Assembly (NCBI RefSeq): GCF_024281235.1
Contig: NZ_JAHWXY010000011.1
Coordinates: 1 to 64,000, forward strand
Length of the DNA: 64,000 nucleotides
Direction: 5' to 3'
Source: Shinella daejeonensis
Lineage (GTDB): Bacteria; Pseudomonadota; Alphaproteobacteria; Rhizobiales; Rhizobiaceae
Under the pieces are notes generated by a model that made no database searches, had not been told where the DNA came from, and saw only the letters and a list, made by a program, of their open reading frames with translations. A program made the translations under genes and the position numbers. This document shows positions 1 through 64,000 of this stretch, piece after piece. The number at the start of each line of letters is the position of its first letter. Position 1 is the stretch's first letter.

Positions 1-69
1 CCCCGCCCCGACGATCACCACGTCGAATTCCATGCTTTCGCGTTCGGGAAGTTCCATCTCGTCGCTCAT
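1..69 (-). CDS. Electron transfer flavoprotein-ubiquinone oxidoreductase, N-terminus (partial)
   Basis: Only the first 23 codons are in the window; the gene continues beyond the left edge. The ATG lies at 69-67 and the peptide carries MEFDVVIVGAG, the start of a Rossmann dinucleotide-binding fold with its GxG turn. An acidic leader followed by this fold is typical of rhizobial ETF-QO, which passes electrons from ETF to ubiquinone at the inner membrane. Other FAD-dependent oxidoreductases share the motif, so the family name is an inference from the leader sequence. Confidence 0.6.
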   Translation of the reverse strand, partial: MSDEMELPERESMEFDVVIVGAG

Positions 70-379
70 TCGTCTTCTCCATTCCGCCGCCCCTCGAAAA
101 GCGCGGAAACCCCTCTTATCGTGTGCCTGTCATGACAAATGCGATCCGGCTTGTCGAGCCGTTGCATGACAGAGCGTCCTCCTTTTGCGCATGACGTCAT
201 ACGCTTGCGAGCTTGCGGAAAAGTTTTCTTCCCCGCCGTCACGCACGCGTCAGCAGATGCTCCCTCCCCGACCTGCCTCCGTGCAGGCGGAGAAAAACTC
301 CGGGGAGCGGTTTGCGCGGCCGTTTGCGCGCGATGAAATATGCGTTACCCATGGGCCCACCGCCGCAGAGGACCGTTCC
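70..379. other. Divergent intergenic region with two 10-bp palindromes
   Basis: This 310-base gap separates the ETF-QO start from the FAD oxidase start. It holds two perfect 10-bp palindromes, TGTCATGACA at 128-137 and ATGACGTCAT at 191-200. Their spacing between divergent genes suits operators, perhaps for a GntR/FadR-type regulator. No promoter could be assigned with confidence. Confidence 0.4.
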
Positions 380-1783
380 ATGATGGAGATTATCGCATCG
401 CTTCGCCGCGAACTTGACGGTTTCGGCGAAAATCTTGTCCTCATCGGCGCTGACGCCTTGAGAGAACGGCACCCCGGCGAGCATCCGGACAATTTCGGCG
501 CCGGCGTCATGGCGCAGCCGGCCACGCCGGAAGCGGCAGCGGCCGTGGTGCGCTGGTGCGCGACCCATGGCGTGCCCGTCGTGCCGCAGGGCGGACGCAC
601 CGGCCTGGTCGGCGGCGGCGTCAGCCGGCCCGGGGAACTGATCCTGTCCACCGGCCGGCTCACCCGCATCGAAGCGATCGATCCGCTTGCCCGCACTGCG
701 GTCGTCGAGGCCGGCGTGACGTTGCAGGCCTTGCAGGAGGCCGCCGCCGCCTTCGGCCTCGTTCCCGGCATCGATCTCGCCGCACGCGGCAGCGCCACCA
801 TCGGCGGCATGATCGCCACCAACGCCGGCGGCATTCTCGCCTTCCGCAACGGCGTCATGCGTCATCAGGTGCTGGGTCTGGAGGCCGTGATGCCGGACGG
901 CAGCCTGTACAGCGACCTGACGCAGGTGGTGAAGGTCAGCGCCGGACCGGACATCAAGCAGCTGCTCATCGGCTCCGAAGGCGCTTTCGGCTTCGTCACC
1001 CGCGCCGTCCTCAAGCTGGACCGTTTCAATCCGATGCGCGCCACTGCGCTCGTCGGCCTGCCCGACGCCGCTGCGGCGCTGTCGATCATCGGTCATTTCC
1101 GCTCGAACACTTCCGTCGAGCTTGAAGGCGCGGAACTGATGTGGTGGCCGTTCCTGCGCGACAGCGCCACGGAAAGGGGCTTTGCCCTCGACTGGCTGGA
1201 GGCCGGAACGCCGGCCGTGCTGCTGCTGGAGATTTCCGCCGCAAGCGAGGCGGAGGCCCGCGAGACGCTGGAAGACGGACTGGCCACGCTCTGGAACGAT
1301 CTCCGGCTGTCGGGCGCCACTCTCGCCGCCTCGCTCGATCAGTCCCGCCGGTTCTGGGCGCTGCGCGAGGAAAGCGACTTCATCTATCGTTTCGCGCCCG
1401 CCGCCCCCTCCTTCGACATTTCCGTGCCGCCGGGTTTGCTCGACACCTATGTTGCCGCCTTGCTCGGGCGGCTGAAGGCGGCCGACCCGGCCTTCGACGC
1501 CTATGTCTACGGCCATGCCGCCGACGGCAACCTCCATCTTTCCGTCACCGGTCCCGGCTCGGCGGAACCGGAACGGCGCGACGCCATCGAGGATGCGGTC
1601 TATGGCGGCATCGCCGAACTCGGCGGCAGCTTCTCGGCGGAACACGGCGTCGGGCAGGAGAAGCGCCGCGCCTATCTGACCTATGGTAACGCCGCCCGGC
1701 GCGCCGCAGCCGGGGCGGTCAAGGCGGCGCTCGACCCGCAGGATCTCTTCAATCGGGGCAAGGCGCCCTATCGCGGGGCGTGA
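380..1783 (+). CDS. FAD-binding oxidase (GlcD/D-2-hydroxyacid dehydrogenase family)
   Basis: Predicted flavoenzyme of 467 residues oxidising a D-2-hydroxyacid such as lactate, glycolate or 2-hydroxyglutarate. The FAD-binding type 4 domain covers about residues 35-210 and carries the PQGGRTGLVGGG signature at 69-80. The C-terminal FAD-oxidase domain contains the GNLHLSV segment and SAEHGVGQ at 419-426, both typical of GlcD/DLD proteins. I chose the ATG at 380 because the upstream in-frame extension is arginine- and proline-rich and does not match the family. The substrate cannot be told from sequence. Electrons probably go to quinone or ETF, which fits the ETF-QO gene next door. The SDR gene follows after 31 bases, probably co-transcribed. 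Confidence 0.85.
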   Translation: MMEIIASLRRELDGFGENLVLIGADALRERHPGEHPDNFGAGVMAQPATPEAAAAVVRWCATHGVPVVPQGGRTGLVGGGVSRPGELILSTGRLTRIEAIDPLARTAVVEAGVTLQALQEAAAAFGLVPGIDLAARGSATIGGMIATNAGGILAFRNGVMRHQVLGLEAVMPDGSLYSDLTQVVKVSAGPDIKQLLIGSEGAFGFVTRAVLKLDRFNPMRATALVGLPDAAAALSIIGHFRSNTSVELEGAELMWWPFLRDSATERGFALDWLEAGTPAVLLLEISAASEAEARETLEDGLATLWNDLRLSGATLAASLDQSRRFWALREESDFIYRFAPAAPSFDISVPPGLLDTYVAALLGRLKAADPAFDAYVYGHAADGNLHLSVTGPGSAEPERRDAIEDAVYGGIAELGGSFSAEHGVGQEKRRAYLTYGNAARRAAAGAVKAALDPQDLFNRGKAPYRGA

Positions 1784-1814
1784 CCCCCACGCAAAACGGA
1801 AAAAGGACAGTCCC

Positions 1815-2603
1815 ATGGATCTCGGCATTACCGGCAAGCGCGCCCTCGTTCTCGCCTCCTCCCGCGGCCTCGGCAAGGCAATCGCCGTGACGCTGGCGCG
1901 CGAGGGCGCGCATGTGCTGCTTTGCGGCCGCAGCGCCGCGACGCTCCAGGCCAATTGCGACGCCATCAATGCGGAAGGCCCCGGCAAGGCCGACTGGATA
2001 CAGGCGGACCTGACCGACGCAGGCTTCGTCGAGGCGGTGGTCAAGGCAGCCCATGAGAAGCTCGGCGGCGTCGACATTCTCGTCAACAATTCCGGCGGCC
2101 CGACGCCGGGCGCCACCGAGGATATGAGCGAAGAGGTGCTGCTTGCCAATTTCCAGGCGATGGTGCTGCGCCTCATCACCCTCACCAACCGGCTTCTGCC
2201 CGGCATGAAGGAACGCGGCTGGGGCCGTATCCTCACCGTCGCCTCCTCCGGCGTCATCGAACCGATCCCCGGCCTTGCGCTTTCCAACACGCTGCGTCCG
2301 GCGCTTGCCGGCTGGTCGAAGACGCTGGCGAGCGAGGTCGCCGGCAGGGGCATCACCAGCAACCTGCTGCTTCCCGGCAGCATCTTCACCGACCGGCTGA
2401 AGAGCCTCGATGCGGCGGCCGCCGAACGGCGCGGCGAAAGCGTCGAGACGGTGCGTGCCGAATCGGAGAAAGCCATTCCCGCCGGCCGCTACGGCACCGT
2501 CGAGGAATTCGCCGCCACCGCCGCCTTCCTTTGCAGCCAGCCGGCAAGCTATGTCACCGGCAGCCTGATCCGTTGCGACGGAGGTGCGGCGCGATCGGTC
2601 TGA
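1815..2603 (+). CDS. Short-chain dehydrogenase/reductase lacking the usual Tyr-Lys pair
   Basis: SDR-family protein of 262 residues, usually annotated as 3-oxoacyl-ACP reductase. The N-terminal nucleotide-binding turn reads ASSRGLG (14-20) and the NNSG motif is present near residue 92. At the active site, where classical SDRs have YxxxK, this protein has Ser157 and Arg161; Ser144 is kept. This fits a divergent BKR-like SDR subfamily, as I recall it, rather than a damaged gene, because the reading frame is intact. Catalysis must differ from classical SDRs or the protein may have another role. A ribosome site (AAGGACAG) precedes the ATG at 1815. It probably forms an operon with the FAD oxidase upstream. 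Confidence 0.8.
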   Translation: MDLGITGKRALVLASSRGLGKAIAVTLAREGAHVLLCGRSAATLQANCDAINAEGPGKADWIQADLTDAGFVEAVVKAAHEKLGGVDILVNNSGGPTPGATEDMSEEVLLANFQAMVLRLITLTNRLLPGMKERGWGRILTVASSGVIEPIPGLALSNTLRPALAGWSKTLASEVAGRGITSNLLLPGSIFTDRLKSLDAAAAERRGESVETVRAESEKAIPAGRYGTVEEFAATAAFLCSQPASYVTGSLIRCDGGAARSV

Positions 2604-2674
2604 CGGACATTATGGGAGGGGCGGATAGAGGCCCGGCCCTTCCCTCGCCTCCGCCGATCCGGTAAGACGCAGGC

Positions 2675-3550
2675 ATGATCTCGTCCAACGACCTCACTCC
2701 GGCGGAACTGGCCGCACTTCTGCATTTCCATGCGGACGCGGGCGTGGAATGGCTGCTGGAAGAAGACGCCGTGGACCGTATCGCCGAGTTCACGGCGATG
2801 CGCACCGCCCGCGCCATGCCGCCCCGGCCGGACGCGCCCCCCGCGCAACCGGTCGCACGCAAAGCGCCGGCCCGCACGGAGGCATCCCGCCAGGCCGCGC
2901 CGGCGGCCGCTCCGGCCCCGGCGATGCCGGTCGTCGCCATTCCCGATAGCGAGGCGATCGCCGAAGCGGAATTCGTCGCCGCCAGCGCCCGCTCGCTGGA
3001 CGAATTGCGCATCGCGATGGAGGCATTCAACGGCTGCAATCTGAAGGCCAGCGCCCGCGGCCTGATCTTCGCCGAAGGCCATCCCCGGCCGCAGATCATG
3101 GTGATCGGCGCGATGCCGAACGCCGAGGACGATCGCGACGGCCTGCCTTTTTCCGGGCGTCAGGGCCTGATGCTCGACCGGATGCTGGCCGGCATCGGCC
3201 TCAAGCGCGCCGAACTGCTGCTGACCAATATCGTGCCCTGGCGCCCGCCGGGCAACCGTCCGCCCTCGGCGCGCGAAGCCGATATCTGCCGCCCCTTCAT
3301 CGAACGGCAGATCGCGCTGGCCGAACCGCAACGGCTTCTCATTCTCGGCAATTTCGCCGCGCGCTTCCTCTTTCGCGCCAGCGAGACCATTCACCAGTTG
3401 CGCGGCGAATGGCGCGGCATCGACGTCGCCGGCCGGACGATCCCGGCCTTCGCGACCCTGCATCCGCAGGATCTGGCGATGGCGCCCGTCAGCAAGCGGC
3501 TCGCCTGGGCGGACCTGCTTGCCTTCCGCGCCGGCCTGGCAGCCGGCTGA
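2675..3550 (+). CDS. Uracil-DNA glycosylase-like protein, divergent family 4
   Basis: The protein has 291 residues. Residues 120-285 match the UDG superfamily, with PFSGRQG near 158-164 and WRPPGNRPP near 189-197, both typical of family 4-like enzymes that remove uracil from DNA. The N-terminal 100 residues are an Ala/Pro-rich linker. Only Cys121 and Cys205 remain of the iron-sulphur cysteines, and the usual KC before RPPGNR is PW. The catalytic GEAPG motif is replaced by GAMPN at 145-149. Some alphaproteobacterial relatives keep GEAPG while lacking the cluster, so this copy is more divergent. Activity on uracil is uncertain. The gene stands alone on the plus strand, 71 bases after the SDR. 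Confidence 0.75.
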   Translation: MISSNDLTPAELAALLHFHADAGVEWLLEEDAVDRIAEFTAMRTARAMPPRPDAPPAQPVARKAPARTEASRQAAPAAAPAPAMPVVAIPDSEAIAEAEFVAASARSLDELRIAMEAFNGCNLKASARGLIFAEGHPRPQIMVIGAMPNAEDDRDGLPFSGRQGLMLDRMLAGIGLKRAELLLTNIVPWRPPGNRPPSAREADICRPFIERQIALAEPQRLLILGNFAARFLFRASETIHQLRGEWRGIDVAGRTIPAFATLHPQDLAMAPVSKRLAWADLLAFRAGLAAG

Positions 3551-3627
3551 CGGTCTCTCGCCCTGCGGCGAGTATGAACAAAATATGTAGAAAGCCATGC
3601 AAATCGCACATATCAGCCTGACGAAAT

Positions 3628-3651
3628 GCCGCATTGCAATATTGATGCGGC
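3628..3651. promoter_or_regulatory. Perfect 7-bp inverted repeat upstream of a small gene
   Basis: GCCGCAT at 3628-3634 pairs with ATGCGGC at 3645-3651 across a 10-base loop that itself contains the palindrome CAATATTG. It lies 47 bases before the small-gene ATG at 3698. It could be an operator or a leader hairpin; no T-run follows. Confidence 0.35.
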
Positions 3652-3697
3652 GGCGCAATATGCCGTTACGGGAGGACAGGATTTAAGGAACCATATC

Positions 3698-3874
3698 ATG
3701 ATCGCCCGCCTTCGGCCCATCCATTCAAGCTTCGAGACGCTCCGTCATGCCGCCGTCCGCAGCGGCCAGGGCATTCGCGACATCGCGGTTCCGGCCAACG
3801 AGCAGCTGACGGCTGCCGGCTTCGCCCGCATCAACCGTCCGACGCAAATCTTTCCGGAATTCATCCAGCGCTGA
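3698..3874 (+). CDS. Small hypothetical protein (58 aa)
   Basis: I do not recognise a family. The ATG at 3698 is preceded by AAGGAA, with GGAGGA further upstream, and the frame shows normal codon bias. The peptide is basic at the N-terminus, has no membrane segment or signal peptide, and ends in a PTQIFPEFIQR-like tail. It stands alone, facing the end of the DMT transporter gene on the other strand. An upstream inverted repeat could regulate it. A longer in-frame start at 3626 exists but has no ribosome site. The call rests on the ribosome site and the clean frame. Confidence 0.5.
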   Translation: MIARLRPIHSSFETLRHAAVRSGQGIRDIAVPANEQLTAAGFARINRPTQIFPEFIQR

Positions 3875-3904
3875 CCTGCTCCTTCGCCTCGGCGCCCCGA
3901 CGGG

Positions 3905-4843
3905 TTAGCCCTGTGTCGTCATGTGCTTGCGCGCCGCCCGGCGTTGCAGGCCGAGACGGTGCTCGCGCAGGATGACGAAGATGCCGGCGATGACGACGAT
4001 GATCGTCCCCGTCAGCATCGGGCCTGTCGGCACATCCCCGAACAGGAAATAGCCGACGAGGATCCCGAACACGATCGAGGTATATTCGAAGGGCGCGATG
4101 GTCGAGACGTCGGCGTAACGATAGCTCGCCGTCAGGAGAAGCTGCGCCACGCCGCCGCAAACGCCGGCAAGCGCCAGCAGGCCGAAGGCCTCGAAGCCGA
4201 TCGGGCTCCAGCCGAAGGGCAATGTGGCAAGCGAGAAGACCGACGCCGAAAGCGAGAAATAGAACACGATGGTCGATGTGCGTTCGGTCTCCGTGAGCTT
4301 GCGCACCAGCACCATGGCGCAGGCCCCCAGCGTCGCTGCGACAAGCAGCGCCAGCGCGCCCATCGCCTGTTCGGTTTCCATCGCCCCTTCGCGAAACAGC
4401 GTGAGGCGCGGCCAGGTGATGAAGACGACGCCCGTCAGTCCCACCAGAACCGCCGTCCAGCGATAGAGCCCCACCCGTTCCTTGAGGACGAGCGCCGCGA
4501 TGACGACGACGATCAGCGGCAGGGCGTAGTTGATGGCGATGGCTTCCGGCAATGGCAGCCGCACCAGCCCGTAAAAGCCGCATCCCATCGCCAGAATGCC
4601 GATAAAGCCCCGCCCGAGATGCCCCCAGGGATTGTCGGTGCGAAGCGCGTCGCGCATCTGCCCCTGCGCGATGAGATAGACGAGGATCGGCACCATGGCG
4701 AAGGCCGAGCGCAGAAAGGTGATCTGCCCGGCTGCAATGCCATTCCCGGCCGCCTTGATCAGCGTCGACATGCAGAGGAAGACGAGCACCGAGGCGACCT
4801 TGAGGAAGATCCCCTTCATGGGATTGGCTTGGCGGAGGTTCAT
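3905..4843 (-). CDS. DMT-superfamily transporter (two EamA domains)
   Basis: The 312-residue protein has about ten hydrophobic segments arranged as two EamA repeats, the layout of inner-membrane drug/metabolite exporters (RhaT/YdcZ-like). The second repeat holds the FEYTSIVFG segment, typical of the family. The start at 4843 was chosen because upstream codons give a Pro/Arg-rich stretch that is not membrane-like; a start at 4819 is also possible. The gene is monocistronic and divergent from pepN. Its substrate cannot be inferred. Confidence 0.8.
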   Translation of the reverse strand: MNLRQANPMKGIFLKVASVLVFLCMSTLIKAAGNGIAAGQITFLRSAFAMVPILVYLIAQGQMRDALRTDNPWGHLGRGFIGILAMGCGFYGLVRLPLPEAIAINYALPLIVVVIAALVLKERVGLYRWTAVLVGLTGVVFITWPRLTLFREGAMETEQAMGALALLVAATLGACAMVLVRKLTETERTSTIVFYFSLSASVFSLATLPFGWSPIGFEAFGLLALAGVCGGVAQLLLTASYRYADVSTIAPFEYTSIVFGILVGYFLFGDVPTGPMLTGTIIVVIAGIFVILREHRLGLQRRAARKHMTTQG

Positions 4844-5167
4844 CGAAGGACTCTTCACGCCCGGGCCGGACGCGGTATTCGGTGTTGCAAAGCGATCGGG
4901 CGCCCGATCCGGACGCGGCAAGCCTACTATGCAATCGCACGATCCGGAATTGATTTAAGCCGTCGGCGAGCACATCTTCAAACCGCCCGGTAGAGGGCGA
5001 CGCATCGCCGTGGCGATTTCGGGAAAACCGGCCGATACTGTTCGTTCTGGCAATGAGATGTTAAGCCAACAAGCCTATCACTTCCGGTATTTCGGGGACA
5101 TATCGTCCCTGACAGGGTCTCTCCTTGCTTCAAAACGGGACAGGCCGAGACAGGGGCAGGACAGATC
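4844..5167. other. Intergenic region between DMT transporter and pepN
   Basis: This is a 324-base divergent gap. It must hold the promoters of both flanking genes, but I see no convincing -35/-10 pair, repeat or hairpin. An AT-richer stretch near 5055-5100 is the best promoter region for pepN. Confidence 0.4.
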
Positions 5168-7816
5168 ATGCGGACAGAGAACGGCCGAATCATCCATCTG
5201 GCGAACTATCGCCGGACAGACTTCGTTCTCGAACGCGTGGACCTGACCTTCGAACTCGATCCGACCGAAACCAGGGTCGAGGCGCGGCTGATCTTCCATC
5301 GCCGCGAGGGCGCGGACCGGGCCGCGCCGCTGGTGCTCGACGGCGACGAACTCTCGCTGTCCGGCCTTCTCCTCGATCAGGTGGAGATGGAAGCCGGCCG
5401 ATACGACGCCACGCCCGACAGCCTGACGATCCGCGACCTGCCGGAAAGCGAACCGTTCGAGATCACCATCACCACGCTGATCAATCCCGAGGCCAACACC
5501 CAGCTGATGGGCCTCTACCGGACGAACGGCATCTATTGCACCCAATGCGAGGCCGAGGGCTTCCGCCGCATCACCTATTTCCCCGATCGGCCGGACGTGC
5601 TCGCCGTCTATACGGTCAACATCATCGCCGACCGGCAAAGCTGCCCGCTGCTGCTGTCGAACGGTAACTTCCTCGGCGGGGCGGGCTATGGCGAAGAAAA
5701 GCACTTCGCCGCCTGGTTCGATCCGCATCCGAAGCCCTCCTATCTCTTCGCCCTTGTCGCCGGCGATCTCGGCGTGATCGAAGATACGTTCACGACCATG
5801 TCCGGCCGCGAGGTGACGCTGAAAATCTATGTCGAGCACGGCAAGGAACCGCGCGCCGCCTATGCGATGGATGCGCTGAAGCGCTCGATGCGATGGGACG
5901 AGGAAAAGTTCGGCCGCGAATACGATCTCGACATCTTCATGATCGTCGCCGTTTCCGACTTCAACATGGGGGCGATGGAGAACAAGGGGCTCAACGTCTT
6001 CAACGACAAATACGTCCTTGCCGATCCGGAAACGGCCACCGATCAGGACTACGCCAATATCGAGGCGATCATCGCCCACGAATATTTCCACAACTGGACC
6101 GGCAACCGCATCACCTGCCGCGACTGGTTCCAGCTCTGCCTCAAGGAAGGGCTGACGGTCTATCGCGACCACGAGTTCTCCGCCGACCAGCGCTCACGCG
6201 CCGTCAAGCGCATCTCCGAAGTGCGGCTGCTGAAATCCGAACAGTTTCCCGAGGACGCCGGACCGCTGGCACACCCGGTCCGCCCGACGAAGTACCGAGA
6301 AATCAACAATTTCTACACGACGACCATCTATGAGAAGGGGTCCGAGGTGACGCGCATGATCGCGACTCTCGTCGGCCGGGACACCTTCCGCAAGGGCATG
6401 GATCTCTATTTCGAGCGCCATGACGGCGAGGCCGTGACGATCGAGGATTTCGTCGGGTGCTTCGAGACGGCAAGCGGCCGCGACCTCAGCCAGTTCTCCC
6501 TGTGGTATCATCAGGCCGGAACGCCGCTCGTCAGCGTTTCCACCGCCCATGATGCAGTAAACGGCGTCTTCACCCTGTCGCTGGAACAGATGATACCGCC
6601 GACGCCAGGCCAGAGCCTGAAGGAGCCGATGCACATTCCGCTGCGCTTCGGCCTTCTGGCGGAAGACGGCAGCGAGATGACGCCTGCCGCGGTCGCCGGC
6701 GCCGAGATCACGGGCGATGTGCTGCATCTGACCGGACGGCGGCAGAGCATCACCTTCTCCGGCGTCACCGCCAGACCGGTCCTTTCGCTCAACCGCGATT
6801 TTTCCGCGCCGATCAACCTGCATTTCGAGCAGTCCTCCGCCGATCTCGCCCATATCGCCCGGCACGACGGCGACCTGTTCGCGCGCTGGCAGGCCCTTAG
6901 CGACCTCGCCCTGCCGAGCCTTGTCTCCGCTGCCCGCGACGCCCGCAACGGCAAGAAGGTCACGCCCGACCCGGCCCTGGCCGACACGCTGCTCGCGCTT
7001 GCCGGCGACGAGACGCTGGAGCCGGCCTTCCGCGCGCAGGTTCTGGCCCTGCCGAGCGAGGCCGACATCGCGCGCGAAATCGGCAACGACAACGATCCGG
7101 ATGCAATCAGGGCGGGACGAGAGGCGGTGTTCGCCGATATCGCCGGACGCGATACGGCGCTCTTCGCAACGCTGTTTGCCCGCCATCGCACGGAAGGCCC
7201 CTTCGCGCCGGACGCCGGAAGCGCCGGACGCCGGGCGCTGCGCAACGCGGCTCTCGGGTATCTCGCGGTCGCGGAAGGCACGCCCGCGCGCGCCGTCGCC
7301 GCCTTCGAGGCCGCCGACAACATGACAGACCTGAGCGCGGCGCTGACCGTTCTCGTGCATCGGTTTCCCGACGCCCCCGAAGCGGCGGCGGCGCTGGAGG
7401 CTTTCCGCGCCCGCTTTACCGACAATGCGCTGGTCCTCGACAAATGGTTCGCCATCCAGGCGACGGTTCCGGGGGAAAGCGCGCTGGACCGGGTGCGCGA
7501 CCTGATGGAAAACCCGCATTTCACCGCCTCGAATCCCAACCGCGTGCGCGCGCTGATCGGCACTTTCGCCTTCGCCAATCCGACGGGATTCAACCGGGCG
7601 GACGGCGCCGGCTACCGCTTCCTTGCCGAACAGATCCTTGCGATCGATCCGAAGAACCCGCAGCTTGCCGCGCGCATTCTCACCGCCATGCGCTCCTGGC
7701 GCTCGCTGGAGGGGGGCCGCGCCGATCATGCGTTGAATGCGCTGCGCTCGATTACGGCGGCGGAAAAGCTTTCGTCGGACGTCTCCGATATCGTCGACCG
7801 CATGACGAAGGCCTGA
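5168..7816 (+). CDS. pepN: Aminopeptidase N (M1 family)
   Basis: Cytoplasmic zinc aminopeptidase of 882 residues, the usual length for bacterial PepN. It removes N-terminal residues from peptides in protein turnover. The substrate-anchoring GAMEN motif is at 268-272, the zinc motif HEYFH at 304-308, and the third ligand Glu lies in LKEGL near 327. An N-terminal beta domain, the catalytic domain and a long C-terminal helical domain follow in the normal order. The ATG at 5168 is used because the frame opens there with the family N-terminus. The neighbouring order pepN-pleC-glnE agrees with what I recall of the Sinorhizobium meliloti chromosome. Confidence 0.96.
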   Translation: MRTENGRIIHLANYRRTDFVLERVDLTFELDPTETRVEARLIFHRREGADRAAPLVLDGDELSLSGLLLDQVEMEAGRYDATPDSLTIRDLPESEPFEITITTLINPEANTQLMGLYRTNGIYCTQCEAEGFRRITYFPDRPDVLAVYTVNIIADRQSCPLLLSNGNFLGGAGYGEEKHFAAWFDPHPKPSYLFALVAGDLGVIEDTFTTMSGREVTLKIYVEHGKEPRAAYAMDALKRSMRWDEEKFGREYDLDIFMIVAVSDFNMGAMENKGLNVFNDKYVLADPETATDQDYANIEAIIAHEYFHNWTGNRITCRDWFQLCLKEGLTVYRDHEFSADQRSRAVKRISEVRLLKSEQFPEDAGPLAHPVRPTKYREINNFYTTTIYEKGSEVTRMIATLVGRDTFRKGMDLYFERHDGEAVTIEDFVGCFETASGRDLSQFSLWYHQAGTPLVSVSTAHDAVNGVFTLSLEQMIPPTPGQSLKEPMHIPLRFGLLAEDGSEMTPAAVAGAEITGDVLHLTGRRQSITFSGVTARPVLSLNRDFSAPINLHFEQSSADLAHIARHDGDLFARWQALSDLALPSLVSAARDARNGKKVTPDPALADTLLALAGDETLEPAFRAQVLALPSEADIAREIGNDNDPDAIRAGREAVFADIAGRDTALFATLFARHRTEGPFAPDAGSAGRRALRNAALGYLAVAEGTPARAVAAFEAADNMTDLSAALTVLVHRFPDAPEAAAALEAFRARFTDNALVLDKWFAIQATVPGESALDRVRDLMENPHFTASNPNRVRALIGTFAFANPTGFNRADGAGYRFLAEQILAIDPKNPQLAARILTAMRSWRSLEGGRADHALNALRSITAAEKLSSDVSDIVDRMTKA

Positions 7817-7922
7817 GCCACCCGCAAACAAGCCAGCTCCGGCTTGCCCGCCGCCCCTCCCCGCCCGCAAGGCGGGGAAGCCGGCGTGCGGGAAAATTCC
7901 CGTCGGCTGCAATTTCTCAACC

Positions 7923-7938
7923 GTAAGAATTGGTTAAC
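7923..7938. promoter_or_regulatory. CtrA-like box (one mismatch) upstream of pleC
   Basis: GTAA at 7923-7926, seven bases, then TTAAC at 7934-7938. This matches the CtrA pattern TTAA-N7-TTAAC with one mismatch. It lies about 105 bases before the pleC start. A single near-match could be chance. Confidence 0.35.
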
Positions 7939-8042
7939 AATCGGTAACCTTTTTCTCTGGACAAGCGGAATCACAATTGATTCATTAAGGCAGATTCGGG
8001 CGAGCGGCGCGGCGAATCGCAAGAGAACAGGGTTGGAAGACT

Positions 8043-10391
8043 ATGGCGGACGCGCAACGAGGACGCGCAGCCGACGGACGGATTCGGCTCAAGTTTCCAG
8101 GCGCTGCGGCGTTGGAAAGCGAGCTGACGGGACAGGCGCAGATTTTCGCCGGACCGGCGGCGCGGCATCTGTCGCGCGCCGAACCGGTGTTGAAACGATC
8201 GATACCGGTGCTGATCGTCGCCTTCCTTCTGGTGGTGGCCGTCTCACGCGTCATCGGCATCATGGTCGAGCACGAGCGGCAGGACACGAGCGTGCGCTAC
8301 GCCACGTCGCTGACCGCTCTTGCCGTCGACGCCCTTTTCGCCGCACCGGAAATCCCCGGCTTCAAGACGGCGGACCGGCGTCAGGTGGAAACGGCGCTGG
8401 GCAGCCGCCTTCCCCAGGATCGCCTGCAACCCGGCGGGCTGGTGCTTTTCGTGGAAGAGAAAGGCCGCGTCTTCGGCGCATCGCTGGCGGGCGCCGGCTA
8501 TGTCGGCATGTCACTGGCGCGTTTTGCGCCGGAACTGGCCGCCATGCAGTATTTCGGCGAGCCGGGCGGCGTGACGCGCACGGGCATCGGCGGACAGGAC
8601 TACTACGTCTCGCTGGTGCAGCGGCCGGACCGGTCGGGTTTCATCGTCGTCGCCAATCCTCTCGGCCATCTCGCGGCGATGTGGCGCGACGAGATCGCCC
8701 TCAACGTCACGCTGTTTTCCGGCATATCGGCGATCCTGCTCGTCGTCCTCTATGCCTATTACATCCAGGCGAAACGGGCGCGCGACGCCGATTCCATCTT
8801 CGCCGAATCCAACCTGCGGGTGGAAACCGCGCTCGCCCGCGGGCGTTGCGGCCTCTGGGATTTCGATCTTTCCAGCCGGCGGCTGTTCTGGTCGCGCTCC
8901 ATGTACGAGATGCTCGGCATGCCGCCGCGCGAAAGCGTGCTGTCCTTCGGCGACGCGGCCCGCCTGATGCATCCCGACGACGACGGCATCTATCAGGTGG
9001 CGCGCGCCGTGGCGCGCGGCGAGGCGCGGCAGATCGACCAGGTCATCCGCATGCGCCACGCGGAGGGCCATTACGTCTGGCTGCGCGCCCGCGCCCAGCT
9101 CATCCGCATGGGATCGGGCCGCATGCACATGATCGGCATCGCCATGGACGTGACGGAGCAGCACCGCCTCGCCCAGCGCTATCAGGAGGCCGACCAGCGG
9201 CTGGCCGACGCCATCGAAAGCACCTCGGAAGCCTTCGTTCTCTGGGACAAGAGCGATCGGCTCGTCATGTGCAACGCCCATTACCAGCAAGCCTACGGCC
9301 TGCCCGACGAGGTTCTGGTGCCCGGTACGGAGCGTCTGGTGGTGCATGCGGCGGCCGCCAAGCCGGTGATCGAGCGCCGGGTGGCCGACGCCGATGGCTC
9401 CGGCATTTCCCAGACGCTCGAGGTGAAGCTTGCCGACGAGCGCTGGTTGCAGATCAACGAGCGGCGCACCCGCGACGGCGGCGTGGTCTCCGTCGGCACG
9501 AATATCACCATGATGAAGCGTCATCAGGCGCGGCTGCGCGAATCCGAACGCCGCCTGATGGCGACCATCGGCGATCTCTCGGCCTCGCGCGCGACGCTGG
9601 AGCAGCAGAAGGCGGAGCTTTCGGTCGCCAACGCCAATTATCTCGCGGAGAAAGACCGCGCCGAAGCGGCCAATCGCGCCAAATCGGAATTTCTCGCCAA
9701 TATGTCGCATGAGTTGCGAACCCCGCTCAACGCCATCCTCGGCTTCTCGGAAATCCTGCAAAACCAGATGTTCGGCCCGATCGGATCGGAGAAATACCGC
9801 GAGTATTCCTGCGATATCCACGAGAGCGGCAAACATCTGCTCAACGTCATCAACGATATTCTCGACATGTCGAAGATCGAGGCCGGCCACATGCGCATCA
9901 GTTGCGAGACGGTCGATCTCGCGCCGCTGATCGACGAGGCGCTGCGCCTGACGATGCTTCAGGCCGAAAAGAAGAAGATCACCGTGCGGCAGGATTGCAT
10001 GTCGACGCTGCCGCTCACCGCCGATCGGCGCGCCATGAAGCAGATCCTGCTCAACCTGCTGTCGAACGCCATCAAGTTCACCAACGGCAACGGCGAGGTC
10101 CGCGTGCGCGCCCGCAAGATCGGCGGCGCCGTGACCCTCACCATCGCCGACACCGGCATCGGCATCCCGAAATCCGCGATGCAGAAGATCGGCCAGCCTT
10201 TCGAGCAGGTGCAGAGCCAATACGCCAAGAGCAAGGGAGGCTCCGGTCTGGGGCTGGCCATATCGCGCTCGCTCACCCGGCTGCACGGCGGGCGGATGCG
10301 CATCCATTCCGTCGAAGGCAGCGGAACGATCATTTCGGTGCGGATCCCGGATCGCGGCCTCGCCGCGGCGCAGGACCGGCCGGCGGCTTGA
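8043..10391 (+). CDS. pleC: PleC-like PAS sensor histidine kinase/phosphatase
   Basis: Membrane histidine kinase of 782 residues. Transmembrane segments at about 53-74 and 222-242 flank a periplasmic sensor region. PAS-type domains follow between about 255 and 500, then a coiled linker and the HisKA domain with MSHELRTPLN, phospho-acceptor His556. The HATPase domain carries DTGIGIP and GGSGLGLAI. The architecture and the pepN-pleC-glnE order fit PleC, which controls DivK phosphorylation and so CtrA activity during the polar cell cycle. Closely related PdhS-family kinases (DivJ, PdhS) are the main alternative. The gene converges on glnE, with stops only 12 bases apart. A near-consensus CtrA box lies upstream. 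Confidence 0.75.
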   Translation: MADAQRGRAADGRIRLKFPGAAALESELTGQAQIFAGPAARHLSRAEPVLKRSIPVLIVAFLLVVAVSRVIGIMVEHERQDTSVRYATSLTALAVDALFAAPEIPGFKTADRRQVETALGSRLPQDRLQPGGLVLFVEEKGRVFGASLAGAGYVGMSLARFAPELAAMQYFGEPGGVTRTGIGGQDYYVSLVQRPDRSGFIVVANPLGHLAAMWRDEIALNVTLFSGISAILLVVLYAYYIQAKRARDADSIFAESNLRVETALARGRCGLWDFDLSSRRLFWSRSMYEMLGMPPRESVLSFGDAARLMHPDDDGIYQVARAVARGEARQIDQVIRMRHAEGHYVWLRARAQLIRMGSGRMHMIGIAMDVTEQHRLAQRYQEADQRLADAIESTSEAFVLWDKSDRLVMCNAHYQQAYGLPDEVLVPGTERLVVHAAAAKPVIERRVADADGSGISQTLEVKLADERWLQINERRTRDGGVVSVGTNITMMKRHQARLRESERRLMATIGDLSASRATLEQQKAELSVANANYLAEKDRAEAANRAKSEFLANMSHELRTPLNAILGFSEILQNQMFGPIGSEKYREYSCDIHESGKHLLNVINDILDMSKIEAGHMRISCETVDLAPLIDEALRLTMLQAEKKKITVRQDCMSTLPLTADRRAMKQILLNLLSNAIKFTNGNGEVRVRARKIGGAVTLTIADTGIGIPKSAMQKIGQPFEQVQSQYAKSKGGSGLGLAISRSLTRLHGGRMRIHSVEGSGTIISVRIPDRGLAAAQDRPAA

Positions 10392-10403
10392 CGGGAACCG
10401 CCG

Positions 10404-13361
10404 TCAGGGCTTGAGCGTCGCCTGAAAGATCTTCCGCACCGCACGCGACAGCCGGCGGATTTCCGCTTCGAGCGTGCGCAGGTCCGGGCATTCCCCCGCC
10501 CGGCAGACGAGGTCGATCAGGCCGGCCGGCGCTTCCTTCGGATCGAAGCCGCCATCCACGCACAGCCGGACGATCTGCGAAATCTCCGTGTAAAGGGCGA
10601 GCGCCCGCAAAACCGTATCGCGATCGTTCGGGTCCATCAGCGCATCGCCGAGCGCGGCCAGAAGTTCGCCGGTCGGCATGGCGCCCTGCGGCTGCGGCGC
10701 ATCCTTCGCCGGCGCGATCAGCGCCAGGAACTGGGCGATGAACTCGATGTCGATCAGCCCGCCCGCGATCAGCTTCAGGTCCCAGATATCCTTCGGCGGC
10801 TTTTCCTGCTCGATCAGTTCCCGCATCTCGGCGACGTCCCGGGCGATGGCGGCCGGGTCGCGCTTGCGGGCCAGCACGGAGCGGAAGATCTCGTCGGCCT
10901 GCCGGCGCAGGCTTTCGTCGCCGCAGATGACGCGCGCGCGCGTCAGCGCCATATGCTCCCAGGTCCAGGCTTCTTCGGCCTGATAGCGGGCGAAAGAGGT
11001 GATGCGGGTCGCCACCGGTCCCTTGTTGCCCGAGGGGCGAAGCCGCATGTCGACCTCGTAGAGCACCCCTTCGGCCATCGGCGCGGAGAGCGCTGCGATC
11101 AGGCGCTGGGTGAGCCGGGTGAAATAGCGCGTCGTGTCGAGCGGCTTCGGGCCATCGGATTCCGGCATGTCACCGTCATGGTCGTAAAGCAGGATGAGGT
11201 CGATGTCGGAACCGGCGGTCAGCTCGAAGCTGCCGAGCTTGCCCATGCCGACTAGCGCCACCCGACCGCCGGGGATTTTGCCGTGCGCCGCCTCGATTTC
11301 CAGAAGCACCGCTTTCAGCGCGGCGTCGAGAATGAGGTCGGCGACATGGGTAAAGGCGCGGGCCGCCTGCTTTCCCGTAATTGCGCCGGTCAAAAGCCGG
11401 ATACCGATGAGAAAACGCTGTTCGGCGGCGATGATGCGCAGCCGGTCGAGGATTTCCTCATAGTCGCGCGTCCCGGAGAGGAAACCGTCGATACGTTCGG
11501 ACAGGTAGGCCCGGGTCGGCAGTTCGGCAAGCAGGCCCGGATCGAGCATGCCGTCGAAAACATGAGGCTTTGCGGCGATCACCTCGGCAAGGCGCGGGGC
11601 CGACGACATGATGTTGACGATCAGGGACAGGAGCGCCGGATTGTTGCCGATGAGCGAGAAGAGCTGGATGCCCGCCGGCAGGCCGGAGATGAAGCTGTCG
11701 AAGCGAAGCAACGCCTCGTCCGCCCGCTTGCTGCTGCCGAAGACACGCAGCAGTTCCGGCGTCAGTTCGGTCAGCCGCTCGCGCGCCTCGACGGATTGCG
11801 TCGCACGATAGCGGCCGTAATGCCAGGTGCGGATGGTGCGGGAAATATCGGCGGGGCGCTCGAAGCCGAGGCGCTTCAGCGTTTCCAGCGTGTCGGGGTC
11901 GTCGTTCTGGCCGGTGAAGACGAGATTGCCCGTCTCGCTGGACAGTTTCGTCTCCTGTTCGAACAGCGCGCCATAGCGCCGTTCGACCGTTTTCAGCACG
12001 GCGACGAGGCTTGCCGAAAAGGCCGCGGTATCGGCAAAGCCCATCATGAAGGCGATGCGCTTCAGCTCGGCTTCCGTCTCCGGCAGCACGTGGGTCTGCT
12101 CGTCGCGGACCATCTGCACGCGATGCTCGACATCGCGCAGGAACCAGTAGGCGTCGCCGAGTTCGCCGGCCGTGGCCTCGTCGATCCAGCCCGCCTTCGC
12201 CAGCGCCTCCAGCATCGGCTCGGTCGCGCGCAGCCGCAGGGCCGGCATGCGGCCGCCGGCGATCAGCTGCTGGGTCTGGACGAAGAACTCGATTTCCCGG
12301 ATGCCGCCGCGCCCGAGCTTGACGTTATGCCCCTTCACCGCGATTTCGCCGTGCCCCTTGTGGACATGGATCTGCCGCTTGATCGAATGGATGTCCGAAA
12401 TGGCGGCATAATCGAGATATTTCCGGAAGACGAAAGGCACCAGCCCCTTGAGGAAGGCCTCGCCGGCGGCAAGATCGCCGGCCACCGGCCGGGCCTTGAT
12501 GAAGGCGGCGCGCTCCCAGTTCTGCCCGCGGCTTTCGTAATAGATCATGGCCGAATCGACGGAGATGGCGAGCGGCGTCGCGCCGGGATCCGGCCGCAGC
12601 CGGAGATCCGTGCGGAAGACATAGCCATCCACCGTGCGCTCCTGCATGATGCGGATAAGACGGCGGATCAGCCGTGAATAGGTGTCGACGGCTTCCAGCG
12701 GATCGGCGAGAACCCCCGCCATCGGATCGAAGAAGACGACGAGATCGATATCGGAAGAATAATTGAGCTCGAAGGCCCCGAGCTTGCCCATGCCGAGCAC
12801 CACCAGACCCGATCCGCTGCCGGGACGCGCCGGGTCGGGCAGCGTCAGCTTGCCGCTTTCATGCGCCGAAAGCAGCAGGTGGTCGATGGCGGCGCTGGCG
12901 GCGGCCTCCGCCAGTCCGGTGAGAAGCCGCGTCGTGCGGCGCGCGTCGAAAAGGCGGGCGAGATCGCCAAGCGCCAGGAGAAAGGCCACCTCGCGTTTGG
13001 CGACCCGCAGCCGGCTCATCAGTTGCGCCTCGCTGACCGCGCCGTCCTTTTCCGCCGGTTTCCACGCCGTGCGGGCAGCGTCGATCGCCGTCTCCACGGC
13101 CGGCAGGATCGGCGCGTCGAGCGCGCGGACAAGCAAGTCAGGATCGATCCGGGCGGTATCGCGCAGATAGGGCGAGAGCGTGAGAGCGGCGACGATGAAA
13201 TCCTTGAGCGCGTTTTCGCCTGCCAGAAGGCGCGCGATGGCCGGATGCTCGCGGCCCCAGTCCCTGAGGTCGGAGAGGACGGATTTTGCTTCCGTCTGGT
13301 TCAACGCGCGGATCGGATTTTCCGAAAGATCGGCAAGACGCATCGTATCCGTCACGCTCAT
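10404..13361 (-). CDS. glnE: Bifunctional glutamine synthetase adenylyltransferase/deadenylylase
   Basis: The 985-residue protein has the normal GlnE length. Two nucleotidyltransferase modules are visible, each with a GMGKLGxFEL...SDIDL signature, near residues 190-215 (de-adenylylating half) and 705-725 (adenylylating half). Each is followed by the GlnD-like helical domain; GRGGIREIEFFVQ lies in the first half. The enzyme adjusts glutamine synthetase activity to nitrogen status in response to PII. The frame is uninterrupted. The next gene downstream on the same strand is absent because pleC converges on it. Confidence 0.97.
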   Translation of the reverse strand: MSVTDTMRLADLSENPIRALNQTEAKSVLSDLRDWGREHPAIARLLAGENALKDFIVAALTLSPYLRDTARIDPDLLVRALDAPILPAVETAIDAARTAWKPAEKDGAVSEAQLMSRLRVAKREVAFLLALGDLARLFDARRTTRLLTGLAEAAASAAIDHLLLSAHESGKLTLPDPARPGSGSGLVVLGMGKLGAFELNYSSDIDLVVFFDPMAGVLADPLEAVDTYSRLIRRLIRIMQERTVDGYVFRTDLRLRPDPGATPLAISVDSAMIYYESRGQNWERAAFIKARPVAGDLAAGEAFLKGLVPFVFRKYLDYAAISDIHSIKRQIHVHKGHGEIAVKGHNVKLGRGGIREIEFFVQTQQLIAGGRMPALRLRATEPMLEALAKAGWIDEATAGELGDAYWFLRDVEHRVQMVRDEQTHVLPETEAELKRIAFMMGFADTAAFSASLVAVLKTVERRYGALFEQETKLSSETGNLVFTGQNDDPDTLETLKRLGFERPADISRTIRTWHYGRYRATQSVEARERLTELTPELLRVFGSSKRADEALLRFDSFISGLPAGIQLFSLIGNNPALLSLIVNIMSSAPRLAEVIAAKPHVFDGMLDPGLLAELPTRAYLSERIDGFLSGTRDYEEILDRLRIIAAEQRFLIGIRLLTGAITGKQAARAFTHVADLILDAALKAVLLEIEAAHGKIPGGRVALVGMGKLGSFELTAGSDIDLILLYDHDGDMPESDGPKPLDTTRYFTRLTQRLIAALSAPMAEGVLYEVDMRLRPSGNKGPVATRITSFARYQAEEAWTWEHMALTRARVICGDESLRRQADEIFRSVLARKRDPAAIARDVAEMRELIEQEKPPKDIWDLKLIAGGLIDIEFIAQFLALIAPAKDAPQPQGAMPTGELLAALGDALMDPNDRDTVLRALALYTEISQIVRLCVDGGFDPKEAPAGLIDLVCRAGECPDLRTLEAEIRRLSRAVRKIFQATLKP

Positions 13362-13417
13362 GGGGCCTCCTCGCCGCGCCGGTCCGCCCTTTCGCGACCC
13401 GGAGGATGCGAGATGTA

Positions 13418-14863
13418 TCAGTCCGCGCCGGCCGGGAAAACCATCCTGACCGTCAGCCCCCGATTGTTTTCCCGCGCTGGATGGCTGGCTTCCAGTTCGA
13501 GGTGGCCGCCATGCATTTCCATCACCGCGCCGACGAGGGAGAGACCGAGGCCGGTTCCCGGCTTCGAGCGGCTCTCGTCGAGGCGGACGAAGCGCTTCAC
13601 CACCTCCTCGCGCTTGTCGTCGGGAATGCCCGGACCGCTATCGGAAACGGAAAGCGAAACCGCGCCGTCGTCACGGCCGAGCGTGACCCGGATTTCCGCC
13701 TCGCCGCCGCTTCCTTCCGCATATTTGATCGCATTGTCGATGAGATTGCCGAGCGCCTGGCCGACCAGTTCGCGATTGCCCCGCACCAAAATGCCGTCGG
13801 CGATATCGCAGGTGACGCGCAGGCCGCAATCCTCGGCGACCGGTTCGTAAAGCTCGACCCCGTCGCGGGCGATGTCGCTGAGGTCGATGGGGCTCATTTC
13901 CGCCGGCGCCTGCCCGGCCTCCACACGCGAGATCATCAAAAGCGCGTTGAAGGTGCGGATCAGCTGATCGGACTCGCCGATGACCTCCTCCAGCGCCGCG
14001 CGATAATCGGCGGGCGTCTCGCCGCCGCCAAGCGCGGCTTCCGCCTTGTTGCGCAGCCGTGTCAGCGGCGTCTTCAGGTCGTGGGCGATATTGTCGGACA
14101 CCTGCTTCAGCCCCTCGTCGAGCTTCTCGATCCGGCCCAGCATGGTGTTGAGCGATTCGGAGAGCCGGTCGAATTCGTCGCCGGACCCGCTCGCCGGCAG
14201 GCGTTGCGAAAGATCGCCGGCCATGATGCGCTGGCTTGCTCCGGACATGCGATCCATGCGCTTCAGCGCGTTGCGGCCGATGAGATACCAGATGACGAGC
14301 GCTCCGACGCCCATGACGCCGAGCGCCACCATCAGCGCCTGACGCACCAGCACGCGGAAGTGCTCCGGCTCGCCGAGATCGCGGCCGACGAGGAGACGCA
14401 GCCCGTTGGGCAGCACCACCACCTGCGCGCGCGCCATGTGACGCTCGCGGCTGCCCTCCTCCAGGAACCGCTGATAGCGGAACGGCGTCTCGGTCCAGCC
14501 CTCGTTGTCGAGCACCCCCGGTTGCAGGGCGAGCACATTGCCGGCGAGCACTTCTCCCGTGGGGCTTGCGATGATGTAGAGATTGGCGCCCGGCTGGCGC
14601 GACCGGCGCTCGAGCGTCCGCAACAGGCCGTTCATGCCGTTTTTATCGAAGATATTCTCGATGCCGGCCACCTCGGTGGTCACGGCGTCGCGCATCTGCT
14701 GCGCCAGCAGACCTTCGGACATGGAGCTGACGTAGAACACGAGAAAGGCTGCGCAAAGCGCGAAAAGCAGCAGATAGAGCGCCGAAAGGCGCACCGCCGT
14801 CGTGCGATAGAGCGCTGTCATCCTGCCGAGCAATCCAGGCATCCGCTCAGCCCGCCGCCTCAT
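13418..14863 (-). CDS. HAMP-containing sensor histidine kinase
   Basis: Histidine kinase of 481 residues with transmembrane segments near 25-47 and 175-197 around a periplasmic domain, a HAMP linker, HisKA with IAHDLKTPLTRL (His261) and an HATPase with DSGPGIPDD and GTGLGLSLV. It pairs with the response regulator immediately upstream, whose stop overlaps this start by 17 bases. Starts at 14842 (MPGLLGR) or 14821 (MTALYR) are also plausible. The pair sits between glnE and degP, so it may sense envelope conditions, but no ligand can be inferred. No known name is assigned. Confidence 0.88.
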   Translation of the reverse strand: MRRRAERMPGLLGRMTALYRTTAVRLSALYLLLFALCAAFLVFYVSSMSEGLLAQQMRDAVTTEVAGIENIFDKNGMNGLLRTLERRSRQPGANLYIIASPTGEVLAGNVLALQPGVLDNEGWTETPFRYQRFLEEGSRERHMARAQVVVLPNGLRLLVGRDLGEPEHFRVLVRQALMVALGVMGVGALVIWYLIGRNALKRMDRMSGASQRIMAGDLSQRLPASGSGDEFDRLSESLNTMLGRIEKLDEGLKQVSDNIAHDLKTPLTRLRNKAEAALGGGETPADYRAALEEVIGESDQLIRTFNALLMISRVEAGQAPAEMSPIDLSDIARDGVELYEPVAEDCGLRVTCDIADGILVRGNRELVGQALGNLIDNAIKYAEGSGGEAEIRVTLGRDDGAVSLSVSDSGPGIPDDKREEVVKRFVRLDESRSKPGTGLGLSLVGAVMEMHGGHLELEASHPARENNRGLTVRMVFPAGAD

Positions 14864-15530
14864 CCTTCATCATGTAACCCGCGCCGCGCACGGTGCGCAG
14901 CAGCGGCTGGTCGAAATCCTTCTCGATTTTCGAGCGCAGCCGCGAGACATGAACGTCGATGACGTTGGTCTGGGGATCGAAATGGTAATCCCAGACGTTT
15001 TCGAGCAACATGGTGCGGGTCACCACCTGACCCGCGTTCTTCATCAGATATTCCAGCAGCCGGAATTCGCGCGGCTGCAAGGGGATCTCCCGGCCGGCGC
15101 GCTTGACCGTATGGGAGAGCCGGTCCAGTTCCAGATCGCCGACGCGATAGACCATGTCCTGTTCGGGCGTTCCCTTGCGCCGGCCGAGCACCTCGATGCG
15201 CGCAAGCAGTTCACTGAACGCGTAGGGCTTCGGCAGATAATCGTCGCCGCCGGCGCGAAGTCCGGTCACCCGGTCGTCCACCTGGCCGAGCGCCGAAAGA
15301 ATAAGAACCGGCGTGTGGATGTTGCGGGCGCGAAGTTCCGAAATCAGCGACAGGCCGTCGCGGCGCGGCAGCATGCGGTCGACGACGAGCACGTCGTAGC
15401 TGTTCTCGGTGGCCAGGAAGAGGCCGCTCTCGCCGTCGCTTGCGTGATCGAGCACGATGCCGGCCTCGCGAAACGCCTTGGCCAGATAGGCCGCCGCTTC
15501 CAGATCGTCTTCAACAATCAGTATCTTCAT
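14847..15530 (-). CDS. OmpR/PhoB-family response regulator
   Basis: Protein of 227 residues: receiver domain (1-115) with acidic pocket EDD at 7-9, phospho-acceptor Asp51 in VVDRMLP and conserved KPYAF near 105, then a winged-helix DNA-binding domain (130-222) with LQPREFRLLEYL and RTVRGAGYMM. It is the partner of the overlapping histidine kinase. The ATG at 15530 gives the canonical MKILIVEDD start. A RIME-like repeat begins only 14 bases upstream, so the promoter must lie in or beyond the repeat. Confidence 0.92.
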   Translation of the reverse strand: MKILIVEDDLEAAAYLAKAFREAGIVLDHASDGESGLFLATENSYDVLVVDRMLPRRDGLSLISELRARNIHTPVLILSALGQVDDRVTGLRAGGDDYLPKPYAFSELLARIEVLGRRKGTPEQDMVYRVGDLELDRLSHTVKRAGREIPLQPREFRLLEYLMKNAGQVVTRTMLLENVWDYHFDPQTNVIDVHVSRLRSKIEKDFDQPLLRTVRGAGYMMKDEAAG

Positions 15531-15543
15531 AGCGTGAACCCTA

Positions 15544-15645
15544 GCGCATTTCCGGAAAAAGTGCGAAGCGGTTTTCCGCCCGGAAATGCGTAAAAACAAA
15601 GGCTTGGATCGTTTCACCGATTCTGCGAAAACCGGAACCGCTCTG
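15544..15645. repeat. RIME1-like repeat, copy A
   Basis: About 102 bases with two imperfect palindromes: GCATTTCCGG pairing with CCGGAAATGC, then GATCGTTTC pairing with GGAACCGCTC less perfectly. It matches copies at 24250, 46398, 58873 and 59384. The unit resembles the rhizobial RIME1 intergenic mosaic element. It sits directly upstream of the response regulator. Confidence 0.8.
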
Positions 15646-15648
15646 GCG

Positions 15649-15683
15649 CAGGGCGCGGCGCGCGGGAACGGAGCCGCGCCCTG
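15649..15683. repeat. Perfect 11-bp inverted repeat
   Basis: CAGGGCGCGGC at 15649-15659 pairs with GCCGCGCCCTG at 15673-15683 over a 13-base loop. A short TTT follows on the plus strand only. It lies between copy A of the repeat and the degP terminator and has no gene it obviously serves. Confidence 0.5.
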
Positions 15684-15729
15684 TTTCCAAGCGGCGGCGC
15701 GCCTTGCGCCTGCAAAAAGCCGCCCTTGT

Positions 15730-15769
15730 AAAAAAGAGCGCCGCGAGATCCACGGATCCCACGGCGCTC
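15730..15769 (-). terminator. Intrinsic terminator of degP
   Basis: Read on the minus strand, GAGCGCCG pairs perfectly with CGGCGCTC around an 18-base loop and is followed at once by six Ts. It lies 20 bases past the degP stop, the expected place. Confidence 0.85.
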
Positions 15770-15788
15770 CGGCATTCGGCGGGGCCGG

Positions 15789-17354
15789 TCAGCCCTCGTC
15801 GATGGGCAGCGCGAGGAAGCGGCTGCCGTCACCGGTCTCGATCTGGAACAGCGCCTTGGAGCGGCCGTCCTTGCGGGCGCTGTCGATCACCGACATCACA
15901 TCGTCTGCGGATGATACCGGCTGGTTGTTGACGGTCGCGATCCGGTCTCCGCTGCGAAGGCCCCGCACGCCGGCTTCGGAGTCGGGATCGACCGAGGATA
16001 CGACCAGCCCTTCGTCGGACGGCGTAACCGCGATGCCGAGATCGGCGAGCGCCTGTTCACCGTTGTCGTCCGGCTGTACCTGCTCGTCACCGGTGGAGGC
16101 CTCGATCTGTTCGCCGGCCAGCGTCCCGATCTCGACCTTCACGGTCTGCGACTTGCCATCGCGCCAGAGGACGACGTCGACGTCCGTTCCGGGCTTGATG
16201 TCGGCGACGCGGCGGGCGAGATCGCGCGGGCTCTTCACCGGCTCGCCTTCGAGCGCGGTTATCACGTCGCCCTTCTTGATCCCGGCCTTGGCGCCGGGCG
16301 AATCGGCCTGCGGCTCGACGACCAGCGCGCCTGCGGCATCCGCAAGGCCGAGTGAATCGGCGATGTCGCGGGAGACGGGCTGGATCTGCACGCCGAGCCA
16401 GCCGCGGTCGACCTTGCCGTCCTTGATGAGTTCGGCGACGACGCCCTTGGCGACCGAGGACGGGATGGCGAAGGCGATGCCGACGTTGCCGCCCGACGGC
16501 GAGAAGATAGCGGTATTGATGCCGACCACTTCCCCGCTGAGGTTGAAGGTCGGGCCGCCGGAATTGCCGCGGTTCACCGCCGCGTCCACTTGCAGGTAGT
16601 CGTCATAGGGGCCGGAGCCGATATCGCGGCCGCGCGCCGAGATGATGCCGGCCGTGACCGTGCCGCCGAGGCCGAACGGATTGCCGACCGCCACGACCCA
16701 GTCGCCGACGCGGATCTTGTTATCGTCGGCAAAGCTGACATAGGTGAACTTGCGCTTGTCCTTCTCGTCGACCTTGAGGACGGCGAGGTCCGTGCGGCTG
16801 TCCTTGCCGACGAGCGTGGCGCTCAGCTCCGTGCCGTCGTTCATGACGATGGTGAAGGCCGCGCCGTTGTTGACGACATGGTTGTTGGTGACGATGTAGC
16901 CGTCTTCGGAGATGAAGAAGCCGGAGCCTTGGGAGGTCGGGCGCAGGTGACCCTTGCGGTTGCGTCGCTCGCCGCGATCGCCGAAGCGCCGGTTCGGGCC
17001 GCGGTCGCCATGGAGTCCGTCCTGGCCGCCGAATTCACGGAAGAAACGCTTCAGGGGATGGTCGTCGGGCAGGTCGTCGAAGCCACGGCCGCCGAAATTG
17101 AAGCTGAAGTTGCGTTCGTCGCTCACCGGCTTGGCTTCCGACTGCACACGAACGGAAACGACCGCGGGTGAAACGGCGGCGACCACATCGGCGAAGCTCG
17201 CCACCTGCGGCGCGTCCACCGTCACGGCGTCGGCATAGCTGACGGCAACGCGCGCCGGAATGCCGGTCGCAAGCATCACGGCGGCAAGCCCGGCAACGGT
17301 CGTCGCTTTCAGGGCGGCCTTGTAACCGGGACGGAATGCGGGAATCTTGGACAT
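15789..17354 (-). CDS. degP: DegP/HtrA periplasmic serine protease
   Basis: Do-family protease-chaperone of 521 residues. A signal anchor (about 10-40) exports it to the periplasm. The trypsin-like domain has His in TNNHVV, Asp in SRTDLAVLKV and Ser in GNSGGPTF. Two PDZ domains follow (GxxVVEPQADSPGAKAGI and GLVVSSVDPDSEAG regions). A Gly/Arg-rich insert of charged residues between strand elements precedes the catalytic His. The ATG at 17354 has AGAAGG upstream. A strong terminator follows. The gene lies between a two-component pair and ccm genes, matching the order I recall in S. meliloti (degP1). Confidence 0.94.
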   Translation of the reverse strand: MSKIPAFRPGYKAALKATTVAGLAAVMLATGIPARVAVSYADAVTVDAPQVASFADVVAAVSPAVVSVRVQSEAKPVSDERNFSFNFGGRGFDDLPDDHPLKRFFREFGGQDGLHGDRGPNRRFGDRGERRNRKGHLRPTSQGSGFFISEDGYIVTNNHVVNNGAAFTIVMNDGTELSATLVGKDSRTDLAVLKVDEKDKRKFTYVSFADDNKIRVGDWVVAVGNPFGLGGTVTAGIISARGRDIGSGPYDDYLQVDAAVNRGNSGGPTFNLSGEVVGINTAIFSPSGGNVGIAFAIPSSVAKGVVAELIKDGKVDRGWLGVQIQPVSRDIADSLGLADAAGALVVEPQADSPGAKAGIKKGDVITALEGEPVKSPRDLARRVADIKPGTDVDVVLWRDGKSQTVKVEIGTLAGEQIEASTGDEQVQPDDNGEQALADLGIAVTPSDEGLVVSSVDPDSEAGVRGLRSGDRIATVNNQPVSSADDVMSVIDSARKDGRSKALFQIETGDGSRFLALPIDEG

Positions 17355-17473
17355 TCTGAGCACCTTCTCTTTGCTGCGTGGCCGTCGTGGCGGCCGATGC
17401 AAAAGAGATAGTACGCAAGACATTACCATGCACTGTCTGCACGATGAATTTTTGGTAATGTTGGCGCTGCCGG

Positions 17474-17932
17474 TTATTCGCCTTTCAGCGCCCGCTCCAG
17501 CTCCGCCTTCTCCGTCTCGGTCAGCGGGCTTCCGGCCGGCTGACCGGCGCGGCGGCGCACGAAGAGCGCCATCGCCGCAGCCCCCGCCAGAAACAGCACG
17601 AGCGGCGCGCCCCACAGAAGCAGCGTCTCGCCGCGCAGACGCGGATTGAGCAGCACGAATTCACCGTAGCGCGAAACGACGTAATCGATCACCGCCGCGT
17701 CGCTGTCGCCGCTCTTTAGCCGGTCGCGCACGAGAATCCGCAGGTCGCGGGCCAGCTCGGCGTTGGAGTCGTCGATCGACTGGTTCTGGCAGACCATGCA
17801 GCGCAATTCCGCCGAAAGCGCCCGGGCGCGGGCCTCCAGCGCCGGATCGTCGAGGACCTCGTCCGGATTGACCGCCAGCGCCGGCAGCGCCGCCAGCACG
17901 AAGGCCGCGGCGACGAGCAGACGGCGCATCAT
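17474..17932 (-). CDS. ccmH: Cytochrome c maturation protein CcmH (CycL)
   Basis: Protein of 152 residues. An N-terminal signal segment (about 3-20) is followed by the periplasmic domain with the redox motif LRCMVC (Cys45, Cys48), then a C-terminal transmembrane anchor near 105-125. CcmH reduces the cysteines of apocytochrome c before haem ligation by CcmF. Its ATG overlaps the ccmF stop as ATGA, so the two are translationally coupled. Last gene of the ccmI-E-F-H operon. Confidence 0.95.
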
Positions 17933-19914
17933 TCCGCCGCCTCCACCGCCGGCTTCATCCTGCGCGCCTTTTGCGGCGCGCCCACCCGCAGGCGACGGTC
18001 GCAGAGCGAAACGGTGCCGCCCGCCATCATGATCAGCGCGCCGAACCAGATGCAGAGGATCATCGGTTTCCACCAGACCCGCACGACGATGCCGCCGCCG
18101 GTCATCTCGTCACCGAGCGACACATAGAGCTGGCTCAGGCCGAAGGTCCGGATGCCCGCCTCCGTCGTCGGCATGCGGCGCGCGGTGTACATGCGCTTCG
18201 AAGACCAGATCTCGGTGACTGCCACGCCGCCGCGCGCCACGGTGAAATGAGCGGAATCCTCGCTGTAATTCGGTCCCTGTCCGCTGCGCATGCCATCGTA
18301 GGTCAGGACGAAGCCGCCGGCTTCCACCTGCATACCCGGCTTCATCTCCACCACATGCTCGGTCTCGAAGGCCGTGACGGCCACGATGCCGACAAGCATG
18401 ACTCCCACCCCCAGATGGGCGAGCGCCGTGCCGAAAGCGGATCCCGGCAGCCCCTTGAAGCGCCGCCAGGCGACGGACGGCGCGACCTTGCCGATGCCGG
18501 CGCGCAGCCACAGGTCGGTCAGCGCGCCGACGATGAGATAGACGCCCGTGGCGATGCCGAAATAGGCCATGATCGGGCCGCCGCGCTCGATATAGAGCGC
18601 GATGGCGGCGACGGTAAGACCGATGCCCGCCGCCGCGAAAAGCCGCTGGCCGGCGGCGAGAAGATCGCCGCGTTTCCAGGCCAGCAGCGGCCCGAAGGGC
18701 ACGGCGAGGAGAAGCGGGATCATCAGCAGGCCGAACGTCAGGTTGAAGAACGGCGGGCCGACCGAGATCTTCTCGCCGGTCACCGCCTCCAGCATCAGCG
18801 GATAGAGCGTGCCGGTCAGCACGGTCGCCGCCGCCGTCGTCAGGATGAGGTTGTTGAGGACGAGCGCGCCCTCCCGCGAGATGGGCTGGAAAAGACCGCC
18901 CGCCTTCAGCGTCGTGGCGCGGAAGGCGAAGAGCGACAGCGCGCCGCCGATGAAGAACACGAGGATGCCGAGGATGAAGATGCCGCGCGTCGGATCGGTC
19001 GCGAAGGCATGCACCGAGGTCAGCACGCCGGAGCGCACGAGGAAGGTGCCGAGCAGCGACATCGAGAAGGTCAGGATCGCCAGCAGCACGGTCCAGATCT
19101 TCAGCGCCTCGCGCTTTTCCATGACGATTGCGGAATGAAGCAGCGCCGTGCCGGCAAGCCAGGGGATGAAGGAGGCGTTCTCCACCGGGTCCCAGAACCA
19201 CCATCCGCCCCAGCCGAGTTCGTAATAGGCCCAGTAGGAGCCCATGGCGATACCGGCCGTCAGGAAGCTCCAGGCGGCGAGCGCCCAAGGACGCACCCAG
19301 CGCGCCCAGGCGGCGTCGATGCGTCCGTCGATGAGCGCGGCGATGGCGAAGGAGAAACAGAGGGAAAAGCCGACATAGCCGAGATAGAGAAGCGGCGGGT
19401 GGATCGCCAGCCCGATGTCTTGCAACACCGGGTTGAGGTCGCGCCCTTCCGCGGGTGCGGGGGAAAGCCGCAGGAACGGATTGGAGGTGAGCAAGATGAA
19501 GAGCCCGAAAGCCGTGGAGATCAGCCCCTGCACCGCCAGCACGTTGGCGCGCAGCCGCTCGGGAAGGTTGGAGCCGAAGACGGCGACCAGCGCGCTGAAG
19601 ATGGCGAGGATCAGGAGCCAGAGCATCATCGAGCCCTCATGGTTCCCCCAGACCCCGGAGATCTTGTAGATCATCGGCTTCAGCGAATGGGAATTTTCCC
19701 AGACGTTCACGACCGAGAAATCGGAAACAACATAGGCGAACGTCAGGACGCAGAAGGAAAAGAGCACGAGCAGGAAGCCGGCGAGCGCCGCCGCCGGCGC
19801 CACGGCCATCAGCGCGCGGTCGTTGCGCAGCGTGCCGGCCAGCGGCAGAAGACACTGGATGATCGTCGTGGCAAGCGCCAGGACCAGCGCGTAATGGCCG
19901 AGCTCGATGATCAT
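17929..19914 (-). CDS. ccmF: Haem lyase subunit CcmF (CycK)
   Basis: The 661-residue protein has about 15 transmembrane helices and the WWD signature [16 protein letters not shown] near 228-243, which handles haem at the periplasmic face. It transfers haem from CcmE to apocytochrome c. Length and motif match rhizobial CycK. Start and stop overlap the adjacent genes as ATGA at both ends, showing tight coupling. A large periplasmic loop near the C-terminus (about 510-610) is as in the family. Confidence 0.97.
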
Positions 19915-20360
19915 TTTATGGTTTCCTTGCCGCTCAGTTGCACGCCCTGCGCCTCGAGGCGGTCGGCGACGTCCTTGGGCATATAGGTCTCGTCGTGCTT
20001 GGCGAGAACGGTGTCCGCCACGAAGAGCCCGTCACCGCCGAGCGCCCCTTCCGCGACCACGCCCTGCCCTTCCCGGAACAGGTCCGGCAGGATACCCGTA
20101 TAGGTCACGGGCACCGTGGCGAGCGTATCCGTCACCGTGAAGGTGATGGTGGATCCCTCGCCGCGCCGCACCGAGCCGGCCTCCACGAGGCCGCCGAGCC
20201 TGATGCGCGTGCCGGGCGCGACATTCTCGGTCTGGAGATCGCCCGGAACATAGAAATAGGCGATGGACTGACTGAAGGCGAACATCACCAGCAGCACGGC
20301 CGCCAGCAGGAAGGCGACGCCGCCGCCGATGACCACGAGGCGTTTCTGTTTACGTGTCAT
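19911..20360 (-). CDS. ccmE: Cytochrome c-type haem chaperone CcmE (CycJ)
   Basis: The protein has 149 residues with an N-terminal anchor (about 8-30) and an OB-fold periplasmic domain. The haem-binding motif HDETY gives His122 as covalent haem ligand and Tyr126 as axial ligand. It receives haem from CcmABCD and hands it to CcmF. It overlaps ccmI and ccmF by ATGA junctions. CcmABCD themselves are not in the window. Confidence 0.97.
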
Positions 20361-21487
20361 TGTCCGACATCCTCAACCGGAATCGACAGATCGCGAGCGA
20401 GCGCCAGGAGCGTCCGGCCGTTCTGGCTTTCCGCGGGGAAACGCTTCAGCGCCGTTCTTAGCGCGGCTTGCGCCTGCGGCCTTTGATCCAGCACAACATA
20501 GGAACGGATGAGACGCTGCCAGCCTTCCAGATCGGCGGGATCGTCCGCAAGCTTCGCCGCAAGGCTTTCCACCATGCCGGCGATCATCTGTCCGCGGTCC
20601 TCCGTCGACATGTCCTGCGCCGCCGCGATGTCGGCGGCGGTCGGATTGCCGGCGGCCGTATCCGCGGTTTCGCCGGAAAGGCCGGCGATGTGCCGGTTGA
20701 CGAGCGACAGCCAGGGCGCGTCGGCGGGCGAGCCCTTCGCCAGCGCTTCGTAGGCGGCGCGCGCCGCGTCGCGGTCGCCTTCCTGCTCCAGCGCCAGCGC
20801 CAGATAGTAGCGGGCGCGCGGATTGTCCGGCGCAAGCGACACGGATTGCTCGAACAGCTTGCGCGCCTCGTCGGTGACGATGCCGTCCGCCAGCATGATC
20901 AGCGCCTCGGCGCGGCCGTCCAGCCGCTCGGGACTGGCGCCAAGCAGGCGCGCGGCCTGCGCATAGGCGTTTACCGCATCCTCCAGCCGGCCGTTGCGGA
21001 CATAGATCGGCGCAAGCACTTCCCATCCCGCACCGTCGCCCGGGTTGCGGGCAAGGTGATTTTCCGCCTTGGCGATGAGGATGCTGACGTCGTTGCCGGG
21101 ATCGGCGAGGCGCTGGGCGAGCGGTTGCGACGGCAGATCGGGCCGGCCGGTCGCAAGGTAGAGACAGAGCCCGAGGGCCGGCAAAAGCAGGATGACCACC
21201 GCCTGCGCCAGCCGGTTGCGGCGTCCTGCGGGGTCGATCGTGCCTGTATCGGCGTTCCTGGTGGCGGCGATCAGCCGGCGCGCCACCTCGGCGCGGGCGA
21301 TTTCCGCCTCGCCGGAGCCGATGAGGCCCGCCGCCTCGTCGCGCTTCAGTTCCTCGAGCTGGTCGCGATAGACGGCGACGTCATGGCTTCCCCCGGCCGC
21401 GACCGTTTCGGTCCGGCGGAGGAGCGGCAGGATAAGGGCGACGGCGACGGCTGCCGTCAGGATGGCGACGAGAATCCAGAAAAGCAT
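20357..21487 (-). CDS. ccmI: Cytochrome c maturation protein CcmI (CycH)
   Basis: The protein has 376 residues: two N-terminal transmembrane segments (about 3-21 and 92-110), a soluble loop, then TPR-like repeats (about 140-270) and a C-terminal region. CcmI holds apocytochrome c for the haem lyase. It is the first gene of the ccmI-E-F-H operon, and its stop overlaps the ccmE start. The intergenic gap of 101 bases upstream should carry the operon promoter; no clear boxes were seen. Confidence 0.93.
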
Positions 21488-21588
21488 AGTGCTGGATTAC
21501 TGGAACACCGGAGCGTTTCCAATTCCAAAAGCAGCGATGACGCGAATTTGAGGCGTTTCGCCGCAATGCCGCCCCTTCCGGAGGCTTC

Positions 21589-22023
21589 TCAGGAAAGCGG
21601 CGTCCAGCTTCCGTCCGGATTGCGGCAGGCCGCCCCCCGGTTGACCGTGTCGCGCCCGTCGACCGTCACCGTATGACTGTACTGGCGGCAATTCTGCGAG
21701 CCTACCTGATAGGGTGCGGCCGCCACCACCGATCCGGTGACGCCTGATCCCTGCCAGGTCACCGGCTGGCCGCCGCGCGCGCCTTCCAATGCGCGATATT
21801 CCGCCTCGAGCGCCCGCTGGCTATCGGCCCGCGACAGGTTCGCACCGGCGATCCGCCCCACAAGCCCGCCTTGAAGGGCCGTGATGTAATCTGCGGAACT
21901 TTTCGATGCGCCGGGAATGATCGAGCCGCCGATCACGGGGCCGCCCTTCGTCGAGGCGCATCCGGATGCGATTGCCGCCGCGACAACGAAGGGAAGAAAA
22001 GCAACGCGCAAACCCGTTTTCAT
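21589..22023 (-). CDS. Small outer-membrane lipoprotein (RT0821/17-kDa antigen-like)
   Basis: Protein of 144 residues with a lipoprotein signal: hydrophobic segment followed by lipobox ASGC (Cys22). A Gly-rich stretch follows, then GSQNCRQYSHTV and a C-terminal ACRNPDGSW segment, as in RT0821/Lpp0805-type surface antigens. Start at 22023 gives the exact signal peptide; a longer in-frame opening lacks support. The gene lies between feuQ and ccmI on the same strand. Function is unknown, and location in the outer membrane is inferred from the lipobox. Confidence 0.8.
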   Translation of the reverse strand: MKTGLRVAFLPFVVAAAIASGCASTKGGPVIGGSIIPGASKSSADYITALQGGLVGRIAGANLSRADSQRALEAEYRALEGARGGQPVTWQGSGVTGSVVAAAPYQVGSQNCRQYSHTVTVDGRDTVNRGAACRNPDGSWTPLS

Positions 22024-22123
22024 ACGCTGGAACCGTCCTCTCCATACCGGCCGATATTCGCCATTCAACCTGCCGCCGCCCTTTGTGACAGACCGACCAT
22101 TTCTTTTTGCACTGTCCGCCGCA

Positions 22124-23539
22124 TCAGGCAACATCCTTTGTCGCCGGCAGCACGAGGCGCGCCAGCAGCCCCCCCGATGAACCCCGCGACAAGGCGAAGG
22201 TTCCCTTGTATTCCGACGCGATCTCGCTGACGATCGAAAGCCCGAGGCCCGTACCCGGCTTGCTTTCGTCAAGCCGCCTGCCGCGCTTCAGCGCCTCGCG
22301 AATCTGGTCGGGTTCGAGCCCCGCGCCGTCGTCCTCGACCTCGATGACCGCCCAGTTCCTGCGTCCCTCGTCGCTGCCGCGCACATCGGGCGGTGCAAGA
22401 ACGACGCGCACGGTCACCGTCATGCGCGCATGGCGCGCGGCGTTTTCCAGCAGGTTGCCGACGGTTTCCTCCACGTCCTGCTGTTCCATCGCCAGAACCA
22501 GCCCCGGCGGGTCGATGGACAGGGGAAACCGCTTGTCGGCATTGAGCCGCCGCATCACCCGCACCAGCCGTTCGAACGTCGGAAGGGCTTCCGTGCGCGC
22601 CAGCACGGAATCGCGCTGGGCGGCGATGCGCGCCCGGTTCAGGTAGGATTGCACCTGGCTCTGCATGGCCTCGGCCTGCGTGCGCACGAGTTCGTCCTGC
22701 GGCGCGGCGATGGCGCGCGATTCGTTGAGCAGCACGGCGATCGGCGTCTTCAACGAATGGGCGAGGTTGCCCACCTGCATGCGGGCGCGCTCGACGATGC
22801 GGCGATTGCTGTCGATCAGCGCGTTGACTTCGCTCGCCAGCGGCTGGATCTCGCGCGGGAATTCGCCGTCGAGGCGCTCGCTTTCGCCGGCGCGGATCTT
22901 CTCCAGCGCCTTGCGGGCATGGTCGAGCGGCCTGAGGCCGATCAGGATCGCCACGACGTTGAGCAGCAGGCTGCCGAGGCCGAAGCCGGCCAGCGCCAGA
23001 TAGAGGTTGCCCGTGAAATCGTCGATATCCGCTTCCAGCACGTCGCGGTTGCCGACCACGCGGAAGCGCGCGGTGCGCCCGTCGTCATCCAGGACGACTT
23101 CCGTCTCCACGACCTCCACCTCGTTGGTGAAGGAATCGCGCGTCGTATAGAAGCGCTCGTAGCGCGTGTCGAAGGGGATGCCGTCGGTGTCGGGAATGGG
23201 AATGCTGCCGCTGCCGAGCGAGGCGGAGGTCAGCGGCTCGCTGGAAAAGGTCTCGCCGATCGGTTCGACGATCCAGTACCAGCCGGACTGGGGCTGGAAG
23301 AAACGCAGGTCCCCGAGCTGCGGCGTACCGGCAAGCCGCACCTCTTCGTCGGCGGAGACGGAATTGATGACGTTGTAGAGCTGGGCGCGCAGGAGATCGC
23401 GGAAGCTCTTTTCCGCGCTCTGGCGGTAGAGCGTCGAGATCACCACCGCGATGACGAGCAGCGCCAGCGCCGACCAGAGGGTCGCAAGGAAGAGGACGCG
23501 AAAGGTAAGCGAACGGGATCGCTTGGCGCTAGTTGCCAT
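22124..23539 (-). CDS. feuQ: Sensor histidine kinase FeuQ
   Basis: Kinase of 471 residues with transmembrane segments at about 15-37 and 179-202 around a periplasmic domain of about 140 residues. HAMP follows, then HisKA with NLAHSLKTPIAVL (His261) and HATPase with DDGAGL and GTGLGLSIV. It pairs with FeuP, whose stop overlaps the start by 11 bases. In S. meliloti FeuQ and FeuP control the cyclic glucan exporter gene ndvA and osmotic adaptation; the periplasmic protein FeuN modulates FeuQ. The name rests on the FeuP resemblance and the feuN-like gene upstream. Confidence 0.82.
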   Translation of the reverse strand: MATSAKRSRSLTFRVLFLATLWSALALLVIAVVISTLYRQSAEKSFRDLLRAQLYNVINSVSADEEVRLAGTPQLGDLRFFQPQSGWYWIVEPIGETFSSEPLTSASLGSGSIPIPDTDGIPFDTRYERFYTTRDSFTNEVEVVETEVVLDDDGRTARFRVVGNRDVLEADIDDFTGNLYLALAGFGLGSLLLNVVAILIGLRPLDHARKALEKIRAGESERLDGEFPREIQPLASEVNALIDSNRRIVERARMQVGNLAHSLKTPIAVLLNESRAIAAPQDELVRTQAEAMQSQVQSYLNRARIAAQRDSVLARTEALPTFERLVRVMRRLNADKRFPLSIDPPGLVLAMEQQDVEETVGNLLENAARHARMTVTVRVVLAPPDVRGSDEGRRNWAVIEVEDDGAGLEPDQIREALKRGRRLDESKPGTGLGLSIVSEIASEYKGTFALSRGSSGGLLARLVLPATKDVA

Positions 23540-24200
23540 CGGCGGACGCTTGCATCCGGTAGCCGAGGCCGCGCACCGTCTCGATCAGGTCGACCCCGAT
23601 TTTCTTGCGCAGGCGTCCGACGAACACCTCGATCGTATTGGAGTCGCGGTCGAAGTCCTGATCGTACATATGTTCGACCAGTTCCGTGCGCGAGACCACC
23701 TGTCCCATGTGATGCATGAGATAGGAAAGCAGCCGGTATTCATGCGAGGTGAGCTTCAGCGGCTCGCCGTTGACGGTCGCCCTGGAGCCGTTGGTGTCGA
23801 GGCGCACCGGACCGCAGACGATATCGGGGCTTGCATGGCCGGCGGCGCGGCGGATGAGCGCGCGGATACGCGCCAGCACTTCCTCGACGTGGAAGGGTTT
23901 GGCCACATAGTCGTCGGCGCCCGCGTCGATGCCGGCCACCTTGTCGCTCCAGCGGTCGCGCGCCGTCAGGATCAGCACCGGCATGTTCTTGCCGTCGGCG
24001 CGCCATTTTTCCAGCACCGTCAGGCCGTCCATCTCCGGCAGGCCGATATCGAGGATGACCGCGTCGTAAGGTTCCGCGTCGCCGAGATAATGTCCCTCTT
24101 CGCCATCGAAGGCCTGATCCACCACATAGCCGGCTTCCTTCAGGGTTTCGCTCAGCTGCCGGTTCAGGTTGATGTCGTCCTCGACCACCAGGATCCGCAT
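23529..24200 (-). CDS. feuP: Response regulator FeuP
   Basis: OmpR-family regulator of 223 residues: receiver with EDD at 7-9, Asp51 in VILDIGLPEMDG and KPFHVEE near 102, then a winged helix with SHEYRLLSYLMHH and TVRGLGYRM. It fits rhizobial FeuP in length and wording. It overlaps feuQ by 11 bases. The 5' side carries a RIME-like repeat that separates it from the feuN candidate, so a feuN-feuP-feuQ transcript would run through the repeat. Confidence 0.85.
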   Translation of the reverse strand: MRILVVEDDINLNRQLSETLKEAGYVVDQAFDGEEGHYLGDAEPYDAVILDIGLPEMDGLTVLEKWRADGKNMPVLILTARDRWSDKVAGIDAGADDYVAKPFHVEEVLARIRALIRRAAGHASPDIVCGPVRLDTNGSRATVNGEPLKLTSHEYRLLSYLMHHMGQVVSRTELVEHMYDQDFDRDSNTIEVFVGRLRKKIGVDLIETVRGLGYRMQASADGN

Positions 24201-24249
24201 TCGTCTTCTTCCTCGCCTTCCATCCGTCCGCGCCGCCGAAGCGGCCTTG

Positions 24250-24353
24250 GAGCATTTCCAGCAAAAGTGTGAAACGGTTTTGCGTCCGGAAATGCGTCTA
24301 AAACAAAGAGAGTGAGCGGTTCCACCGAACCTCTTAAAACCGGAACCGCTCTA
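24250..24353. repeat. RIME1-like repeat, copy B
   Basis: Complete 104-base unit with both palindromes: GCATTTCC/GGAAATGC around GCAAAA/TTTTGC, then GAGCGGTTCC/GGAACCGCTC. It lies between feuP and feuN. Its right edge, read on the minus strand, begins TAGAGC and provides the TAG stop codon of feuN. Confidence 0.85.
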
Positions 24354-24602
24354 GATCGGCACGCGCACCGTCACCTTGCGGGGCCGGGCGTTGCCCTTGC
24401 CCGGCACCAGCACCGTCACGACGCAGGTGTCGCCGCGCGGCTGCGCCGAGAGAAGTTCGCCGCCGGTCTGGGCCACCACCTGGGCGGCCGCGGCGCTGCA
24501 ATCGCCCGACACCGGCATCGCATGGGTGCCGGCCGCAACGTCGAGCCCGCCGGGAGAGATCAGGCTGGTCGCGAAAGCGGCTGTAATGAGAAGCGAAGCC
24601 AT
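24351..24602 (-). CDS. feuN: FeuN-like small periplasmic protein (83 aa)
   Basis: Small protein with an N-terminal hydrophobic export segment (about 1-16) and a periplasmic part holding two cysteines (GDCSAAAA and DTCVVTV) and a basic PepSY-like tail, KVTVRVPI. It lies directly upstream of feuP on the same strand, where S. meliloti has feuN, a small periplasmic modulator of FeuQ. The name is inferred from position, size and export signal. The TAG stop is the first codon of the adjacent RIME-like repeat. A GTGGATC/GATCCAC inverted repeat upstream may be an operator. Confidence 0.7.
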   Translation of the reverse strand: MASLLITAAFATSLISPGGLDVAAGTHAMPVSGDCSAAAAQVVAQTGGELLSAQPRGDTCVVTVLVPGKGNARPRKVTVRVPI

Positions 24603-24618
24603 GAACGTACTTTCAGGT

Positions 24619-24654
24619 GTGGATCATCCTGACGCAAGTACTTAAACGATCCAC
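24619..24654. promoter_or_regulatory. Inverted repeat upstream of feuN
   Basis: GTGGATC at 24619-24625 and GATCCAC at 24648-24654, with the palindrome AAGTACTT between them. It lies 17-52 bases upstream of the feuN start and could be an operator for the feuN-P-Q genes. It also directly follows the last GTA gene. Confidence 0.35.
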
Positions 24655-24679
24655 GCTGAATGGCAAATGAATGCGGCCG

Positions 24680-24892
24680 CTATGGTTGCCGCCCGCGCCG
24701 GCGGGCGAGAAGATGGCCGACCAGCGCCACCAGACCGCCCGCCGCGCCGGCCAGAGCGACGAGAAGATCGGCCAGTTGCCCCTGTTCGGCGGCCGACATG
24801 TCGAGGCCGAAGGCATGGGCCGCCGAGGCGAAAATGGCGATCAGCGCGCCCCAGACGGTGCGCGAGCGATACCAGGCTTTGACGTCGTCCAT
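24680..24892 (-). CDS. Holin-like protein (70 aa)
   Basis: Two hydrophobic segments (about 13-30 and 41-62) and a highly basic C-terminal tail (ARRRGRQP) are the layout of a class II holin. A holin would open the inner membrane at the end of particle production so that an endolysin reaches the wall. It is the last gene of the GTA cluster, 47 bases after the megatron gene, with AGAGGA upstream of the ATG at 24892. A GH19-like endolysin is in the same cluster. No sequence family was recognised beyond this, so the role is inferred from topology and position. Confidence 0.65.
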   Translation of the reverse strand: MDDVKAWYRSRTVWGALIAIFASAAHAFGLDMSAAEQGQLADLLVALAGAAGGLVALVGHLLARRRGRQP

Positions 24893-24939
24893 CGGTCTTT
24901 CCTCTCTTGGGTCAAACGGGTCGAACGGCGCGATGCGCC

Positions 24940-27900
24940 TCATGGGCGGATCGTCGCCCGCAGGGGAAGACCGAGCGGAACCGCCCGGCCGAGCTGGCGC
25001 ACGCGTAGCGAGATCGCCGTCTGCGGCGCGCCGAAATCCGCGATTTCCTCGCCGGCGGCATAAAGATGCTGCGGCGCGGTGGTCTCCACGGTGCGCCGCA
25101 CGGTCTCGCCGGCAAGGATTTCCAGCCGGTAGGCCTCGAAAGGCTCGTCGAGCGGAATTTCGGAGGCGTGCCAGCTGTCGGCGTCGATCCGGCCGCGCCG
25201 CACCCAGGAAAACCGGATGCCGCCCGCTTCGCGCCGGCCGCGCAGATGCACGGGCGCAAGCGGCGTCATGGCCCGCAGGCCGCCGGAAAAATCGTATGGC
25301 CCGGCCCGCCCGGTCCCCGGCAGGCCGACCGGCTCGGCGATCCATCTGGCCGCAAGTCCCGCCTCCTCGGCCGCAAGTCCGAGCGGCAGGACCGCTTCGT
25401 CCAGCATGACGACGGCCGCCCCCGTTTCGTGCCCGGCGAGCATCGCGTCCTCCGTTCCGGCAAGCGCCCGCAGAAGCCCGGAAAGCCGCCAGCGGCGCGG
25501 CGCGATTTCGCTTGCCTGCCGGAACGCAAGGACTTCCCAGCCGCCGTCGGTCGCCGCGACGGCGATCCGGTTGGCGTCCGCCAGGACGGCCAGCAGGTCG
25601 ACGGAGGACAGCCCGCCGAACGGCAGGTCCACGAGCACGACCGCCGAACGGTCGAACAGGCCGACGCTGCCCGGCGGCAGCGGCGCGGCGAGCGTGCCGA
25701 TGCGCGCCGGCCGTTCCAGCCGGACCCTGGGACGAAACCCCTCGTTCACCGGCGAACTCGAAATCAGCATCCCCCGCCAGGGATCGGCATAGGCGGCGAC
25801 ACAGGCGAAATCGCGCTCGCCGCCGGCCTTGTGCATCGGCAGGTCGAGGAACAGCAGCTCCGGCATGAAGGCGTCGGAGGGTACCGCCCCGCCGACGCGC
25901 ATCCGGGTTTTGTCGCGCACCAGTGGCGCAGGACTGCCGCCGGTGGCGATTTCCCGCGCCTCGACTTCGCGCACCAGCCCGTCGGCGATGCCGGTGATCA
26001 GGAACCGGCCGTCCGGTCCGTCGGCAAGCCGGATCACATCGCCCGGCGTATGACCGATCGCCGTCGGCGGCAGGCGGAAGGAAATCCGGCGCTGGCCGGC
26101 GCGCTGATCGCGCAACGCAGCTTCCGCCGCCTCCGCAGCGGCGCCCTCGTGCAGAACCGCCGGCAGCGCAAGACGCAGCGCCCGGTCGCTTGTCGACGCC
26201 GCCCGGCGCGAGCGCGCCGTCACCCGTGCATAGGCCCCCGCCTCTCCGAAATGGTCGAGGATCGCCTCGCCGGCGAAGTCGCTGTCGTGCCCCCGGCTTT
26301 CCTCGAAGGCCAGCTCGTCGGGACGTTCGGCAAGCACGGAAATCTCCACCGCCGGCCGCGCGGAACGCAGCCGCGACCGGAAGACGAGCCTGCCGCCCTC
26401 TTCCGTCGCATCGATCTGGAAGGCGTGCATCAGCGGTTCCAGCAACGTCCGGGCGGATGTCTGTTCCGCCTGCACGAAGCCCTGGAGGTCACCCGCCACC
26501 CCCGAAACGTCGAACTCCGAAAATCCATGATCGGCAAGGATGGCGGCGATCACGTCGGCCGCCGTGCCAGCACCCAGCCGCCCGTTCAGCCAGTGGCCGC
26601 GCTGCCAGTTGTCGCCGTCCGCCCAGAGCGCCGTCTGCTCGGGAAAGGCCGGATAAGGTCGCGCGTCCCAGGTCCACAGGAAGATGTGACCGGGATCGAC
26701 CATGCCCGTTTCCGCGCCGCCTTGCGGCCACCAGCCGAGATGCGCGTCGAGGAAGCGGCGCTGCGCCGCATCGCTGCGCGCGCCGCCGGAATGGTGGGGC
26801 AGCCCGTCCTCGGAGCTTTTCGGGTCGGAGAAGACGTTCGGCTGGTTGGTCCCCTTGTCGATCGCCGGACAGCCGAGTTCGATGAACCAGACCGGCTTCG
26901 AGCGCGGCGTCCAGACGGTGGGCGACGGCTTCTCGCTACCGCCGGGACCGCGCTCATGGTGCCGGTTCGTCCACCAGCCGGCGACGTCCTTGTAGCGGAA
27001 GACCCATGGTTTTCCGGCGGCCCCGTCGGTGATCGGCGTGCGCAGCCGCGTCCGCCGGTCGGCGGCGCTGGCGTAATACCAGTCGAATCCTTCGCCGCCG
27101 GCGATCATCGCGCGCATCGCCGCCATGTCTTCCGCATGGCGGAAGCCGTCCGGATTGCCGGACGACAGGTCGGCGTCCTGCCAGTCGGAAAGCGGCATGT
27201 AATTGTCGATGCCGATGGCGTCGATATGCGGTGAGGCCCAGAGCGGATCGAGGTTGAAATGCACCGATCCGTCCTCCGGCTGATAGCCGAAATATTCGCT
27301 CCAGTCCGCGCCGTAGGTGAGTTTCGTCGCCGGACCGACGACGGCGCGCACGTCGGCGGCAAGCGCCCGCAGGGCATCGACGAAAGGAAACCCGCCGCTG
27401 CCGTCGCGAAGCCGGGTCAGCCCGCGCATCTCCGAGCCCATGACGAAGCCGTCGACGCCGCCTGCCGCCTGCGCCAGCAGCGCGTAATGCAGGATATGCC
27501 TGCGAAAGCCGGTATCGGCCGCCGGCCCCGTCACCTGCGTACCCGCCACGCTGAAATCCTCGGCCCGGGCCTCGCCCATGAAAGCCTCCGCCTGGCTGCG
27601 CGCCGCCGCCGTCCTGTCTGCCGACTGGGGATGGCAGGTGATGCGTCCGCGCCAGGGATAGGCCGCCTGCCGCGCGCCGCCGTAAGGATCGGGCAGCGTG
27701 TTGTTCGCCGGAACATCCATCAGCAGGAAGGGATAGAGGTACACCTCCAGCCCCCGCGCCTTGAGGTCGGCGATGGCCGCGACGACGCTGGCGTCGGAGG
27801 GCGTGCCGCCATAGGCAGGGCCGCCGCCGGCGCGGCTGACGCGATAGGCGGCGGCGCGCGAGACGCCGCAGACGCGCCACGGCAGGCTTTCGGCGAGGCG

Positions 27901-28773
27901 CAGCGGCTCCTCCACGCCCGGCACGATGCGGCACTGTCCTGCCCTGAGGTCCGACCCGAACCAGGCGACGACGAGGCCGACCCTTTCCAGATTGGGACAA
28001 AGCGCCTGCAATTCGTCGATGGAGGCGTGCCAGTCGGTGGCCGCCGTCAGCGTGTTGCGGTTGATGTTGCGGCCCTTGCCGGCCGAAAGCTTCTCCGTCA
28101 CCAGCCGTGGATCGTAGCCATGCTCGCTCGATCCGGGAATGATCGTCACCGCCCTGATCTTCTTCTCCAGCGAGCCGACCGGCTTCAGCACCTCGAACTG
28201 GATCACAGGGATACGGTTGCCGAAACTGTCGAGCGGCAGCCGTTCGAAGACGGCATAGGCGAGGCCGCGATAGGCGGGCGTGTTGCCGCTTCCCTGTTTC
28301 GCCTCGATCAGCGGATCGGGGGCCTGGGCCGCCGTTCCGCGATGCAGCCGCATCTCGATACCGGTGAGATCGAGTTCCCGGCCGTCGACCCAGACCCGCC
28401 GGACGCCGGCGATCGGCCCCTCGCAGATGCCGACCGCCAGATTGGCGAAATAGCGGTAGGTCTCGATGCGCGGCCCGCTCGCCTTGCCGCCGGAGCGTTC
28501 GACGATCATCTGCTCCTCGAAGCGCGTCGCCCAGATCAGGGTGCCGCCGACGCGGGCCGTGCCGTAGACGCGGCTGATCGCCGTTCCCTCCTCCGCGCCG
28601 GGAATGCGCGCGTCGTTGAGCCTTGCGCCGGATATCGTCGCCGCGCCACCGATGAGTGAACGGTCGATGGCCGATCCGGCGAGCGCGCCGGCCGCACGGC
28701 CGATCACCGCGCCGATCGGCCCGAAGATGCCGCCGAGTGCCGCGCCTGCGGCCTGGAGAAGAAGCGTGGCCAT
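24940..28773 (-). CDS. GTA megatron/host-specificity tail protein (gp15-like)
   Basis: Very large baseplate protein of 1277 residues. The N-terminal third resembles phage tail-tip proteins. A glycoside-hydrolase-like TIM-barrel domain (about 400-700) includes segments such as FIELGCPAIDKG and FLWTWDARPYPAFP. It is followed by a putative phage-tail (PF13550-like) domain and a C-terminal receptor-type region. In R. capsulatus GTA the homologue forms the central baseplate structure and is thought to contact the recipient. Its ATG at 28773 lies 4 bases past the stop of the NlpC/P60 gene. The whole frame is intact. Confidence 0.92.
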   Translation of the reverse strand: MATLLLQAAGAALGGIFGPIGAVIGRAAGALAGSAIDRSLIGGAATISGARLNDARIPGAEEGTAISRVYGTARVGGTLIWATRFEEQMIVERSGGKASGPRIETYRYFANLAVGICEGPIAGVRRVWVDGRELDLTGIEMRLHRGTAAQAPDPLIEAKQGSGNTPAYRGLAYAVFERLPLDSFGNRIPVIQFEVLKPVGSLEKKIRAVTIIPGSSEHGYDPRLVTEKLSAGKGRNINRNTLTAATDWHASIDELQALCPNLERVGLVVAWFGSDLRAGQCRIVPGVEEPLRLAESLPWRVCGVSRAAAYRVSRAGGGPAYGGTPSDASVVAAIADLKARGLEVYLYPFLLMDVPANNTLPDPYGGARQAAYPWRGRITCHPQSADRTAAARSQAEAFMGEARAEDFSVAGTQVTGPAADTGFRRHILHYALLAQAAGGVDGFVMGSEMRGLTRLRDGSGGFPFVDALRALAADVRAVVGPATKLTYGADWSEYFGYQPEDGSVHFNLDPLWASPHIDAIGIDNYMPLSDWQDADLSSGNPDGFRHAEDMAAMRAMIAGGEGFDWYYASAADRRTRLRTPITDGAAGKPWVFRYKDVAGWWTNRHHERGPGGSEKPSPTVWTPRSKPVWFIELGCPAIDKGTNQPNVFSDPKSSEDGLPHHSGGARSDAAQRRFLDAHLGWWPQGGAETGMVDPGHIFLWTWDARPYPAFPEQTALWADGDNWQRGHWLNGRLGAGTAADVIAAILADHGFSEFDVSGVAGDLQGFVQAEQTSARTLLEPLMHAFQIDATEEGGRLVFRSRLRSARPAVEISVLAERPDELAFEESRGHDSDFAGEAILDHFGEAGAYARVTARSRRAASTSDRALRLALPAVLHEGAAAEAAEAALRDQRAGQRRISFRLPPTAIGHTPGDVIRLADGPDGRFLITGIADGLVREVEAREIATGGSPAPLVRDKTRMRVGGAVPSDAFMPELLFLDLPMHKAGGERDFACVAAYADPWRGMLISSSPVNEGFRPRVRLERPARIGTLAAPLPPGSVGLFDRSAVVLVDLPFGGLSSVDLLAVLADANRIAVAATDGGWEVLAFRQASEIAPRRWRLSGLLRALAGTEDAMLAGHETGAAVVMLDEAVLPLGLAAEEAGLAARWIAEPVGLPGTGRAGPYDFSGGLRAMTPLAPVHLRGRREAGGIRFSWVRRGRIDADSWHASEIPLDEPFEAYRLEILAGETVRRTVETTAPQHLYAAGEEIADFGAPQTAISLRVRQLGRAVPLGLPLRATIRP

Positions 28774-28776
28774 GGA

Positions 28777-29217
28777 TCAGCAGGACTCCGGGAAGCGGAA
28801 GACGCCGGCGATGCGCCGTTTCCAGAGAAGGACCAGCGGCGATTCCACGACCGCCGCCTGTTCATAGGCATGGATGAACCGGTCGCCGGGCGTGGCGATA
28901 CCGGCATGTTTGGCCGCGCAATCGGCCCGGAAACGGAAGATCATGAGGTCGCCCGGCGCAAGGTCGGCAAGCGGCAGCGGCGGCCCGCAGTGCCGTTCCG
29001 CCGCCAGAAGCAGCCGCTCCTCGCCCGACCGTTCCGCCCAGTCGGGCGCATAGGCGGCCGGCCTTTCGGGTTCGCAGCCGTAAAGCTCGCGCCAGACGCC
29101 GCGCACCAGTCCGAGACAATCGCAGCCGACCCCCTTCAGCGCGCCCTGATGGCGATAGGGCGTGCCGATGAAGCCGCGCGCTATGGCGACGACGCGCGCG
29201 CCGTGATCCTCACGCAT
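28777..29217 (-). CDS. GTA NlpC/P60-type peptidase (gp14-like)
   Basis: The protein has 146 residues and an NlpC/P60 fold. The catalytic Cys34 is in GCDCLGLVRG and the His is in KHAGIATPGDRFIHAY. It is a tail-associated cell-wall hydrolase that would let the tail cross the recipient's peptidoglycan. The start at 29217 overlaps the hub gene by 8 bases. Length and motifs match the TIGR02219 family. Confidence 0.92.
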   Translation of the reverse strand: MREDHGARVVAIARGFIGTPYRHQGALKGVGCDCLGLVRGVWRELYGCEPERPAAYAPDWAERSGEERLLLAAERHCGPPLPLADLAPGDLMIFRFRADCAAKHAGIATPGDRFIHAYEQAAVVESPLVLLWKRRIAGVFRFPESC

Positions 29218-30100
29218 GGAGCGGCCTCCCGTCGTGCACCGTGTCGCCATCGGCGTAGCCATAGGCGAAGTCGCTGCCGGGCATATGCGGAAACCCCTGG
29301 AAATTGAGGATATTGCCGAATTTCTCCTTGCAGGTGGAGAGACGCTTGTCGCAGCCCGCCGTGATCGAAAAGGCGTCTCCCGTCTTCACGCCGGCGGGCA
29401 GCGGCAGCCATGCCGTCAATTCGCTCGCCCCGCCCGGCCGGCGATGGTCCTCGATATCCGCCGAAAGCCCCTCGGCCGCCCCGCTGGTGAACGTGAGAAC
29501 GCCGTAGCGGAAGAACCGTTCGGCAAAGCCCGAAAGCCCGCTCACGCGCAGGCGCGCCCCCGCCATCACGGCGTTGACCGTCCCCGTCGCCTGATAGGCA
29601 GGCGCGGAAAGTGCAACGCCGCAACGCCGGTCGCCGAGCACGGCGTCGCAACGATGGCCGTAGACGCGGCCGCGCACCGCATCGAGCCGATGGGTGAGCC
29701 GGCGCAATTCCGCGCGGAAGGCCCCGCCCTCGCGGCGCACCTCGCCCAGTTCGGCCGTCCGCAGCAGCAGCCGCTCAGCCGGAGCCTGCCAGTTGACGAG
29801 GTAGATATCCACCCTCGCCCCGTCGTAGCGGCCCGCCGACAGGTCTTCGGTACGGATCGCCGCATCGGAGAAACCGCCGATGATCTCGCCGCCCTCCGCC
29901 GACAGGCCGTTGCCGTCCTCCGTCTCGCTGGCCGCAAAGCCGCTCGCCGCCGCATAGGCCGTCCCGCCGAAGGAAAGATCGCGGTCGTGGTCGGTGAAGC
30001 CCTGCACCGCGCCGTCGCGCCGGGTGACGCGCCAGGCATGGCAAAGCGTCGTGACGTCGCCGGCCAGATGGGCGGCGAGATTGGCCGGGATGGTCCTCAT
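29210..30100 (-). CDS. GTA baseplate hub protein (gp13-like, DUF2163)
   Basis: DUF2163 (TIGR02218) protein of 296 residues. Four cysteines, Cys151, Cys160, Cys250 and Cys257, are arranged in two pairs. Lambda-type tail-tip hub proteins bind an iron-sulphur cluster with a comparable set, so one is likely here. The C-terminus GSDFAYGYADGDT is typical of the family. The start at 30100 overlaps the upstream stop as ATGA. It should sit between the distal tail protein and the megatron. Confidence 0.92.
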   Translation of the reverse strand: MRTIPANLAAHLAGDVTTLCHAWRVTRRDGAVQGFTDHDRDLSFGGTAYAAASGFAASETEDGNGLSAEGGEIIGGFSDAAIRTEDLSAGRYDGARVDIYLVNWQAPAERLLLRTAELGEVRREGGAFRAELRRLTHRLDAVRGRVYGHRCDAVLGDRRCGVALSAPAYQATGTVNAVMAGARLRVSGLSGFAERFFRYGVLTFTSGAAEGLSADIEDHRRPGGASELTAWLPLPAGVKTGDAFSITAGCDKRLSTCKEKFGNILNFQGFPHMPGSDFAYGYADGDTVHDGRPLHA

Positions 30101-30732
30101 GGCCGGATCTCCACCAGCGGGATCGATGGAATGCGTCCCGCTTCGAATTGCGCCAGATCGATGTCGATGCGATCGGTATCGAAGCGCACCGGCACGTCGA
30201 ATTCGTAACCGGCGGTGATGGCGCCCGAGGCCGGCAGTCTTCCCGCCTCGAAGGTCACGAGGCCGGTGGCGTGATCGACCGTGAAATCGTTTGCCGGCAC
30301 CGGCGTCCCGGCCACGGCGACGATCACCGTCCCGGCGACCGGCTTCTCGATGGTCCGCACGGTCTGGCCGCCGGCATCCGCATAGCGTTTGACGAGCTGG
30401 AAACCGGCCCGGCTGCCGTTGCCCGTGCCGATGCGATGATCCGTCGCCTTCGGTGTCGCGCCCGGCGGGCACGATTTATGGTCCACGGGATCGTGGAAGC
30501 GGAACCCGTGGAACTGTCCAGCGCGCGCCTCGAAGAAGGCGAGCACCGCATAGAGATCGTCGAGCGAGCGCACGCCCGATCCGGCGTCATAGCGCCGCCG
30601 CGCATCCTGCCAGCGCCGGTTGCGGTTCTCCCGGCCGTTGGAAAGGCTGACGATATCCGTCCGCCGCACCGGCCCGCCGCTCGTGCCGAGCGCCACCCGC
30701 AGGGGAAAGCGCACCTCGTGAAATCCCGTCAT
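30097..30732 (-). CDS. GTA distal tail protein (gp12-like, DUF2460)
   Basis: The protein has 211 residues with the DUF2460 (TIGR02217) signature: FPLRVALGTSGGP at the N-terminus, ARRRYDAGSGVRS and FRFHDPVDH in the middle. It forms the distal end of the tail tube and connects it to the baseplate. The ATG at 30732 is preceded by GATGGAGA. Its stop overlaps the hub start. Confidence 0.92.
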   Translation of the reverse strand: MTGFHEVRFPLRVALGTSGGPVRRTDIVSLSNGRENRNRRWQDARRRYDAGSGVRSLDDLYAVLAFFEARAGQFHGFRFHDPVDHKSCPPGATPKATDHRIGTGNGSRAGFQLVKRYADAGGQTVRTIEKPVAGTVIVAVAGTPVPANDFTVDHATGLVTFEAGRLPASGAITAGYEFDVPVRFDTDRIDIDLAQFEAGRIPSIPLVEIRP

Positions 30733-30800
30733 CGATGCGTCTCCATCGTCTTGTCTTTTCATGCGTCCCACGTCCGTCCCCGGCAGCGCGCCGGAAACGC

Positions 30801-31337
30801 TCACAGGCTGCGCTGTCCGCGTCCCACCGCCCGCGTCAGCATGGCGGCGATCTGGCCCTCGGACTTGCGGAAGCTTGCGGCATCCTGCGCCGTGACGTTG
30901 AAGACGATGCTGGTCGCCCGCCCGCCCTCCGCCGCCACCCCGAGGGATCCGTCCGGGCCACGCCGCAGCGGCAGGATCGCCTCGGCCCCGGCCTCGCCCA
31001 TCAGCCCGAGGCCGCCGTCGCTGCCGAAATAGGTGGGGGCGGCCACCACACCGCCCTTGGCGAAGGGCGTCGCGCCGCCGAGAAGACCGGACACGCCGGA
31101 GGCGATCAGCCCTTCCAGCGGTTTCAGCCCGACGGAAAGCGCGATGTCGCTCATCCGCCGCGCCAGTCCGGTCAGCACGCTTTCGAGGCCGCGGCCATCG
31201 ACCGTGGCTCCCCGGAGCGCGCCGGTCAGCGCGCTCCCGAAGGAGCGTGACCGCGCTTCGAGATCGTCGAAGACATCCTTCAGGTGCTCGGCCTGCGACA
31301 GCGTATCGACAAGCCGCGTTTCATCGGTTCCGGCCAT
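30801..31337 (-). CDS. GTA tail tape-measure protein (gp11-like, short)
   Basis: Only 178 residues. An N-terminal helical part (about 1-65) is followed by a Gly/Ala-rich hydrophobic stretch (LEGLIASGVSGLLGG, about 75-95), the FAKGGVV and GEAGAEAILPL motifs typical of phage tape measures, and a C-terminal globular segment. Such a short ruler predicts a very short tail, as in GTAs. It follows the chaperone gene after 3 bases. A 68-base gap separates it from gp12. Confidence 0.88.
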   Translation of the reverse strand: MAGTDETRLVDTLSQAEHLKDVFDDLEARSRSFGSALTGALRGATVDGRGLESVLTGLARRMSDIALSVGLKPLEGLIASGVSGLLGGATPFAKGGVVAAPTYFGSDGGLGLMGEAGAEAILPLRRGPDGSLGVAAEGGRATSIVFNVTAQDAASFRKSEGQIAAMLTRAVGRGQRSL

Positions 31338-31340
31338 GGT

Positions 31341-31559
31341 TCACTCCTTCTCGTCGGGAAAGGCGCGCATCAATACGGCAAGCTGCGTCCGGCCGGGCGC
31401 AACGGGCGCGGGGCGCGTGAGGCCGAGCACGACGGCCAGTTCACGCGGCGTCATCGCCCAGAAATCCTTCGGGGAAAGCCGCATCCGGCACAGGCCGGCA
31501 TGAAGCGCCGCCTCCCAGGGGAAGGCGGCAGCGCCGCTTGCGCCGGATGCGGCCGTCAA
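31341..31559 (-). CDS. GTA tail assembly chaperone-type protein (TIGR02216/Rcc01693-like)
   Basis: The protein has 72 residues with the family hallmark FPWEAALHAGLCRMRLSP followed by DFWAMTPREL. The start codon is probably TTG at 31559, overlapping the stop of the preceding gene as TTGA, a coupled junction. It is thought to help assemble the tail tube around the tape measure, an inference from its position between the tail tube and tape-measure genes. Confidence 0.85.
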   Translation of the reverse strand: MTAASGASGAAAFPWEAALHAGLCRMRLSPKDFWAMTPRELAVVLGLTRPAPVAPGRTQLAVLMRAFPDEKE

Positions 31560-31909
31560 GGGTTTTCGCCCGGCGCCCCTCCCCGGTCCCTTTCGCCGAA
31601 GGTCGCCGCCAGCAGGCTCGCGACGATCCCGGCGAAACCCGCGAGCCCCTCGGCGACGGCCATTTCCCCCACCTCCTCGTCGGAGAAGATATTGCCGCCG
31701 CCGCGAAGCCCCGCGCCGACGATGCGGATCAGGTCCAGGGCCTTCAGCCGGCCGGAGGAGAAGCGCTCGGCAAGCCCGGCCAGACTGTCGACGGCGAAAG
31801 CCGTCTCCAGTTCGGCGAGCGCGCCCAGCGTGAGGCAGAGCACCCGGCGCTCGCCGTCGATGATCGCCTCGATCTCGCCGCGATGGCGGTTGGCCCGCGC
31901 GCCCGTCAT
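31556..31909 (-). CDS. GTA family protein gp10 (tail assembly chaperone type)
   Basis: The protein has 117 residues with NRHRGEIEAIIDGERRVL at the start and LGALAELETAF in the middle, matching the gene transfer agent family PF11836. It likely acts with the next gene as a chaperone pair of the kind phages make by frameshifting; here the two are separate overlapping frames. The ATG at 31909 shares a base with the tail tube stop (TGATG), and a GTG one codon upstream is also possible. Confidence 0.87.
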   Translation of the reverse strand: MTGARANRHRGEIEAIIDGERRVLCLTLGALAELETAFAVDSLAGLAERFSSGRLKALDLIRIVGAGLRGGGNIFSDEEVGEMAVAEGLAGFAGIVASLLAATFGERDRGGAPGENP

Positions 31910-32316
31910 CACAACGCCCCGAAGGTGAGCGCGCCGGCCGATTCCAGTGCGATTTCGAACAGCACCTCGCCGTCATGCGCGCCGGAATAATCGAGCGCGG
32001 CGATCTGGAACGGCCCGGCGATCGTGCCGAAGTCCGGCACCACGATCTGCCAGCGGGCGATCGTTCCGGCGAAGAACAGCGAGCGCACCAGCGCATCGGA
32101 CGCCTGGTCCTTGAAGATGCCGCCGCCGCTGACCGAGGCGCGCTGCACGCCCGCGCCCTCCAGAAGCTCGCGCCAGCGGCCGGCCGATTCCGCATCCGTC
32201 GCATCGACGATCTGCGCGTTGAACGACAGCCGCTTCGAGCGCAGGCCCGCCACGGTCGAAAATGTCGCGCCGTTCTCGATCTTCAGGAGCAGGTCCCGCC
32301 CCTTCTGTGCCACCAT
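31909..32316 (-). CDS. GTA major tail tube protein (gp9-like)
   Basis: Tail tube protein of 135 residues, phage major tail protein 2 family: MVAQKGRDLLLKI at the N-terminus, then DATDAESAGRWRELL and a beta-rich C-terminal half. It polymerises into the tube through which DNA passes. An AAGGA ribosome site precedes the ATG at 32316. A TTG two codons earlier is a less likely start. Confidence 0.92.
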   Translation of the reverse strand: MVAQKGRDLLLKIENGATFSTVAGLRSKRLSFNAQIVDATDAESAGRWRELLEGAGVQRASVSGGGIFKDQASDALVRSLFFAGTIARWQIVVPDFGTIAGPFQIAALDYSGAHDGEVLFEIALESAGALTFGAL

Positions 32317-32344
32317 GGCCAAATCCTTTCGGTCGGTTCGTGTT

Positions 32345-32755
32345 TCAGGAGGCGAGCGGCTCCGTCACCGCGTGAAAATGCATGTCCGCACGGTGAAACC
32401 GGCTGCGGGCATCGCGGCGGATCCGCGTTTCACGATGCAGCAGGAAAACGAGATGGTGGCCGGCGAGCGGCAGCGTCGCGTCGTGCAGCGCCGCGCGGGC
32501 CGCCGCAGCGATCGCCTGCGCCTGCCGTTGTCCCGCCGCGCCGGACCAGATTTCCAGCGTCACCCGATGGTCCTCGCCCTCTTCCGTCGCGGTGGAATGG
32601 TCGCGGCTGTCGATGGCGGCGAGAACGAGAAGCGGCTCCACCGGTCCGTTCGGCCGGCTATCGACGATCCCCTTCGCCCCCAGCAGCGCCGCAAGCGTCG
32701 CATCGGCGGACAACCGCAGGAAGATCGCCTTCTGCAAGGCGGATGCGGCGCTCAT
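32345..32755 (-). CDS. GTA tail terminator (gp8-like, DUF3168)
   Basis: The protein has 136 residues and the DUF3168 pattern: helix ALQKAIFLRLSAD, then VTLEIWSGAAGQRQA and a C-terminal HFHAVTEP strand. It caps the tail tube at the head side. Its start overlaps the gp7 stop by 4 bases. Confidence 0.9.
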   Translation of the reverse strand: MSAASALQKAIFLRLSADATLAALLGAKGIVDSRPNGPVEPLLVLAAIDSRDHSTATEEGEDHRVTLEIWSGAAGQRQAQAIAAAARAALHDATLPLAGHHLVFLLHRETRIRRDARSRFHRADMHFHAVTEPLAS

Positions 32756-33090
32756 GGCTTTTCCTCCTCGCAGTCGCAGACGCGATAGCGGCCGCTTTCA
32801 TCCGGGTCGAAAACCGTATGGATCGAGAACAGCCGCCCGCCCTTGCGAAAGCGCATGGCGGCGCGAAGATCGTCGCGCGCCCGCAGGTGGATGCGATGCG
32901 TCACCGTCATTCGCTGCGATCCGGCCGTCTCGCGGGCAAGGGCCGTCACCGGCTCGATGCGCGCCCAGACAGCGGCGAGCGGTTCGAACGTCCGCATGAC
33001 GCCGCCCTGTCCGTCCGGCGTCTCGACCGGCCGTTCCAGCACCAGCCGCGCGGCAAACGCCCCGGGGTCGTGAACCCGCCGCCGCCTCAT
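32752..33090 (-). CDS. GTA head-tail stopper/head closure protein (gp7-like)
   Basis: The protein has 112 residues of the SPP1 gp16-like head closure family. Typical features are the basic N-terminus, LVLERPVETPDGQGG, VWARIEPV and the THRIHLR strand. It closes the head under the connector. It overlaps gp6 and gp8 by 4 bases each, so the three are translationally coupled. Confidence 0.88.
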   Translation of the reverse strand: MRRRRVHDPGAFAARLVLERPVETPDGQGGVMRTFEPLAAVWARIEPVTALARETAGSQRMTVTHRIHLRARDDLRAAMRFRKGGRLFSIHTVFDPDESGRYRVCDCEEEKP

Positions 33091-33656
33091 AGCCTGCGCA
33101 TCCGGTAGGGCGCGATCAGCCGGTCGTAGCCCTGCGGCACCGCGCCCGGCTGGTGCTCCACGGCGACGACGCCGCGCAGTTCGTACATCGCCGCCACATG
33201 CAGCAGCAGCGCCCGCTTCAGCGTATCCGGCACGTCGGCGCCGCTCTCGCCGAAACCGGCGGTGAAGTCGATCTCGATCCCGTTGACCGCCCGTTCCGCC
33301 ACGGGCGTCTGCGGCAGCACGAGCCGCGCCGGGCGCGCCGCGCCGTCGAGCACATAGCCGGCCGCATCGACTTCGAGCGGCATGCCAACGGCATCGTAAA
33401 CGGTAACCGATTCAATGGTTTGAACCGGCCCTCTGGCAATCTGAATCACCCGCCCCTCCGGCCAGCCGTCGAGATAGAGACGGAAGGGGCGGACGATCAG
33501 GCAAAGCCCGGTCTCGCTTTCAAGATGGATGCGGGCGGCGGCAAGCAGCACCGTCAGCAAGAGGTCCTCGTCGCTCCCGTCGAGGCGCAAATGCGCCTTC
33601 GCCTCGGCAAGCGTGACCGGCTCGGCGGCCGGCGGCGTCAGTTCGGCAATGGTCAT
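33087..33656 (-). CDS. GTA head-tail connector/adaptor (gp6-like)
   Basis: Protein of 189 residues in the gp6/gp15 connector family. The N-terminus TLAEAKAHLRLDGSDEDLLL and the C-terminal PDTLKRALLLHVAAMYE helix are diagnostic. It forms the ring below the portal. The start at 33656 has AGGAC upstream and gives the normal MTIAELTPP opening. Confidence 0.9.
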   Translation of the reverse strand: MTIAELTPPAAEPVTLAEAKAHLRLDGSDEDLLLTVLLAAARIHLESETGLCLIVRPFRLYLDGWPEGRVIQIARGPVQTIESVTVYDAVGMPLEVDAAGYVLDGAARPARLVLPQTPVAERAVNGIEIDFTAGFGESGADVPDTLKRALLLHVAAMYELRGVVAVEHQPGAVPQGYDRLIAPYRMRRL

Positions 33657-33741
33657 CGGGTCCTGTCCGTTTGCTGGAAAAGGAATGGCGGCCCCCGCCG
33701 CAGGCAACGGCCGACGGCGGGGGGATCGGTGCGTCCTCGCC

Positions 33742-34989
33742 TCAGTCCTCGGCGAATTTCACCAGCTTGATCGCCTCGAAGTTCTGCACGCCGCCGCCGA
33801 CGCGCTTGGTGGTGTAGAAGAGCACATAGGGCTTTGCGGAATAGGGATCGCGCAGCACGCGGACGCCGGTGCGGTCGACGACGAGATAGCCGGCCCGGAA
33901 GTCGCCGAAGGCGATGGAGACGCTGTCGGCGGCGATGTCCGGCATGTCCTCGGCCTCGGCGACGACGAAGCCCATCAGCGATGCCGGCTGGCCGGGGCCG
34001 GCCGGCGGACGCCAGAGGTAGTTGCCGTCGGCGTCCTTGAACTTGCGGATCGCCCCTTGCGTCTTCCGGTTCATGACGAAGCTGGCGTTCTGCCGGTGTC
34101 CCGCCTTCAGCGCATAGACCGTGTCGATCAGCGTGTCGGAGGGATTGCTCGCCTTGAAGGCCCCGGCCGCGCCGGTGGCGATATAGCCGATGTTGCCCCA
34201 GCTCCAGCCCGCGTCGGCGACGGTCGTATAGGAGAGGAAGCCCCGGGGCCGGTTGACGCCGTCGCCGCCGACGAAGGCCGCCCCCTCCTGTTCGCCGAAG
34301 ACGATGTCCACTTCCGAGGCGATCCAGCTCTCCACATCCACCGCCGCATCGTCGAGCAGCGCGGGGGTGGCGGCCGGCATGGCGTAGAGTTCCATGGTCG
34401 GGAAGGAGAGTTCGGCAAGCTGCGGCGTATTGGTCTGCGGGCGCACGGCGGTCTCCGCCACCCATCCGCAAGCCATGCCGGAGGTGGCGAAGGGCTTCTT
34501 CAGCACCGAGCCGGAGACCTGCCGCACGGTGGACAGCGCCCGGATCGGCGAGACGGCGGAAAGCCGCCGGCCGATTTCGGTATCGGTTTCCGGCGGCACG
34601 AGATAGCCGCCGTCGGCCGCCGAGCCGACCGACATCGCCTTTTCCTCCAGCGTCCTCAGCGCGCTTTCGTCGCCCCGGCGCAGATAGGCCGAGAAGGCCG
34701 CCTTGTGTTCGGCCGTCTCGGGGGTTTCCGCGCCGCCGCCGAGCGCCGGGCGCGCCTTCTTCAGCGCAAGCTGGTCCATGGCCCGCTTCTGCTCGTCGAG
34801 CGCGCTGTTGATGCGGTCGAGCTTGTCGCGCGTCACCACGTCGGCGGTCAGCTTGTGCTCGATTTCGCCGAGCCGGCGATCGTTGGTCTCCCGGAAGGCC
34901 TCGAAGGCCTCCATGAAGTCGTCGAAGACGGCCGTCATCGTATCCGGCGTGGCCTTGGTTTCCGGTGCGCTCTTTTCGCTCTGCGTCAT
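33742..34989 (-). CDS. GTA major capsid protein (gp5-like, HK97 fold)
   Basis: Capsid protein of 415 residues. Residues 1-110 form a charged helical scaffold (delta) region, expected to be cut off by the prohead protease. The HK97-fold part begins around GGYLVPPETDTEIG and includes PTMELYAMPAATPALLDDA and FGDFRAGYLVVDRTG. It builds the small GTA head. Frame is intact and the gene follows the protease in the usual order. Confidence 0.95.
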   Translation of the reverse strand: MTQSEKSAPETKATPDTMTAVFDDFMEAFEAFRETNDRRLGEIEHKLTADVVTRDKLDRINSALDEQKRAMDQLALKKARPALGGGAETPETAEHKAAFSAYLRRGDESALRTLEEKAMSVGSAADGGYLVPPETDTEIGRRLSAVSPIRALSTVRQVSGSVLKKPFATSGMACGWVAETAVRPQTNTPQLAELSFPTMELYAMPAATPALLDDAAVDVESWIASEVDIVFGEQEGAAFVGGDGVNRPRGFLSYTTVADAGWSWGNIGYIATGAAGAFKASNPSDTLIDTVYALKAGHRQNASFVMNRKTQGAIRKFKDADGNYLWRPPAGPGQPASLMGFVVAEAEDMPDIAADSVSIAFGDFRAGYLVVDRTGVRVLRDPYSAKPYVLFYTTKRVGGGVQNFEAIKLVKFAED

Positions 34990-35038
34990 GTCGATCCTCT
35001 TGGTTGGCTGGGTTGGGGTGGAGGCGGGGAGGCCCGCC

Positions 35039-35596
35039 CTATCGCTTCAGGAGACGGACGGCCCGGCGCATGGCGCGCAGGAGTTCCGTCTCCCCGTCAC
35101 GGAACCAGCGGGCGTTCTTGACGTTCGAAACGCGCGCCGATGGCAGCATCGGGAAGGTGACGATGGAAATCTCCCAGAGATCGGCCTCCAGGATGCGGCG
35201 CACGCCGCTTGCCCGGTCGGTCTTCGAGCGCCGGGTCTGGAAGCCGATGGACAGCCCGTCGAGCGCGCCGGATTTCATCAGGCTCAGCACCTCGCGGGCC
35301 CGTTCGACGTCGGGAGAAAGAACGCCCTCCACATAGAGCCCGCGCCGGTCCTCGCGGATGGTGCGCCAGCGGCCGAGCGGCTCGGACGGATCGTGCTGGT
35401 AGAGCATGCGCACGCCGGCCGCGCCGCGCTTGTCCAGCGAGCGGGCGAAGGCGCCCGGCGCGATCGCGTCCTTGCCGAGGTCCACCTCGCCGAAGACGCT
35501 GGCGTAACCGCTGAAGACGCCGCTGCCGGAGACCCCGGCCAGCGTCAGATCGGCATATTTCTTCGTCCGCCGGACCGGCAGGTCGTCGGTTGTCAT
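35039..35596 (-). CDS. GTA prohead protease (gp4-like, HK97 type)
   Basis: Protease of 185 residues that processes the capsid scaffold. The likely catalytic residues are His in YQHDPSEPLG and Ser in DGLSIGF, with an acidic residue in DLWEISIV. The N-terminal KKYADLTLAG and FSGYASVFGE are standard. It is followed by the capsid gene after 49 bases. Confidence 0.92.
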   Translation of the reverse strand: MTTDDLPVRRTKKYADLTLAGVSGSGVFSGYASVFGEVDLGKDAIAPGAFARSLDKRGAAGVRMLYQHDPSEPLGRWRTIREDRRGLYVEGVLSPDVERAREVLSLMKSGALDGLSIGFQTRRSKTDRASGVRRILEADLWEISIVTFPMLPSARVSNVKNARWFRDGETELLRAMRRAVRLLKR

Positions 35597-35650
35597 GAAG
35601 CTCTCCGCATGTTTGAGAAGAAAGGTCCCCGGGCTCCGGCGCGGTGCCGG

Positions 35651-35959
35651 TTATCGCCGCATCCGCTCGGCGAAGCGCGCCAGCACGCCAAGGCCCCACC
35701 AGGCCGAAAGGCTTGCCGCCGCCGAGCCGGCCAACAGGATTTCCGACGGGCCGAGGTGGCCGGAAATGCCGAGCCGGAGCGCGATCCACAGCCCCATCGG
35801 TCCGCCGAAGACGATGCCGCAGGTGACGCCCGTCAGGAAACGGCAGGCGGCCTCGCGGCGGCTTTTCGGCAGGAGATAGATGATCGAGACGGCCGCGCCG
35901 GCGAGTGCGCCGGCAAGGCGCGCCGTCCACAGCCCGCCGTCGTTTCCAAGATCAGCCAT
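35651..35959 (-). CDS. DUF6107-like membrane protein in the GTA cluster
   Basis: The protein has 102 residues with three or so hydrophobic segments (about 13-31, 42-62 and 70-90) and a basic end (ARFAERMRR). It lies between portal and protease genes, where I recall DUF6107 proteins in other rhizobial clusters. Function is unknown. Membrane topology within a particle operon hints at a second holin, antiholin or membrane-docking factor. GGAAAGG upstream supports the ATG at 35959. Confidence 0.75.
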   Translation of the reverse strand: MADLGNDGGLWTARLAGALAGAAVSIIYLLPKSRREAACRFLTGVTCGIVFGGPMGLWIALRLGISGHLGPSEILLAGSAAASLSAWWGLGVLARFAERMRR

Positions 35960-36161
35960 TCGTTAAGCCTTTCCGGTTAGGATGAAATCCGAGGCCATCG
36001 CGGCACACGGGTCGCAAAGACCGATTTCCCGAATCTTTCGAATCCCTTGCGCGGCGCTCTTTCCGCCTCGATTCAACACCTTCACAAGATGATTCCACGC
36101 GATCGCGGGGCGATTCACGAAATCGCGCCAACCATTTGATTTCCTTTGAAATGACCGGGAT

Positions 36162-37298
36162 TCAGTATCCGACCGCCTGCCGTTTTTCCTCGGCGGTGAG
36201 GAAGTCCGCCGCCCCGACGCGTGCCCAGATTTCGGAACGCTCGGCCGATAGGCCGCTGATCTGGTCGAGATCGGGCACCAGCCGGATCGCCGTTTCCGGC
36301 CGTTCCGAAAGCCAGGCGGTGAAGGCGGCGGCGGTGCGGAAGATCAGCGGCAGAACGGTGAGCCGCCAGAAGGCGCGGTTGGCCTCCTGATAGTTGGCGT
36401 AGGTGGCGTCGCCCGGAATGCCGATCAGCATCGGCGGCACGCCGAAGGCGAGCGCGATATCGCGGGCCGCGCCATTTTTCGCCTCGACGAAATCCATCTC
36501 GCGCGGGCTGAGGCCCATGGCCTTCCAGTCGAGCCCCCCTTCGAGCAGCATCGGCCGGCCGGCCCGGGCGGGACCGGAATAGCCTTCCTCCAGTTCCACC
36601 TTCAGCCGGTCGTACTGGTCGGCGGAAAGATTGCCGCCCTCCTTCGGCTGATAGACCAGCGCGCCGGAGGGACGCGCCGAATTGTCGAGCAGAGCCTTGT
36701 TCCAGACGGCGGCCGCATTGGAAAGATCGAGCGCCATCGAGGCGGCTTCGAGCGGCGCGAAGCCCAGCCGGTCGTCGAGCGGGTGGAACAGCCGCAGGTG
36801 CAGGATCGCCTGCCCCTCGCCCGCCGGGTGCCGGCGCAGATGATTGCCCGCCCGGTATTCATAGGCCTCCGGCCAGCCGTCGCGGCCTTCGACGATGCGC
36901 ATCCGGTCGGGCCGCAGCAGATGCAGTTCGCGCAGGTCCGCACCGATCTTCACGCCCTCCACGAAGGCGTTGCCGGACAGCAGCAGATGCCCGTAGAGCG
37001 TCTCGAAGAAATCGGTGCCCGCCATGCGGCCGTTCGGCCGGGCGAGAAGCGACAGCAGCGGGTCGTCCGGCCGCTCCTCTTCGCCGGCATAGGCGAGCCA
37101 GGGCACGGAGGCCGCCGCCTCGGCGATCATCCGCACCGCCCTGTGCGCCACCGGGTTCTTCATGAACCCCTCGCGGGCAAGCGCGGCGTAGCTGCGGCTT
37201 GTCCAGCGCGCGCGCCCCTCCGCCGTCAGGGCGAAGAAGCCGGACGCCTTGGTTTCCGCCGCCGCGGGGCGACGCTGGGGGAAGAAAGGTAGCTTCAT
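36162..37298 (-). CDS. GTA portal protein (gp3-like, HK97 family)
   Basis: Portal of 378 residues. Recognisable are NPVAHRAVRMIAEAAASVPW near 47-66, LLARPNGRMAGTDFFETL near 84-101, DLSNAAAVWNKALLDN and FGVPPMLIGIPGDATYAN in the C-terminal half. It forms the DNA-entry vertex of the head. A 202-base gap, without any clear gene, separates it from the next gene downstream. Confidence 0.93.
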   Translation of the reverse strand: MKLPFFPQRRPAAAETKASGFFALTAEGRARWTSRSYAALAREGFMKNPVAHRAVRMIAEAAASVPWLAYAGEEERPDDPLLSLLARPNGRMAGTDFFETLYGHLLLSGNAFVEGVKIGADLRELHLLRPDRMRIVEGRDGWPEAYEYRAGNHLRRHPAGEGQAILHLRLFHPLDDRLGFAPLEAASMALDLSNAAAVWNKALLDNSARPSGALVYQPKEGGNLSADQYDRLKVELEEGYSGPARAGRPMLLEGGLDWKAMGLSPREMDFVEAKNGAARDIALAFGVPPMLIGIPGDATYANYQEANRAFWRLTVLPLIFRTAAAFTAWLSERPETAIRLVPDLDQISGLSAERSEIWARVGAADFLTAEEKRQAVGY

Positions 37299-37374
37299 GA
37301 TATCCTCGATTTGCCAGTTGCCGGATGGCCGAGGCGGCCATCGGAGCCTGTGAGACCGGGGCCCGGCGCAGGCG

Positions 37375-38013
37375 TCATTGCCCGCAGCGCGCCGGTTGCG
37401 CCGTATCGCCGATCGCCGCGTGGTAGGCCCGGGCGTAGCCGGCGACGAGAGCGGCGCGTTCGGTGCCGTTGACGATGCGGCGGGCGTTGATCCAGTCTTC
37501 CCGTCCGGGAGAGAAATAGTCGGCGAGCCGCCGGCCGGTGAAAGCGCCGCCGGTCATGCCGGTGAACATCACCGTGACGGCAACGGAAAGCTCCATGGCG
37601 CGGGCGGGATCGGCCACCAGGTCGATACCGGTCTCCTGCGTCATGCGTTGATAATTGGCCTTGTGCGTCAGTTGCACGAGGCCCCGCCCCAGCCAGCTCC
37701 GGCCGTCGCGGTCCTTGCGCCAATAGGGTGCGCGGACGAAGGCGAGCCGGCCATCGCGAAACGCCTTGTCGAGAATGGCGATGGCCCGCTCGTCGCTTGC
37801 GGCGAAGGTCTCGCGCACCGCCTGCATGGTGCGGCCGGTCTCATGATGGGCGGTGCCCAGCATATAGGCGAGCCACCGGCGGTCACCCGTCGGCATCTCG
37901 GCCTCCCACCGGTCGAGGATCGCCGTAAGACCGTCCACCTGCGCCTGCCGCAGACGGCCGTCGAACAGGCGCTCACGCACCCGATCGAAGAAGACCTTGC
38001 GATCGATCGCCAT
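37375..38013 (-). CDS. GH19-like putative endolysin within the GTA cluster
   Basis: Protein of 212 residues resembling GH19-type phage lysozymes/chitinases: AHHETGRTMQAVRE (probable catalytic Glu) near 55-68 and WLGRGLVQLTHKANY near 106-120. There is no signal peptide, so it would need a holin to reach the wall; a holin-like gene ends the same cluster. It lies between large terminase and portal genes, an unusual place. The role in donor-cell lysis is inferred. Confidence 0.75.
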   Translation of the reverse strand: MAIDRKVFFDRVRERLFDGRLRQAQVDGLTAILDRWEAEMPTGDRRWLAYMLGTAHHETGRTMQAVRETFAASDERAIAILDKAFRDGRLAFVRAPYWRKDRDGRSWLGRGLVQLTHKANYQRMTQETGIDLVADPARAMELSVAVTVMFTGMTGGAFTGRRLADYFSPGREDWINARRIVNGTERAALVAGYARAYHAAIGDTAQPARCGQ

Positions 38014-38040
38014 GCTTTTCTCCCGTCGGCTCGATGTTTT

Positions 38041-39591
38041 TCAGATTTCCCGCACGCGCGGCTCGCCGCGCCGGTCGAGAACCAGCGCCGTCAGCGCCCA
38101 GACGAGCGCGTCGAGCCGGTCGGGCGAACGGCCGGAGGAAAGCCCGTCCGGACCGAAGTCGCACATCTGGTCCTCCAGTTCGGGAAAGGCGGCGGCATGG
38201 GCCACCCGCCCCTGTTCGTAAAGGGCGGCCACCGGCTCAGCGCGCAGGAATTTTCCGCGCGTCGCCCGGACGGTCGAAACAGGCAGGTCCGTGTCGATGC
38301 TCCTCAGCATCGCCGCCACCATGTCGCCGCCCTGGTTGACCTCGGCCACCACCCGGTCCGCGTCGAAGCGGCGGAAGGCGCGCACCACCGCCGTCGCCCA
38401 GCCGGCGGGGCTTGCGCCGCTCACCGAGCAGTCGGCGAGCACCACCGCCCGTCCGGCGCCGTCGAGACCCGCCACGACGATGCCGCAGACGGACGCGGCC
38501 GAGGCGGTCGCCGGCGGGTCCACGGCCACGACGATGCGTGCAAGCGGCCCGGTCTGGCGCAGTCGCAGCGTGTCCAGCCGCCCCCGGCTCCACAGCGCGT
38601 CCTGCCGGTCGGCGATCAGTTCGCCGTCCAGCTCCTGCCGGCCGAGCCGCGTGCCGCCGTAACGCTCGGCCATCGCCGTGAGAAACCCCGGCGAGAGATT
38701 GCCGGCGTTGTCCCCTGTCCGAATGCGGCGCACCGCCGTCTTCGGATCTTCCGCAAGCGCCCGCACCAGAGCCGTCGGCCGGGGCGTCGTCGTCACCAGC
38801 ACGCGCGGCCGCTCGCCCAGCCGCAGGCCGAATTGCAGCATGTCCCAGGTTTCCTGCGCATGCTTCCACTTGCCGAGTTCGTCGCACCAGCCCAAATGGA
38901 ACTGCGGGCCGCGCAGGCTTTCCGGATCCTCGGAGGAAAAGATCTGCCCGATGGAGCCGTTCGGCCAGACGAGCCGCCGGCGCGAAGCCTCGAAGACCGG
39001 CCGCCCCGGCCCGGCGATGCGGCAGATGCCGGAAACGCCGTCGATCATCACCTCCCGGGCGTCGCCCAGGGTCTCCGCCACCAGCGCGATCCGCAAGTCC
39101 CGCGTCGCCGAGGCGATCGCATGCACCCATTCCGCACCGGCCCGCGTCTTGCCGGAACCGCGCCCGCCCATCAGCAGCCAGACCCGCCAGTCGCCCGGCG
39201 GCGGCTGCTGTGCGTCGCGTGCAACCAGACACCAGCTCCGCAAGGCCCGGCGGGAAAGGGAAAGCGTCGGCGACGCCGCCGCCGGTCGCAGCGGTGAGGA
39301 ACGGGAAACCGGCGGCGCTATCCGCCGGCCTTCCACCGGCCCGTCACCGTCCCCGCAGGCCGGCGGGCTTTCGGCCGCAGCCGTCCGCCGTGCCAGTCCC
39401 GCCTCCATCTGCTCCGCGGCGAGACGCAACGCCTCGGTCGCCCGCTGTCCTTCGTTCATCCGCAAGCCCGCCGCCGCCGTCCTCATCGCCATCGCGGCCT
39501 TGCGGGCCGCCCTGCGGTTCCGTCTCCGGGCCTTACGGTCCGTCGCCGTCCCCGCCCCCGCCCCCGGCCCCGGCGTCAGGGCCTCGATCAT
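38041..39591 (-). CDS. GTA large terminase (gp2-like)
   Basis: ATPase/nuclease that packages DNA, about 516 residues from this start. Walker A GGRGSGKT is near 142-149, Walker B-like LGWCDELGKW near 226-235. The nuclease domain has VVAVDPPAT, VAEVNQGGDM and DRLDALVWALTAL, which supply the acidic residues. The N-terminal 110 residues are basic and low-complexity, so the true start may be 39459 or 39408 instead. The start at 39591, with GAGGG upstream, overlaps the preceding gene by 59 bases. Confidence 0.88.
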   Translation of the reverse strand: MIEALTPGPGAGAGTATDRKARRRNRRAARKAAMAMRTAAAGLRMNEGQRATEALRLAAEQMEAGLARRTAAAESPPACGDGDGPVEGRRIAPPVSRSSPLRPAAASPTLSLSRRALRSWCLVARDAQQPPPGDWRVWLLMGGRGSGKTRAGAEWVHAIASATRDLRIALVAETLGDAREVMIDGVSGICRIAGPGRPVFEASRRRLVWPNGSIGQIFSSEDPESLRGPQFHLGWCDELGKWKHAQETWDMLQFGLRLGERPRVLVTTTPRPTALVRALAEDPKTAVRRIRTGDNAGNLSPGFLTAMAERYGGTRLGRQELDGELIADRQDALWSRGRLDTLRLRQTGPLARIVVAVDPPATASAASVCGIVVAGLDGAGRAVVLADCSVSGASPAGWATAVVRAFRRFDADRVVAEVNQGGDMVAAMLRSIDTDLPVSTVRATRGKFLRAEPVAALYEQGRVAHAAAFPELEDQMCDFGPDGLSSGRSPDRLDALVWALTALVLDRRGEPRVREI

Positions 39592-40126
39592 CGCCCTCAG
39601 GCCGTCCATCGGCGTGTTCGCCTTGCCTGATCCAGGCCTTGATCCGGGCATCGAGGCGCTCCTTCACCCGTTCCTCCACCAGCCGTTCGAATTCCGCCTT
39701 CAGCGCCACGGCGTCCTCCGATCCGGCCTGCGCTTCCTCCGCCTCCAGGCGTTCGGCGATCAGGATGCGCTGGAGACTGTCGATCTTTTCCAGCGTGCGC
39801 ACGATCAGCGACACGGCCTCGATGGCCGCCTTGGCGTCGGTCTGGGCGAGCTTGCGGGCGGTGTCGTCGGCGGTCGCCGCGGCATCCGCCTCGGCATGGG
39901 CCTTCTGGCTCTGGAAGCGCTGGAAGCGTTCGCGCAATTCCTTGGTCATCTCGATCAGCATCGCCTGCATGTCGAGGAAGGGGTCGGCCGGCGTCGCCTT
40001 GATGTCGAGCACCTGCACGGGCTCCCCCTCGAAGGGATCGTCCACTGCCCGGACCAGCCCGTCATAGCGCCTGCCATCGGCCGTCACGCCGAACAGCCGC
40101 CAGTCGATTTCGAGATCTTCATCCAT
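39533..40126 (-). CDS. Candidate GTA small terminase (gp1-like)
   Basis: The protein has 197 residues. An N-terminal domain (about 1-50, with DEDLEIDWRLFGVTADGRRYDG) is followed by a long charged helical stretch (about 55-175), then a Gly/Asp-rich tail. It is the first gene of the cluster and overlaps the large terminase gene, where R. capsulatus encodes gp1, the TerS that forms a helical oligomer without a classical HTH. The role is inferred from position and coiled-coil character. The start at 40126 (MDEDLEI) is preferred over one 25 codons upstream, which would include the leader hairpin. Confidence 0.6.
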   Translation of the reverse strand: MDEDLEIDWRLFGVTADGRRYDGLVRAVDDPFEGEPVQVLDIKATPADPFLDMQAMLIEMTKELRERFQRFQSQKAHAEADAAATADDTARKLAQTDAKAAIEAVSLIVRTLEKIDSLQRILIAERLEAEEAQAGSEDAVALKAEFERLVEERVKERLDARIKAWIRQGEHADGRPEGDDRGPDAGAGGGGGDGDGP

Positions 40127-40146
40127 CGCCGCACCCTGAAAAGCAC

Positions 40147-40178
40147 AAGGCGCCCGATCCGTCAGGAACGAGCGCCTT
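40147..40178 (-). promoter_or_regulatory. Leader hairpin upstream of the first GTA gene
   Basis: GCGCCTT and AAGGCGC form a perfect 7-bp stem over an 18-base loop. On the minus strand GTGCTTTTC follows, which is a weak T-tract. It lies between the predicted promoter and the first gene, so it could be an attenuator acted on by an antiterminator. Confidence 0.4.
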
Positions 40179-40283
40179 TGCAACAATCCGTGAAATTCCA
40201 AAGCCGGAGGCGGCCGATGCCGCCATCCGTCCGGTCATCGGGAACGAAGCGGACCCGCCGCCCGCACCTTTCCGACTATGCCA

Positions 40284-40312
40284 TGATCCTATCAAAGCAC
40301 CGTGACGCCGTC
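40284..40312 (-). promoter_or_regulatory. Predicted promoter of the GTA cluster
   Basis: On the minus strand TTGACG (40312-40307), exactly 17 bases, then TAGGAT (40289-40284). This is 5/6 and 4/6 to the sigma70 consensus at ideal spacing. It is about 160 bases upstream of the first cluster gene and points towards it. Confidence 0.6.
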
Positions 40313-40318
40313 AAGGAC

Positions 40319-40347
40319 TATTTTCCTATTATTGGCATTTTTTCCTA
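40319..40347 (-). promoter_or_regulatory. Tandem AATAGGAAAA repeats upstream of the GTA promoter
   Basis: Two identical 10-base direct repeats, at 40319-40328 and 40338-40347, 19 bases apart (about two helical turns), in an AT-rich island. The nearer copy ends 6 bases from the -35 box, which is the position of an activator site. No other exact copy was seen in the window. Confidence 0.55.
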
Positions 40348-40393
40348 TTTAATGCTGACACGTCGTTCGTGGCAGCGCCGCCGCGGCTTCGCA

Positions 40394-40876
40394 TCAGGTG
40401 TCTTTCCCCACCTCCAGCGGCCAGGTCACGAGGTAATCCTCAAAATCGTCGATATCGATGCCGTCCTCGCTGATGGTGCGCCCGCGCGCCGAGATCCCGG
40501 CCTGATGCACGGTCTCCGGATCGCCCGAGACCAGCGGATGCCACCAGTAGAGATCGTGGCCGTCGCGGATCAGGCGGTAGCCGCAGGTCGGCGGCAGCCA
40601 GGAGATCGACTGCACGCTCTCCAGCGTCAGCCGGATACAGTCGGGCACCGTCGCCTGCCGGTTCTCATAATCCTTGCAGCGACAGCTGTCGCCGTCGAGC
40701 AGCGTGCAGCGGATCGAGGTCCAGGCGATTTCGCCGGTTTCCCAATCCTCCAGCTTGTTGAGACAGCACAGGCCGCAGCCGTCGCAGAGGCTTTCCCATT
40801 CCGCTTCGGTCATTTCGGCCAGCGTCTTGGTCTTCCAGAAGGGCGCGGCGGTGGTTTCGGCATTCCGGATCGTCAT
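40394..40876 (-). CDS. YcgN-family cysteine cluster protein
   Basis: Protein of 160 residues of the UPF0260/YcgN family. The cysteine-rich segment CDGCGLCC (about 32-39) with further cysteines at [11 protein letters not shown] and VPDC suggests metal or Fe-S binding (related to YkgJ). Length is normal. It shares no operon with the GTA cluster although on the same strand: the cluster promoter lies downstream of it. Function unknown. Confidence 0.9.
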
Positions 40877-41054
40877 GCCCGACCCCTGGACCCCAATCGG
40901 CGAAAGGTCAAGTCGAAAGCGCCTTCAGGCCTTCTCATCGGGTTGTTCTATCCTTTGCAAAAGCCTGCTACGCTCGGGCGACGACCGTTCCTCACGGGAC
41001 GTTAACCGGAAACGGGCAGGTTCGCGCCGTTTCTTGTCATGGCAGGCGCGATAC

Positions 41055-43226
41055 GTGGAAGACGAAAGCCAGAGACCCGGCAAACCAGGGCGGCGAAAGC
41101 GGCACATCCTGCTGCGCATCGATTCCTGGATCGATTCGACGGTCTGGAACGCGGGTTTCCGGGCGGGCGAATTGTGGGAGGAGATCACCATCTTCTTCCG
41201 CCGCTTCCATGTGAAGGGCTGGAAGAAGGCGGTCTTCGAGCTTGCCGGCGAGGGCATGAACCTCGGCACGGCGGGTTTCGTGCTGCTGCTGGCGCTGGCG
41301 CTGCCGGCCTTCGAGGAAACCAAGGGCGACTGGCGCGCGCAGGGCGATTTCGCCGTCACCTTTCTGGATCGCTACGGCGCCGAGATCGGCCACCGCGGCA
41401 TCATCCACGAGGATTCCGTACCCGTCGACGAATTGCCGGATCATCTGATCAAGGCGGTGCTGGCGACGGAGGACCGGCGCTTCTTCAGCCATTTCGGCAT
41501 CGACTTCCTCGGCCTTGCGCGCGCCATGAACGAGAACGCGCGCGCCGGCAGCGTCGTGCAGGGCGGCTCGACGCTGACCCAGCAGCTCGCCAAAAACCTG
41601 TTCCTCACCAACGAGCGCACCATCGAGCGCAAGATCAAGGAGGCCTTCCTGTCGCTGTGGCTGGAGGCGAACCTTTCGAAGACGGAAATCCTGCGGCTTT
41701 ATCTCGACCGCGCCTATATGGGCGGCGGCACCTTCGGCGTGGCGGCGGCGGCGCAATATTATTTCGGCAAGAGCGTGACCGATGTGAACCTTGCCGAATC
41801 CGCCATGCTGGCGGGACTGTTCAAGGCGCCGGCGCGCTATGCGCCGCACGTCAACCTGCCGGCCGCCCGCGCCCGCGCCAACGAGGTGCTGACCAATCTC
41901 GTGCAGGGCGGCCTGATGACCGAGGGCCAGGTGATCGCTGCAAGGCGCAATCCGGCAAGCGTCATCAACCGCAACGAGAAGACGGCGCCGGACTTCTTCC
42001 TCGACTGGGCCTTCGAGGAGGTGCGCCGCATCGCAAAGCCGCTTGCCCAGCATTCGCTCGTCGTGCGCACGACGATCGACATGGGGCTCCAGGCGGCGGC
42101 CGAAGAAGCGGTGGAAAGCTCGCTGCGCCAATATGGCGAGAGCTACCGCGTCCGGCAGGGCGCGCTGGTGATGGTCGAGAACGGCGGCGCGGTCAGGGCC
42201 ATGGTCGGCGGGCGCGACTATGGCGAAAGCCAGTTCAACCGCGCCACGAGGGCGCTGCGCCAGCCGGGGTCCTCCTTCAAGGTCTATACCTACGCGGCGG
42301 CGATGGAGGCCGGCATGACGCCGGAAACGACCATCGTCGATGCGCCGATCTACTGGGGCAACTGGTCACCGCAGAACTACGGCCGCAGCTTTGCCGGCCG
42401 CGTGACGCTGCTGAGCGCGCTCGCCCGCTCCATCAATACCGTCCCCGTCCGGCTGGCCAAGGAGAAGCTCGGCACGCAGAGGATCGCCGACATGGCGAAG
42501 GCGATGGGCGTGGAGACGCCGATCCGCACCGACAAGACCATGCCGCTCGGCACGTCCGAGGTGACGGTGCTCGATCAGGCGGCAGCCTATGCCGTCTTCC
42601 CGGCGGGCGGCCTGCAATCGCGCCGCCACGGCATCAGCCAGATCATGAACTACGATGGCGACATCCTCTACGATTTCAGCCGCGATGCGCCGCCGCCCGA
42701 ACGGGTGCTGTCGGAAGAGGCGATGTCGTCGATGAACCGCATACTCGTCACCATTCCCGTCAGCGGCACGGCGCGGCGCGCGGCCCTCGACGGCGGCATC
42801 GTCTCGGGCGGCAAGACCGGCACCACCCAGGCCTATCGGGATGCCTGGTATGTCGGCTTCACCGGCAATTATACGACCGCCGTCTGGTTCGGAAACGACG
42901 ACTACACTTCGACCAACAACATGACCGGCGGTTCGCTTCCGGCGATGACGTTCAAGCGGCTGATGGACTATGCCCATCAGGGCATAGAGCTGCGTCCCAT
43001 TCCCGGCATCGAGAAGCCGCTGCCGGCGGCGGGCGAGCGGGTGGCCGCGACAACGGCGAAGGACGGGGACAATCCCCTGCCCCGGCTCGTCCGCCCGCGC
43101 ACGCTGTCTCCGGACGTCACGCGGCTTATCCGCGATATCGGCCGCCGCTTGCGCGAAGCCGCCCCTCTCGAAAGCGGGGGCCGGGTGGCCGCGCTTGACG
43201 CCGCCGTTTCAAAGCGGACAGATTGA
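41055..43226 (+). CDS. Class A penicillin-binding protein (PBP1A-type)
   Basis: Bifunctional peptidoglycan synthase of 723 residues. An N-terminal basic region is followed by a transmembrane anchor (about 76-90). The GT51 glycosyltransferase domain has EDRRFFSHFG with Glu139 and GGSTLTQQLAKN. The transpeptidase domain has PGSSFK with nucleophile Ser406 and Lys409, ARSINTVPVRLA (SxN) and GGKTGTTQ. No ATG fits; the GTG at 41055 is the best start, since upstream codons do not resemble the family. Divergent from ycgN. Confidence 0.92.
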   Translation: MEDESQRPGKPGRRKRHILLRIDSWIDSTVWNAGFRAGELWEEITIFFRRFHVKGWKKAVFELAGEGMNLGTAGFVLLLALALPAFEETKGDWRAQGDFAVTFLDRYGAEIGHRGIIHEDSVPVDELPDHLIKAVLATEDRRFFSHFGIDFLGLARAMNENARAGSVVQGGSTLTQQLAKNLFLTNERTIERKIKEAFLSLWLEANLSKTEILRLYLDRAYMGGGTFGVAAAAQYYFGKSVTDVNLAESAMLAGLFKAPARYAPHVNLPAARARANEVLTNLVQGGLMTEGQVIAARRNPASVINRNEKTAPDFFLDWAFEEVRRIAKPLAQHSLVVRTTIDMGLQAAAEEAVESSLRQYGESYRVRQGALVMVENGGAVRAMVGGRDYGESQFNRATRALRQPGSSFKVYTYAAAMEAGMTPETTIVDAPIYWGNWSPQNYGRSFAGRVTLLSALARSINTVPVRLAKEKLGTQRIADMAKAMGVETPIRTDKTMPLGTSEVTVLDQAAAYAVFPAGGLQSRRHGISQIMNYDGDILYDFSRDAPPPERVLSEEAMSSMNRILVTIPVSGTARRAALDGGIVSGGKTGTTQAYRDAWYVGFTGNYTTAVWFGNDDYTSTNNMTGGSLPAMTFKRLMDYAHQGIELRPIPGIEKPLPAAGERVAATTAKDGDNPLPRLVRPRTLSPDVTRLIRDIGRRLREAAPLESGGRVAALDAAVSKRTD

Positions 43227-43256
43227 CGTCAACCTGATTCGGACGGTGAACCCGCA

Positions 43257-43850
43257 TTGTTTCGCATTCCGCTCGTCATCGCCATCGCACTTGCCGTCGC
43301 CTTTGGCCTCGGCGTGACGGGCTCCCTTTGGGCGCTGCGGGCGACGGTCGGTTTCGGCGCCATCGCGCTCGGACCGTGGACGGCCTTTCCCACGGCCCAG
43401 ACCGTCGACGCCGATCCCTATGCGAAGGCCCACCGGGCGCGCGACGGCAGGCTGCTTTTCGGCAGCGCCGAGGGCCTTGTCTTCGCCGCCACCCGCGACA
43501 GTGAGGGCCGCCGGCTCAGCGAGCGCTGCCGCTACCGCATTGCGGGGCTGACGCCGCCGGCCCGGCTCTGGACGCTGCACGCCGCCGACCGTAACGGCAA
43601 TCCGCTTCCCGCCTTGCGCGACGGCCTACCGGCGGGCCTCAACGCCTGGACGGTGCTGCGCGAGCCCGACGGCTCCTTCGTCATCGATATCGCGGCGGCG
43701 GCGACGGCGGGCAACTGGCTCGCCGTGCCCTCCGGCAGCGCCGCCTTCATGCTCGTCATGACCCTGCTCGACACGCCGACGGCCGGCAGTTCCGGGGTCG
43801 TCGATCTCGCCATGCCGGGGATCACCCGGCTGGGGTGCGCCGATGCGTAG
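43257..43850 (+). CDS. DUF1214 domain protein
   Basis: The protein has 197 residues with an N-terminal membrane segment (about 4-24) and a DUF1214 domain (about 90-190, including RYRIAGLTPPARLWTLHA). It probably starts with TTG at 43257, as the family begins MFRIP. It overlaps the DUF1254 gene by 8 bases; the two domains occur together in many proteins. Function is unknown; localisation at the periplasmic side is inferred. Confidence 0.83.
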   Translation: MFRIPLVIAIALAVAFGLGVTGSLWALRATVGFGAIALGPWTAFPTAQTVDADPYAKAHRARDGRLLFGSAEGLVFAATRDSEGRRLSERCRYRIAGLTPPARLWTLHAADRNGNPLPALRDGLPAGLNAWTVLREPDGSFVIDIAAAATAGNWLAVPSGSAAFMLVMTLLDTPTAGSSGVVDLAMPGITRLGCADA

Positions 43851-44391
43851 CATTCTCTACGCCCTCCTCGTGGGTCTGATCGGCGCGGCGCTGCTGCACA
43901 TCGTCATCATCCTCGCCCTGCCAAGCTTCACCGGCCGCGACGCCTATACCCGCGTCCAGTCCTTCGGCGAGGCGAACCGCTTCTTCGCGCTTTCCGACCG
44001 CTCCGACGGCGTCCTGCCGGCCAACGACGATCCGGCGCTGAAGTCGGCGGTCTGCGCCTTTTCCGTCGGCACGGCGCCGGTGCGCCTCTTTGCCGCCGGC
44101 GAGGTGCCGTTCTGGTCCCTTGCCGTCTACGACAGCGGCTCCAACGAGGTTTTCAGCATGAGCGACCGGACCTCGGTCGGCGGCGCGCTGGATGTGCTGG
44201 TCGCCACGCCGGTGCAACTCATCGCCGTCCGCAAGGCGGTGCCGGAGACGCTGGCGCAGAGCATTCTTGTGGAGATGCGGGGCGAGGAAGGCTATGCGGT
44301 GCTACGCACCTTCATCCCGGCCGAAAGCCGCCGCGAGGCCGCCAGAACCTTCCTCGCCGGCGCCGCCTGCGACGCCTTCGTTCCGGAATAG
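43843..44391 (+). CDS. DUF1254 domain protein
   Basis: The protein has 182 residues with an N-terminal membrane anchor (about 5-27) and a DUF1254-like domain (about 35-170, with FWSLAVYDSGSNEVFSMSDR). It overlaps the DUF1214 gene and probably works with it. It follows the penicillin-binding protein gene, suggesting a shared envelope role, but there is no direct evidence. Confidence 0.82.
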   Translation: MRSILYALLVGLIGAALLHIVIILALPSFTGRDAYTRVQSFGEANRFFALSDRSDGVLPANDDPALKSAVCAFSVGTAPVRLFAAGEVPFWSLAVYDSGSNEVFSMSDRTSVGGALDVLVATPVQLIAVRKAVPETLAQSILVEMRGEEGYAVLRTFIPAESRREAARTFLAGAACDAFVPE

Positions 44392-44413
44392 CCGTCCGGC
44401 GACCGCTCGCCCC

Positions 44414-44614
44414 TCAATTGTTGTGCGAGGGAAGCTCGATCTCGGCCGCCTGTTTCTTGCGGGCCTTCAGCCGGCTGGCGATTACGCCCGGCGTCTGCCG
44501 TTCGTAACGCACCCCGGTGAAAAACAGCACTTCCGCCGGTCCGAAGACGGGCGAAAAGGTTTCGCGCCGCGTCTGCCGCGCCATCCATTCCCTTATCTGT
44601 ACGATCTCTGCCAT
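44414..44614 (-). CDS. Small hypothetical protein (66 aa)
   Basis: A basic, soluble protein of 66 residues with no recognised domain. It opens MAEIVQIREWMARQ and has a lysine/arginine-rich stretch near 48-55. The ATG at 44614 is preceded by a strong GGAGG at good spacing, which is the main reason for calling it. It is convergent with the DUF1254 gene, whose stop lies only 22 bases away. Confidence 0.65.
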   Translation of the reverse strand: MAEIVQIREWMARQTRRETFSPVFGPAEVLFFTGVRYERQTPGVIASRLKARKKQAAEIELPSHNN

Positions 44615-44752
44615 TCTCGCCTCCACGAAAAGGTTCGAGACGGATGAAGCACTGTACAATATCCACCCCGCCCGTCGATAGCGGGCTTCGCCGGTTCCTG
44701 TCACACGCTCGCGCGGGGAGCGATCCGGCGTCCGAAATTTATGGCCCCATGG

Positions 44753-44768
44753 TTAACAGGCTGTTAAC
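44753..44768. promoter_or_regulatory. Perfect CtrA-type box TTAA-N7-TTAAC
   Basis: TTAA at 44753-44756, seven bases, TTAAC at 44764-44768. It matches the CtrA consensus exactly and lies about 200 bases before the DUF2336 start. Confidence 0.65.
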
Positions 44769-44880
44769 GGCGTTTTCCGCACGGCCGGCGCGCTTCCGCC
44801 CACCTTCCGAAAACAGCCGCGCACGCCGTCCCGGCCGGCGGCAATTTCCTGTAAACATTCACCTTTCCCCCGCAGCAGGG

Positions 44881-44896
44881 TTAACGGCCCGCTAAC
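44881..44896. promoter_or_regulatory. Near-consensus CtrA box
   Basis: TTAA at 44881-44884, seven bases, CTAAC at 44892-44896: one mismatch to the CtrA pattern. It lies 75 bases upstream of the DUF2336 start codon, close enough to overlap its promoter. Confidence 0.5.
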
Positions 44897-44971
44897 GTTT
44901 CTGCTCTAATTTTCATCAATCATCGGTGCGCACGGTAAAAGGCTGCTGCGCCAGGGACGACAGGGTGCTTC

Positions 44972-45925
44972 GTGGCGGAACGGTTTCGCGATCTGGAAAG
45001 GCTGCAAAAGGGCCGGCCGAAAGATATCGTGCTGATGGCGACGGTCTCCAGCTTCGAGAGCCTGCGCTTTCCCTCCCGCGCGGAGATGCAGCAGTTTTCC
45101 GAACTGTTCGAGCCGCTGTACCAGGCCTCCTCGGAAGACGCCCGCCGGCAGGCCGTCGCCGCGCTGTCGCAAAGCCCGCATGTGCCGGACCGCGCCGCCC
45201 GTTTCATCGGCACCCGGCCCATCGATGTCGCCGCCCTTTTCCTGACCCGCGCGCCGGCGCTTGGCGACGAGACGTTGCTGCACATCCTGGAGACGACCGG
45301 ACCCGATCACGCGCGCGCCGTCGCCCGGCGCGCCAGCCTGTCGCCGAAGATCGTCGAGGCGCTTGTCGACCGCCACCATGAGACCCACAGCCGGAAAAGC
45401 GGAGAAGAGCGCATCGCCACCCGCCACCAGGCCGAGCGACTGGCACGCGAGGAAGCGGTGCGGGACGAGCTTCGCGCCCTGATGCAGGCCGAAAGGCCCG
45501 CCGAAAACGGCCCGCCGCCGCTTGCGCCGGCCAGCGAAATGCATCAGGCGCTCTTCGTGCGCTTCGCGCGGGCAAGAGAGACCGGCATGCTGGCCGTCGC
45601 GCTCGCCGACGCGCTTTCCTCCAGCCAGTGGCTGTCCGAGCGCATCCTGCTCGACCTCTCCGGCCGGCAGCTGGCCGAGACGCTGCTGGCGCTGGCGGTG
45701 CCGGCGGACGATTGCCGTTTCATCCTTGCACGGCTTCATTCCCATATTACGGAGAACGACGGGCAGGCGCTGCTGACCGGCATCGACGCCGCCATGGCCG
45801 TGGACCGGGTGGAAAGCTGGCGACGGGCCGATTGCTATAGCAATGGCGGCAGCCTGCCGCAGGCCGCCAACAGCGCGGACGCGCCCTCCCCCCTCGCCGA
45901 CCGCAGCCGCGCCGTGGCCGGCTGA
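44972..45925 (+). CDS. DUF2336 domain protein
   Basis: Alpha-helical protein of 317 residues with HEAT-like repeats in the DUF2336 family: PDRAARFIGTRPIDVAALFL near 70-90 and ALGDETLLHILETTGPDHAR near 94-113. No membrane segment. The start is GTG at 44972. It is cytoplasmic and of unknown role. CtrA-type boxes upstream suggest control by the cell cycle. Confidence 0.82.
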   Translation: MAERFRDLERLQKGRPKDIVLMATVSSFESLRFPSRAEMQQFSELFEPLYQASSEDARRQAVAALSQSPHVPDRAARFIGTRPIDVAALFLTRAPALGDETLLHILETTGPDHARAVARRASLSPKIVEALVDRHHETHSRKSGEERIATRHQAERLAREEAVRDELRALMQAERPAENGPPPLAPASEMHQALFVRFARARETGMLAVALADALSSSQWLSERILLDLSGRQLAETLLALAVPADDCRFILARLHSHITENDGQALLTGIDAAMAVDRVESWRRADCYSNGGSLPQAANSADAPSPLADRSRAVAG

Positions 45926-45967
45926 CCGGACCTCGAAGCGCTCTCGCCCCGGCTGGACATGCCCGGC

Positions 45968-46345
45968 CTATCGCCGTGTGCGGAAGAACCCGTCATCCTT
46001 CGTCTCTTCGCCGGCGAAATCGATGAGATCGCCGATATCCTCGGCTTCCAGCGCGACGATCCACAGGTCGTCATCGAAACGCTGCTCGCGGGCCAGCGCC
46101 TCGGCGATGCGTTCGGGCTCCACCTGCGAAAGCCGGGTCTCGAACAGCCGGCGGCCGCCGTCGTCATCATCGAACAGGCTTTGCGGCGCCGGCCCATACA
46201 GGCTTTCGCCGCCGTCGCGGCGGATCTGGCGCACGAAGAGCGCGCCCGCTTCCTCCGCTCCCTTCCGCTCCACGGCTCCATAATCGCCGCGTGCGAAGAC
46301 GCGGCGCAACAGGGCGGAGACGAAAAGGTCGGTGCGAAGGCGCAT
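45968..46345 (-). CDS. DUF1491 family protein
   Basis: Small acidic protein of 125 residues opening MRLRTDLFVSALLRRVF, the hallmark of DUF1491, and ending DDDLWIVALEAEDIGDLIDF. No known function. It is convergent with the DUF2336 gene, 42 bases away. A RIME-like repeat begins 53 bases upstream of its ATG. Confidence 0.85.
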   Translation of the reverse strand: MRLRTDLFVSALLRRVFARGDYGAVERKGAEEAGALFVRQIRRDGGESLYGPAPQSLFDDDDGGRRLFETRLSQVEPERIAEALAREQRFDDDLWIVALEAEDIGDLIDFAGEETKDDGFFRTRR

Positions 46346-46397
46346 GGGCCGGACATACAGGCCGGCGCGTCACGAGGCAACGGCCTCTGGCGATCCC

Positions 46398-46501
46398 AAG
46401 CGTCTCCGGTTTTCACGGAATCGGCAGCGCCGCTCTATTTCTTTGATGGAGCCGCATTCCCGGACGCAAAACCGCTGCGCACGTTTGCTGGAAATGCTCT
46501 A
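46398..46501. repeat. RIME1-like repeat, copy C
   Basis: This is a 104-base unit in inverted orientation to copy B; both palindromes are present but the GAGCGG end is decayed. Its right edge GAAATGCTCTA, read on the minus strand as TAGAGCATTTC, supplies the TAG stop of the peptidoglycan-binding protein gene. Confidence 0.8.
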
Positions 46502-47197
46502 AAGCGCGCCGATATCCTTCAGCTTGGCGAGCACCCGGCCGTTCGGTTCCCCGGTCACCGGCAGGCGATAGTGCTTCTCGAAATGGCGGATCGCCGAACG
46601 CGTCTTTTCGCCGATCAGCCCGTCGACGGCGATATCCGCATAGGCGATATTGCTCAGTCCCTTCTGGATCTTCATCACGAGATCGTCGGAGATTTGAGCC
46701 ACGGCCGGGGCCGGTCTTTCGACCGCCGATGTGACGGCCGGATCGGCTTCCGCCTGCCGGATCGCCGCGGCCACGGGATCGGCCGGAGCCGTGGCATTGC
46801 TCGCCACTTCGTCGAACGGCCGTTCGGCCGGCGTGATCTCCACGACTTCCGGCAGCGGCTGGTCCGCGTCCGCGCGCTCGATGACGAAGGTGGTGACGTC
46901 TTTCGGATCGGGCTTGGTGGCGGTGAAGCCGAGGGAGTTGTCGGCGGTGCGCATCCGCAGGATCGGCGCGGGATGTCCGCCCGGCTGATACCAGAGCGCA
47001 TTGGCCGCCACGAAGGAGAAGGTGACCGCGAAGGCGCAGACGCCGCCGATCGCGCCCGGATGACGCACCACGAACCGCCCCACGCCGGCAAGAGCGGCCG
47101 TCAGCAGGCCCGGCCGCGCCTCTTGCCGGAGACGGCCGCCACGGGCGCCGTTGCCCGGCGAGCGCCGTTCAGGCTGTTTTCTGGCGCGCGCGCTCAT
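46499..47197 (-). CDS. Membrane-anchored peptidoglycan-binding protein
   Basis: Protein of 232 residues: basic N-terminus, one transmembrane segment (about 47-69), a Pro/Ala linker and a C-terminal peptidoglycan-binding type 1 domain (about 165-232, with VDGLIGEKTRSAIRHFEKHY). It may link the inner membrane to the wall. The ATG at 47197 has AAGGAA upstream. It overlaps the histidine kinase gene by 29 bases. Its TAG stop is the first codon of the adjacent RIME-like repeat. Confidence 0.83.
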   Translation of the reverse strand: MSARARKQPERRSPGNGARGGRLRQEARPGLLTAALAGVGRFVVRHPGAIGGVCAFAVTFSFVAANALWYQPGGHPAPILRMRTADNSLGFTATKPDPKDVTTFVIERADADQPLPEVVEITPAERPFDEVASNATAPADPVAAAIRQAEADPAVTSAVERPAPAVAQISDDLVMKIQKGLSNIAYADIAVDGLIGEKTRSAIRHFEKHYRLPVTGEPNGRVLAKLKDIGAL

Positions 47198-48752
47198 CGT
47201 TCCTTGCTTTCGTGAAGCCCGGGGCTTCGTCATCTCCTGCCGCATGGGCAAGGGGGTAGACGGTTTGGGCCGCCGGCGTCAAGCGCGGCGGAAAATCCAC
47301 GGGGGCGGCAGCCGCAAGCGTCTCGTCGTCGCGCACCATGCCGGAGCCGTCGGCCGGCAGGCGAACGGTGATCACCGTGCCCTGGCCCGGCTCGCTGTGG
47401 ATCGAGAAGCCGCCGCCATGCAGCGCCACCAGCCCCTTGACCAGCGACAGGCCAAGGCCGGTGCCTTCGTATTTGCGGGTGTATTCGTTCTGCACCTGCA
47501 TGAAGGGCTGGCCGATGGCGTCGAGCTTGTCGGCGGGAATGCCGATGCCGGTATCGCTGACCACCAGCAGGAGATCGCTCCCCTCGCGCATCGCATCGAT
47601 GGTGACGACGCCGCCGCGATCGGTGAACTTGATCGCGTTGCCCACCAGATTGATGAGGATCTGCTGGACCGCGCGCAGGTCTGCGACAGCCTCGCCAAGG
47701 GCGCGCGGCACGCGGCTCGTCAGCGTCAGCCCCTTCTCGCGGGCCTGCAAGCCGAGCATCTGCTCGCAGGTGCGCACGCTGTCGGCGACGGGGAAGGACT
47801 CGGCGATCAGTTCGTAGCGCCCCGCCTCGATCTTGGAGACGTCGAGCATCGTATTGACCACCGACAGGAGATGGCTGCCGGACTGATGGATCAGCGCCAC
47901 ATATTCGCGCTGGCGGTCGTTCTCCAGCTTGCCGAAATATTCGCCGGCGAGGATGTCGGAGAAGCCGAGAATGGCGTTGAGCGGCGTGCGCAACTCGTGG
48001 CTGACGGCCGCGAGGAAGCGGGTCTTGGCGTCATTGGCCGATTCCGCCTCGGCGGCCTTGCGGGCGGTCTCGCTGCGCGCCAGCGCCTCGCCCGACATGT
48101 CGCGCGACTGGGCGACGACCGCCTTGAGGACGCCATCGGCCGTCCGGTGCGCCGTCATTTCCACGCGCATATGCGCGAACTGGTCGGCATCGGGCTGGAG
48201 ACGCGGCCGGTCGAGACGCAGGTCGACAGTCTCCTGCTCGCCGCCCTGGCGCAGGCGGTCGATCGCCGCCAGGAAGGCGAGACGGTCGGACACATGGATC
48301 TGGTCGATGAAACCGCGCCCCATCGGATCGCGCATCCAGGCGAAAGCCCCGGCGCGGTCGCGCCCGTGCACGGAGGTCACATAGCCGCGCGCGTCGTGCA
48401 GCGTCACGAGGCCCGCAAAGAGGTCATAGGGCGAGACCGGCTCCGGCTTGCGAGGGTCGCGATCCTCCGCCACGGCCTGCGGAACGATGGCCTTGCGGCG
48501 GCGGGCCGAGGTGGCCGCGGCGGCAAGCAGGGCAGCCGCGCCGGCGAAGGCGACGCCGGCGGGAAGGGCCGCGGACGCCGGCAGGACGGTGGACAGGACG
48601 AGCGGCAGGCCGGGGACGCCGGCCAGCAGCGCCAGCGACGCCACGCGCAGAGGCGTGGCCGGCCGGCTTCCCGCCGCCAGCACACCGCCGCCACCGGCAA
48701 CGGCGCCCAGACGGGAAGCCATTCTGTCAGTGATGGTGGTGAATTGGCGCAA
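47169..48752 (-). CDS. PAS-containing sensor histidine kinase
   Basis: Kinase of 527 residues from a TTG at 48752 with AGCAGGG upstream; an ATG ten codons later is the alternative. Two membrane segments (about 32-75) precede a PAS-like domain, then HisKA with VSHELRTPLN (His252) and HATPase with DTGIGIPAD and GTGLGLSLV. The HisKA-HATPase part resembles the PleC/DivJ group. No response regulator is adjacent. It overlaps the peptidoglycan-binding gene, implying a shared envelope role. Confidence 0.87.
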   Translation of the reverse strand: MRQFTTITDRMASRLGAVAGGGGVLAAGSRPATPLRVASLALLAGVPGLPLVLSTVLPASAALPAGVAFAGAAALLAAAATSARRRKAIVPQAVAEDRDPRKPEPVSPYDLFAGLVTLHDARGYVTSVHGRDRAGAFAWMRDPMGRGFIDQIHVSDRLAFLAAIDRLRQGGEQETVDLRLDRPRLQPDADQFAHMRVEMTAHRTADGVLKAVVAQSRDMSGEALARSETARKAAEAESANDAKTRFLAAVSHELRTPLNAILGFSDILAGEYFGKLENDRQREYVALIHQSGSHLLSVVNTMLDVSKIEAGRYELIAESFPVADSVRTCEQMLGLQAREKGLTLTSRVPRALGEAVADLRAVQQILINLVGNAIKFTDRGGVVTIDAMREGSDLLLVVSDTGIGIPADKLDAIGQPFMQVQNEYTRKYEGTGLGLSLVKGLVALHGGGFSIHSEPGQGTVITVRLPADGSGMVRDDETLAAAAPVDFPPRLTPAAQTVYPLAHAAGDDEAPGFTKARNDERARQKTA

Positions 48753-49227
48753 CGCAAAACCCTGCTGTTCTTCGTTTTTTATCTGGGTCCAAAATCGCAC
48801 CGGCGGCTTAAGGAAAGGATAAACGACAGGGGTCGGAAAGGGCCGGGAAAGCCCGAAAAGTCCCATTTCGGGCCAAATGGAGCGGCATTCGCGAAGCGTG
48901 GTTAATAGGGGGTAAGCGCCTCAATTCATGGCATTTTTCGGTTCTTGTTAAGAAGTTTGGCACGCCGCGCGGACGGCCTTTGCCGGCAAACCGGGCGCTT
49001 CGGCCGCCGCCGTCCGCCATCATCCTTAACGCGGATCGCTAAAATCCGCCGCAAATCCCGGTCATCACCCCGATCGTTCGAATTTTATTCAAATATGGGC
49101 AAAACCCGAATGATTCCCGCAAAGGGGAATTTCCTTCCCGGCGCTAGTCTCGCATCATGGTTCGAACGGGATTTTGCCGGCGGGAGCCGCAAGGGTCCGG
49201 TTCGGGATAGAAAGAGGATGGCAAGCG
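48753..49227. other. Divergent intergenic region, 475 bases
   Basis: The gap between the histidine kinase and DUF5330 genes must hold both promoters. An AT-rich stretch at about 49078-49115 precedes DUF5330, and TTCTT-GTT-AAGAA is an imperfectly placed small palindrome near 48942-48954. No gene, hairpin with T-run or CtrA box is supported. Confidence 0.4.
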
Positions 49228-49662
49228 ATGTGGTTTCTGATCAAGGGAACGTTCTGGTTCTCACTGGTTCTGGTCCTGCTCCCCTTCCTGAACGCGGAAT
49301 CCTCCGCCAAGCTGGAAAGAGGCCCGGCCGTCGAGATCGGCGATACTCTCACCGCCGCCAGCGAAGCAGTCCATTATCTGACGGCGCTGTGCCTGGAAAA
49401 GCCGGACGTCTGCCGGAAGGGCTCGGAAACCTTCGTGGCGCTCGGCCATCGGGCCCGTGAGGGCGCGCTGATCGCCTATCAGTTCCTCGATCATCAGTTC
49501 GCCGACGAGGACACCGTCACCGCCACGGCAGAGGCCGAGGCCACCCGGACGGAGGCGCTCGATCAGCCGTTGCCGGAAACCGCATCGGCCGTAATCGAGG
49601 CCGACAGGCTGGTCACCGGCACCATCGCCATTCCCACCCGCCGGCCCGACCGCAACGGCTGA
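49228..49662 (+). CDS. DUF5330 family protein
   Basis: The protein has 144 residues opening MWFLIKGTFWFSLVLVLLPF, a signal anchor, then a soluble helical region with a Cys pair (LCLEKPDVC, about 55-63) and a variable tail ending in IPTRRP. It matches rhizobial DUF5330. Function unknown; probably envelope-located. An intrinsic terminator follows. Confidence 0.82.
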   Translation: MWFLIKGTFWFSLVLVLLPFLNAESSAKLERGPAVEIGDTLTAASEAVHYLTALCLEKPDVCRKGSETFVALGHRAREGALIAYQFLDHQFADEDTVTATAEAEATRTEALDQPLPETASAVIEADRLVTGTIAIPTRRPDRNG

Positions 49663-49706
49663 CGGTCCCACGAATCGCATGCCTGCCAACTCGTTGTCCC
49701 TGCAAC

Positions 49707-49742
49707 CGCCGCCCGGAGCCTTTTCCCGGCGGCGTTCTTTTT
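49707..49742 (+). terminator. Intrinsic terminator after DUF5330 gene
   Basis: CGCCGCCCGG pairs with CCGGCGGCG with one bulged C, loop about 9 bases, followed by TTCTTTTT. It lies 45 bases past the stop codon. Confidence 0.8.
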
Positions 49743-49810
49743 GCCCGGCTTTGCGGTTCAAATCCGCCGTCGCCTCGCCTATATCAGGATGAAACCGTTC
49801 GGGGACTGAC

Positions 49811-50230
49811 ATGACCACGCTTGCCGGCATTATCGACGACTTCGCCTTTCTCGACGAGTGGGAGGACCGCTACCGCTACGTCATCGAACTGGGCAAGACC
49901 CTGCCGGACCTTCCGGAAGACCAGCGCACCGCCCAGAACAAGGTGCAGGGGTGCGCAAGCCAGGTCTGGCTCGTCAGCCACATCGGCTCCGGCGCCGATC
50001 CGGAACTGACCTTCGAGGGCGATTCCGACGCCCATATCGTGCGCGGCCTCGTCGCCATCGTCCTCGCCATCTATTCCGGCAAGCGCGCGTCGGAGATCAG
50101 CCGGCTCGACGCGATCGACACCTTCAACGAGATCGGCCTCGTCGAGCATCTGTCCTCCCAGCGCGCCAACGGCCTGCGCTCGATGGTGCGCCGCATCCGC
50201 GAGGAGGCCGGCCGCTACGTTCCCGCCTGA
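49811..50230 (+). CDS. sufE: SufE cysteine desulfurase activator
   Basis: Protein of 139 residues, the normal SufE length. The catalytic cysteine is in VQGCASQVWL near residue 48, and the helix FNEIGLVEHLSSQRANGL is conserved. SufE takes sulphur from SufS for iron-sulphur cluster assembly. No other suf gene is nearby. It converges on the gafZ-like gene, 16 bases away. Confidence 0.94.
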   Translation: MTTLAGIIDDFAFLDEWEDRYRYVIELGKTLPDLPEDQRTAQNKVQGCASQVWLVSHIGSGADPELTFEGDSDAHIVRGLVAIVLAIYSGKRASEISRLDAIDTFNEIGLVEHLSSQRANGLRSMVRRIREEAGRYVPA

Positions 50231-50246
50231 GGCGTTCGCGGGCGGG

Positions 50247-51086
50247 TCATCCGCCCCCGAACCCCGATGCGTCCGGCCGGAAACCCTCTCCGCCCCAGGC
50301 ATGGGCGCGGCGAACGGGGCTTTGAGGCGCGTAGTGGCGGGCAAGCGCCAGGAGCGCCGTCCGCAGCATCAGCTTGGCGGAACGGGCCGGCCATTGCCGC
50401 TCCCGCTCCACCGTTTCCAGCCCCTTCGCGAAGCAGCAGACGTCGAGCGCGATGCCGGAAAGCTCCGGTCCCATGGCCTCGACGGCGCTTGCCACCCGAG
50501 CCCGGGCGGCAAGCGCCGTATCGGCGATCTCCCGCCCCGCTCCCGCCTCCCCCTTGAGACGACCGGCGATGCGCGGCTCCCAGTTCATGGTCATGCGCGG
50601 CTGCAATCCGCCACGCATGAAATCGGCGTGCAGGCGCTCGCCCGCCGCAATGGCCGCTTCCGGCAGGTAGGGCGCACCGGATTTCTCCTTCAGCCGCGCC
50701 AGAGCCGCAAGCGGCGATTCCAGCCGGTTGACCAGCGCCCGCTCGCGGTGGCCGTCGCGCAGCACCGTCACCGTCTCCAGCACGCGATGCTGGTCGGCAA
50801 AAGGCGTTTCCTTCTCGCAAAGCTGCCGCTTCAGATAGGTCCGCGCCGACGCGCCGGCATGAATGCGCCCTTCGGACCGATGGGCAAGGCCGAGACGCAG
50901 CGCCTCTTCCGCCACCTCCCGCGCCACCGCGAGAGGCTTGCCGTCCGCGGCGGAAAGCGTCGCATCGCCATCCCGCAGCAGGGCGGGACCGCGCAGCAAG
51001 AGGCGCAACAGGCGCGCAAGGGCCGCCGCCTCGGCTCCGGCCGGAAGGCCTGTCACGGCCGGTTTTCCGCCTTTCCGTTCAATCAT
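50247..51086 (-). CDS. gafZ: DUF6456 protein, GafZ-like GTA regulator
   Basis: The protein has 279 residues. An N-terminal helical part is followed by the DUF6456 domain (about 130-265) with LDVCCFAKGLETVERERQWP and the terminal KLMLRTALLALARHYAP. This is the C-terminal module of Rhodobacter GafA and, as a separate protein, GafZ of Caulobacter, which works with GafY on the GTA promoter and as an antiterminator on RNA polymerase. The gene overlaps the gafY-like gene by 8 bases. The match rests on domain, overlap and synteny recalled, not on alignment. It is 10 kb from the GTA cluster. Confidence 0.65.
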   Translation of the reverse strand: MIERKGGKPAVTGLPAGAEAAALARLLRLLLRGPALLRDGDATLSAADGKPLAVAREVAEEALRLGLAHRSEGRIHAGASARTYLKRQLCEKETPFADQHRVLETVTVLRDGHRERALVNRLESPLAALARLKEKSGAPYLPEAAIAAGERLHADFMRGGLQPRMTMNWEPRIAGRLKGEAGAGREIADTALAARARVASAVEAMGPELSGIALDVCCFAKGLETVERERQWPARSAKLMLRTALLALARHYAPQSPVRRAHAWGGEGFRPDASGFGGG

Positions 51087-51555
51087 GGCCGCCAAACCCC
51101 GCCGGACCGAAGACCGCCACGACGAGCCGCTCGATCGTGGCGACGAAATCGTCAAAGGCCGCATCGTCGCGCCGGTCCTCCACCACATTGCAGGCATGGC
51201 CCGCCGTGGTGCGGTCCCGCCCGAAGGCCGCCCCGATATCCGAAAGGGAAAGCTGTAGCACGACATGGCAGACATACATGGCGATCTGGCGCACATGGCA
51301 GATATGGCGGCGGCTGTCGCGGCGGTGGACCGGCGGCTCCGAGGCCAGCCCCACCGCCTCCAGCACGATCTGCCGGACGATGCGGCAGGTGTTGCGCGGC
51401 GGCAGCGAAAGAACGGCGGGGCAAGCGAGCGGACGGGCCGCACGGACCCGTTTCCGTCCGGGGACGGTCTTGGTTTCGGGGGCCGCGCCCTCCGGCGCAT
51501 TCGCAGGCAAGGCAGCCCTTCCGGGATGGTTGGCCGCAACGATGGACTGATGCAT
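51079..51555 (-). CDS. gafY: DnaA domain IV-like HTH protein, GafY-like GTA activator
   Basis: The protein has 158 residues. A basic, Pro-rich N-terminus is followed by a DnaA domain IV-like helix-turn-helix (about 84-130) with RQIAMY at 89-94, LSLSDIGAAFGRDRTTAGHA near 102-121. Such a domain forms the N-terminal half of Rhodobacter GafA and the whole of Caulobacter GafY. The start at 51555 has GGAGGGG six bases upstream. It lacks the ATPase of DnaA, so it is not a replication initiator. It overlaps gafZ and is separated from mucR by 303 bases. Confidence 0.68.
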   Translation of the reverse strand: MHQSIVAANHPGRAALPANAPEGAAPETKTVPGRKRVRAARPLACPAVLSLPPRNTCRIVRQIVLEAVGLASEPPVHRRDSRRHICHVRQIAMYVCHVVLQLSLSDIGAAFGRDRTTAGHACNVVEDRRDDAAFDDFVATIERLVVAVFGPAGFGGHD

Positions 51556-51676
51556 GAAAGACCCCTCCATTTATAGGAATTTATTCATACACCTTGGAGG
51601 GTGACCGGGGAAGACGGAAGACGCTCCCTCACTTCATTCCTTGAATATCCTCAATAATCCCGAATGCCCATCCCCC

Positions 51677-51692
51677 AAATATAGGTATATTT
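51677..51692. promoter_or_regulatory. Palindrome AAATATA-GG-TATATTT upstream of gafY
   Basis: A perfect 7-bp inverted repeat with a 2-base centre in an AT-rich patch, 122 bases before the gafY start. It could be an operator for MucR, which binds AT-rich DNA, or for another repressor. Confidence 0.45.
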
Positions 51693-51781
51693 TCCAATGT
51701 CGCTTCCCCGCCCTTTCCGGGCTGCAATCCGCGGCGAAACGGCGGACGGCGATTTCGCGGTCTGTTCGGCCCCTCCAGAAC

Positions 51782-51816
51782 GCAAGAGGCCGGGATCTGC
51801 GACCCCGGCCTCTTGC
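51782..51816 (-). terminator. Strong 13-bp hairpin downstream of mucR
   Basis: GCAAGAGGCCGGG pairs perfectly with CCCGGCCTCTTGC across a 9-base loop, 43 bases past the mucR stop. There is no long T-run, so it may be a weak terminator, an RNA stabiliser or an antitermination target. Confidence 0.55.
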
Positions 51817-51858
51817 TGACGATTTCGTCCGTCCCGCCGCATCGGCGGCTGCCGACGA

Positions 51859-52296
51859 CTACGTCTTGTTCTTGCGGCGCTGGCCGAGGCCCATTTCCTT
51901 GGCGAGCCGCGAACGGGCGGCGGCATAGGCGGGCGCGACCATCGGATAATCCGCCGGCAGGTCCCACTTCTCGCGATACTCCTCCGGCGTCAGGCCGTGA
52001 TGGGTCATGAGGTGGCGCTTCAGCGACTTGAACTTCTGGCCGTCTTCCAGACAGACGATATAGTCGTTCTGGACGGACCTGCGGACCGGAACCGGCGGCT
52101 TGGGCTTTTCCTGGGCGACCGGGGCTTCCACCGCAGCCAGCGGCTGGTTGGTGTTGTTGAGCGCGGCATGGACATCGGCGATCAGTCCCGGCAGCTCGGC
52201 GACCGGTACGACATGGTTGCCGACATAGGCGGCGACGATGTCGGCGGTCAGCTCGACGAGTAGGTTGGAGCCGGCTCCAACGGTGGTTTCGGTCAT
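51859..52296 (-). CDS. mucR: MucR/Ros-family zinc-finger transcriptional regulator
   Basis: The protein has 145 residues with an N-terminal oligomerisation region and a Ros/MucR zinc finger: Cys82, Asp85, His95, and His99/100, followed by [13 protein letters not shown]. MucR regulators act like H-NS on AT-rich promoters and control exopolysaccharide, motility and cell-cycle genes. The gene lies 303 bases upstream of the gafYZ-like genes. An AT-rich region upstream of it probably mediates autoregulation. Confidence 0.92.
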
Positions 52297-52671
52297 GTCT
52301 TTCTCCTATCGGACAATAAAGTGGCCGACACTTCCCAGCCGGCCGGAAAATTCATGCGGTAATATGCCGGATTCCGGCGCGCGAACGATCAGCGCGAAGT
52401 TCAATCACCCACCACAGCCACCCGGCCCCCGACAACTTCTTGTCAAGACACACGCCACTCAACCAAGAGTTCCGCGATAACTCAACCTAAGCAGGAATTC
52501 AGGGGTAAAGAGAATTCATCATCGATGCTTTACTTGGCCTGAAATATCATTTCTGAAAACAATGTCCAATATTATTTTGGATAAAATAAGGACAAGCACG
52601 GACATTCGAAAATAATCCATTCCTAATGTCCGTGCTACTTCCAAACAACGGAGAACATAGTAAAGGGAGCG
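52297..52671. other. AT-rich region between mnhG and mucR
   Basis: The 375-base stretch is the most AT-rich of the window (about 52495-52665). It contains the 12-bp inverted repeat at 52595-52636 and, towards mucR, its promoter. MucR-type proteins bind such DNA, so autoregulation is likely. No gene was found. Confidence 0.55.
52595..52636. repeat. Perfect 12-bp inverted repeat AGCACGGACATT
   Basis: AGCACGGACATT at 52595-52606 pairs with AATGTCCGTGCT at 52625-52636 over 18 AT-rich bases. It lies 36 bases past the mnhG stop and may end the mnh transcript, although no clean T-run follows; alternatively it is an operator for mucR. Confidence 0.6.
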
Positions 52672-53031
52672 TTAGCCCCGGCGTTTACTCCGCTCCGCAC
52701 GTGCATCGCGCATCTCGTCCAGCACGGTGAAACGCGTCAGCCTGTAGCCGGCCTCATGCGCGGCCTTGGCCACCAGATGCGCGGCGATGGGCGCCGTCAG
52801 GATGAAAAAGACGAAGCCGGCGATCGCCCGGGCGAAGACGACGATATCGAGCGAATGGATGCCGGCGGCAAGAAGCATCAGTCCGGAACCGACCGTTCCC
52901 GCCTTGGAGGCGGCGTGCATGCGCGTGTAGACGTCCGGCAGGCGCAGGAGGCCGAGCGCCGCGAGGAAGGTGAAGATCCCGCCCGCCACCAGCATGGCGG
53001 CGACAAGGAGCGCCAGCAGCATCCCGGTCAT
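52672..53031 (-). CDS. mnhG: Mrp/Pha cation:proton antiporter subunit G
   Basis: The protein has 119 residues and three membrane segments (about 5-27, 43-63 and 68-90), with [18 protein letters not shown], the MnhG/PhaG motif. It is a small subunit of the multi-protein Na+(K+)/H+ antiporter. Its start overlaps the mnhF stop by 4 bases. Last gene of the operon. Confidence 0.94.
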
Positions 53032-53390
53032 CGGCTTTTCCTCCCCGCCCGCGCCGCGCCGGCCCGGCGTCTTCTGCCGGGAGGCGCGTCCGGCGGTCCT
53101 TCCTCACCCGGCTGCATGCCCTGCGTCATCAGGAAACGCGCAAAGGCGACCGTCGCAAGGAAGCCGACGAGGCCCAGCGTGATGGCGACGTCGATATAAA
53201 GCGTGAAGCCCGTCCGGATCGCCACGACGGCGATGAAGCCGATGGCGATCGCCACCAGCATATCGAGCGCGACGATACGGTCCGGCAGGGTCGGCCCGCT
53301 GATCACCCGGCAGACGGTGAGAAAGAAGGCCGCGCACATCATGAACAACGCGAATGCCGAGGCGGCGGAAATGACGGTTACGGCGCTCAT
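53028..53390 (-). CDS. mnhF: Mrp/Pha antiporter subunit F
   Basis: The protein has 120 residues with three membrane segments and [20 protein letters not shown], the MnhF/PhaF signature. A basic, Pro/Arg-rich tail of about 25 residues is longer than usual. The start at 53390 overlaps the mnhE stop (ATGA). Confidence 0.94.
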
Positions 53391-53863
53391 CGGCGGAAGG
53401 CCTCCAGGATCTTCTTCTCGAAGCCGTTGGCGATATCGCGTCGCGCGGCGGCAGGGTCGGAGCAGTCCAGCGCATGGACGTAGAGGACGCGCCGGTCCGC
53501 CGAAACGTCGACGGAAAGCGTTCCGGGCGTCAGCGTGATCAGATTGGCGAGCAGCGTGATCTCGAAGTCCCGGTCGACGGTCAGCGGAAAAGCGAAGATG
53601 CCGGGTTTCAGCTCCATGCGGGGGCTGGCCACCAGAATCGCCACCTTCCAGGCGGAAAGCGCCAGTTCGCGAAAGAACAGCAGGACGAGCGACAGTATCT
53701 TCCATGCCTGCATGAAATAACCGCGGGAGCCCGCATGGCCGCGGATCAGCACCAGCGCGAAAGCGCCGAGCACGAAGCCGAAAGCGAAGTTCAGCGCGGT
53801 GAAGCTGCCGGAAAACGCCGCCCACAGCAGCGCGAGCACCACATTTGCCAGAAACAGCCGCAT
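53387..53863 (-). CDS. mnhE: Mrp/Pha antiporter subunit E
   Basis: The protein has 158 residues with two to three N-terminal membrane segments and [14 protein letters not shown] in the soluble part, the MnhE/PhaE pattern. The start at 53863 lies two bases past the mnhD stop. Confidence 0.94.
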
Positions 53864-53865
53864 CG

Positions 53866-55413
53866 TCAGGTCACCCCCGGAAAGACGGAACGGATATAGG
53901 CGGCGGGATCGATCAGCCCCCGCGCCGCCGATTGCGCGACCGCCAGAAGCGGCTCGGGCAACAGCCCGAACAACAGGGCGAGCGCCGCGAAGGCGGCGAT
54001 CGGCAGCATCGCGCTTGCCGGGATCCGCCCGTCGCCGGCCGGCCGGCCCGCGCCGGCCGGCCGCCAGTAGGCAAGCAGATAGACGCGGCCGAAAGCGATC
54101 GTCGTCAGGAAACCGGCCAGAAGAATGGCGGCCGCAAGCCACCAGGCCCCGATATCAAGCGCGGCCTTCACCACCATGACCTTCGGCCAGAAGCCGGAAA
54201 ACGGCGGCAAGCTCGAGACCGCGAAGAACAGCATCAGCGACAGGCCCGAAAACAGCGCCGAGCGCTGATGGAGGCCGCCGGCCCCGTTAAGGTCGAACGT
54301 GCCGGCAAGCCGCCCGGCGACGCCCGCCGCGAGATAAAGCCCGGTCATGACGATCATCGAATGCAGCGCATAGAAGATCGCGCCGCCCAGTCCGCCGGGG
54401 CTGCCGAGCGATACGCCCGCCAGCATGACGCCGATGCCCGAGATCACCGCATAGCCGAGCAGCCGGCGAAGATCGCTCTGGGCGAGCGCACCGAGCGCGC
54501 CGAGGATCATCGTGGCCGCGCCGGCGGCGGCGATCAGCAGGCTCAGTTCCTCCCGCTCCAGCGGAAAGAGCGTCATCATCACCCGCATCATCGCATAGAT
54601 CCCGACCTTGGTCAGCAGCGCCGCGAAGAGCGCCGACACCACGATGCGCGGCGTGTGATAGGAGGCCGGCAGCCAGAAGTTCACCGGGAAGGCCGCCGCC
54701 TTCATGCCGAAGGCGAGAACGTAGAGCGCCGCAAGCGTCATCAGCGGCAGCCATTCGCGCGCCGCCGCCGCCTTGAGCGCGATATCGGCCATGTTGAGCG
54801 TGCCGAAGATACCGTAGAGATAGCCGGTCGCGATCAAAAACAGCGTCGTGGCGACGAGATTGAGGAAGGCGTATTTGATCGCCCCGTCGATCTGTCGCCG
54901 CTCGGAGCCGAGCACCAGCAGGCCGAAGGAGGCGATCAGCAGCACCTCGAACCAGACGTAGAGGTTGAAGATGTCACCCGTGAGGAAAGCGCCCGAAACG
55001 CCGGCCATCAGCAGCAGGAGGAAGGGATAGAAGCCGTAGCGGCGACCCTCGCCGTCGATATCGGTCAGCGCATAGATACCGCCGGCAAGCGCCACCAGTC
55101 CGCCGGCAAGCGCGAAAAGCGCTCCCGTGAGATCGGCGGTGAAGGCGATGCCGAAGGGCGGAAGCCAGCGGCCCATCACCATGGTCACCGGCCCGTTTTC
55201 CAGCACATGGGCGAAAAGCAGCGCGTCGAACAGCACCAGCAGCGCCAGCGCCGGAATGGCCAGCAGCGGCTGGAGACGCCGCTTCTTGCGCAGCATCAGA
55301 AGCACCGAGCCGGCAAGCAGGCACCAGGCCGGCGGCAGCACCACGAACCAGTCGGCGGGCGGAACCGGCGAAAGCACGAGGGCGGCGGAGAGATCGGCGG
55401 GCGATGCGGCCAT
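53866..55413 (-). CDS. mnhD: Mrp/Pha antiporter subunit D
   Basis: The protein has 515 residues with about 14 transmembrane helices, homologous to complex I NuoN/NuoM proton-pumping subunits. [21 protein letters not shown] and [20 protein letters not shown] are in the core. The key Glu in WFEVLL and Lys residues in helices 7-8 fit ion transport. A start at 55413 is followed by a normal hydrophobic N-terminus. Confidence 0.95.
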
Positions 55414-55432
55414 GGTCGGTTCGTTTCCCTGG

Positions 55433-55813
55433 TCAGTAGCCGGTCGGCGGGCCGGGGGTGTTTTCCGGCTCGGCGACGCGCATCTCGTTGGCGTCGTCCG
55501 TGCCGAGGTCCTGATAGGCCCGGTAGACGAGCACCAGCAGGAAGGCGAAGAAGGAGAAGGAGATGACGATCGCGGTCAGGATCAGCGCCTGCGGCAGCGG
55601 ATTGGCGGTGAGCGCGACGGGAACGTCATGGCCGGCCGGGATGATCGGCGGCACCTCGCGCAGGATGCGGCCGGCGGTGAAAAGCAGCAGGTTCACCGCG
55701 TTGCCGAGCAGCACCACCCCGAGCAGCACCCGCACCAGGAACTTCGACAGCATCAGATAGACGGCGGCGGCGAAGAACAGGCCGATCAGGATGACGAACA
55801 GCAGTTCCGTCAC
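55433..55813 (-). CDS. mnhC: Mrp/Pha antiporter subunit C
   Basis: The protein has 126 residues with three membrane helices, NuoK-like: [17 protein letters not shown] and [21 protein letters not shown] are typical. The start is GTG at 55813, overlapping the mnhB stop as GTGA. The C-terminal 20 residues are acidic and variable. Confidence 0.94.
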
Positions 55814-56235
55814 GGTCCCTCCCCTTCCCGGCCTTCCATCGCCAGCGCAATCGAGATGATCGCCCCGACGACGACGAGATAGACGCCGATGTCGAACAGC
55901 ATCACCGTCGATAGCGCCACCTCGACGCCGAGCACGACGGGATAGACCCACAGCCCCGTCATGAAGGGCACGGCGAAGGCCATCGACAGGAAGCCCGCCA
56001 CGCAGGCGAGAAACAGGCCGAAGGCGGAAATCGACATGGGATGGAACCACAGCGCCTTGCGCACCGCCGAAACACCGTTGGCGATGCCGTAGATCGCCAG
56101 CGCAGAGGCGGCGATCAGCCCGCCGATGAAGCCGCCGCCCGGCTCGTTATGGCCGCGCAGCAGCACGAAGACCGAAAATAGCAGCATCAGCGCCGTGAGG
56201 AAGGGAGCGACCGTGCGCAGGATCAGCGAGTTCAC
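55810..56235 (-). CDS. mnhB: Mrp/Pha antiporter subunit B
   Basis: The protein has 141 residues with four membrane segments and [18 protein letters not shown], the MnhB signature. In some rhizobia subunits A and B are fused (PhaAB); here they are separate and overlap by 4 bases. It belongs to the seven-gene mnhA-G operon. Confidence 0.94.
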
Positions 56236-58589
56236 GGATTTGCCTCCCTTTCCGCGCCGGCCGCGGCCCGGCCCTTGCGGATGCGAATGAGCGACAGGAT
56301 CGCAAGGCCGGTGATCATCACCACCGCGATCTCGCCCAGCGTGTCGGTGCCGCGGAAATCGACGATGATGACATTCACCACATTGGACCCATGGGCGATG
56401 GTCCTGGCGTAGAGATTGAAGAAGTCGGTGAGCGCGGTGTCGAAGCGTCCCTGTACCACCTTCAGCAGATAGAGCGAAAAGCCGAGGCCGCAGGCGATCG
56501 CCACGGCCGCATCGGCGATCTTCCGGCCGAACGGCCGATGGTCGCGCGGGGTGAGCTTCAGCCGGGTCATGACGAGCGTCAGGATGACCACCGACAGCGT
56601 TTCCACCATGAACTGGGTGAAGGCCAGATCGGGCGCGCCGAACAGCAGGAAGATGACGGCGACGCAGAAGCCCTGGATGCCGAGCGCCAGAATGGCGGTC
56701 AGGCGATTGTTCGCCGCCAGCACCGCGCCGACCCCCAGCAGCGCCAGCGCCATGATGGCGAGTTCATGGAAGGGCACGCCGGCAGGCCACAGCGGCAGGT
56801 CGGGCCATTCGCCGTAAAGCGCCGGCGGCAGGAGCAGCGCCAGCGCGATGGCGAGGAAGGTGGCCGTCATATAGACGCCCATGCGGCCGGGCTGGACGAA
56901 GCGCGTCACCGCCACGGAAAAAGCGAGCAGGCCGCGCATCGCCTGATCGAAGCCCCGGTCCGGCCCCCAGCCGATATCCTCGACCAGCCGGCCGGCCGCA
57001 GCCCGCGCGCGAGCAAGGCCGAGATAGACGAGCACGCCGAAGGCGAGTGTGACGAGCGACAGGACCAGCGCCGCCCCGACATGCGGCACGGCCGAGGCGG
57101 AGACGGTTTCCGGCTTGCCGGCGATGGCGGAGGCCAGCGGCGAGGTCAGGACCGCATGCGTGAAGCCCGCGAAGATCCCGATCGCCAGTCCCTTGACGGC
57201 CAGCGCCAGCGGCCCGAACCACAGCAGAAGCGGCGCCTCATGAAGATTTTCCGCCTCGTGGCGCGACCCGGGCGCCATGACCACCGGTCCGAGAAAGGGT
57301 TTCAGCGCCACGGCGAAGGCGACGGCGATCATCAGTCCGTTGCCGACCACCGCCGCCGCCGTGAAGGCGAGCGCCCGCAGGCTGCCGCCGGAAAGGGCGG
57401 CATAGACCTCCTCCTTGGCGAGAAAGCCGAAGAACGGCGGCAGGCCGCTCATGGAAAGGGCCGCCAGCACGGCGGCCGCGAAGGTGACGGGCATGGCGCG
57501 GCGCAAGCCCGCCAGTCGCGTCACGTCGCGGCTGCCCGCCTCATGGTCGAGAATGCCGGCCACCATGAAGAGCGCGCCCTTGAACAGCGAATGGGCGACG
57601 AGATAGAGCGCGGCGGCGGCCAGGGCCTTTTCGGTGCCGAAGCCGGTCAGCAGCACGAGAAGGCCGAGCGAGGCGACCGTCGTATAGGCGAGCATCAGCT
57701 TGAGATCGGTCTGGCGGATCGCCAGAACGCCGCCGACCAGCAGGGTGAGGCCGCCTAAGGCCGGCAGGACGGTTTCCCAGGCGGGCGTACCGCCCAGCAC
57801 CGGATTGAGCCGCATCAGGAGGTAGACGCCGGCCTTCACCATGGTCGCCGAATGCAGATAGGCGGAAACCGGCGTGGGCGCCTCCATGGCGTTGGGCAGC
57901 CAGAAATGGAAGGGGAATTGCGCCGACTTGGTGAAGGCCCCGCCGAGAATGAGGAAGAAGATGGCAAGATAGAACGGGCTTGCCCGCACCTCTTCGCCAT
58001 AGGAAAGCAGCAGCGAAAGCTGGGTGACGTCCGTCACGTTCCACAGGATCAGCAGGCCGGCGAGCAGGAACAGCCCGCCGCCGCTCGTCACCACCAGCGC
58101 CTGAAGCGCGGCCCGTCGCGCCGCTTCGCGCTCATGGTCGAAGCCGATCAGCAGGAAGGAGGCAATCGACGTCAGCTCCCAGAACACGAAGAGCATCAGG
58201 AAGCTGTCGGAGGCGACGAGGCCGAGCATCGCCCCCATGAAGATGAGGATGAAGGAGAAGAAGCGGCCCTGATGCGGATGCCCCTTCAGATATCCCCCGG
58301 CATAAAGAACGATCAGCGTGCCGATGCCCGAGATCAGCGACAGGAAGGCGAGCGACAGGCCGTCGATCAGCCAGGAGAAGCTGACATTATAGGCAGGCAC
58401 CCAGGCATAGCCGCCGGTGACGACCTCGCCACGGGCGATTTCCGCGTTGAAACCGAGAAAATGCAGGAAGATCCCGAAAGGGACCAGCGCCAGCGGCCAG
58501 GCGGCGTTATGGCCGAGACGGCGCGTCAGCGCCGGCGCGACGAGCGCTCCCAGAAACGGCAGGCAGAAAACGAGAAAGGTCGACATCAT
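56232..58589 (-). CDS. mnhA: Mrp/Pha antiporter subunit A
   Basis: Large NuoL-like membrane subunit of 785 residues with about 20 helices. [46 protein letters not shown] and the C-terminal [16 protein letters not shown] segment are typical of MrpA. It drives exchange of Na+ or K+ against H+. Start at 58589 (MMST; GGGCGGG upstream), or the next codon. It is the first gene of the operon; upstream hairpins may form a regulatory leader. Confidence 0.95.
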
Positions 58590-58710
58590 CCCGCCCTGGC
58601 CTCCCTGTTCCGCCACATGCCGTTTGCCTCGCGCCCCGGTCTCTCCGGCGATTCGCGCGCCGCCCACGATTCCTGAACGATTTCAGTGGACTTTTCTACG
58701 GTGCCGCGAC

Positions 58711-58750
58711 CGAAACCGCCACCACAAAAGCCGCCACTTCGGCGGTTTTC
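58711..58750. promoter_or_regulatory. Switch-like alternative hairpins upstream of mnhA
   Basis: Two arms, GAAACCGCC and AAAAGCCGCC, compete for one partner, GGCGGTTTTC. One pairing gives a terminator-like hairpin with a T-run. It lies 120-160 bases upstream of mnhA and serves no other gene, so a leader attenuator or small RNA end is possible. Confidence 0.4.
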
Positions 58751-58872
58751 CCCTTCCGGCGACCGGGAAGCCTGCCGATAGCGGGACACCGCCTCCCGAC
58801 AGCCGCAAGGGAAGCACCGTTTCCGTCGTCACGCCCCGGCCGGCGATTGCCACGCCGCCCTTCGCACCCTAT

Positions 58873-58932
58873 CTAGAGTCATTCCCGCAAAAGGGCGCAG
58901 CGGCTTTGCGTCCGGAATTGCGGAAATGCCCT
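58873..58932. repeat. RIME1-like repeat, truncated copy D
   Basis: Only the first palindrome (about 60 bases) is present: CTAGAGTCATTCCCGCAAAA opens it, followed by TTTGCGTCCGGAATTGC. It lies 21 bases upstream of the msrB start. Confidence 0.65.
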
Positions 58933-58953
58933 GAGGGCCGACAGGAGGATGTC

Positions 58954-59361
58954 ATGAGCGATACGACGACATTGAAGGTCGACAAGACCCAGGAAGAATG
59001 GCGGCAGATCCTGACGCCCGAGCAATTCCGCATCACGCGCGAGCACGGCACGGAGCGGGCCTTTTCCAGCCCCGACTTCGACAGTTCGAAAAAGGGCGCC
59101 TATCGTTGCGTCTGTTGCGGCCGGCCGCTCTATCGCTCGGAAGCGAAATTCGATTCCGGCACGGGCTGGCCAAGCTTCGTGCGGCCGATCGAGCCCGGCG
59201 CGGTCACCGAGCATGTCGACCGTTCCTACGGCATGACGCGCACCGAAATCCGCTGCGCCGATTGCGACGCCCATCTCGGCCATGTCTTTCCCGACGGCCC
59301 GCCGCCGACCGGCCTGCGCTACTGCATGAACGGCGTGGCGCTCACCTTCGACGCGGACTGA
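58954..59361 (+). CDS. msrB: Peptide methionine sulfoxide reductase MsrB
   Basis: The protein has 135 residues. Zinc cysteine pairs CVCC (near 51-54) and CADC (near 96-99), SGTGWPSF in the centre, and the catalytic Cys in RYCMN near the C-terminus are the MsrB signature. It repairs methionine-R-sulfoxide. An AGGAGG ribosome site precedes the ATG at 58954. It is alone on the plus strand, flanked by RIME-like repeats on both sides. Confidence 0.96.
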
Positions 59362-59383
59362 CACGCGCACGGGAGCGTCCCCG

Positions 59384-59487
59384 GAGCGGTTCCGGTTTTC
59401 ACGGAATGGATAGGACCGCTCTATCTTTTCGTTCTCGCCGCATTTCCGGACGCAAAACCGTTTCACACTCTTGCCGGAAATGCTCTA
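59384..59487. repeat. RIME1-like repeat, copy E
   Basis: This is a complete 104-base unit with GAGCGGTTCC at one edge and GGAAATGCTCTA at the other. It lies between msrB and the hemolysin III gene. Its right edge, read on the minus strand, supplies the TAG stop of the latter. Confidence 0.85.
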
Positions 59488-60150
59488 AAGATTCGGCCCG
59501 CCCGCCACGATGCTCGCCAGCACCGCCGAGTAATGCGTGGCGGCGGCGGCGACGACGAAGCCGTGCCAGATCGCGTTCTGGAAGCGCAGCCGCTCCCAGA
59601 CATGGAAGACGACACCGACCGAATAGAGCACGCCGCCCGCAAGGATCAGCAGCATGGTGATGGCCGGAAGCCTGCTTGCAAGCGGCTCGGCCGCCAGCAC
59701 GCCGCTCCAGCCCATGAGCAGATAGAGCAGGATCGCCAGCCGGTCGAAACGTCCCGGCAGCAGGAATTTCAGCGCGGCGCCGGCGATCGCGGCGACCCAG
59801 ATGGCGACCAGCATGAAGGCCAGCACCGGCTCGTCGACGCCGCGTTGCAGGAAGGGCGTATAGGTGGCGGCGATCAGCACGAAGATCGACGCATGGTCGA
59901 AACGCCGCAGCCGCCATTTGACCGCCGAGACGGGCCAGACATTATAGGCGCAGGAAATGCCCAGCGCGAGCACCAGGCCGGCACCATAGACGGAAACCGC
60001 GGCCAGCACACCGCCCGACGACCAGACGGCGGCGCAAGCGACGAGCGCGACCGCGCCCGCAAGCGCTAGCACGACGCCGACGCCGTGGACGATACCGTCG
60101 GCGATCAGTTCGCTACGGTCGTAGTTCCATGCAAAGCTCTCGCCTGCCAT
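59485..60150 (-). CDS. Hemolysin III/YqfA (PAQR-like) membrane protein
   Basis: The 221-residue protein has seven transmembrane helices. Typical motifs are ADGIVHGVGVVLALAG, FDHASIFVLIAATYTPF and HVWERLRFQNAIWHGFV, with conserved His, Asp and Glu that could bind metal. Bacterial homologues are called hemolysin III or TrhA; haemolytic activity need not apply here. Its TAG stop is the first codon of a RIME-like repeat. The start at 60150 gives the standard N-terminus. Confidence 0.9.
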   Translation of the reverse strand: MAGESFAWNYDRSELIADGIVHGVGVVLALAGAVALVACAAVWSSGGVLAAVSVYGAGLVLALGISCAYNVWPVSAVKWRLRRFDHASIFVLIAATYTPFLQRGVDEPVLAFMLVAIWVAAIAGAALKFLLPGRFDRLAILLYLLMGWSGVLAAEPLASRLPAITMLLILAGGVLYSVGVVFHVWERLRFQNAIWHGFVVAAAATHYSAVLASIVAGGPNL

Positions 60151-60245
60151 GGGGCCGGTCTTCCTTTCGCAAGCCCCATGGTGCCGCGTCCGGCCGGCGA
60201 CGGCAAGGCCGACGCGGGCGAAAAGACATGAAACCGGCCCGCCGC

Positions 60246-60569
60246 TCAGAGGCTGGCGATACATTCCTCGCAAAGGGCGGCGTGCGGCACGGCCTCCAGG
60301 CGGGCGGCGGAAATCGGCTTGCCGCATTTGGCGCAGATGCCGAAGGTGCCGGCGGCGACGCGGTCCAGCGCCGCCTCGATCGCCTCCAGTTCCTTCAGGC
60401 CGGTGTGGCCGAATTCCTCCAGGACCTCGTCGTTTTCCCGCTCAATGGCGCGATCGGCGCTGTCCGCGCTCTTCAGCGTGTCGAGATCCGTGTCGATCCT
60501 GTTCAGCCGCCGGTAAAGCTCGCGCTTGCGGGCGAGAAGGATATCCCTGTAATGCGCCTGGTCGATCAT
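60246..60569 (-). CDS. DksA/TraR-family zinc-finger protein
   Basis: The protein has 107 residues: a coiled coil (about 5-70) and a C-terminal C4 zinc finger with CAKCG and CEEC. The coiled-coil tip carries acidic residues. It resembles the short DksA/YocK-type regulators that bind RNA polymerase. Start at 60569 has AAGGAGG upstream, stronger than the upstream TTG. Confidence 0.88.
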   Translation of the reverse strand: MIDQAHYRDILLARKRELYRRLNRIDTDLDTLKSADSADRAIERENDEVLEEFGHTGLKELEAIEAALDRVAAGTFGICAKCGKPISAARLEAVPHAALCEECIASL

Positions 60570-60681
60570 GGCCGCAGCCTCCTTTCCTCTCTCCTTCAAT
60601 ATAGGATCATCCGGAAGGAAAACGACAGCCGCCCCGCCGGGCCGGCCGGAAGGTCACGCCCTTCGCTTGGACAGGGACCGA

Positions 60682-61092
60682 TCAGTCGTAGAGATAATGC
60701 GCCGCCCATTCCCGGTGCGGCACCCGGTCGCCGATCCGGAACTTGAAGCCCGTCACCGAGAGCCGGTCCTGCGCCGCCTCGCAGCGGTAGGACAGGCGAT
60801 ACCATTCGCCCTTGCTGCGGAACACCGCTCCCTTGGTCTTCAGCATCGTGCCGTCGATCTTGGGATCGCCGAACGTGTAGGCGATCACCTTGTCCGGCCG
60901 AAAGCCCTTTTTCGCCCGGCTGATGCGTTCCATCGCCTCGATATCGCAGCGCTGCTCCAGCCGCTCCTCGGGCGTCAGCTTCATCAACTGGTTGCGCACG
61001 CGCGTGTCGATGGCCTGGGCGGGTCCCGCCGCAAACGGCAGCATGACGAGCGCGCCGAGGACAAGGCGCGTGATCGTGGGGTGAACTCGCAA
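60682..61092 (-). CDS. DUF930 family secreted protein
   Basis: The protein has 136 residues with a signal peptide (about 1-27, ending AGPAQA) and a DUF930 domain: LTPEERLEQRCDIEAMERI, then VFRSKGEWYRLSYRCEA. The start is TTG at 61092, preceded by a perfect AGGAGG. Two cysteines may form a disulphide. Function unknown; periplasmic by inference. Confidence 0.8.
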   Translation of the reverse strand: MRVHPTITRLVLGALVMLPFAAGPAQAIDTRVRNQLMKLTPEERLEQRCDIEAMERISRAKKGFRPDKVIAYTFGDPKIDGTMLKTKGAVFRSKGEWYRLSYRCEAAQDRLSVTGFKFRIGDRVPHREWAAHYLYD

Positions 61093-61353
61093 GGTTTCGC
61101 CTCCTCTTCTGGTCGTCGTCACGACGTCTCAATTCGGGATCGGCCGGCAATATCGCCATTTTCCGACCTGTGACAACCCACCTGCGGTTTCAAGCCGGGG
61201 ACCGCCGCCCCTTCCCGGCGGTGCGCCGGCCGGCCGTATCGCCCTTGCCTTTCGGCTTGATGCCGGCGGCCGGGCTCTCTATCTCTGTCTGTCAACAGTG
61301 TCGCGGCCGTCTTTTCCGCCGCAGTCCCCCGACCGATTTTCCGGAGTGAGCCC

Positions 61354-63447
61354 TTGTCCGTTTTCCAGAACCTTCCCGCTGCCCCCGTCGCCCCCCGGAA
61401 ACCGGTCACGGACACGCACCACGGCATCGCCCGCACCGACGACTACGCCTGGATGCGCGACGACAACTGGCAGGCGATGTTCAAGGATCCATCGATCCTC
61501 AAGGCGGACATCCGCGCCCATCTGGACGCCGAAAACGCCTATATGACCGCCGCCATGGCGGATACCGAGGCCTTGCAGAAGCAGCTCTTTTCCGAGATGC
61601 GCGGCCGCATCAAGGAGGACGACAGCTCGGTGCCGATGAAGGACGGCCCCCATGCCTATGGCACCGCCTTCGTGACCGGCGGCGAGCAGCCGCGCTATTT
61701 TCGCGAGCCCCGCGAGGGCGGCGAGCGGACGATCCTGCTCGACGGCGACAAGGAGGCCGCCGGCAAGGGCTATTTCCGCCTCGCCGGCCTCGATCACTCC
61801 AGCGACCATTCGCTCGGCATCTGGGGATATGACGACAAGGGATCGGAATATTTCACGCTGAAGGTCCGCGACCTCTCGACGGGAGAGGACCGCGCCGAGA
61901 CCATCGCCAACACCGGCGGCGGCGGAGTCTGGGCGCCGGACGCCGGGAGCTTCTTCTACACCGCGCTCGACGAGAACCACCGCCCCTCGAAGGTCTTCCA
62001 CCATACGCTCGGCGAGCCGCAGGAAATGGACCGGCTGGTCTATGAGGAAAAGGATCCGGGCTTCTTCGTCTCCGTCGGCGGCTCGCTGATCGACGATTTC
62101 ATCTATATCGACATCCATGACCACGAGACGAGCGAATACCGCCTGATCGCCACCGCCGATCTTTCCGCCGATCCGGTCATCGTCGCACCGCGCCATGCCG
62201 GCCTCGAATATTCGATGACGGAAGGCGGCGACGTCTTCTACATCCTGACCAACGCCGACGGGGCCAAGGACTTCAAGATCATGGAAGCGCCGGTGGCGAC
62301 GCCGGAGCGCGAGAGCTGGACGGAGGTCGTGCCGCATCGCCCCGGCACGCTGATCCTCAGCCATATGGCCTTTGCCCGCCATCTCGTCTGGCTGGAGCGC
62401 CACGAGGGCCTGCCGCGCATCGTCGTCCGCGACCGCGCCACCGGCGAGGAACACGCCATCGCCTTCGCCGAGGAGGCCTATTCGCTGGGACTGTCCGGCG
62501 CTGCGGAATATGACACCGACGTCATCCGCTTTTCCTATTCCTCGATGACGACGCCGTCGCAGCTCTTCGACTACGACATGGCGACGCGCGAGCGCAGGCT
62601 GCTGAAGACGCAGGAGGTTCCCTCCGGCCACGATCCGGATGACTATATCACCCGCCGCGTCTTCGCGCCGGCCTTCGACGGCGAGACGGTCCCCGTCACC
62701 CTGCTCTACCGGAAAGACGTGGCCCTCGACGGCTCCGCCCCCTGCCTGCTCTATGGCTACGGCGCTTACGGCATCACGATCCCGGCATCCTTCAACACCA
62801 ATTGCCTGTCGCTCGTCGATCGCGGCTTCATCTACGCCATCGCCCATGTCCGCGGCGGCAAGGACAAGGGCTTTGCCTGGTACGAGAACGGCAAGATGGA
62901 CAAGAAGGTCAATACCTTCAAGGACTTCATCGCAGCGGCGGACTATCTGAATCAGGAAAGGTTCACCTCCTACGCGAAGATCGTCGCCGAAGGCGGATCG
63001 GCCGGCGGCATGCTGATGGGGGCGATCGCCAATATGGCGCCGGAAAAATTCGGCGGCATCATCGCCGCCGTGCCCTTCGTCGACGTGCTCAACACGATGC
63101 TCGACGACACGCTGCCGCTGACCCCGCCGGAATGGCCGGAATGGGGCAATCCGATCGACAGCCGGGATTTCTACAACCTGATGGCCGGCTATTCGCCCTA
63201 CGACAATGTCGCGGCGAAGCCCTATCCGGCCATCCTCGCGCTCTCCGGCCTCACCGATCCCCGGGTGACCTATTGGGAACCGACGAAATGGGTGGCGAAG
63301 CTGCGGCAGAACACCACCGGCTCCGAGCCGATCCTGCTCAAGACCAATATGGACGCCGGCCACGGCGGCGCGTCCGGCCGCTTCCAGCGGCTCGAAGAGA
63401 TCGCCTTCGAATATGCCTTCGCGCTCAAGGTGACGGAAAAGATGTGA
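61354..63447 (+). CDS. ptrB: Oligopeptidase B (S9A serine protease)
   Basis: The 697-residue protein has the standard S9A layout: an N-terminal helical segment, a seven-bladed beta-propeller (about 75-410), then an alpha/beta-hydrolase domain. The catalytic triad is Ser549 in EGGSAGG, Asp635 in SGLTDPRV and His670 in DAGHGG. It cleaves peptides after basic residues. It is cytoplasmic. It starts with TTG at 61354, giving the family N-terminus. It is divergent from the DUF930 gene. Confidence 0.95.
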   Translation: MSVFQNLPAAPVAPRKPVTDTHHGIARTDDYAWMRDDNWQAMFKDPSILKADIRAHLDAENAYMTAAMADTEALQKQLFSEMRGRIKEDDSSVPMKDGPHAYGTAFVTGGEQPRYFREPREGGERTILLDGDKEAAGKGYFRLAGLDHSSDHSLGIWGYDDKGSEYFTLKVRDLSTGEDRAETIANTGGGGVWAPDAGSFFYTALDENHRPSKVFHHTLGEPQEMDRLVYEEKDPGFFVSVGGSLIDDFIYIDIHDHETSEYRLIATADLSADPVIVAPRHAGLEYSMTEGGDVFYILTNADGAKDFKIMEAPVATPERESWTEVVPHRPGTLILSHMAFARHLVWLERHEGLPRIVVRDRATGEEHAIAFAEEAYSLGLSGAAEYDTDVIRFSYSSMTTPSQLFDYDMATRERRLLKTQEVPSGHDPDDYITRRVFAPAFDGETVPVTLLYRKDVALDGSAPCLLYGYGAYGITIPASFNTNCLSLVDRGFIYAIAHVRGGKDKGFAWYENGKMDKKVNTFKDFIAAADYLNQERFTSYAKIVAEGGSAGGMLMGAIANMAPEKFGGIIAAVPFVDVLNTMLDDTLPLTPPEWPEWGNPIDSRDFYNLMAGYSPYDNVAAKPYPAILALSGLTDPRVTYWEPTKWVAKLRQNTTGSEPILLKTNMDAGHGGASGRFQRLEEIAFEYAFALKVTEKM

Positions 63448-63541
63448 CGTCCCGCCCGCAGGGGCCGGCCGGCAGGGCCGGGCGAAAGGTTTTCTTCAGT
63501 CCCCGCTGCTAGCGTCCCCGGCGGGAGGCGGACGGAAGACC

Positions 63542-64000
63542 ATGGATATTCACCGGAACGAGCGCGAAGCCGTAATCGAGCATCGTGTGCTGCGCGACCG
63601 CGCCGCCATGGCGGCCGTGATGGACGACTGGCGGCAGCTCGATGCGCGCGCCGCCGACCCGCTCTCCTATTTCCAGAGCGCCGACTGGTGCCACGGCTGG
63701 ATCGAGGCGTTCGGGAATGCCCGCCGCCGGCCGGAAATCCACCTGCTGCGGCGGAACGGCTCGCTTATCGCCGTCTGGCCGCTGATGCTGTCGGGGCGCG
63801 GGCTGAAGCGCCTCGAACCGCTCGGCTGGCCGCATAGCCAATATGCCAATATCCTGATCGACCCGGCGTTCGACGGGCAGGACGCCGCAAGACGGCTGCT
63901 GGCCGGCCTGACCGGTGCCCGCCACGACGTCGCCCTGCTGGAAAGCGTGCCGGAGGGATCCGCGCTCGCCCGCACGCTGGCCGGATCGACACCGCTTGCC
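63542..64000 (+). CDS. GNAT/BioF2-like acyltransferase (partial)
   Basis: The first 153 codons are in the window; the gene continues past the right edge. Residues 25-150 resemble the N-terminal half of CelD/BcsL-like GNAT proteins: SYFQSADWCHGWIEAF, then LIAVWPLMLSGRGLKRLEPLG and HSQYANILID. These enzymes often act in cellulose or exopolysaccharide pathways. Identification is by motif pattern and moderate. Confidence 0.7.
   Translation, partial: MDIHRNEREAVIEHRVLRDRAAMAAVMDDWRQLDARAADPLSYFQSADWCHGWIEAFGNARRRPEIHLLRRNGSLIAVWPLMLSGRGLKRLEPLGWPHSQYANILIDPAFDGQDAARRLLAGLTGARHDVALLESVPEGSALARTLAGSTPLA

Follow-up and report, generated by a model that had tools for sequence, protein, structure and literature searches.

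Results

The window, a 64,000-nt stretch of the genome of Shinella daejeonensis, a rhizobial soil bacterium, contains an RcGTA-type gene transfer agent (GTA) cluster that runs on the minus strand from 40126 to ~24680 and is recognized through domain and PHROG matches of its genes; all features given below lie on the same strand. Gene 1 (39533–40126, 197 aa) matched 0 Pfam and 0 PHROG families, so its label as a small-terminase (TerS) candidate depends on position; it was matched in 20 of 21 Shinella genomes, the window's own counted. There follow the large terminase (TerL; 38041–39651; PF03237, 4.9e-30; PF17289, 1.4e-22), an endolysin-like protein with a GH19 region (37375–38013; phrog_181 endolysin, 2.3e-35; PF00182, 4.6e-5, under its cut-off), the portal (36162–37298; PF04860, 5.2e-86), a DUF6107 protein that is weakly holin-like (35651–35959; PF19602, 1.8e-47; phrog_2359 holin, 0.002), the prohead protease (35039–35596; PF04586, 5.7e-37) and the major capsid protein (33742–34989; PF05065, 6.9e-89). 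The series continues through connector, head completion, tail completion, tail tube and TAC genes (31341–33707; PF05135, PF05521, PF11367, PF06199, PF09550) and tape measure, DUF2460, baseplate hub and NlpC/P60 genes (28777–31337; phrog_1716, 2.4e-14; PF09343, PF09931/PF09356, PF00877) to the GTA megatron (24940–28773; PF13547 GTA_TIM, 6.7e-128; PF13550, PF23666). Past the megatron lies a small holin-like stretch (24680–24880; phrog_34682 holin, 3.4e-8, residues 155–210), which is the C-terminal and only holin-like part of an ORF (24680–25345) that largely overlaps the megatron gene. A first-pass annotation had described a co-directional GTA cluster lacking integrase and replication genes, and the domain matches bear this out: all genes are on the minus strand, and no integrase or replication domains were found among the scanned cluster proteins.

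The window also encodes adjacent homologues of gafY and gafZ, with sufE and mucR as neighbours (PF02657, PF05443). The gafY homologue (51079–51555) carries a DnaA C-terminal helix-turn-helix (HTH) domain (PF08299, 2.6e-13), with its start set at the ATG after GGAG that is common to relatives, and the gafZ homologue (50247–51086) is a DUF6456 protein (PF20057, 2.8e-45 over 50247–51110) whose start overlaps the gafY stop in the reading frames. The two domains, together with neighbours matching those published, support the initial identification of GafYZ-like proteins at 50247–51555; GafA is described in PMC9638019 as split into two genes in Hyphomicrobiales, with sufE and mucR beside them. A sequence search of the PDB with GafZ returned nothing at E 1. 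We considered and rejected a phage origin of GafZ: of 50,697 phage records, one matched (MW462191; 46% over 70% of the query), and that record appears to be a bacterial contig under a wrong label, with housekeeping genes around the match and a neighbour annotated 'sulfur acceptor protein'.

Ahead of gene 1, a promoter scan of the window recovered 1 site (mean in shuffles, 0.2), the promoter already proposed for the cluster: TTGACG (40314–40309), N17 and TAGGAT (40291–40286), with a TG preceding the −10. Two AATAGGAAAA copies read directly from the sequence (40349–40340 and 40330–40321), 19 bp apart and followed by TAGTCC and then TTGACG, are present as first described, six bases from the −35. 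The two-copy form occurs in 1 of 20 genus loci, that is, in the window only, and we therefore rejected the 19-bp direct repeat as a conserved activator site; an AGGA-like upstream copy at 17–22 bp was found in 8 of 70 loci, a count that leaves out one locus (L045) that ends without upstream sequence. The distal copy (40340–40349) is thus a feature of the window, whereas the proximal copy supplies the left half of a box, AGGA-N6-TCCT (AGGAAAATAGTCCT, 40314–40327), that abuts the −35, overlaps its first base and is conserved among relatives. The activator-like site suggested by the first-pass annotation accordingly survives as a conserved box against the −35 and not as a direct repeat.

This box belongs to a 71-bp block (40329–40259) with a mean pairwise identity of 0.924 over 20 genus loci; outside the block it is 0.476 immediately upstream, 0.593 over the 60 nt that follow (the leader) and 0.756 over 300 nt of gene 1. 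The block is alignable without gaps in 41 loci of the family, and an alignment of 60 loci resolves it into successive elements. The putative GafY box, at −48 to −35 relative to the predicted start, has columns G5, A7 and T16 invariant and A3, G4, A6, C14 and C15 conserved in at least 90% of loci; in the −35 element (40309–40314), T16, T17, A19 and C20 are invariant. The spacer between −35 and −10 holds a putative GafZ site (40298–40310) with a CGT-N-ACG core (40307–40301) whose centre base varies (C28, G29 and T31 invariant; C23, G24, T25 and A27 at least 90%). This core is the better candidate for a putative GafZ site, and covariation between the arms of the palindrome was not above that in shuffles. 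The extended −10, TG-A-TAGGAT (40286–40294), emerges from both the promoter scan and the alignment (A40 invariant; G37, T39, G41, G42 and T44 at least 90%). Conservation reaches into the initial transcribed bases (40259–40279; A51, T55 and C56 invariant; G54, T64 and G65 at least 90%), counted from a predicted +1 (A, 40279) placed by the −10 spacing.

A second GafY-type box, GGAAAATATACCT, lies upstream of gafY (51683–51695), and a conserved TATGAATAAATTCCTAT stands immediately ahead of the gafY ribosome-binding site (51573–51589). Both are present in 20 of 20 genus loci, with GGAA-N6-CCT at −103 to −106 from TATGAATAAATTCCTAT, and CGTNACG was found upstream of gafY in 0 of 20. Within the window, GGAAWWWNNNCCT occurs only at the second box and at 40314, and the looser GGAA-N6-CCT occurs 10 times. 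A genome-wide scan for the GafY box returned 8 matches versus 4 with the reversed pattern; two lie at the expected promoters, and a reading of the ORFs around the other six revealed no evident GTA gene nearby. Taken by itself, the GafY-type box thus has little specificity.

The leader contains the hairpin reported on first reading (GGCGC..GCGCC, 40176–40149), which with its T-rich tail forms a terminator-like element at 40138–40176. A strict terminator scan of the window found 0 sites because the T tract of this hairpin is interrupted (TTGTGCTTTTC); the T tracts of relatives are cleaner, and the whole-leader fold of the window has a z of −1.8. Earlier loose settings, under which 152 of 355 shuffles were positive, were replaced by a stricter test (−14 kcal/mol or better). 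By this test, terminators are present in the leaders of 20 of 20 genus loci (shuffles, 25/400), 11 of 22 family loci (18/440), 12 of 29 order-scan loci (43/580) and 15 of 31 IMG/VR contigs (18/620). Control stretches 600–830 nt downstream gave 0/20, 3/22 and 0/28 for genus, family and order-scan loci, respectively, and upstream controls gave 0/20, 0/15 and 1/29. The most likely reading of the leader hairpin is an intrinsic terminator ahead of gene 1, the presumed target of antitermination; since about half of the leaders outside the genus lack a terminator by this test, it is not obligatory.

Across the order, the block is present in 214 of 397 genomes and 87 of 142 genera. DUF6456 is encoded by 211 of the 214 block-positive genomes (Fisher p 2.9e-30, without phylogenetic correction), and 99 further genomes have DUF6456 with the block absent at E 0.01. 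Among the top order-scan loci (n = 29; downstream genes checked over 1.5 kb of sequence per locus), TerL lies downstream in 21, gene 1 alone in 1 and neither in 7. When IMG/VR contigs were chosen by the promoter pattern only, without protein information, 29 of 31 had TerL downstream. One genome (G278) carries block copies ahead of its TerL, portal and capsid genes. Neither the window nor 13 loci of family f20 of the order matched an Rfam family at the gathering threshold. In a literature search of open-licence papers, no title or abstract dealt with the promoters or leaders of GTAs in rhizobia.

Discussion

The elements themselves, their conservation and spacing, the sharing of a box between two promoters, the terminator-like leaders and the co-occurrence of the block with GafZ are direct observations, and they make it probable that this rhizobial RcGTA-type cluster is driven by a late promoter of the lambda-Q kind under GafYZ control, with read-through of a leader terminator. 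The conserved control stretch suggests how GTA particles, which are phage-like and carry DNA from cell to cell, are kept off and switched on. From it we infer the assignment of proteins to boxes, the start site, termination and read-through, as follows. GafY, through its DnaA-type HTH, would bind AGGA-N6-TCCT against the −35 and contact RNA polymerase, and by way of the similar box upstream of gafY it would regulate its own operon. GafZ (DUF6456) would bind CGTNACG in the −35/−10 spacer, at the GTA promoter only, be loaded on polymerase where transcription starts and carry it past the intrinsic terminator in the ~140-nt leader. Most transcripts would then end at the leader terminator without GafZ, and the ~15-kb operon would be transcribed with it.

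We also put forward, as a tentative and rather doubtful extension, that the Hyphomicrobiales GTA promoter fires without GafYZ, because of its near-consensus −35 and extended −10, and that the leader terminator holds transcription off, so that antitermination by GafZ, not activation, would be the main switch, in the manner of lambda 6S RNA and Q. Ordinary cells would then contain a ~140-nt terminated leader RNA. The same extension has the promoter unit spread to as many as 18 sites in one family, where polymerase loaded with GafZ could alter transcription far outside the GTA cluster.

It seems unlikely that the role of GafY and GafZ is confined to co-activating initiation, with GafZ recruiting polymerase in the sigma-like way suggested for GafA, and that the hairpin serves RNA stability or translation with no antitermination. 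Such roles would fit the R. capsulatus findings that the C-terminal part of GafA binds a fragment containing the −35, −10 and start site and that GafA binds the omega subunit of RNA polymerase (PMC9638019 and PMC6363796), and they would suit the poor T tract of the window hairpin and the 16 of 31 IMG/VR leaders without a strong terminator. Caulobacter GafZ, however, is reported in PMC11150451 to antiterminate, and hairpins with T tracts are enriched in the leaders over both shuffles and the stretch 600–830 nt downstream. We judge it improbable that the block serves as a promoter of general use, or as a site of another factor (IHF, MucR, CtrA), of which the GTA cluster is one use among several. 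Although mucR is encoded beside gafY, and 8 genomes of one genus (g128, in family f20) carry 1–18 copies each, with 13 of 15 copies examined from two genomes lying away from a GTA terminase, the window genome holds a single copy (78.6 bits; next match, 15.8 bits), the 11 matches outside the order, from 337 genomes sampled across the class, do not exceed 21.1 bits, and a Shinella genome that lacks the block (G012) likewise lacks gene 1, TerL and gafY. That the hairpin terminates transcription of the cluster's upstream neighbour and is unrelated to GTA control is hardly credible: a co-directional neighbour in the window (40876–40394) does end 64 nt before the block, but transcription of the cluster is predicted to start ~100 nt ahead of the hairpin, and the hairpin is kept in all 20 genus loci, in 17 of which no co-directional gene was found just upstream.

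According to the literature found, GafY and GafZ elements have so far been mapped in one species, Caulobacter. The late-promoter reading that we favour predicts, at nucleotide resolution and across the order, both cis elements and the terminator past which GafZ would need to carry polymerase, and the pattern alone serves as a promoter-based GTA finder, as with the 31 IMG/VR contigs. Should the leader terminator prove genuine, the control of GTAs would offer a phage late switch, now domesticated, in a form open to study.

Comparison with known systems

In phage lambda, Q antiterminates past the leader terminator of pR′-tR′, and 6S RNA is the terminated leader. The Shinella promoter resembles pR′-tR′ in its constrained start-site region and in the apparent terminator within a short leader before a late operon. 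As for lambda Q and Pseudomonas AlpA, whose site positions are those given in PMC11150451, the candidate antiterminator site lies in the promoter spacer; unlike those proteins, GafZ is a DUF6456 protein, reported in the same paper to lack similarity to such antiterminators.

With RcGTA of Rhodobacter capsulatus, the locus shares its cluster type and a regulator related to GafA, which is two genes in Shinella and one in R. capsulatus (PMC9638019 and PMC6363796). In the 337 genomes sampled across the class, the 71-bp block gave no useful score beyond the order.

For CcGTA of Caulobacter crescentus, which is controlled by GafY, GafZ and IHF, one report (PMC11150451, Tran and Le 2024) describes GafY as acting at both the gafYZ and GTA promoters, and GafZ as an antiterminator whose action is limited to the GTA promoter, by way of a palindrome in the −35/−10 spacer, loading at the promoter and travelling with polymerase. 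Shinella has in common with this system its homologous regulators (a DnaA-C domain protein and a DUF6456 protein), a candidate palindrome-like −35/−10 element, a putative GafY-type site at the GTA and gafYZ promoters and, as predicted here, a long untranslated leader and terminators downstream. The two differ in detail: the activator-type box abuts the −35 in Shinella, whereas the CcGTA site lies ~120 bp upstream, at −123 to −113, with an IHF site in between; the −35 is a near-consensus TTGACG versus AATCAT; the spacer element is CGTNACGG versus GCGCCCG-CTGGCGC; and the terminators are a terminator-like hairpin before gene 1 versus 150-bp repeats after gtaT. The ~18 promoters at which Caulobacter GafY is reported (PMC11150451) would exceed what the GafY-type box explains in the Shinella genome. 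The division between the two Shinella promoters, in which the GafY-type box is shared and CGTNACG is confined to the GTA promoter in all 20 genus loci, parallels the promoter usage described there for Caulobacter GafY and GafZ.

A conserved promoter block upstream of the GTA cluster

Upstream of gene 1, 20 Shinella genomes (the window's and those of 19 relatives) can be aligned over a single 71-bp block, which lies at 40329-40259 on the minus strand of the window. Mean pairwise identity across the 20 loci is 0.924 within this block, compared with 0.476 directly upstream, 0.593 over the 60 nt that follow and 0.756 over 300 nt of gene 1. A first-pass annotation had placed here a promoter (TTGACG-N17-TAGGAT) preceded by two direct repeats 19 bp apart, and both are present in the window at the positions it gave. 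The repeat is not kept in relatives: its distal AATAGGAAAA copy is private to the window among the 20 genus loci, and an AGGA-like copy 17-22 bp upstream was found in 8 of 70 loci.

We set +1 at an invariant A (column 51; window 40279), as judged from -10 spacing. Counted from this predicted start on the minus strand, the -35 element TTGACG spans -35 to -30, and the -10 element, with a TG upstream of it, spans -12 to -7. AGGA-N6-TCCT, a putative GafY box, adjoins the -35 element at -48 to -35, and CGT-N-ACG, a putative GafZ site with a variable centre base, lies between -35 and -10. Order-wide copies also conserve initial transcribed bases (GTC at +4 to +6; TG at +14 and +15), and 13 columns are invariant among 60 such copies. 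The spacer core CGT-N-ACG has dyad symmetry by eye, with covariation between its arms not above shuffles.

The block precedes an RcGTA-type cluster that runs on the minus strand from 40126 to ~24680 of the window, in a 4.66-Mb genome, and encodes gene 1, TerL, an endolysin-like protein, portal, DUF6107, protease, capsid, connector, completion and tail proteins, tape measure, DUF2460, baseplate hub, NlpC/P60 and the GTA_TIM megatron. As the first-pass annotation had proposed, no integrase or replication domain was found among the cluster proteins scanned. Its TerS candidate, gene 1, does stand at the cluster start; because the protein matches no family, its naming as small terminase is a guess made from where it lies. 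Particle genes and lysis genes may be expressed together: an endolysin-like gene lies between terminase and portal (37375-38013) and a holin-like ORF beyond the megatron (24680-24880).

Distribution across the order

In a family scan, the block lay within the fetched stretch of 25 of the 30 TerL loci returned; it was not in that of L027, L028, L030, L039 or L040, with its end visible at the edge of the stretch in L027. The 41 full-length copies used (20 from the genus, 21 from other genera) align without gaps. Among 397 genomes from the order, 214 match a sequence model of these copies at E ≤ 0.01, and they fall in 87 of 142 genera. A broader model applied to a class-wide sample of 337 genomes scored in 15. 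Four of these belong to the order, the window being one of them, and the 11 outside it are all weak (≤21.1 bits). For the 29 other top-scoring loci from the order scan (L056-L084, including four from the window's family), 1.5 kb of downstream sequence contained TerL in 21, gene 1 in one and neither in 7. Searching IMG/VR by promoter letters alone yielded 31 contigs; in 29 of them TerL follows downstream, its match beginning 0.5-1.7 kb away.

DUF6456, the domain of GafZ, is encoded in 211 of the 214 block-positive genomes, while 99 genomes encode it and gave no block match, and 84 lack both (Fisher p 2.9e-30, shared descent ignored). One congener (G012) has no match to gene 1 or TerL and no block (best 13.9 bits), and a gafY search there gave only a weak DnaA-like match.

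A GTA cluster in genome G278 (L100, G278:C13:346476-362500) is broken up into modules, and three block copies lie there, ahead of the genes for terminase, portal and capsid. Genus g128 (family f20) carries a close variant of the promoter core, from TTGACAGCGTNACGCTG to the start region; at E 0.01 it was found in 8 genomes, each with 1 to 18 copies. For 13 non-GTA copies fetched from genomes G484 and G520, gene calls by a GC3 heuristic placed 10 at most 40 nt past a co-directional gene's stop codon and gave 12 an opposite-strand gene downstream; three copy positions, with the same neighbours, are common to both genomes.

The gafYZ locus and a shared candidate activator box

The genes gafY (51555-51079, minus strand; DnaA C-terminal domain) and gafZ (51086-50247, minus strand; DUF6456) lie ~11 kb from the cluster. 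The gafY stop overlaps the gafZ start and sufE and mucR flank the pair, an arrangement reported for Hyphomicrobiales (PMC9638019). A phage-collection record labelled Bacteriophage sp. (L149, MW462191.1) holds a GafZ-like gene amid bacterial housekeeping genes, preceded by one annotated as a DNA-binding protein; it is probably a chromosomal contig, not a phage.

Ahead of the gafY start, all 20 genus loci carry an identical TATGAATAAATTCCTAT (51589-51573). It has the look of a degenerate activator box (TGAA-N6-CCT) but could also be a repressor site. GGAA-N6-CCT occurs 103-106 nt before it in all 20 loci, and CGTNACG in none of them over the 230 nt searched upstream of gafY. Within the 64-kb window, GGAAWWWNNNCCT is found only at 40314 and 51683, and the looser GGAA-N6-CCT 10 times. 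Genome-wide, GGAAWWWANNCCT has 8 matches, and the reversed pattern used as control has 4. Of the 8, two are the GTA and gafY promoters, and the other six have no evident GTA gene, their ORFs being judged by reading alone. One of the eight, near 804669 (L184, G000:C22), sits amid ORFs that look phage-like by eye.

Leader hairpins

The first-pass annotation also described a leader hairpin. Within the genus this stands, with a hairpin and T-rich sequence directly before gene 1 in 20 of 20 loci. Hairpins of this type at -14 kcal/mol or better were obtained for 20/20 genus leaders (dinucleotide shuffles, 25/400), 11/22 from the family's other genera (18/440) and 12/29 from the order scan (43/580). 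Control regions 600-830 nt downstream gave 0/20, 3/22 and 0/28, respectively, and upstream regions 0/20, 0/15 and 1/29. In the separately found IMG/VR set, 15 of 31 leaders contain such a hairpin (shuffles, 18/620). Many hairpins beyond the genus look unlike in sequence by eye, and certain near relatives have a common one. Three observations speak against a terminator: in the window itself, the T tract is interrupted and a strict terminator scan made no call; the leader folded as a whole comes out just 1.8 sd below shuffles; and outside the genus roughly half of the leaders have no such hairpin. Three genus leaders (L006, L016 and L019) carry an extra ~90-nt insertion between block and terminator hairpin. 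The hairpin might instead terminate the gene upstream of the cluster, which is unlikely since 17 of 20 genus loci have no co-directional gene detected just upstream.

Comparison with Caulobacter

The best account of these elements is that the GTA promoter is a Q-like unit: GafY would sit at -35, GafZ would load onto the site between -35 and -10, and a putative leader terminator would then be read through. In Caulobacter, GafY acts at the GTA promoter, at that of gafYZ and at others, about 18 in all, whereas GafZ binds the GTA promoter only, via a palindromic site in the -35/-10 spacer (PMC11150451). At the gafY and GTA promoters of Shinella the elements are arranged on the same principle, with binding of GafY and GafZ predicted here, but their letters differ and the candidate activator box is placed elsewhere. 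The -35 also differs, being near-consensus TTGACG here and AATCAT in Caulobacter, where a promoter with a swapped-in near-consensus -35 was about sixfold less active, yet GafYZ-independent (PMC11150451). Because that swap gave independence, the rhizobial promoter may, by analogy, be partly constitutive, with termination as its main lock. In literature searches limited to openly licensed papers, no title or abstract dealt with rhizobial GTA promoter or leader elements. The regulators and the principle are already known from Caulobacter.
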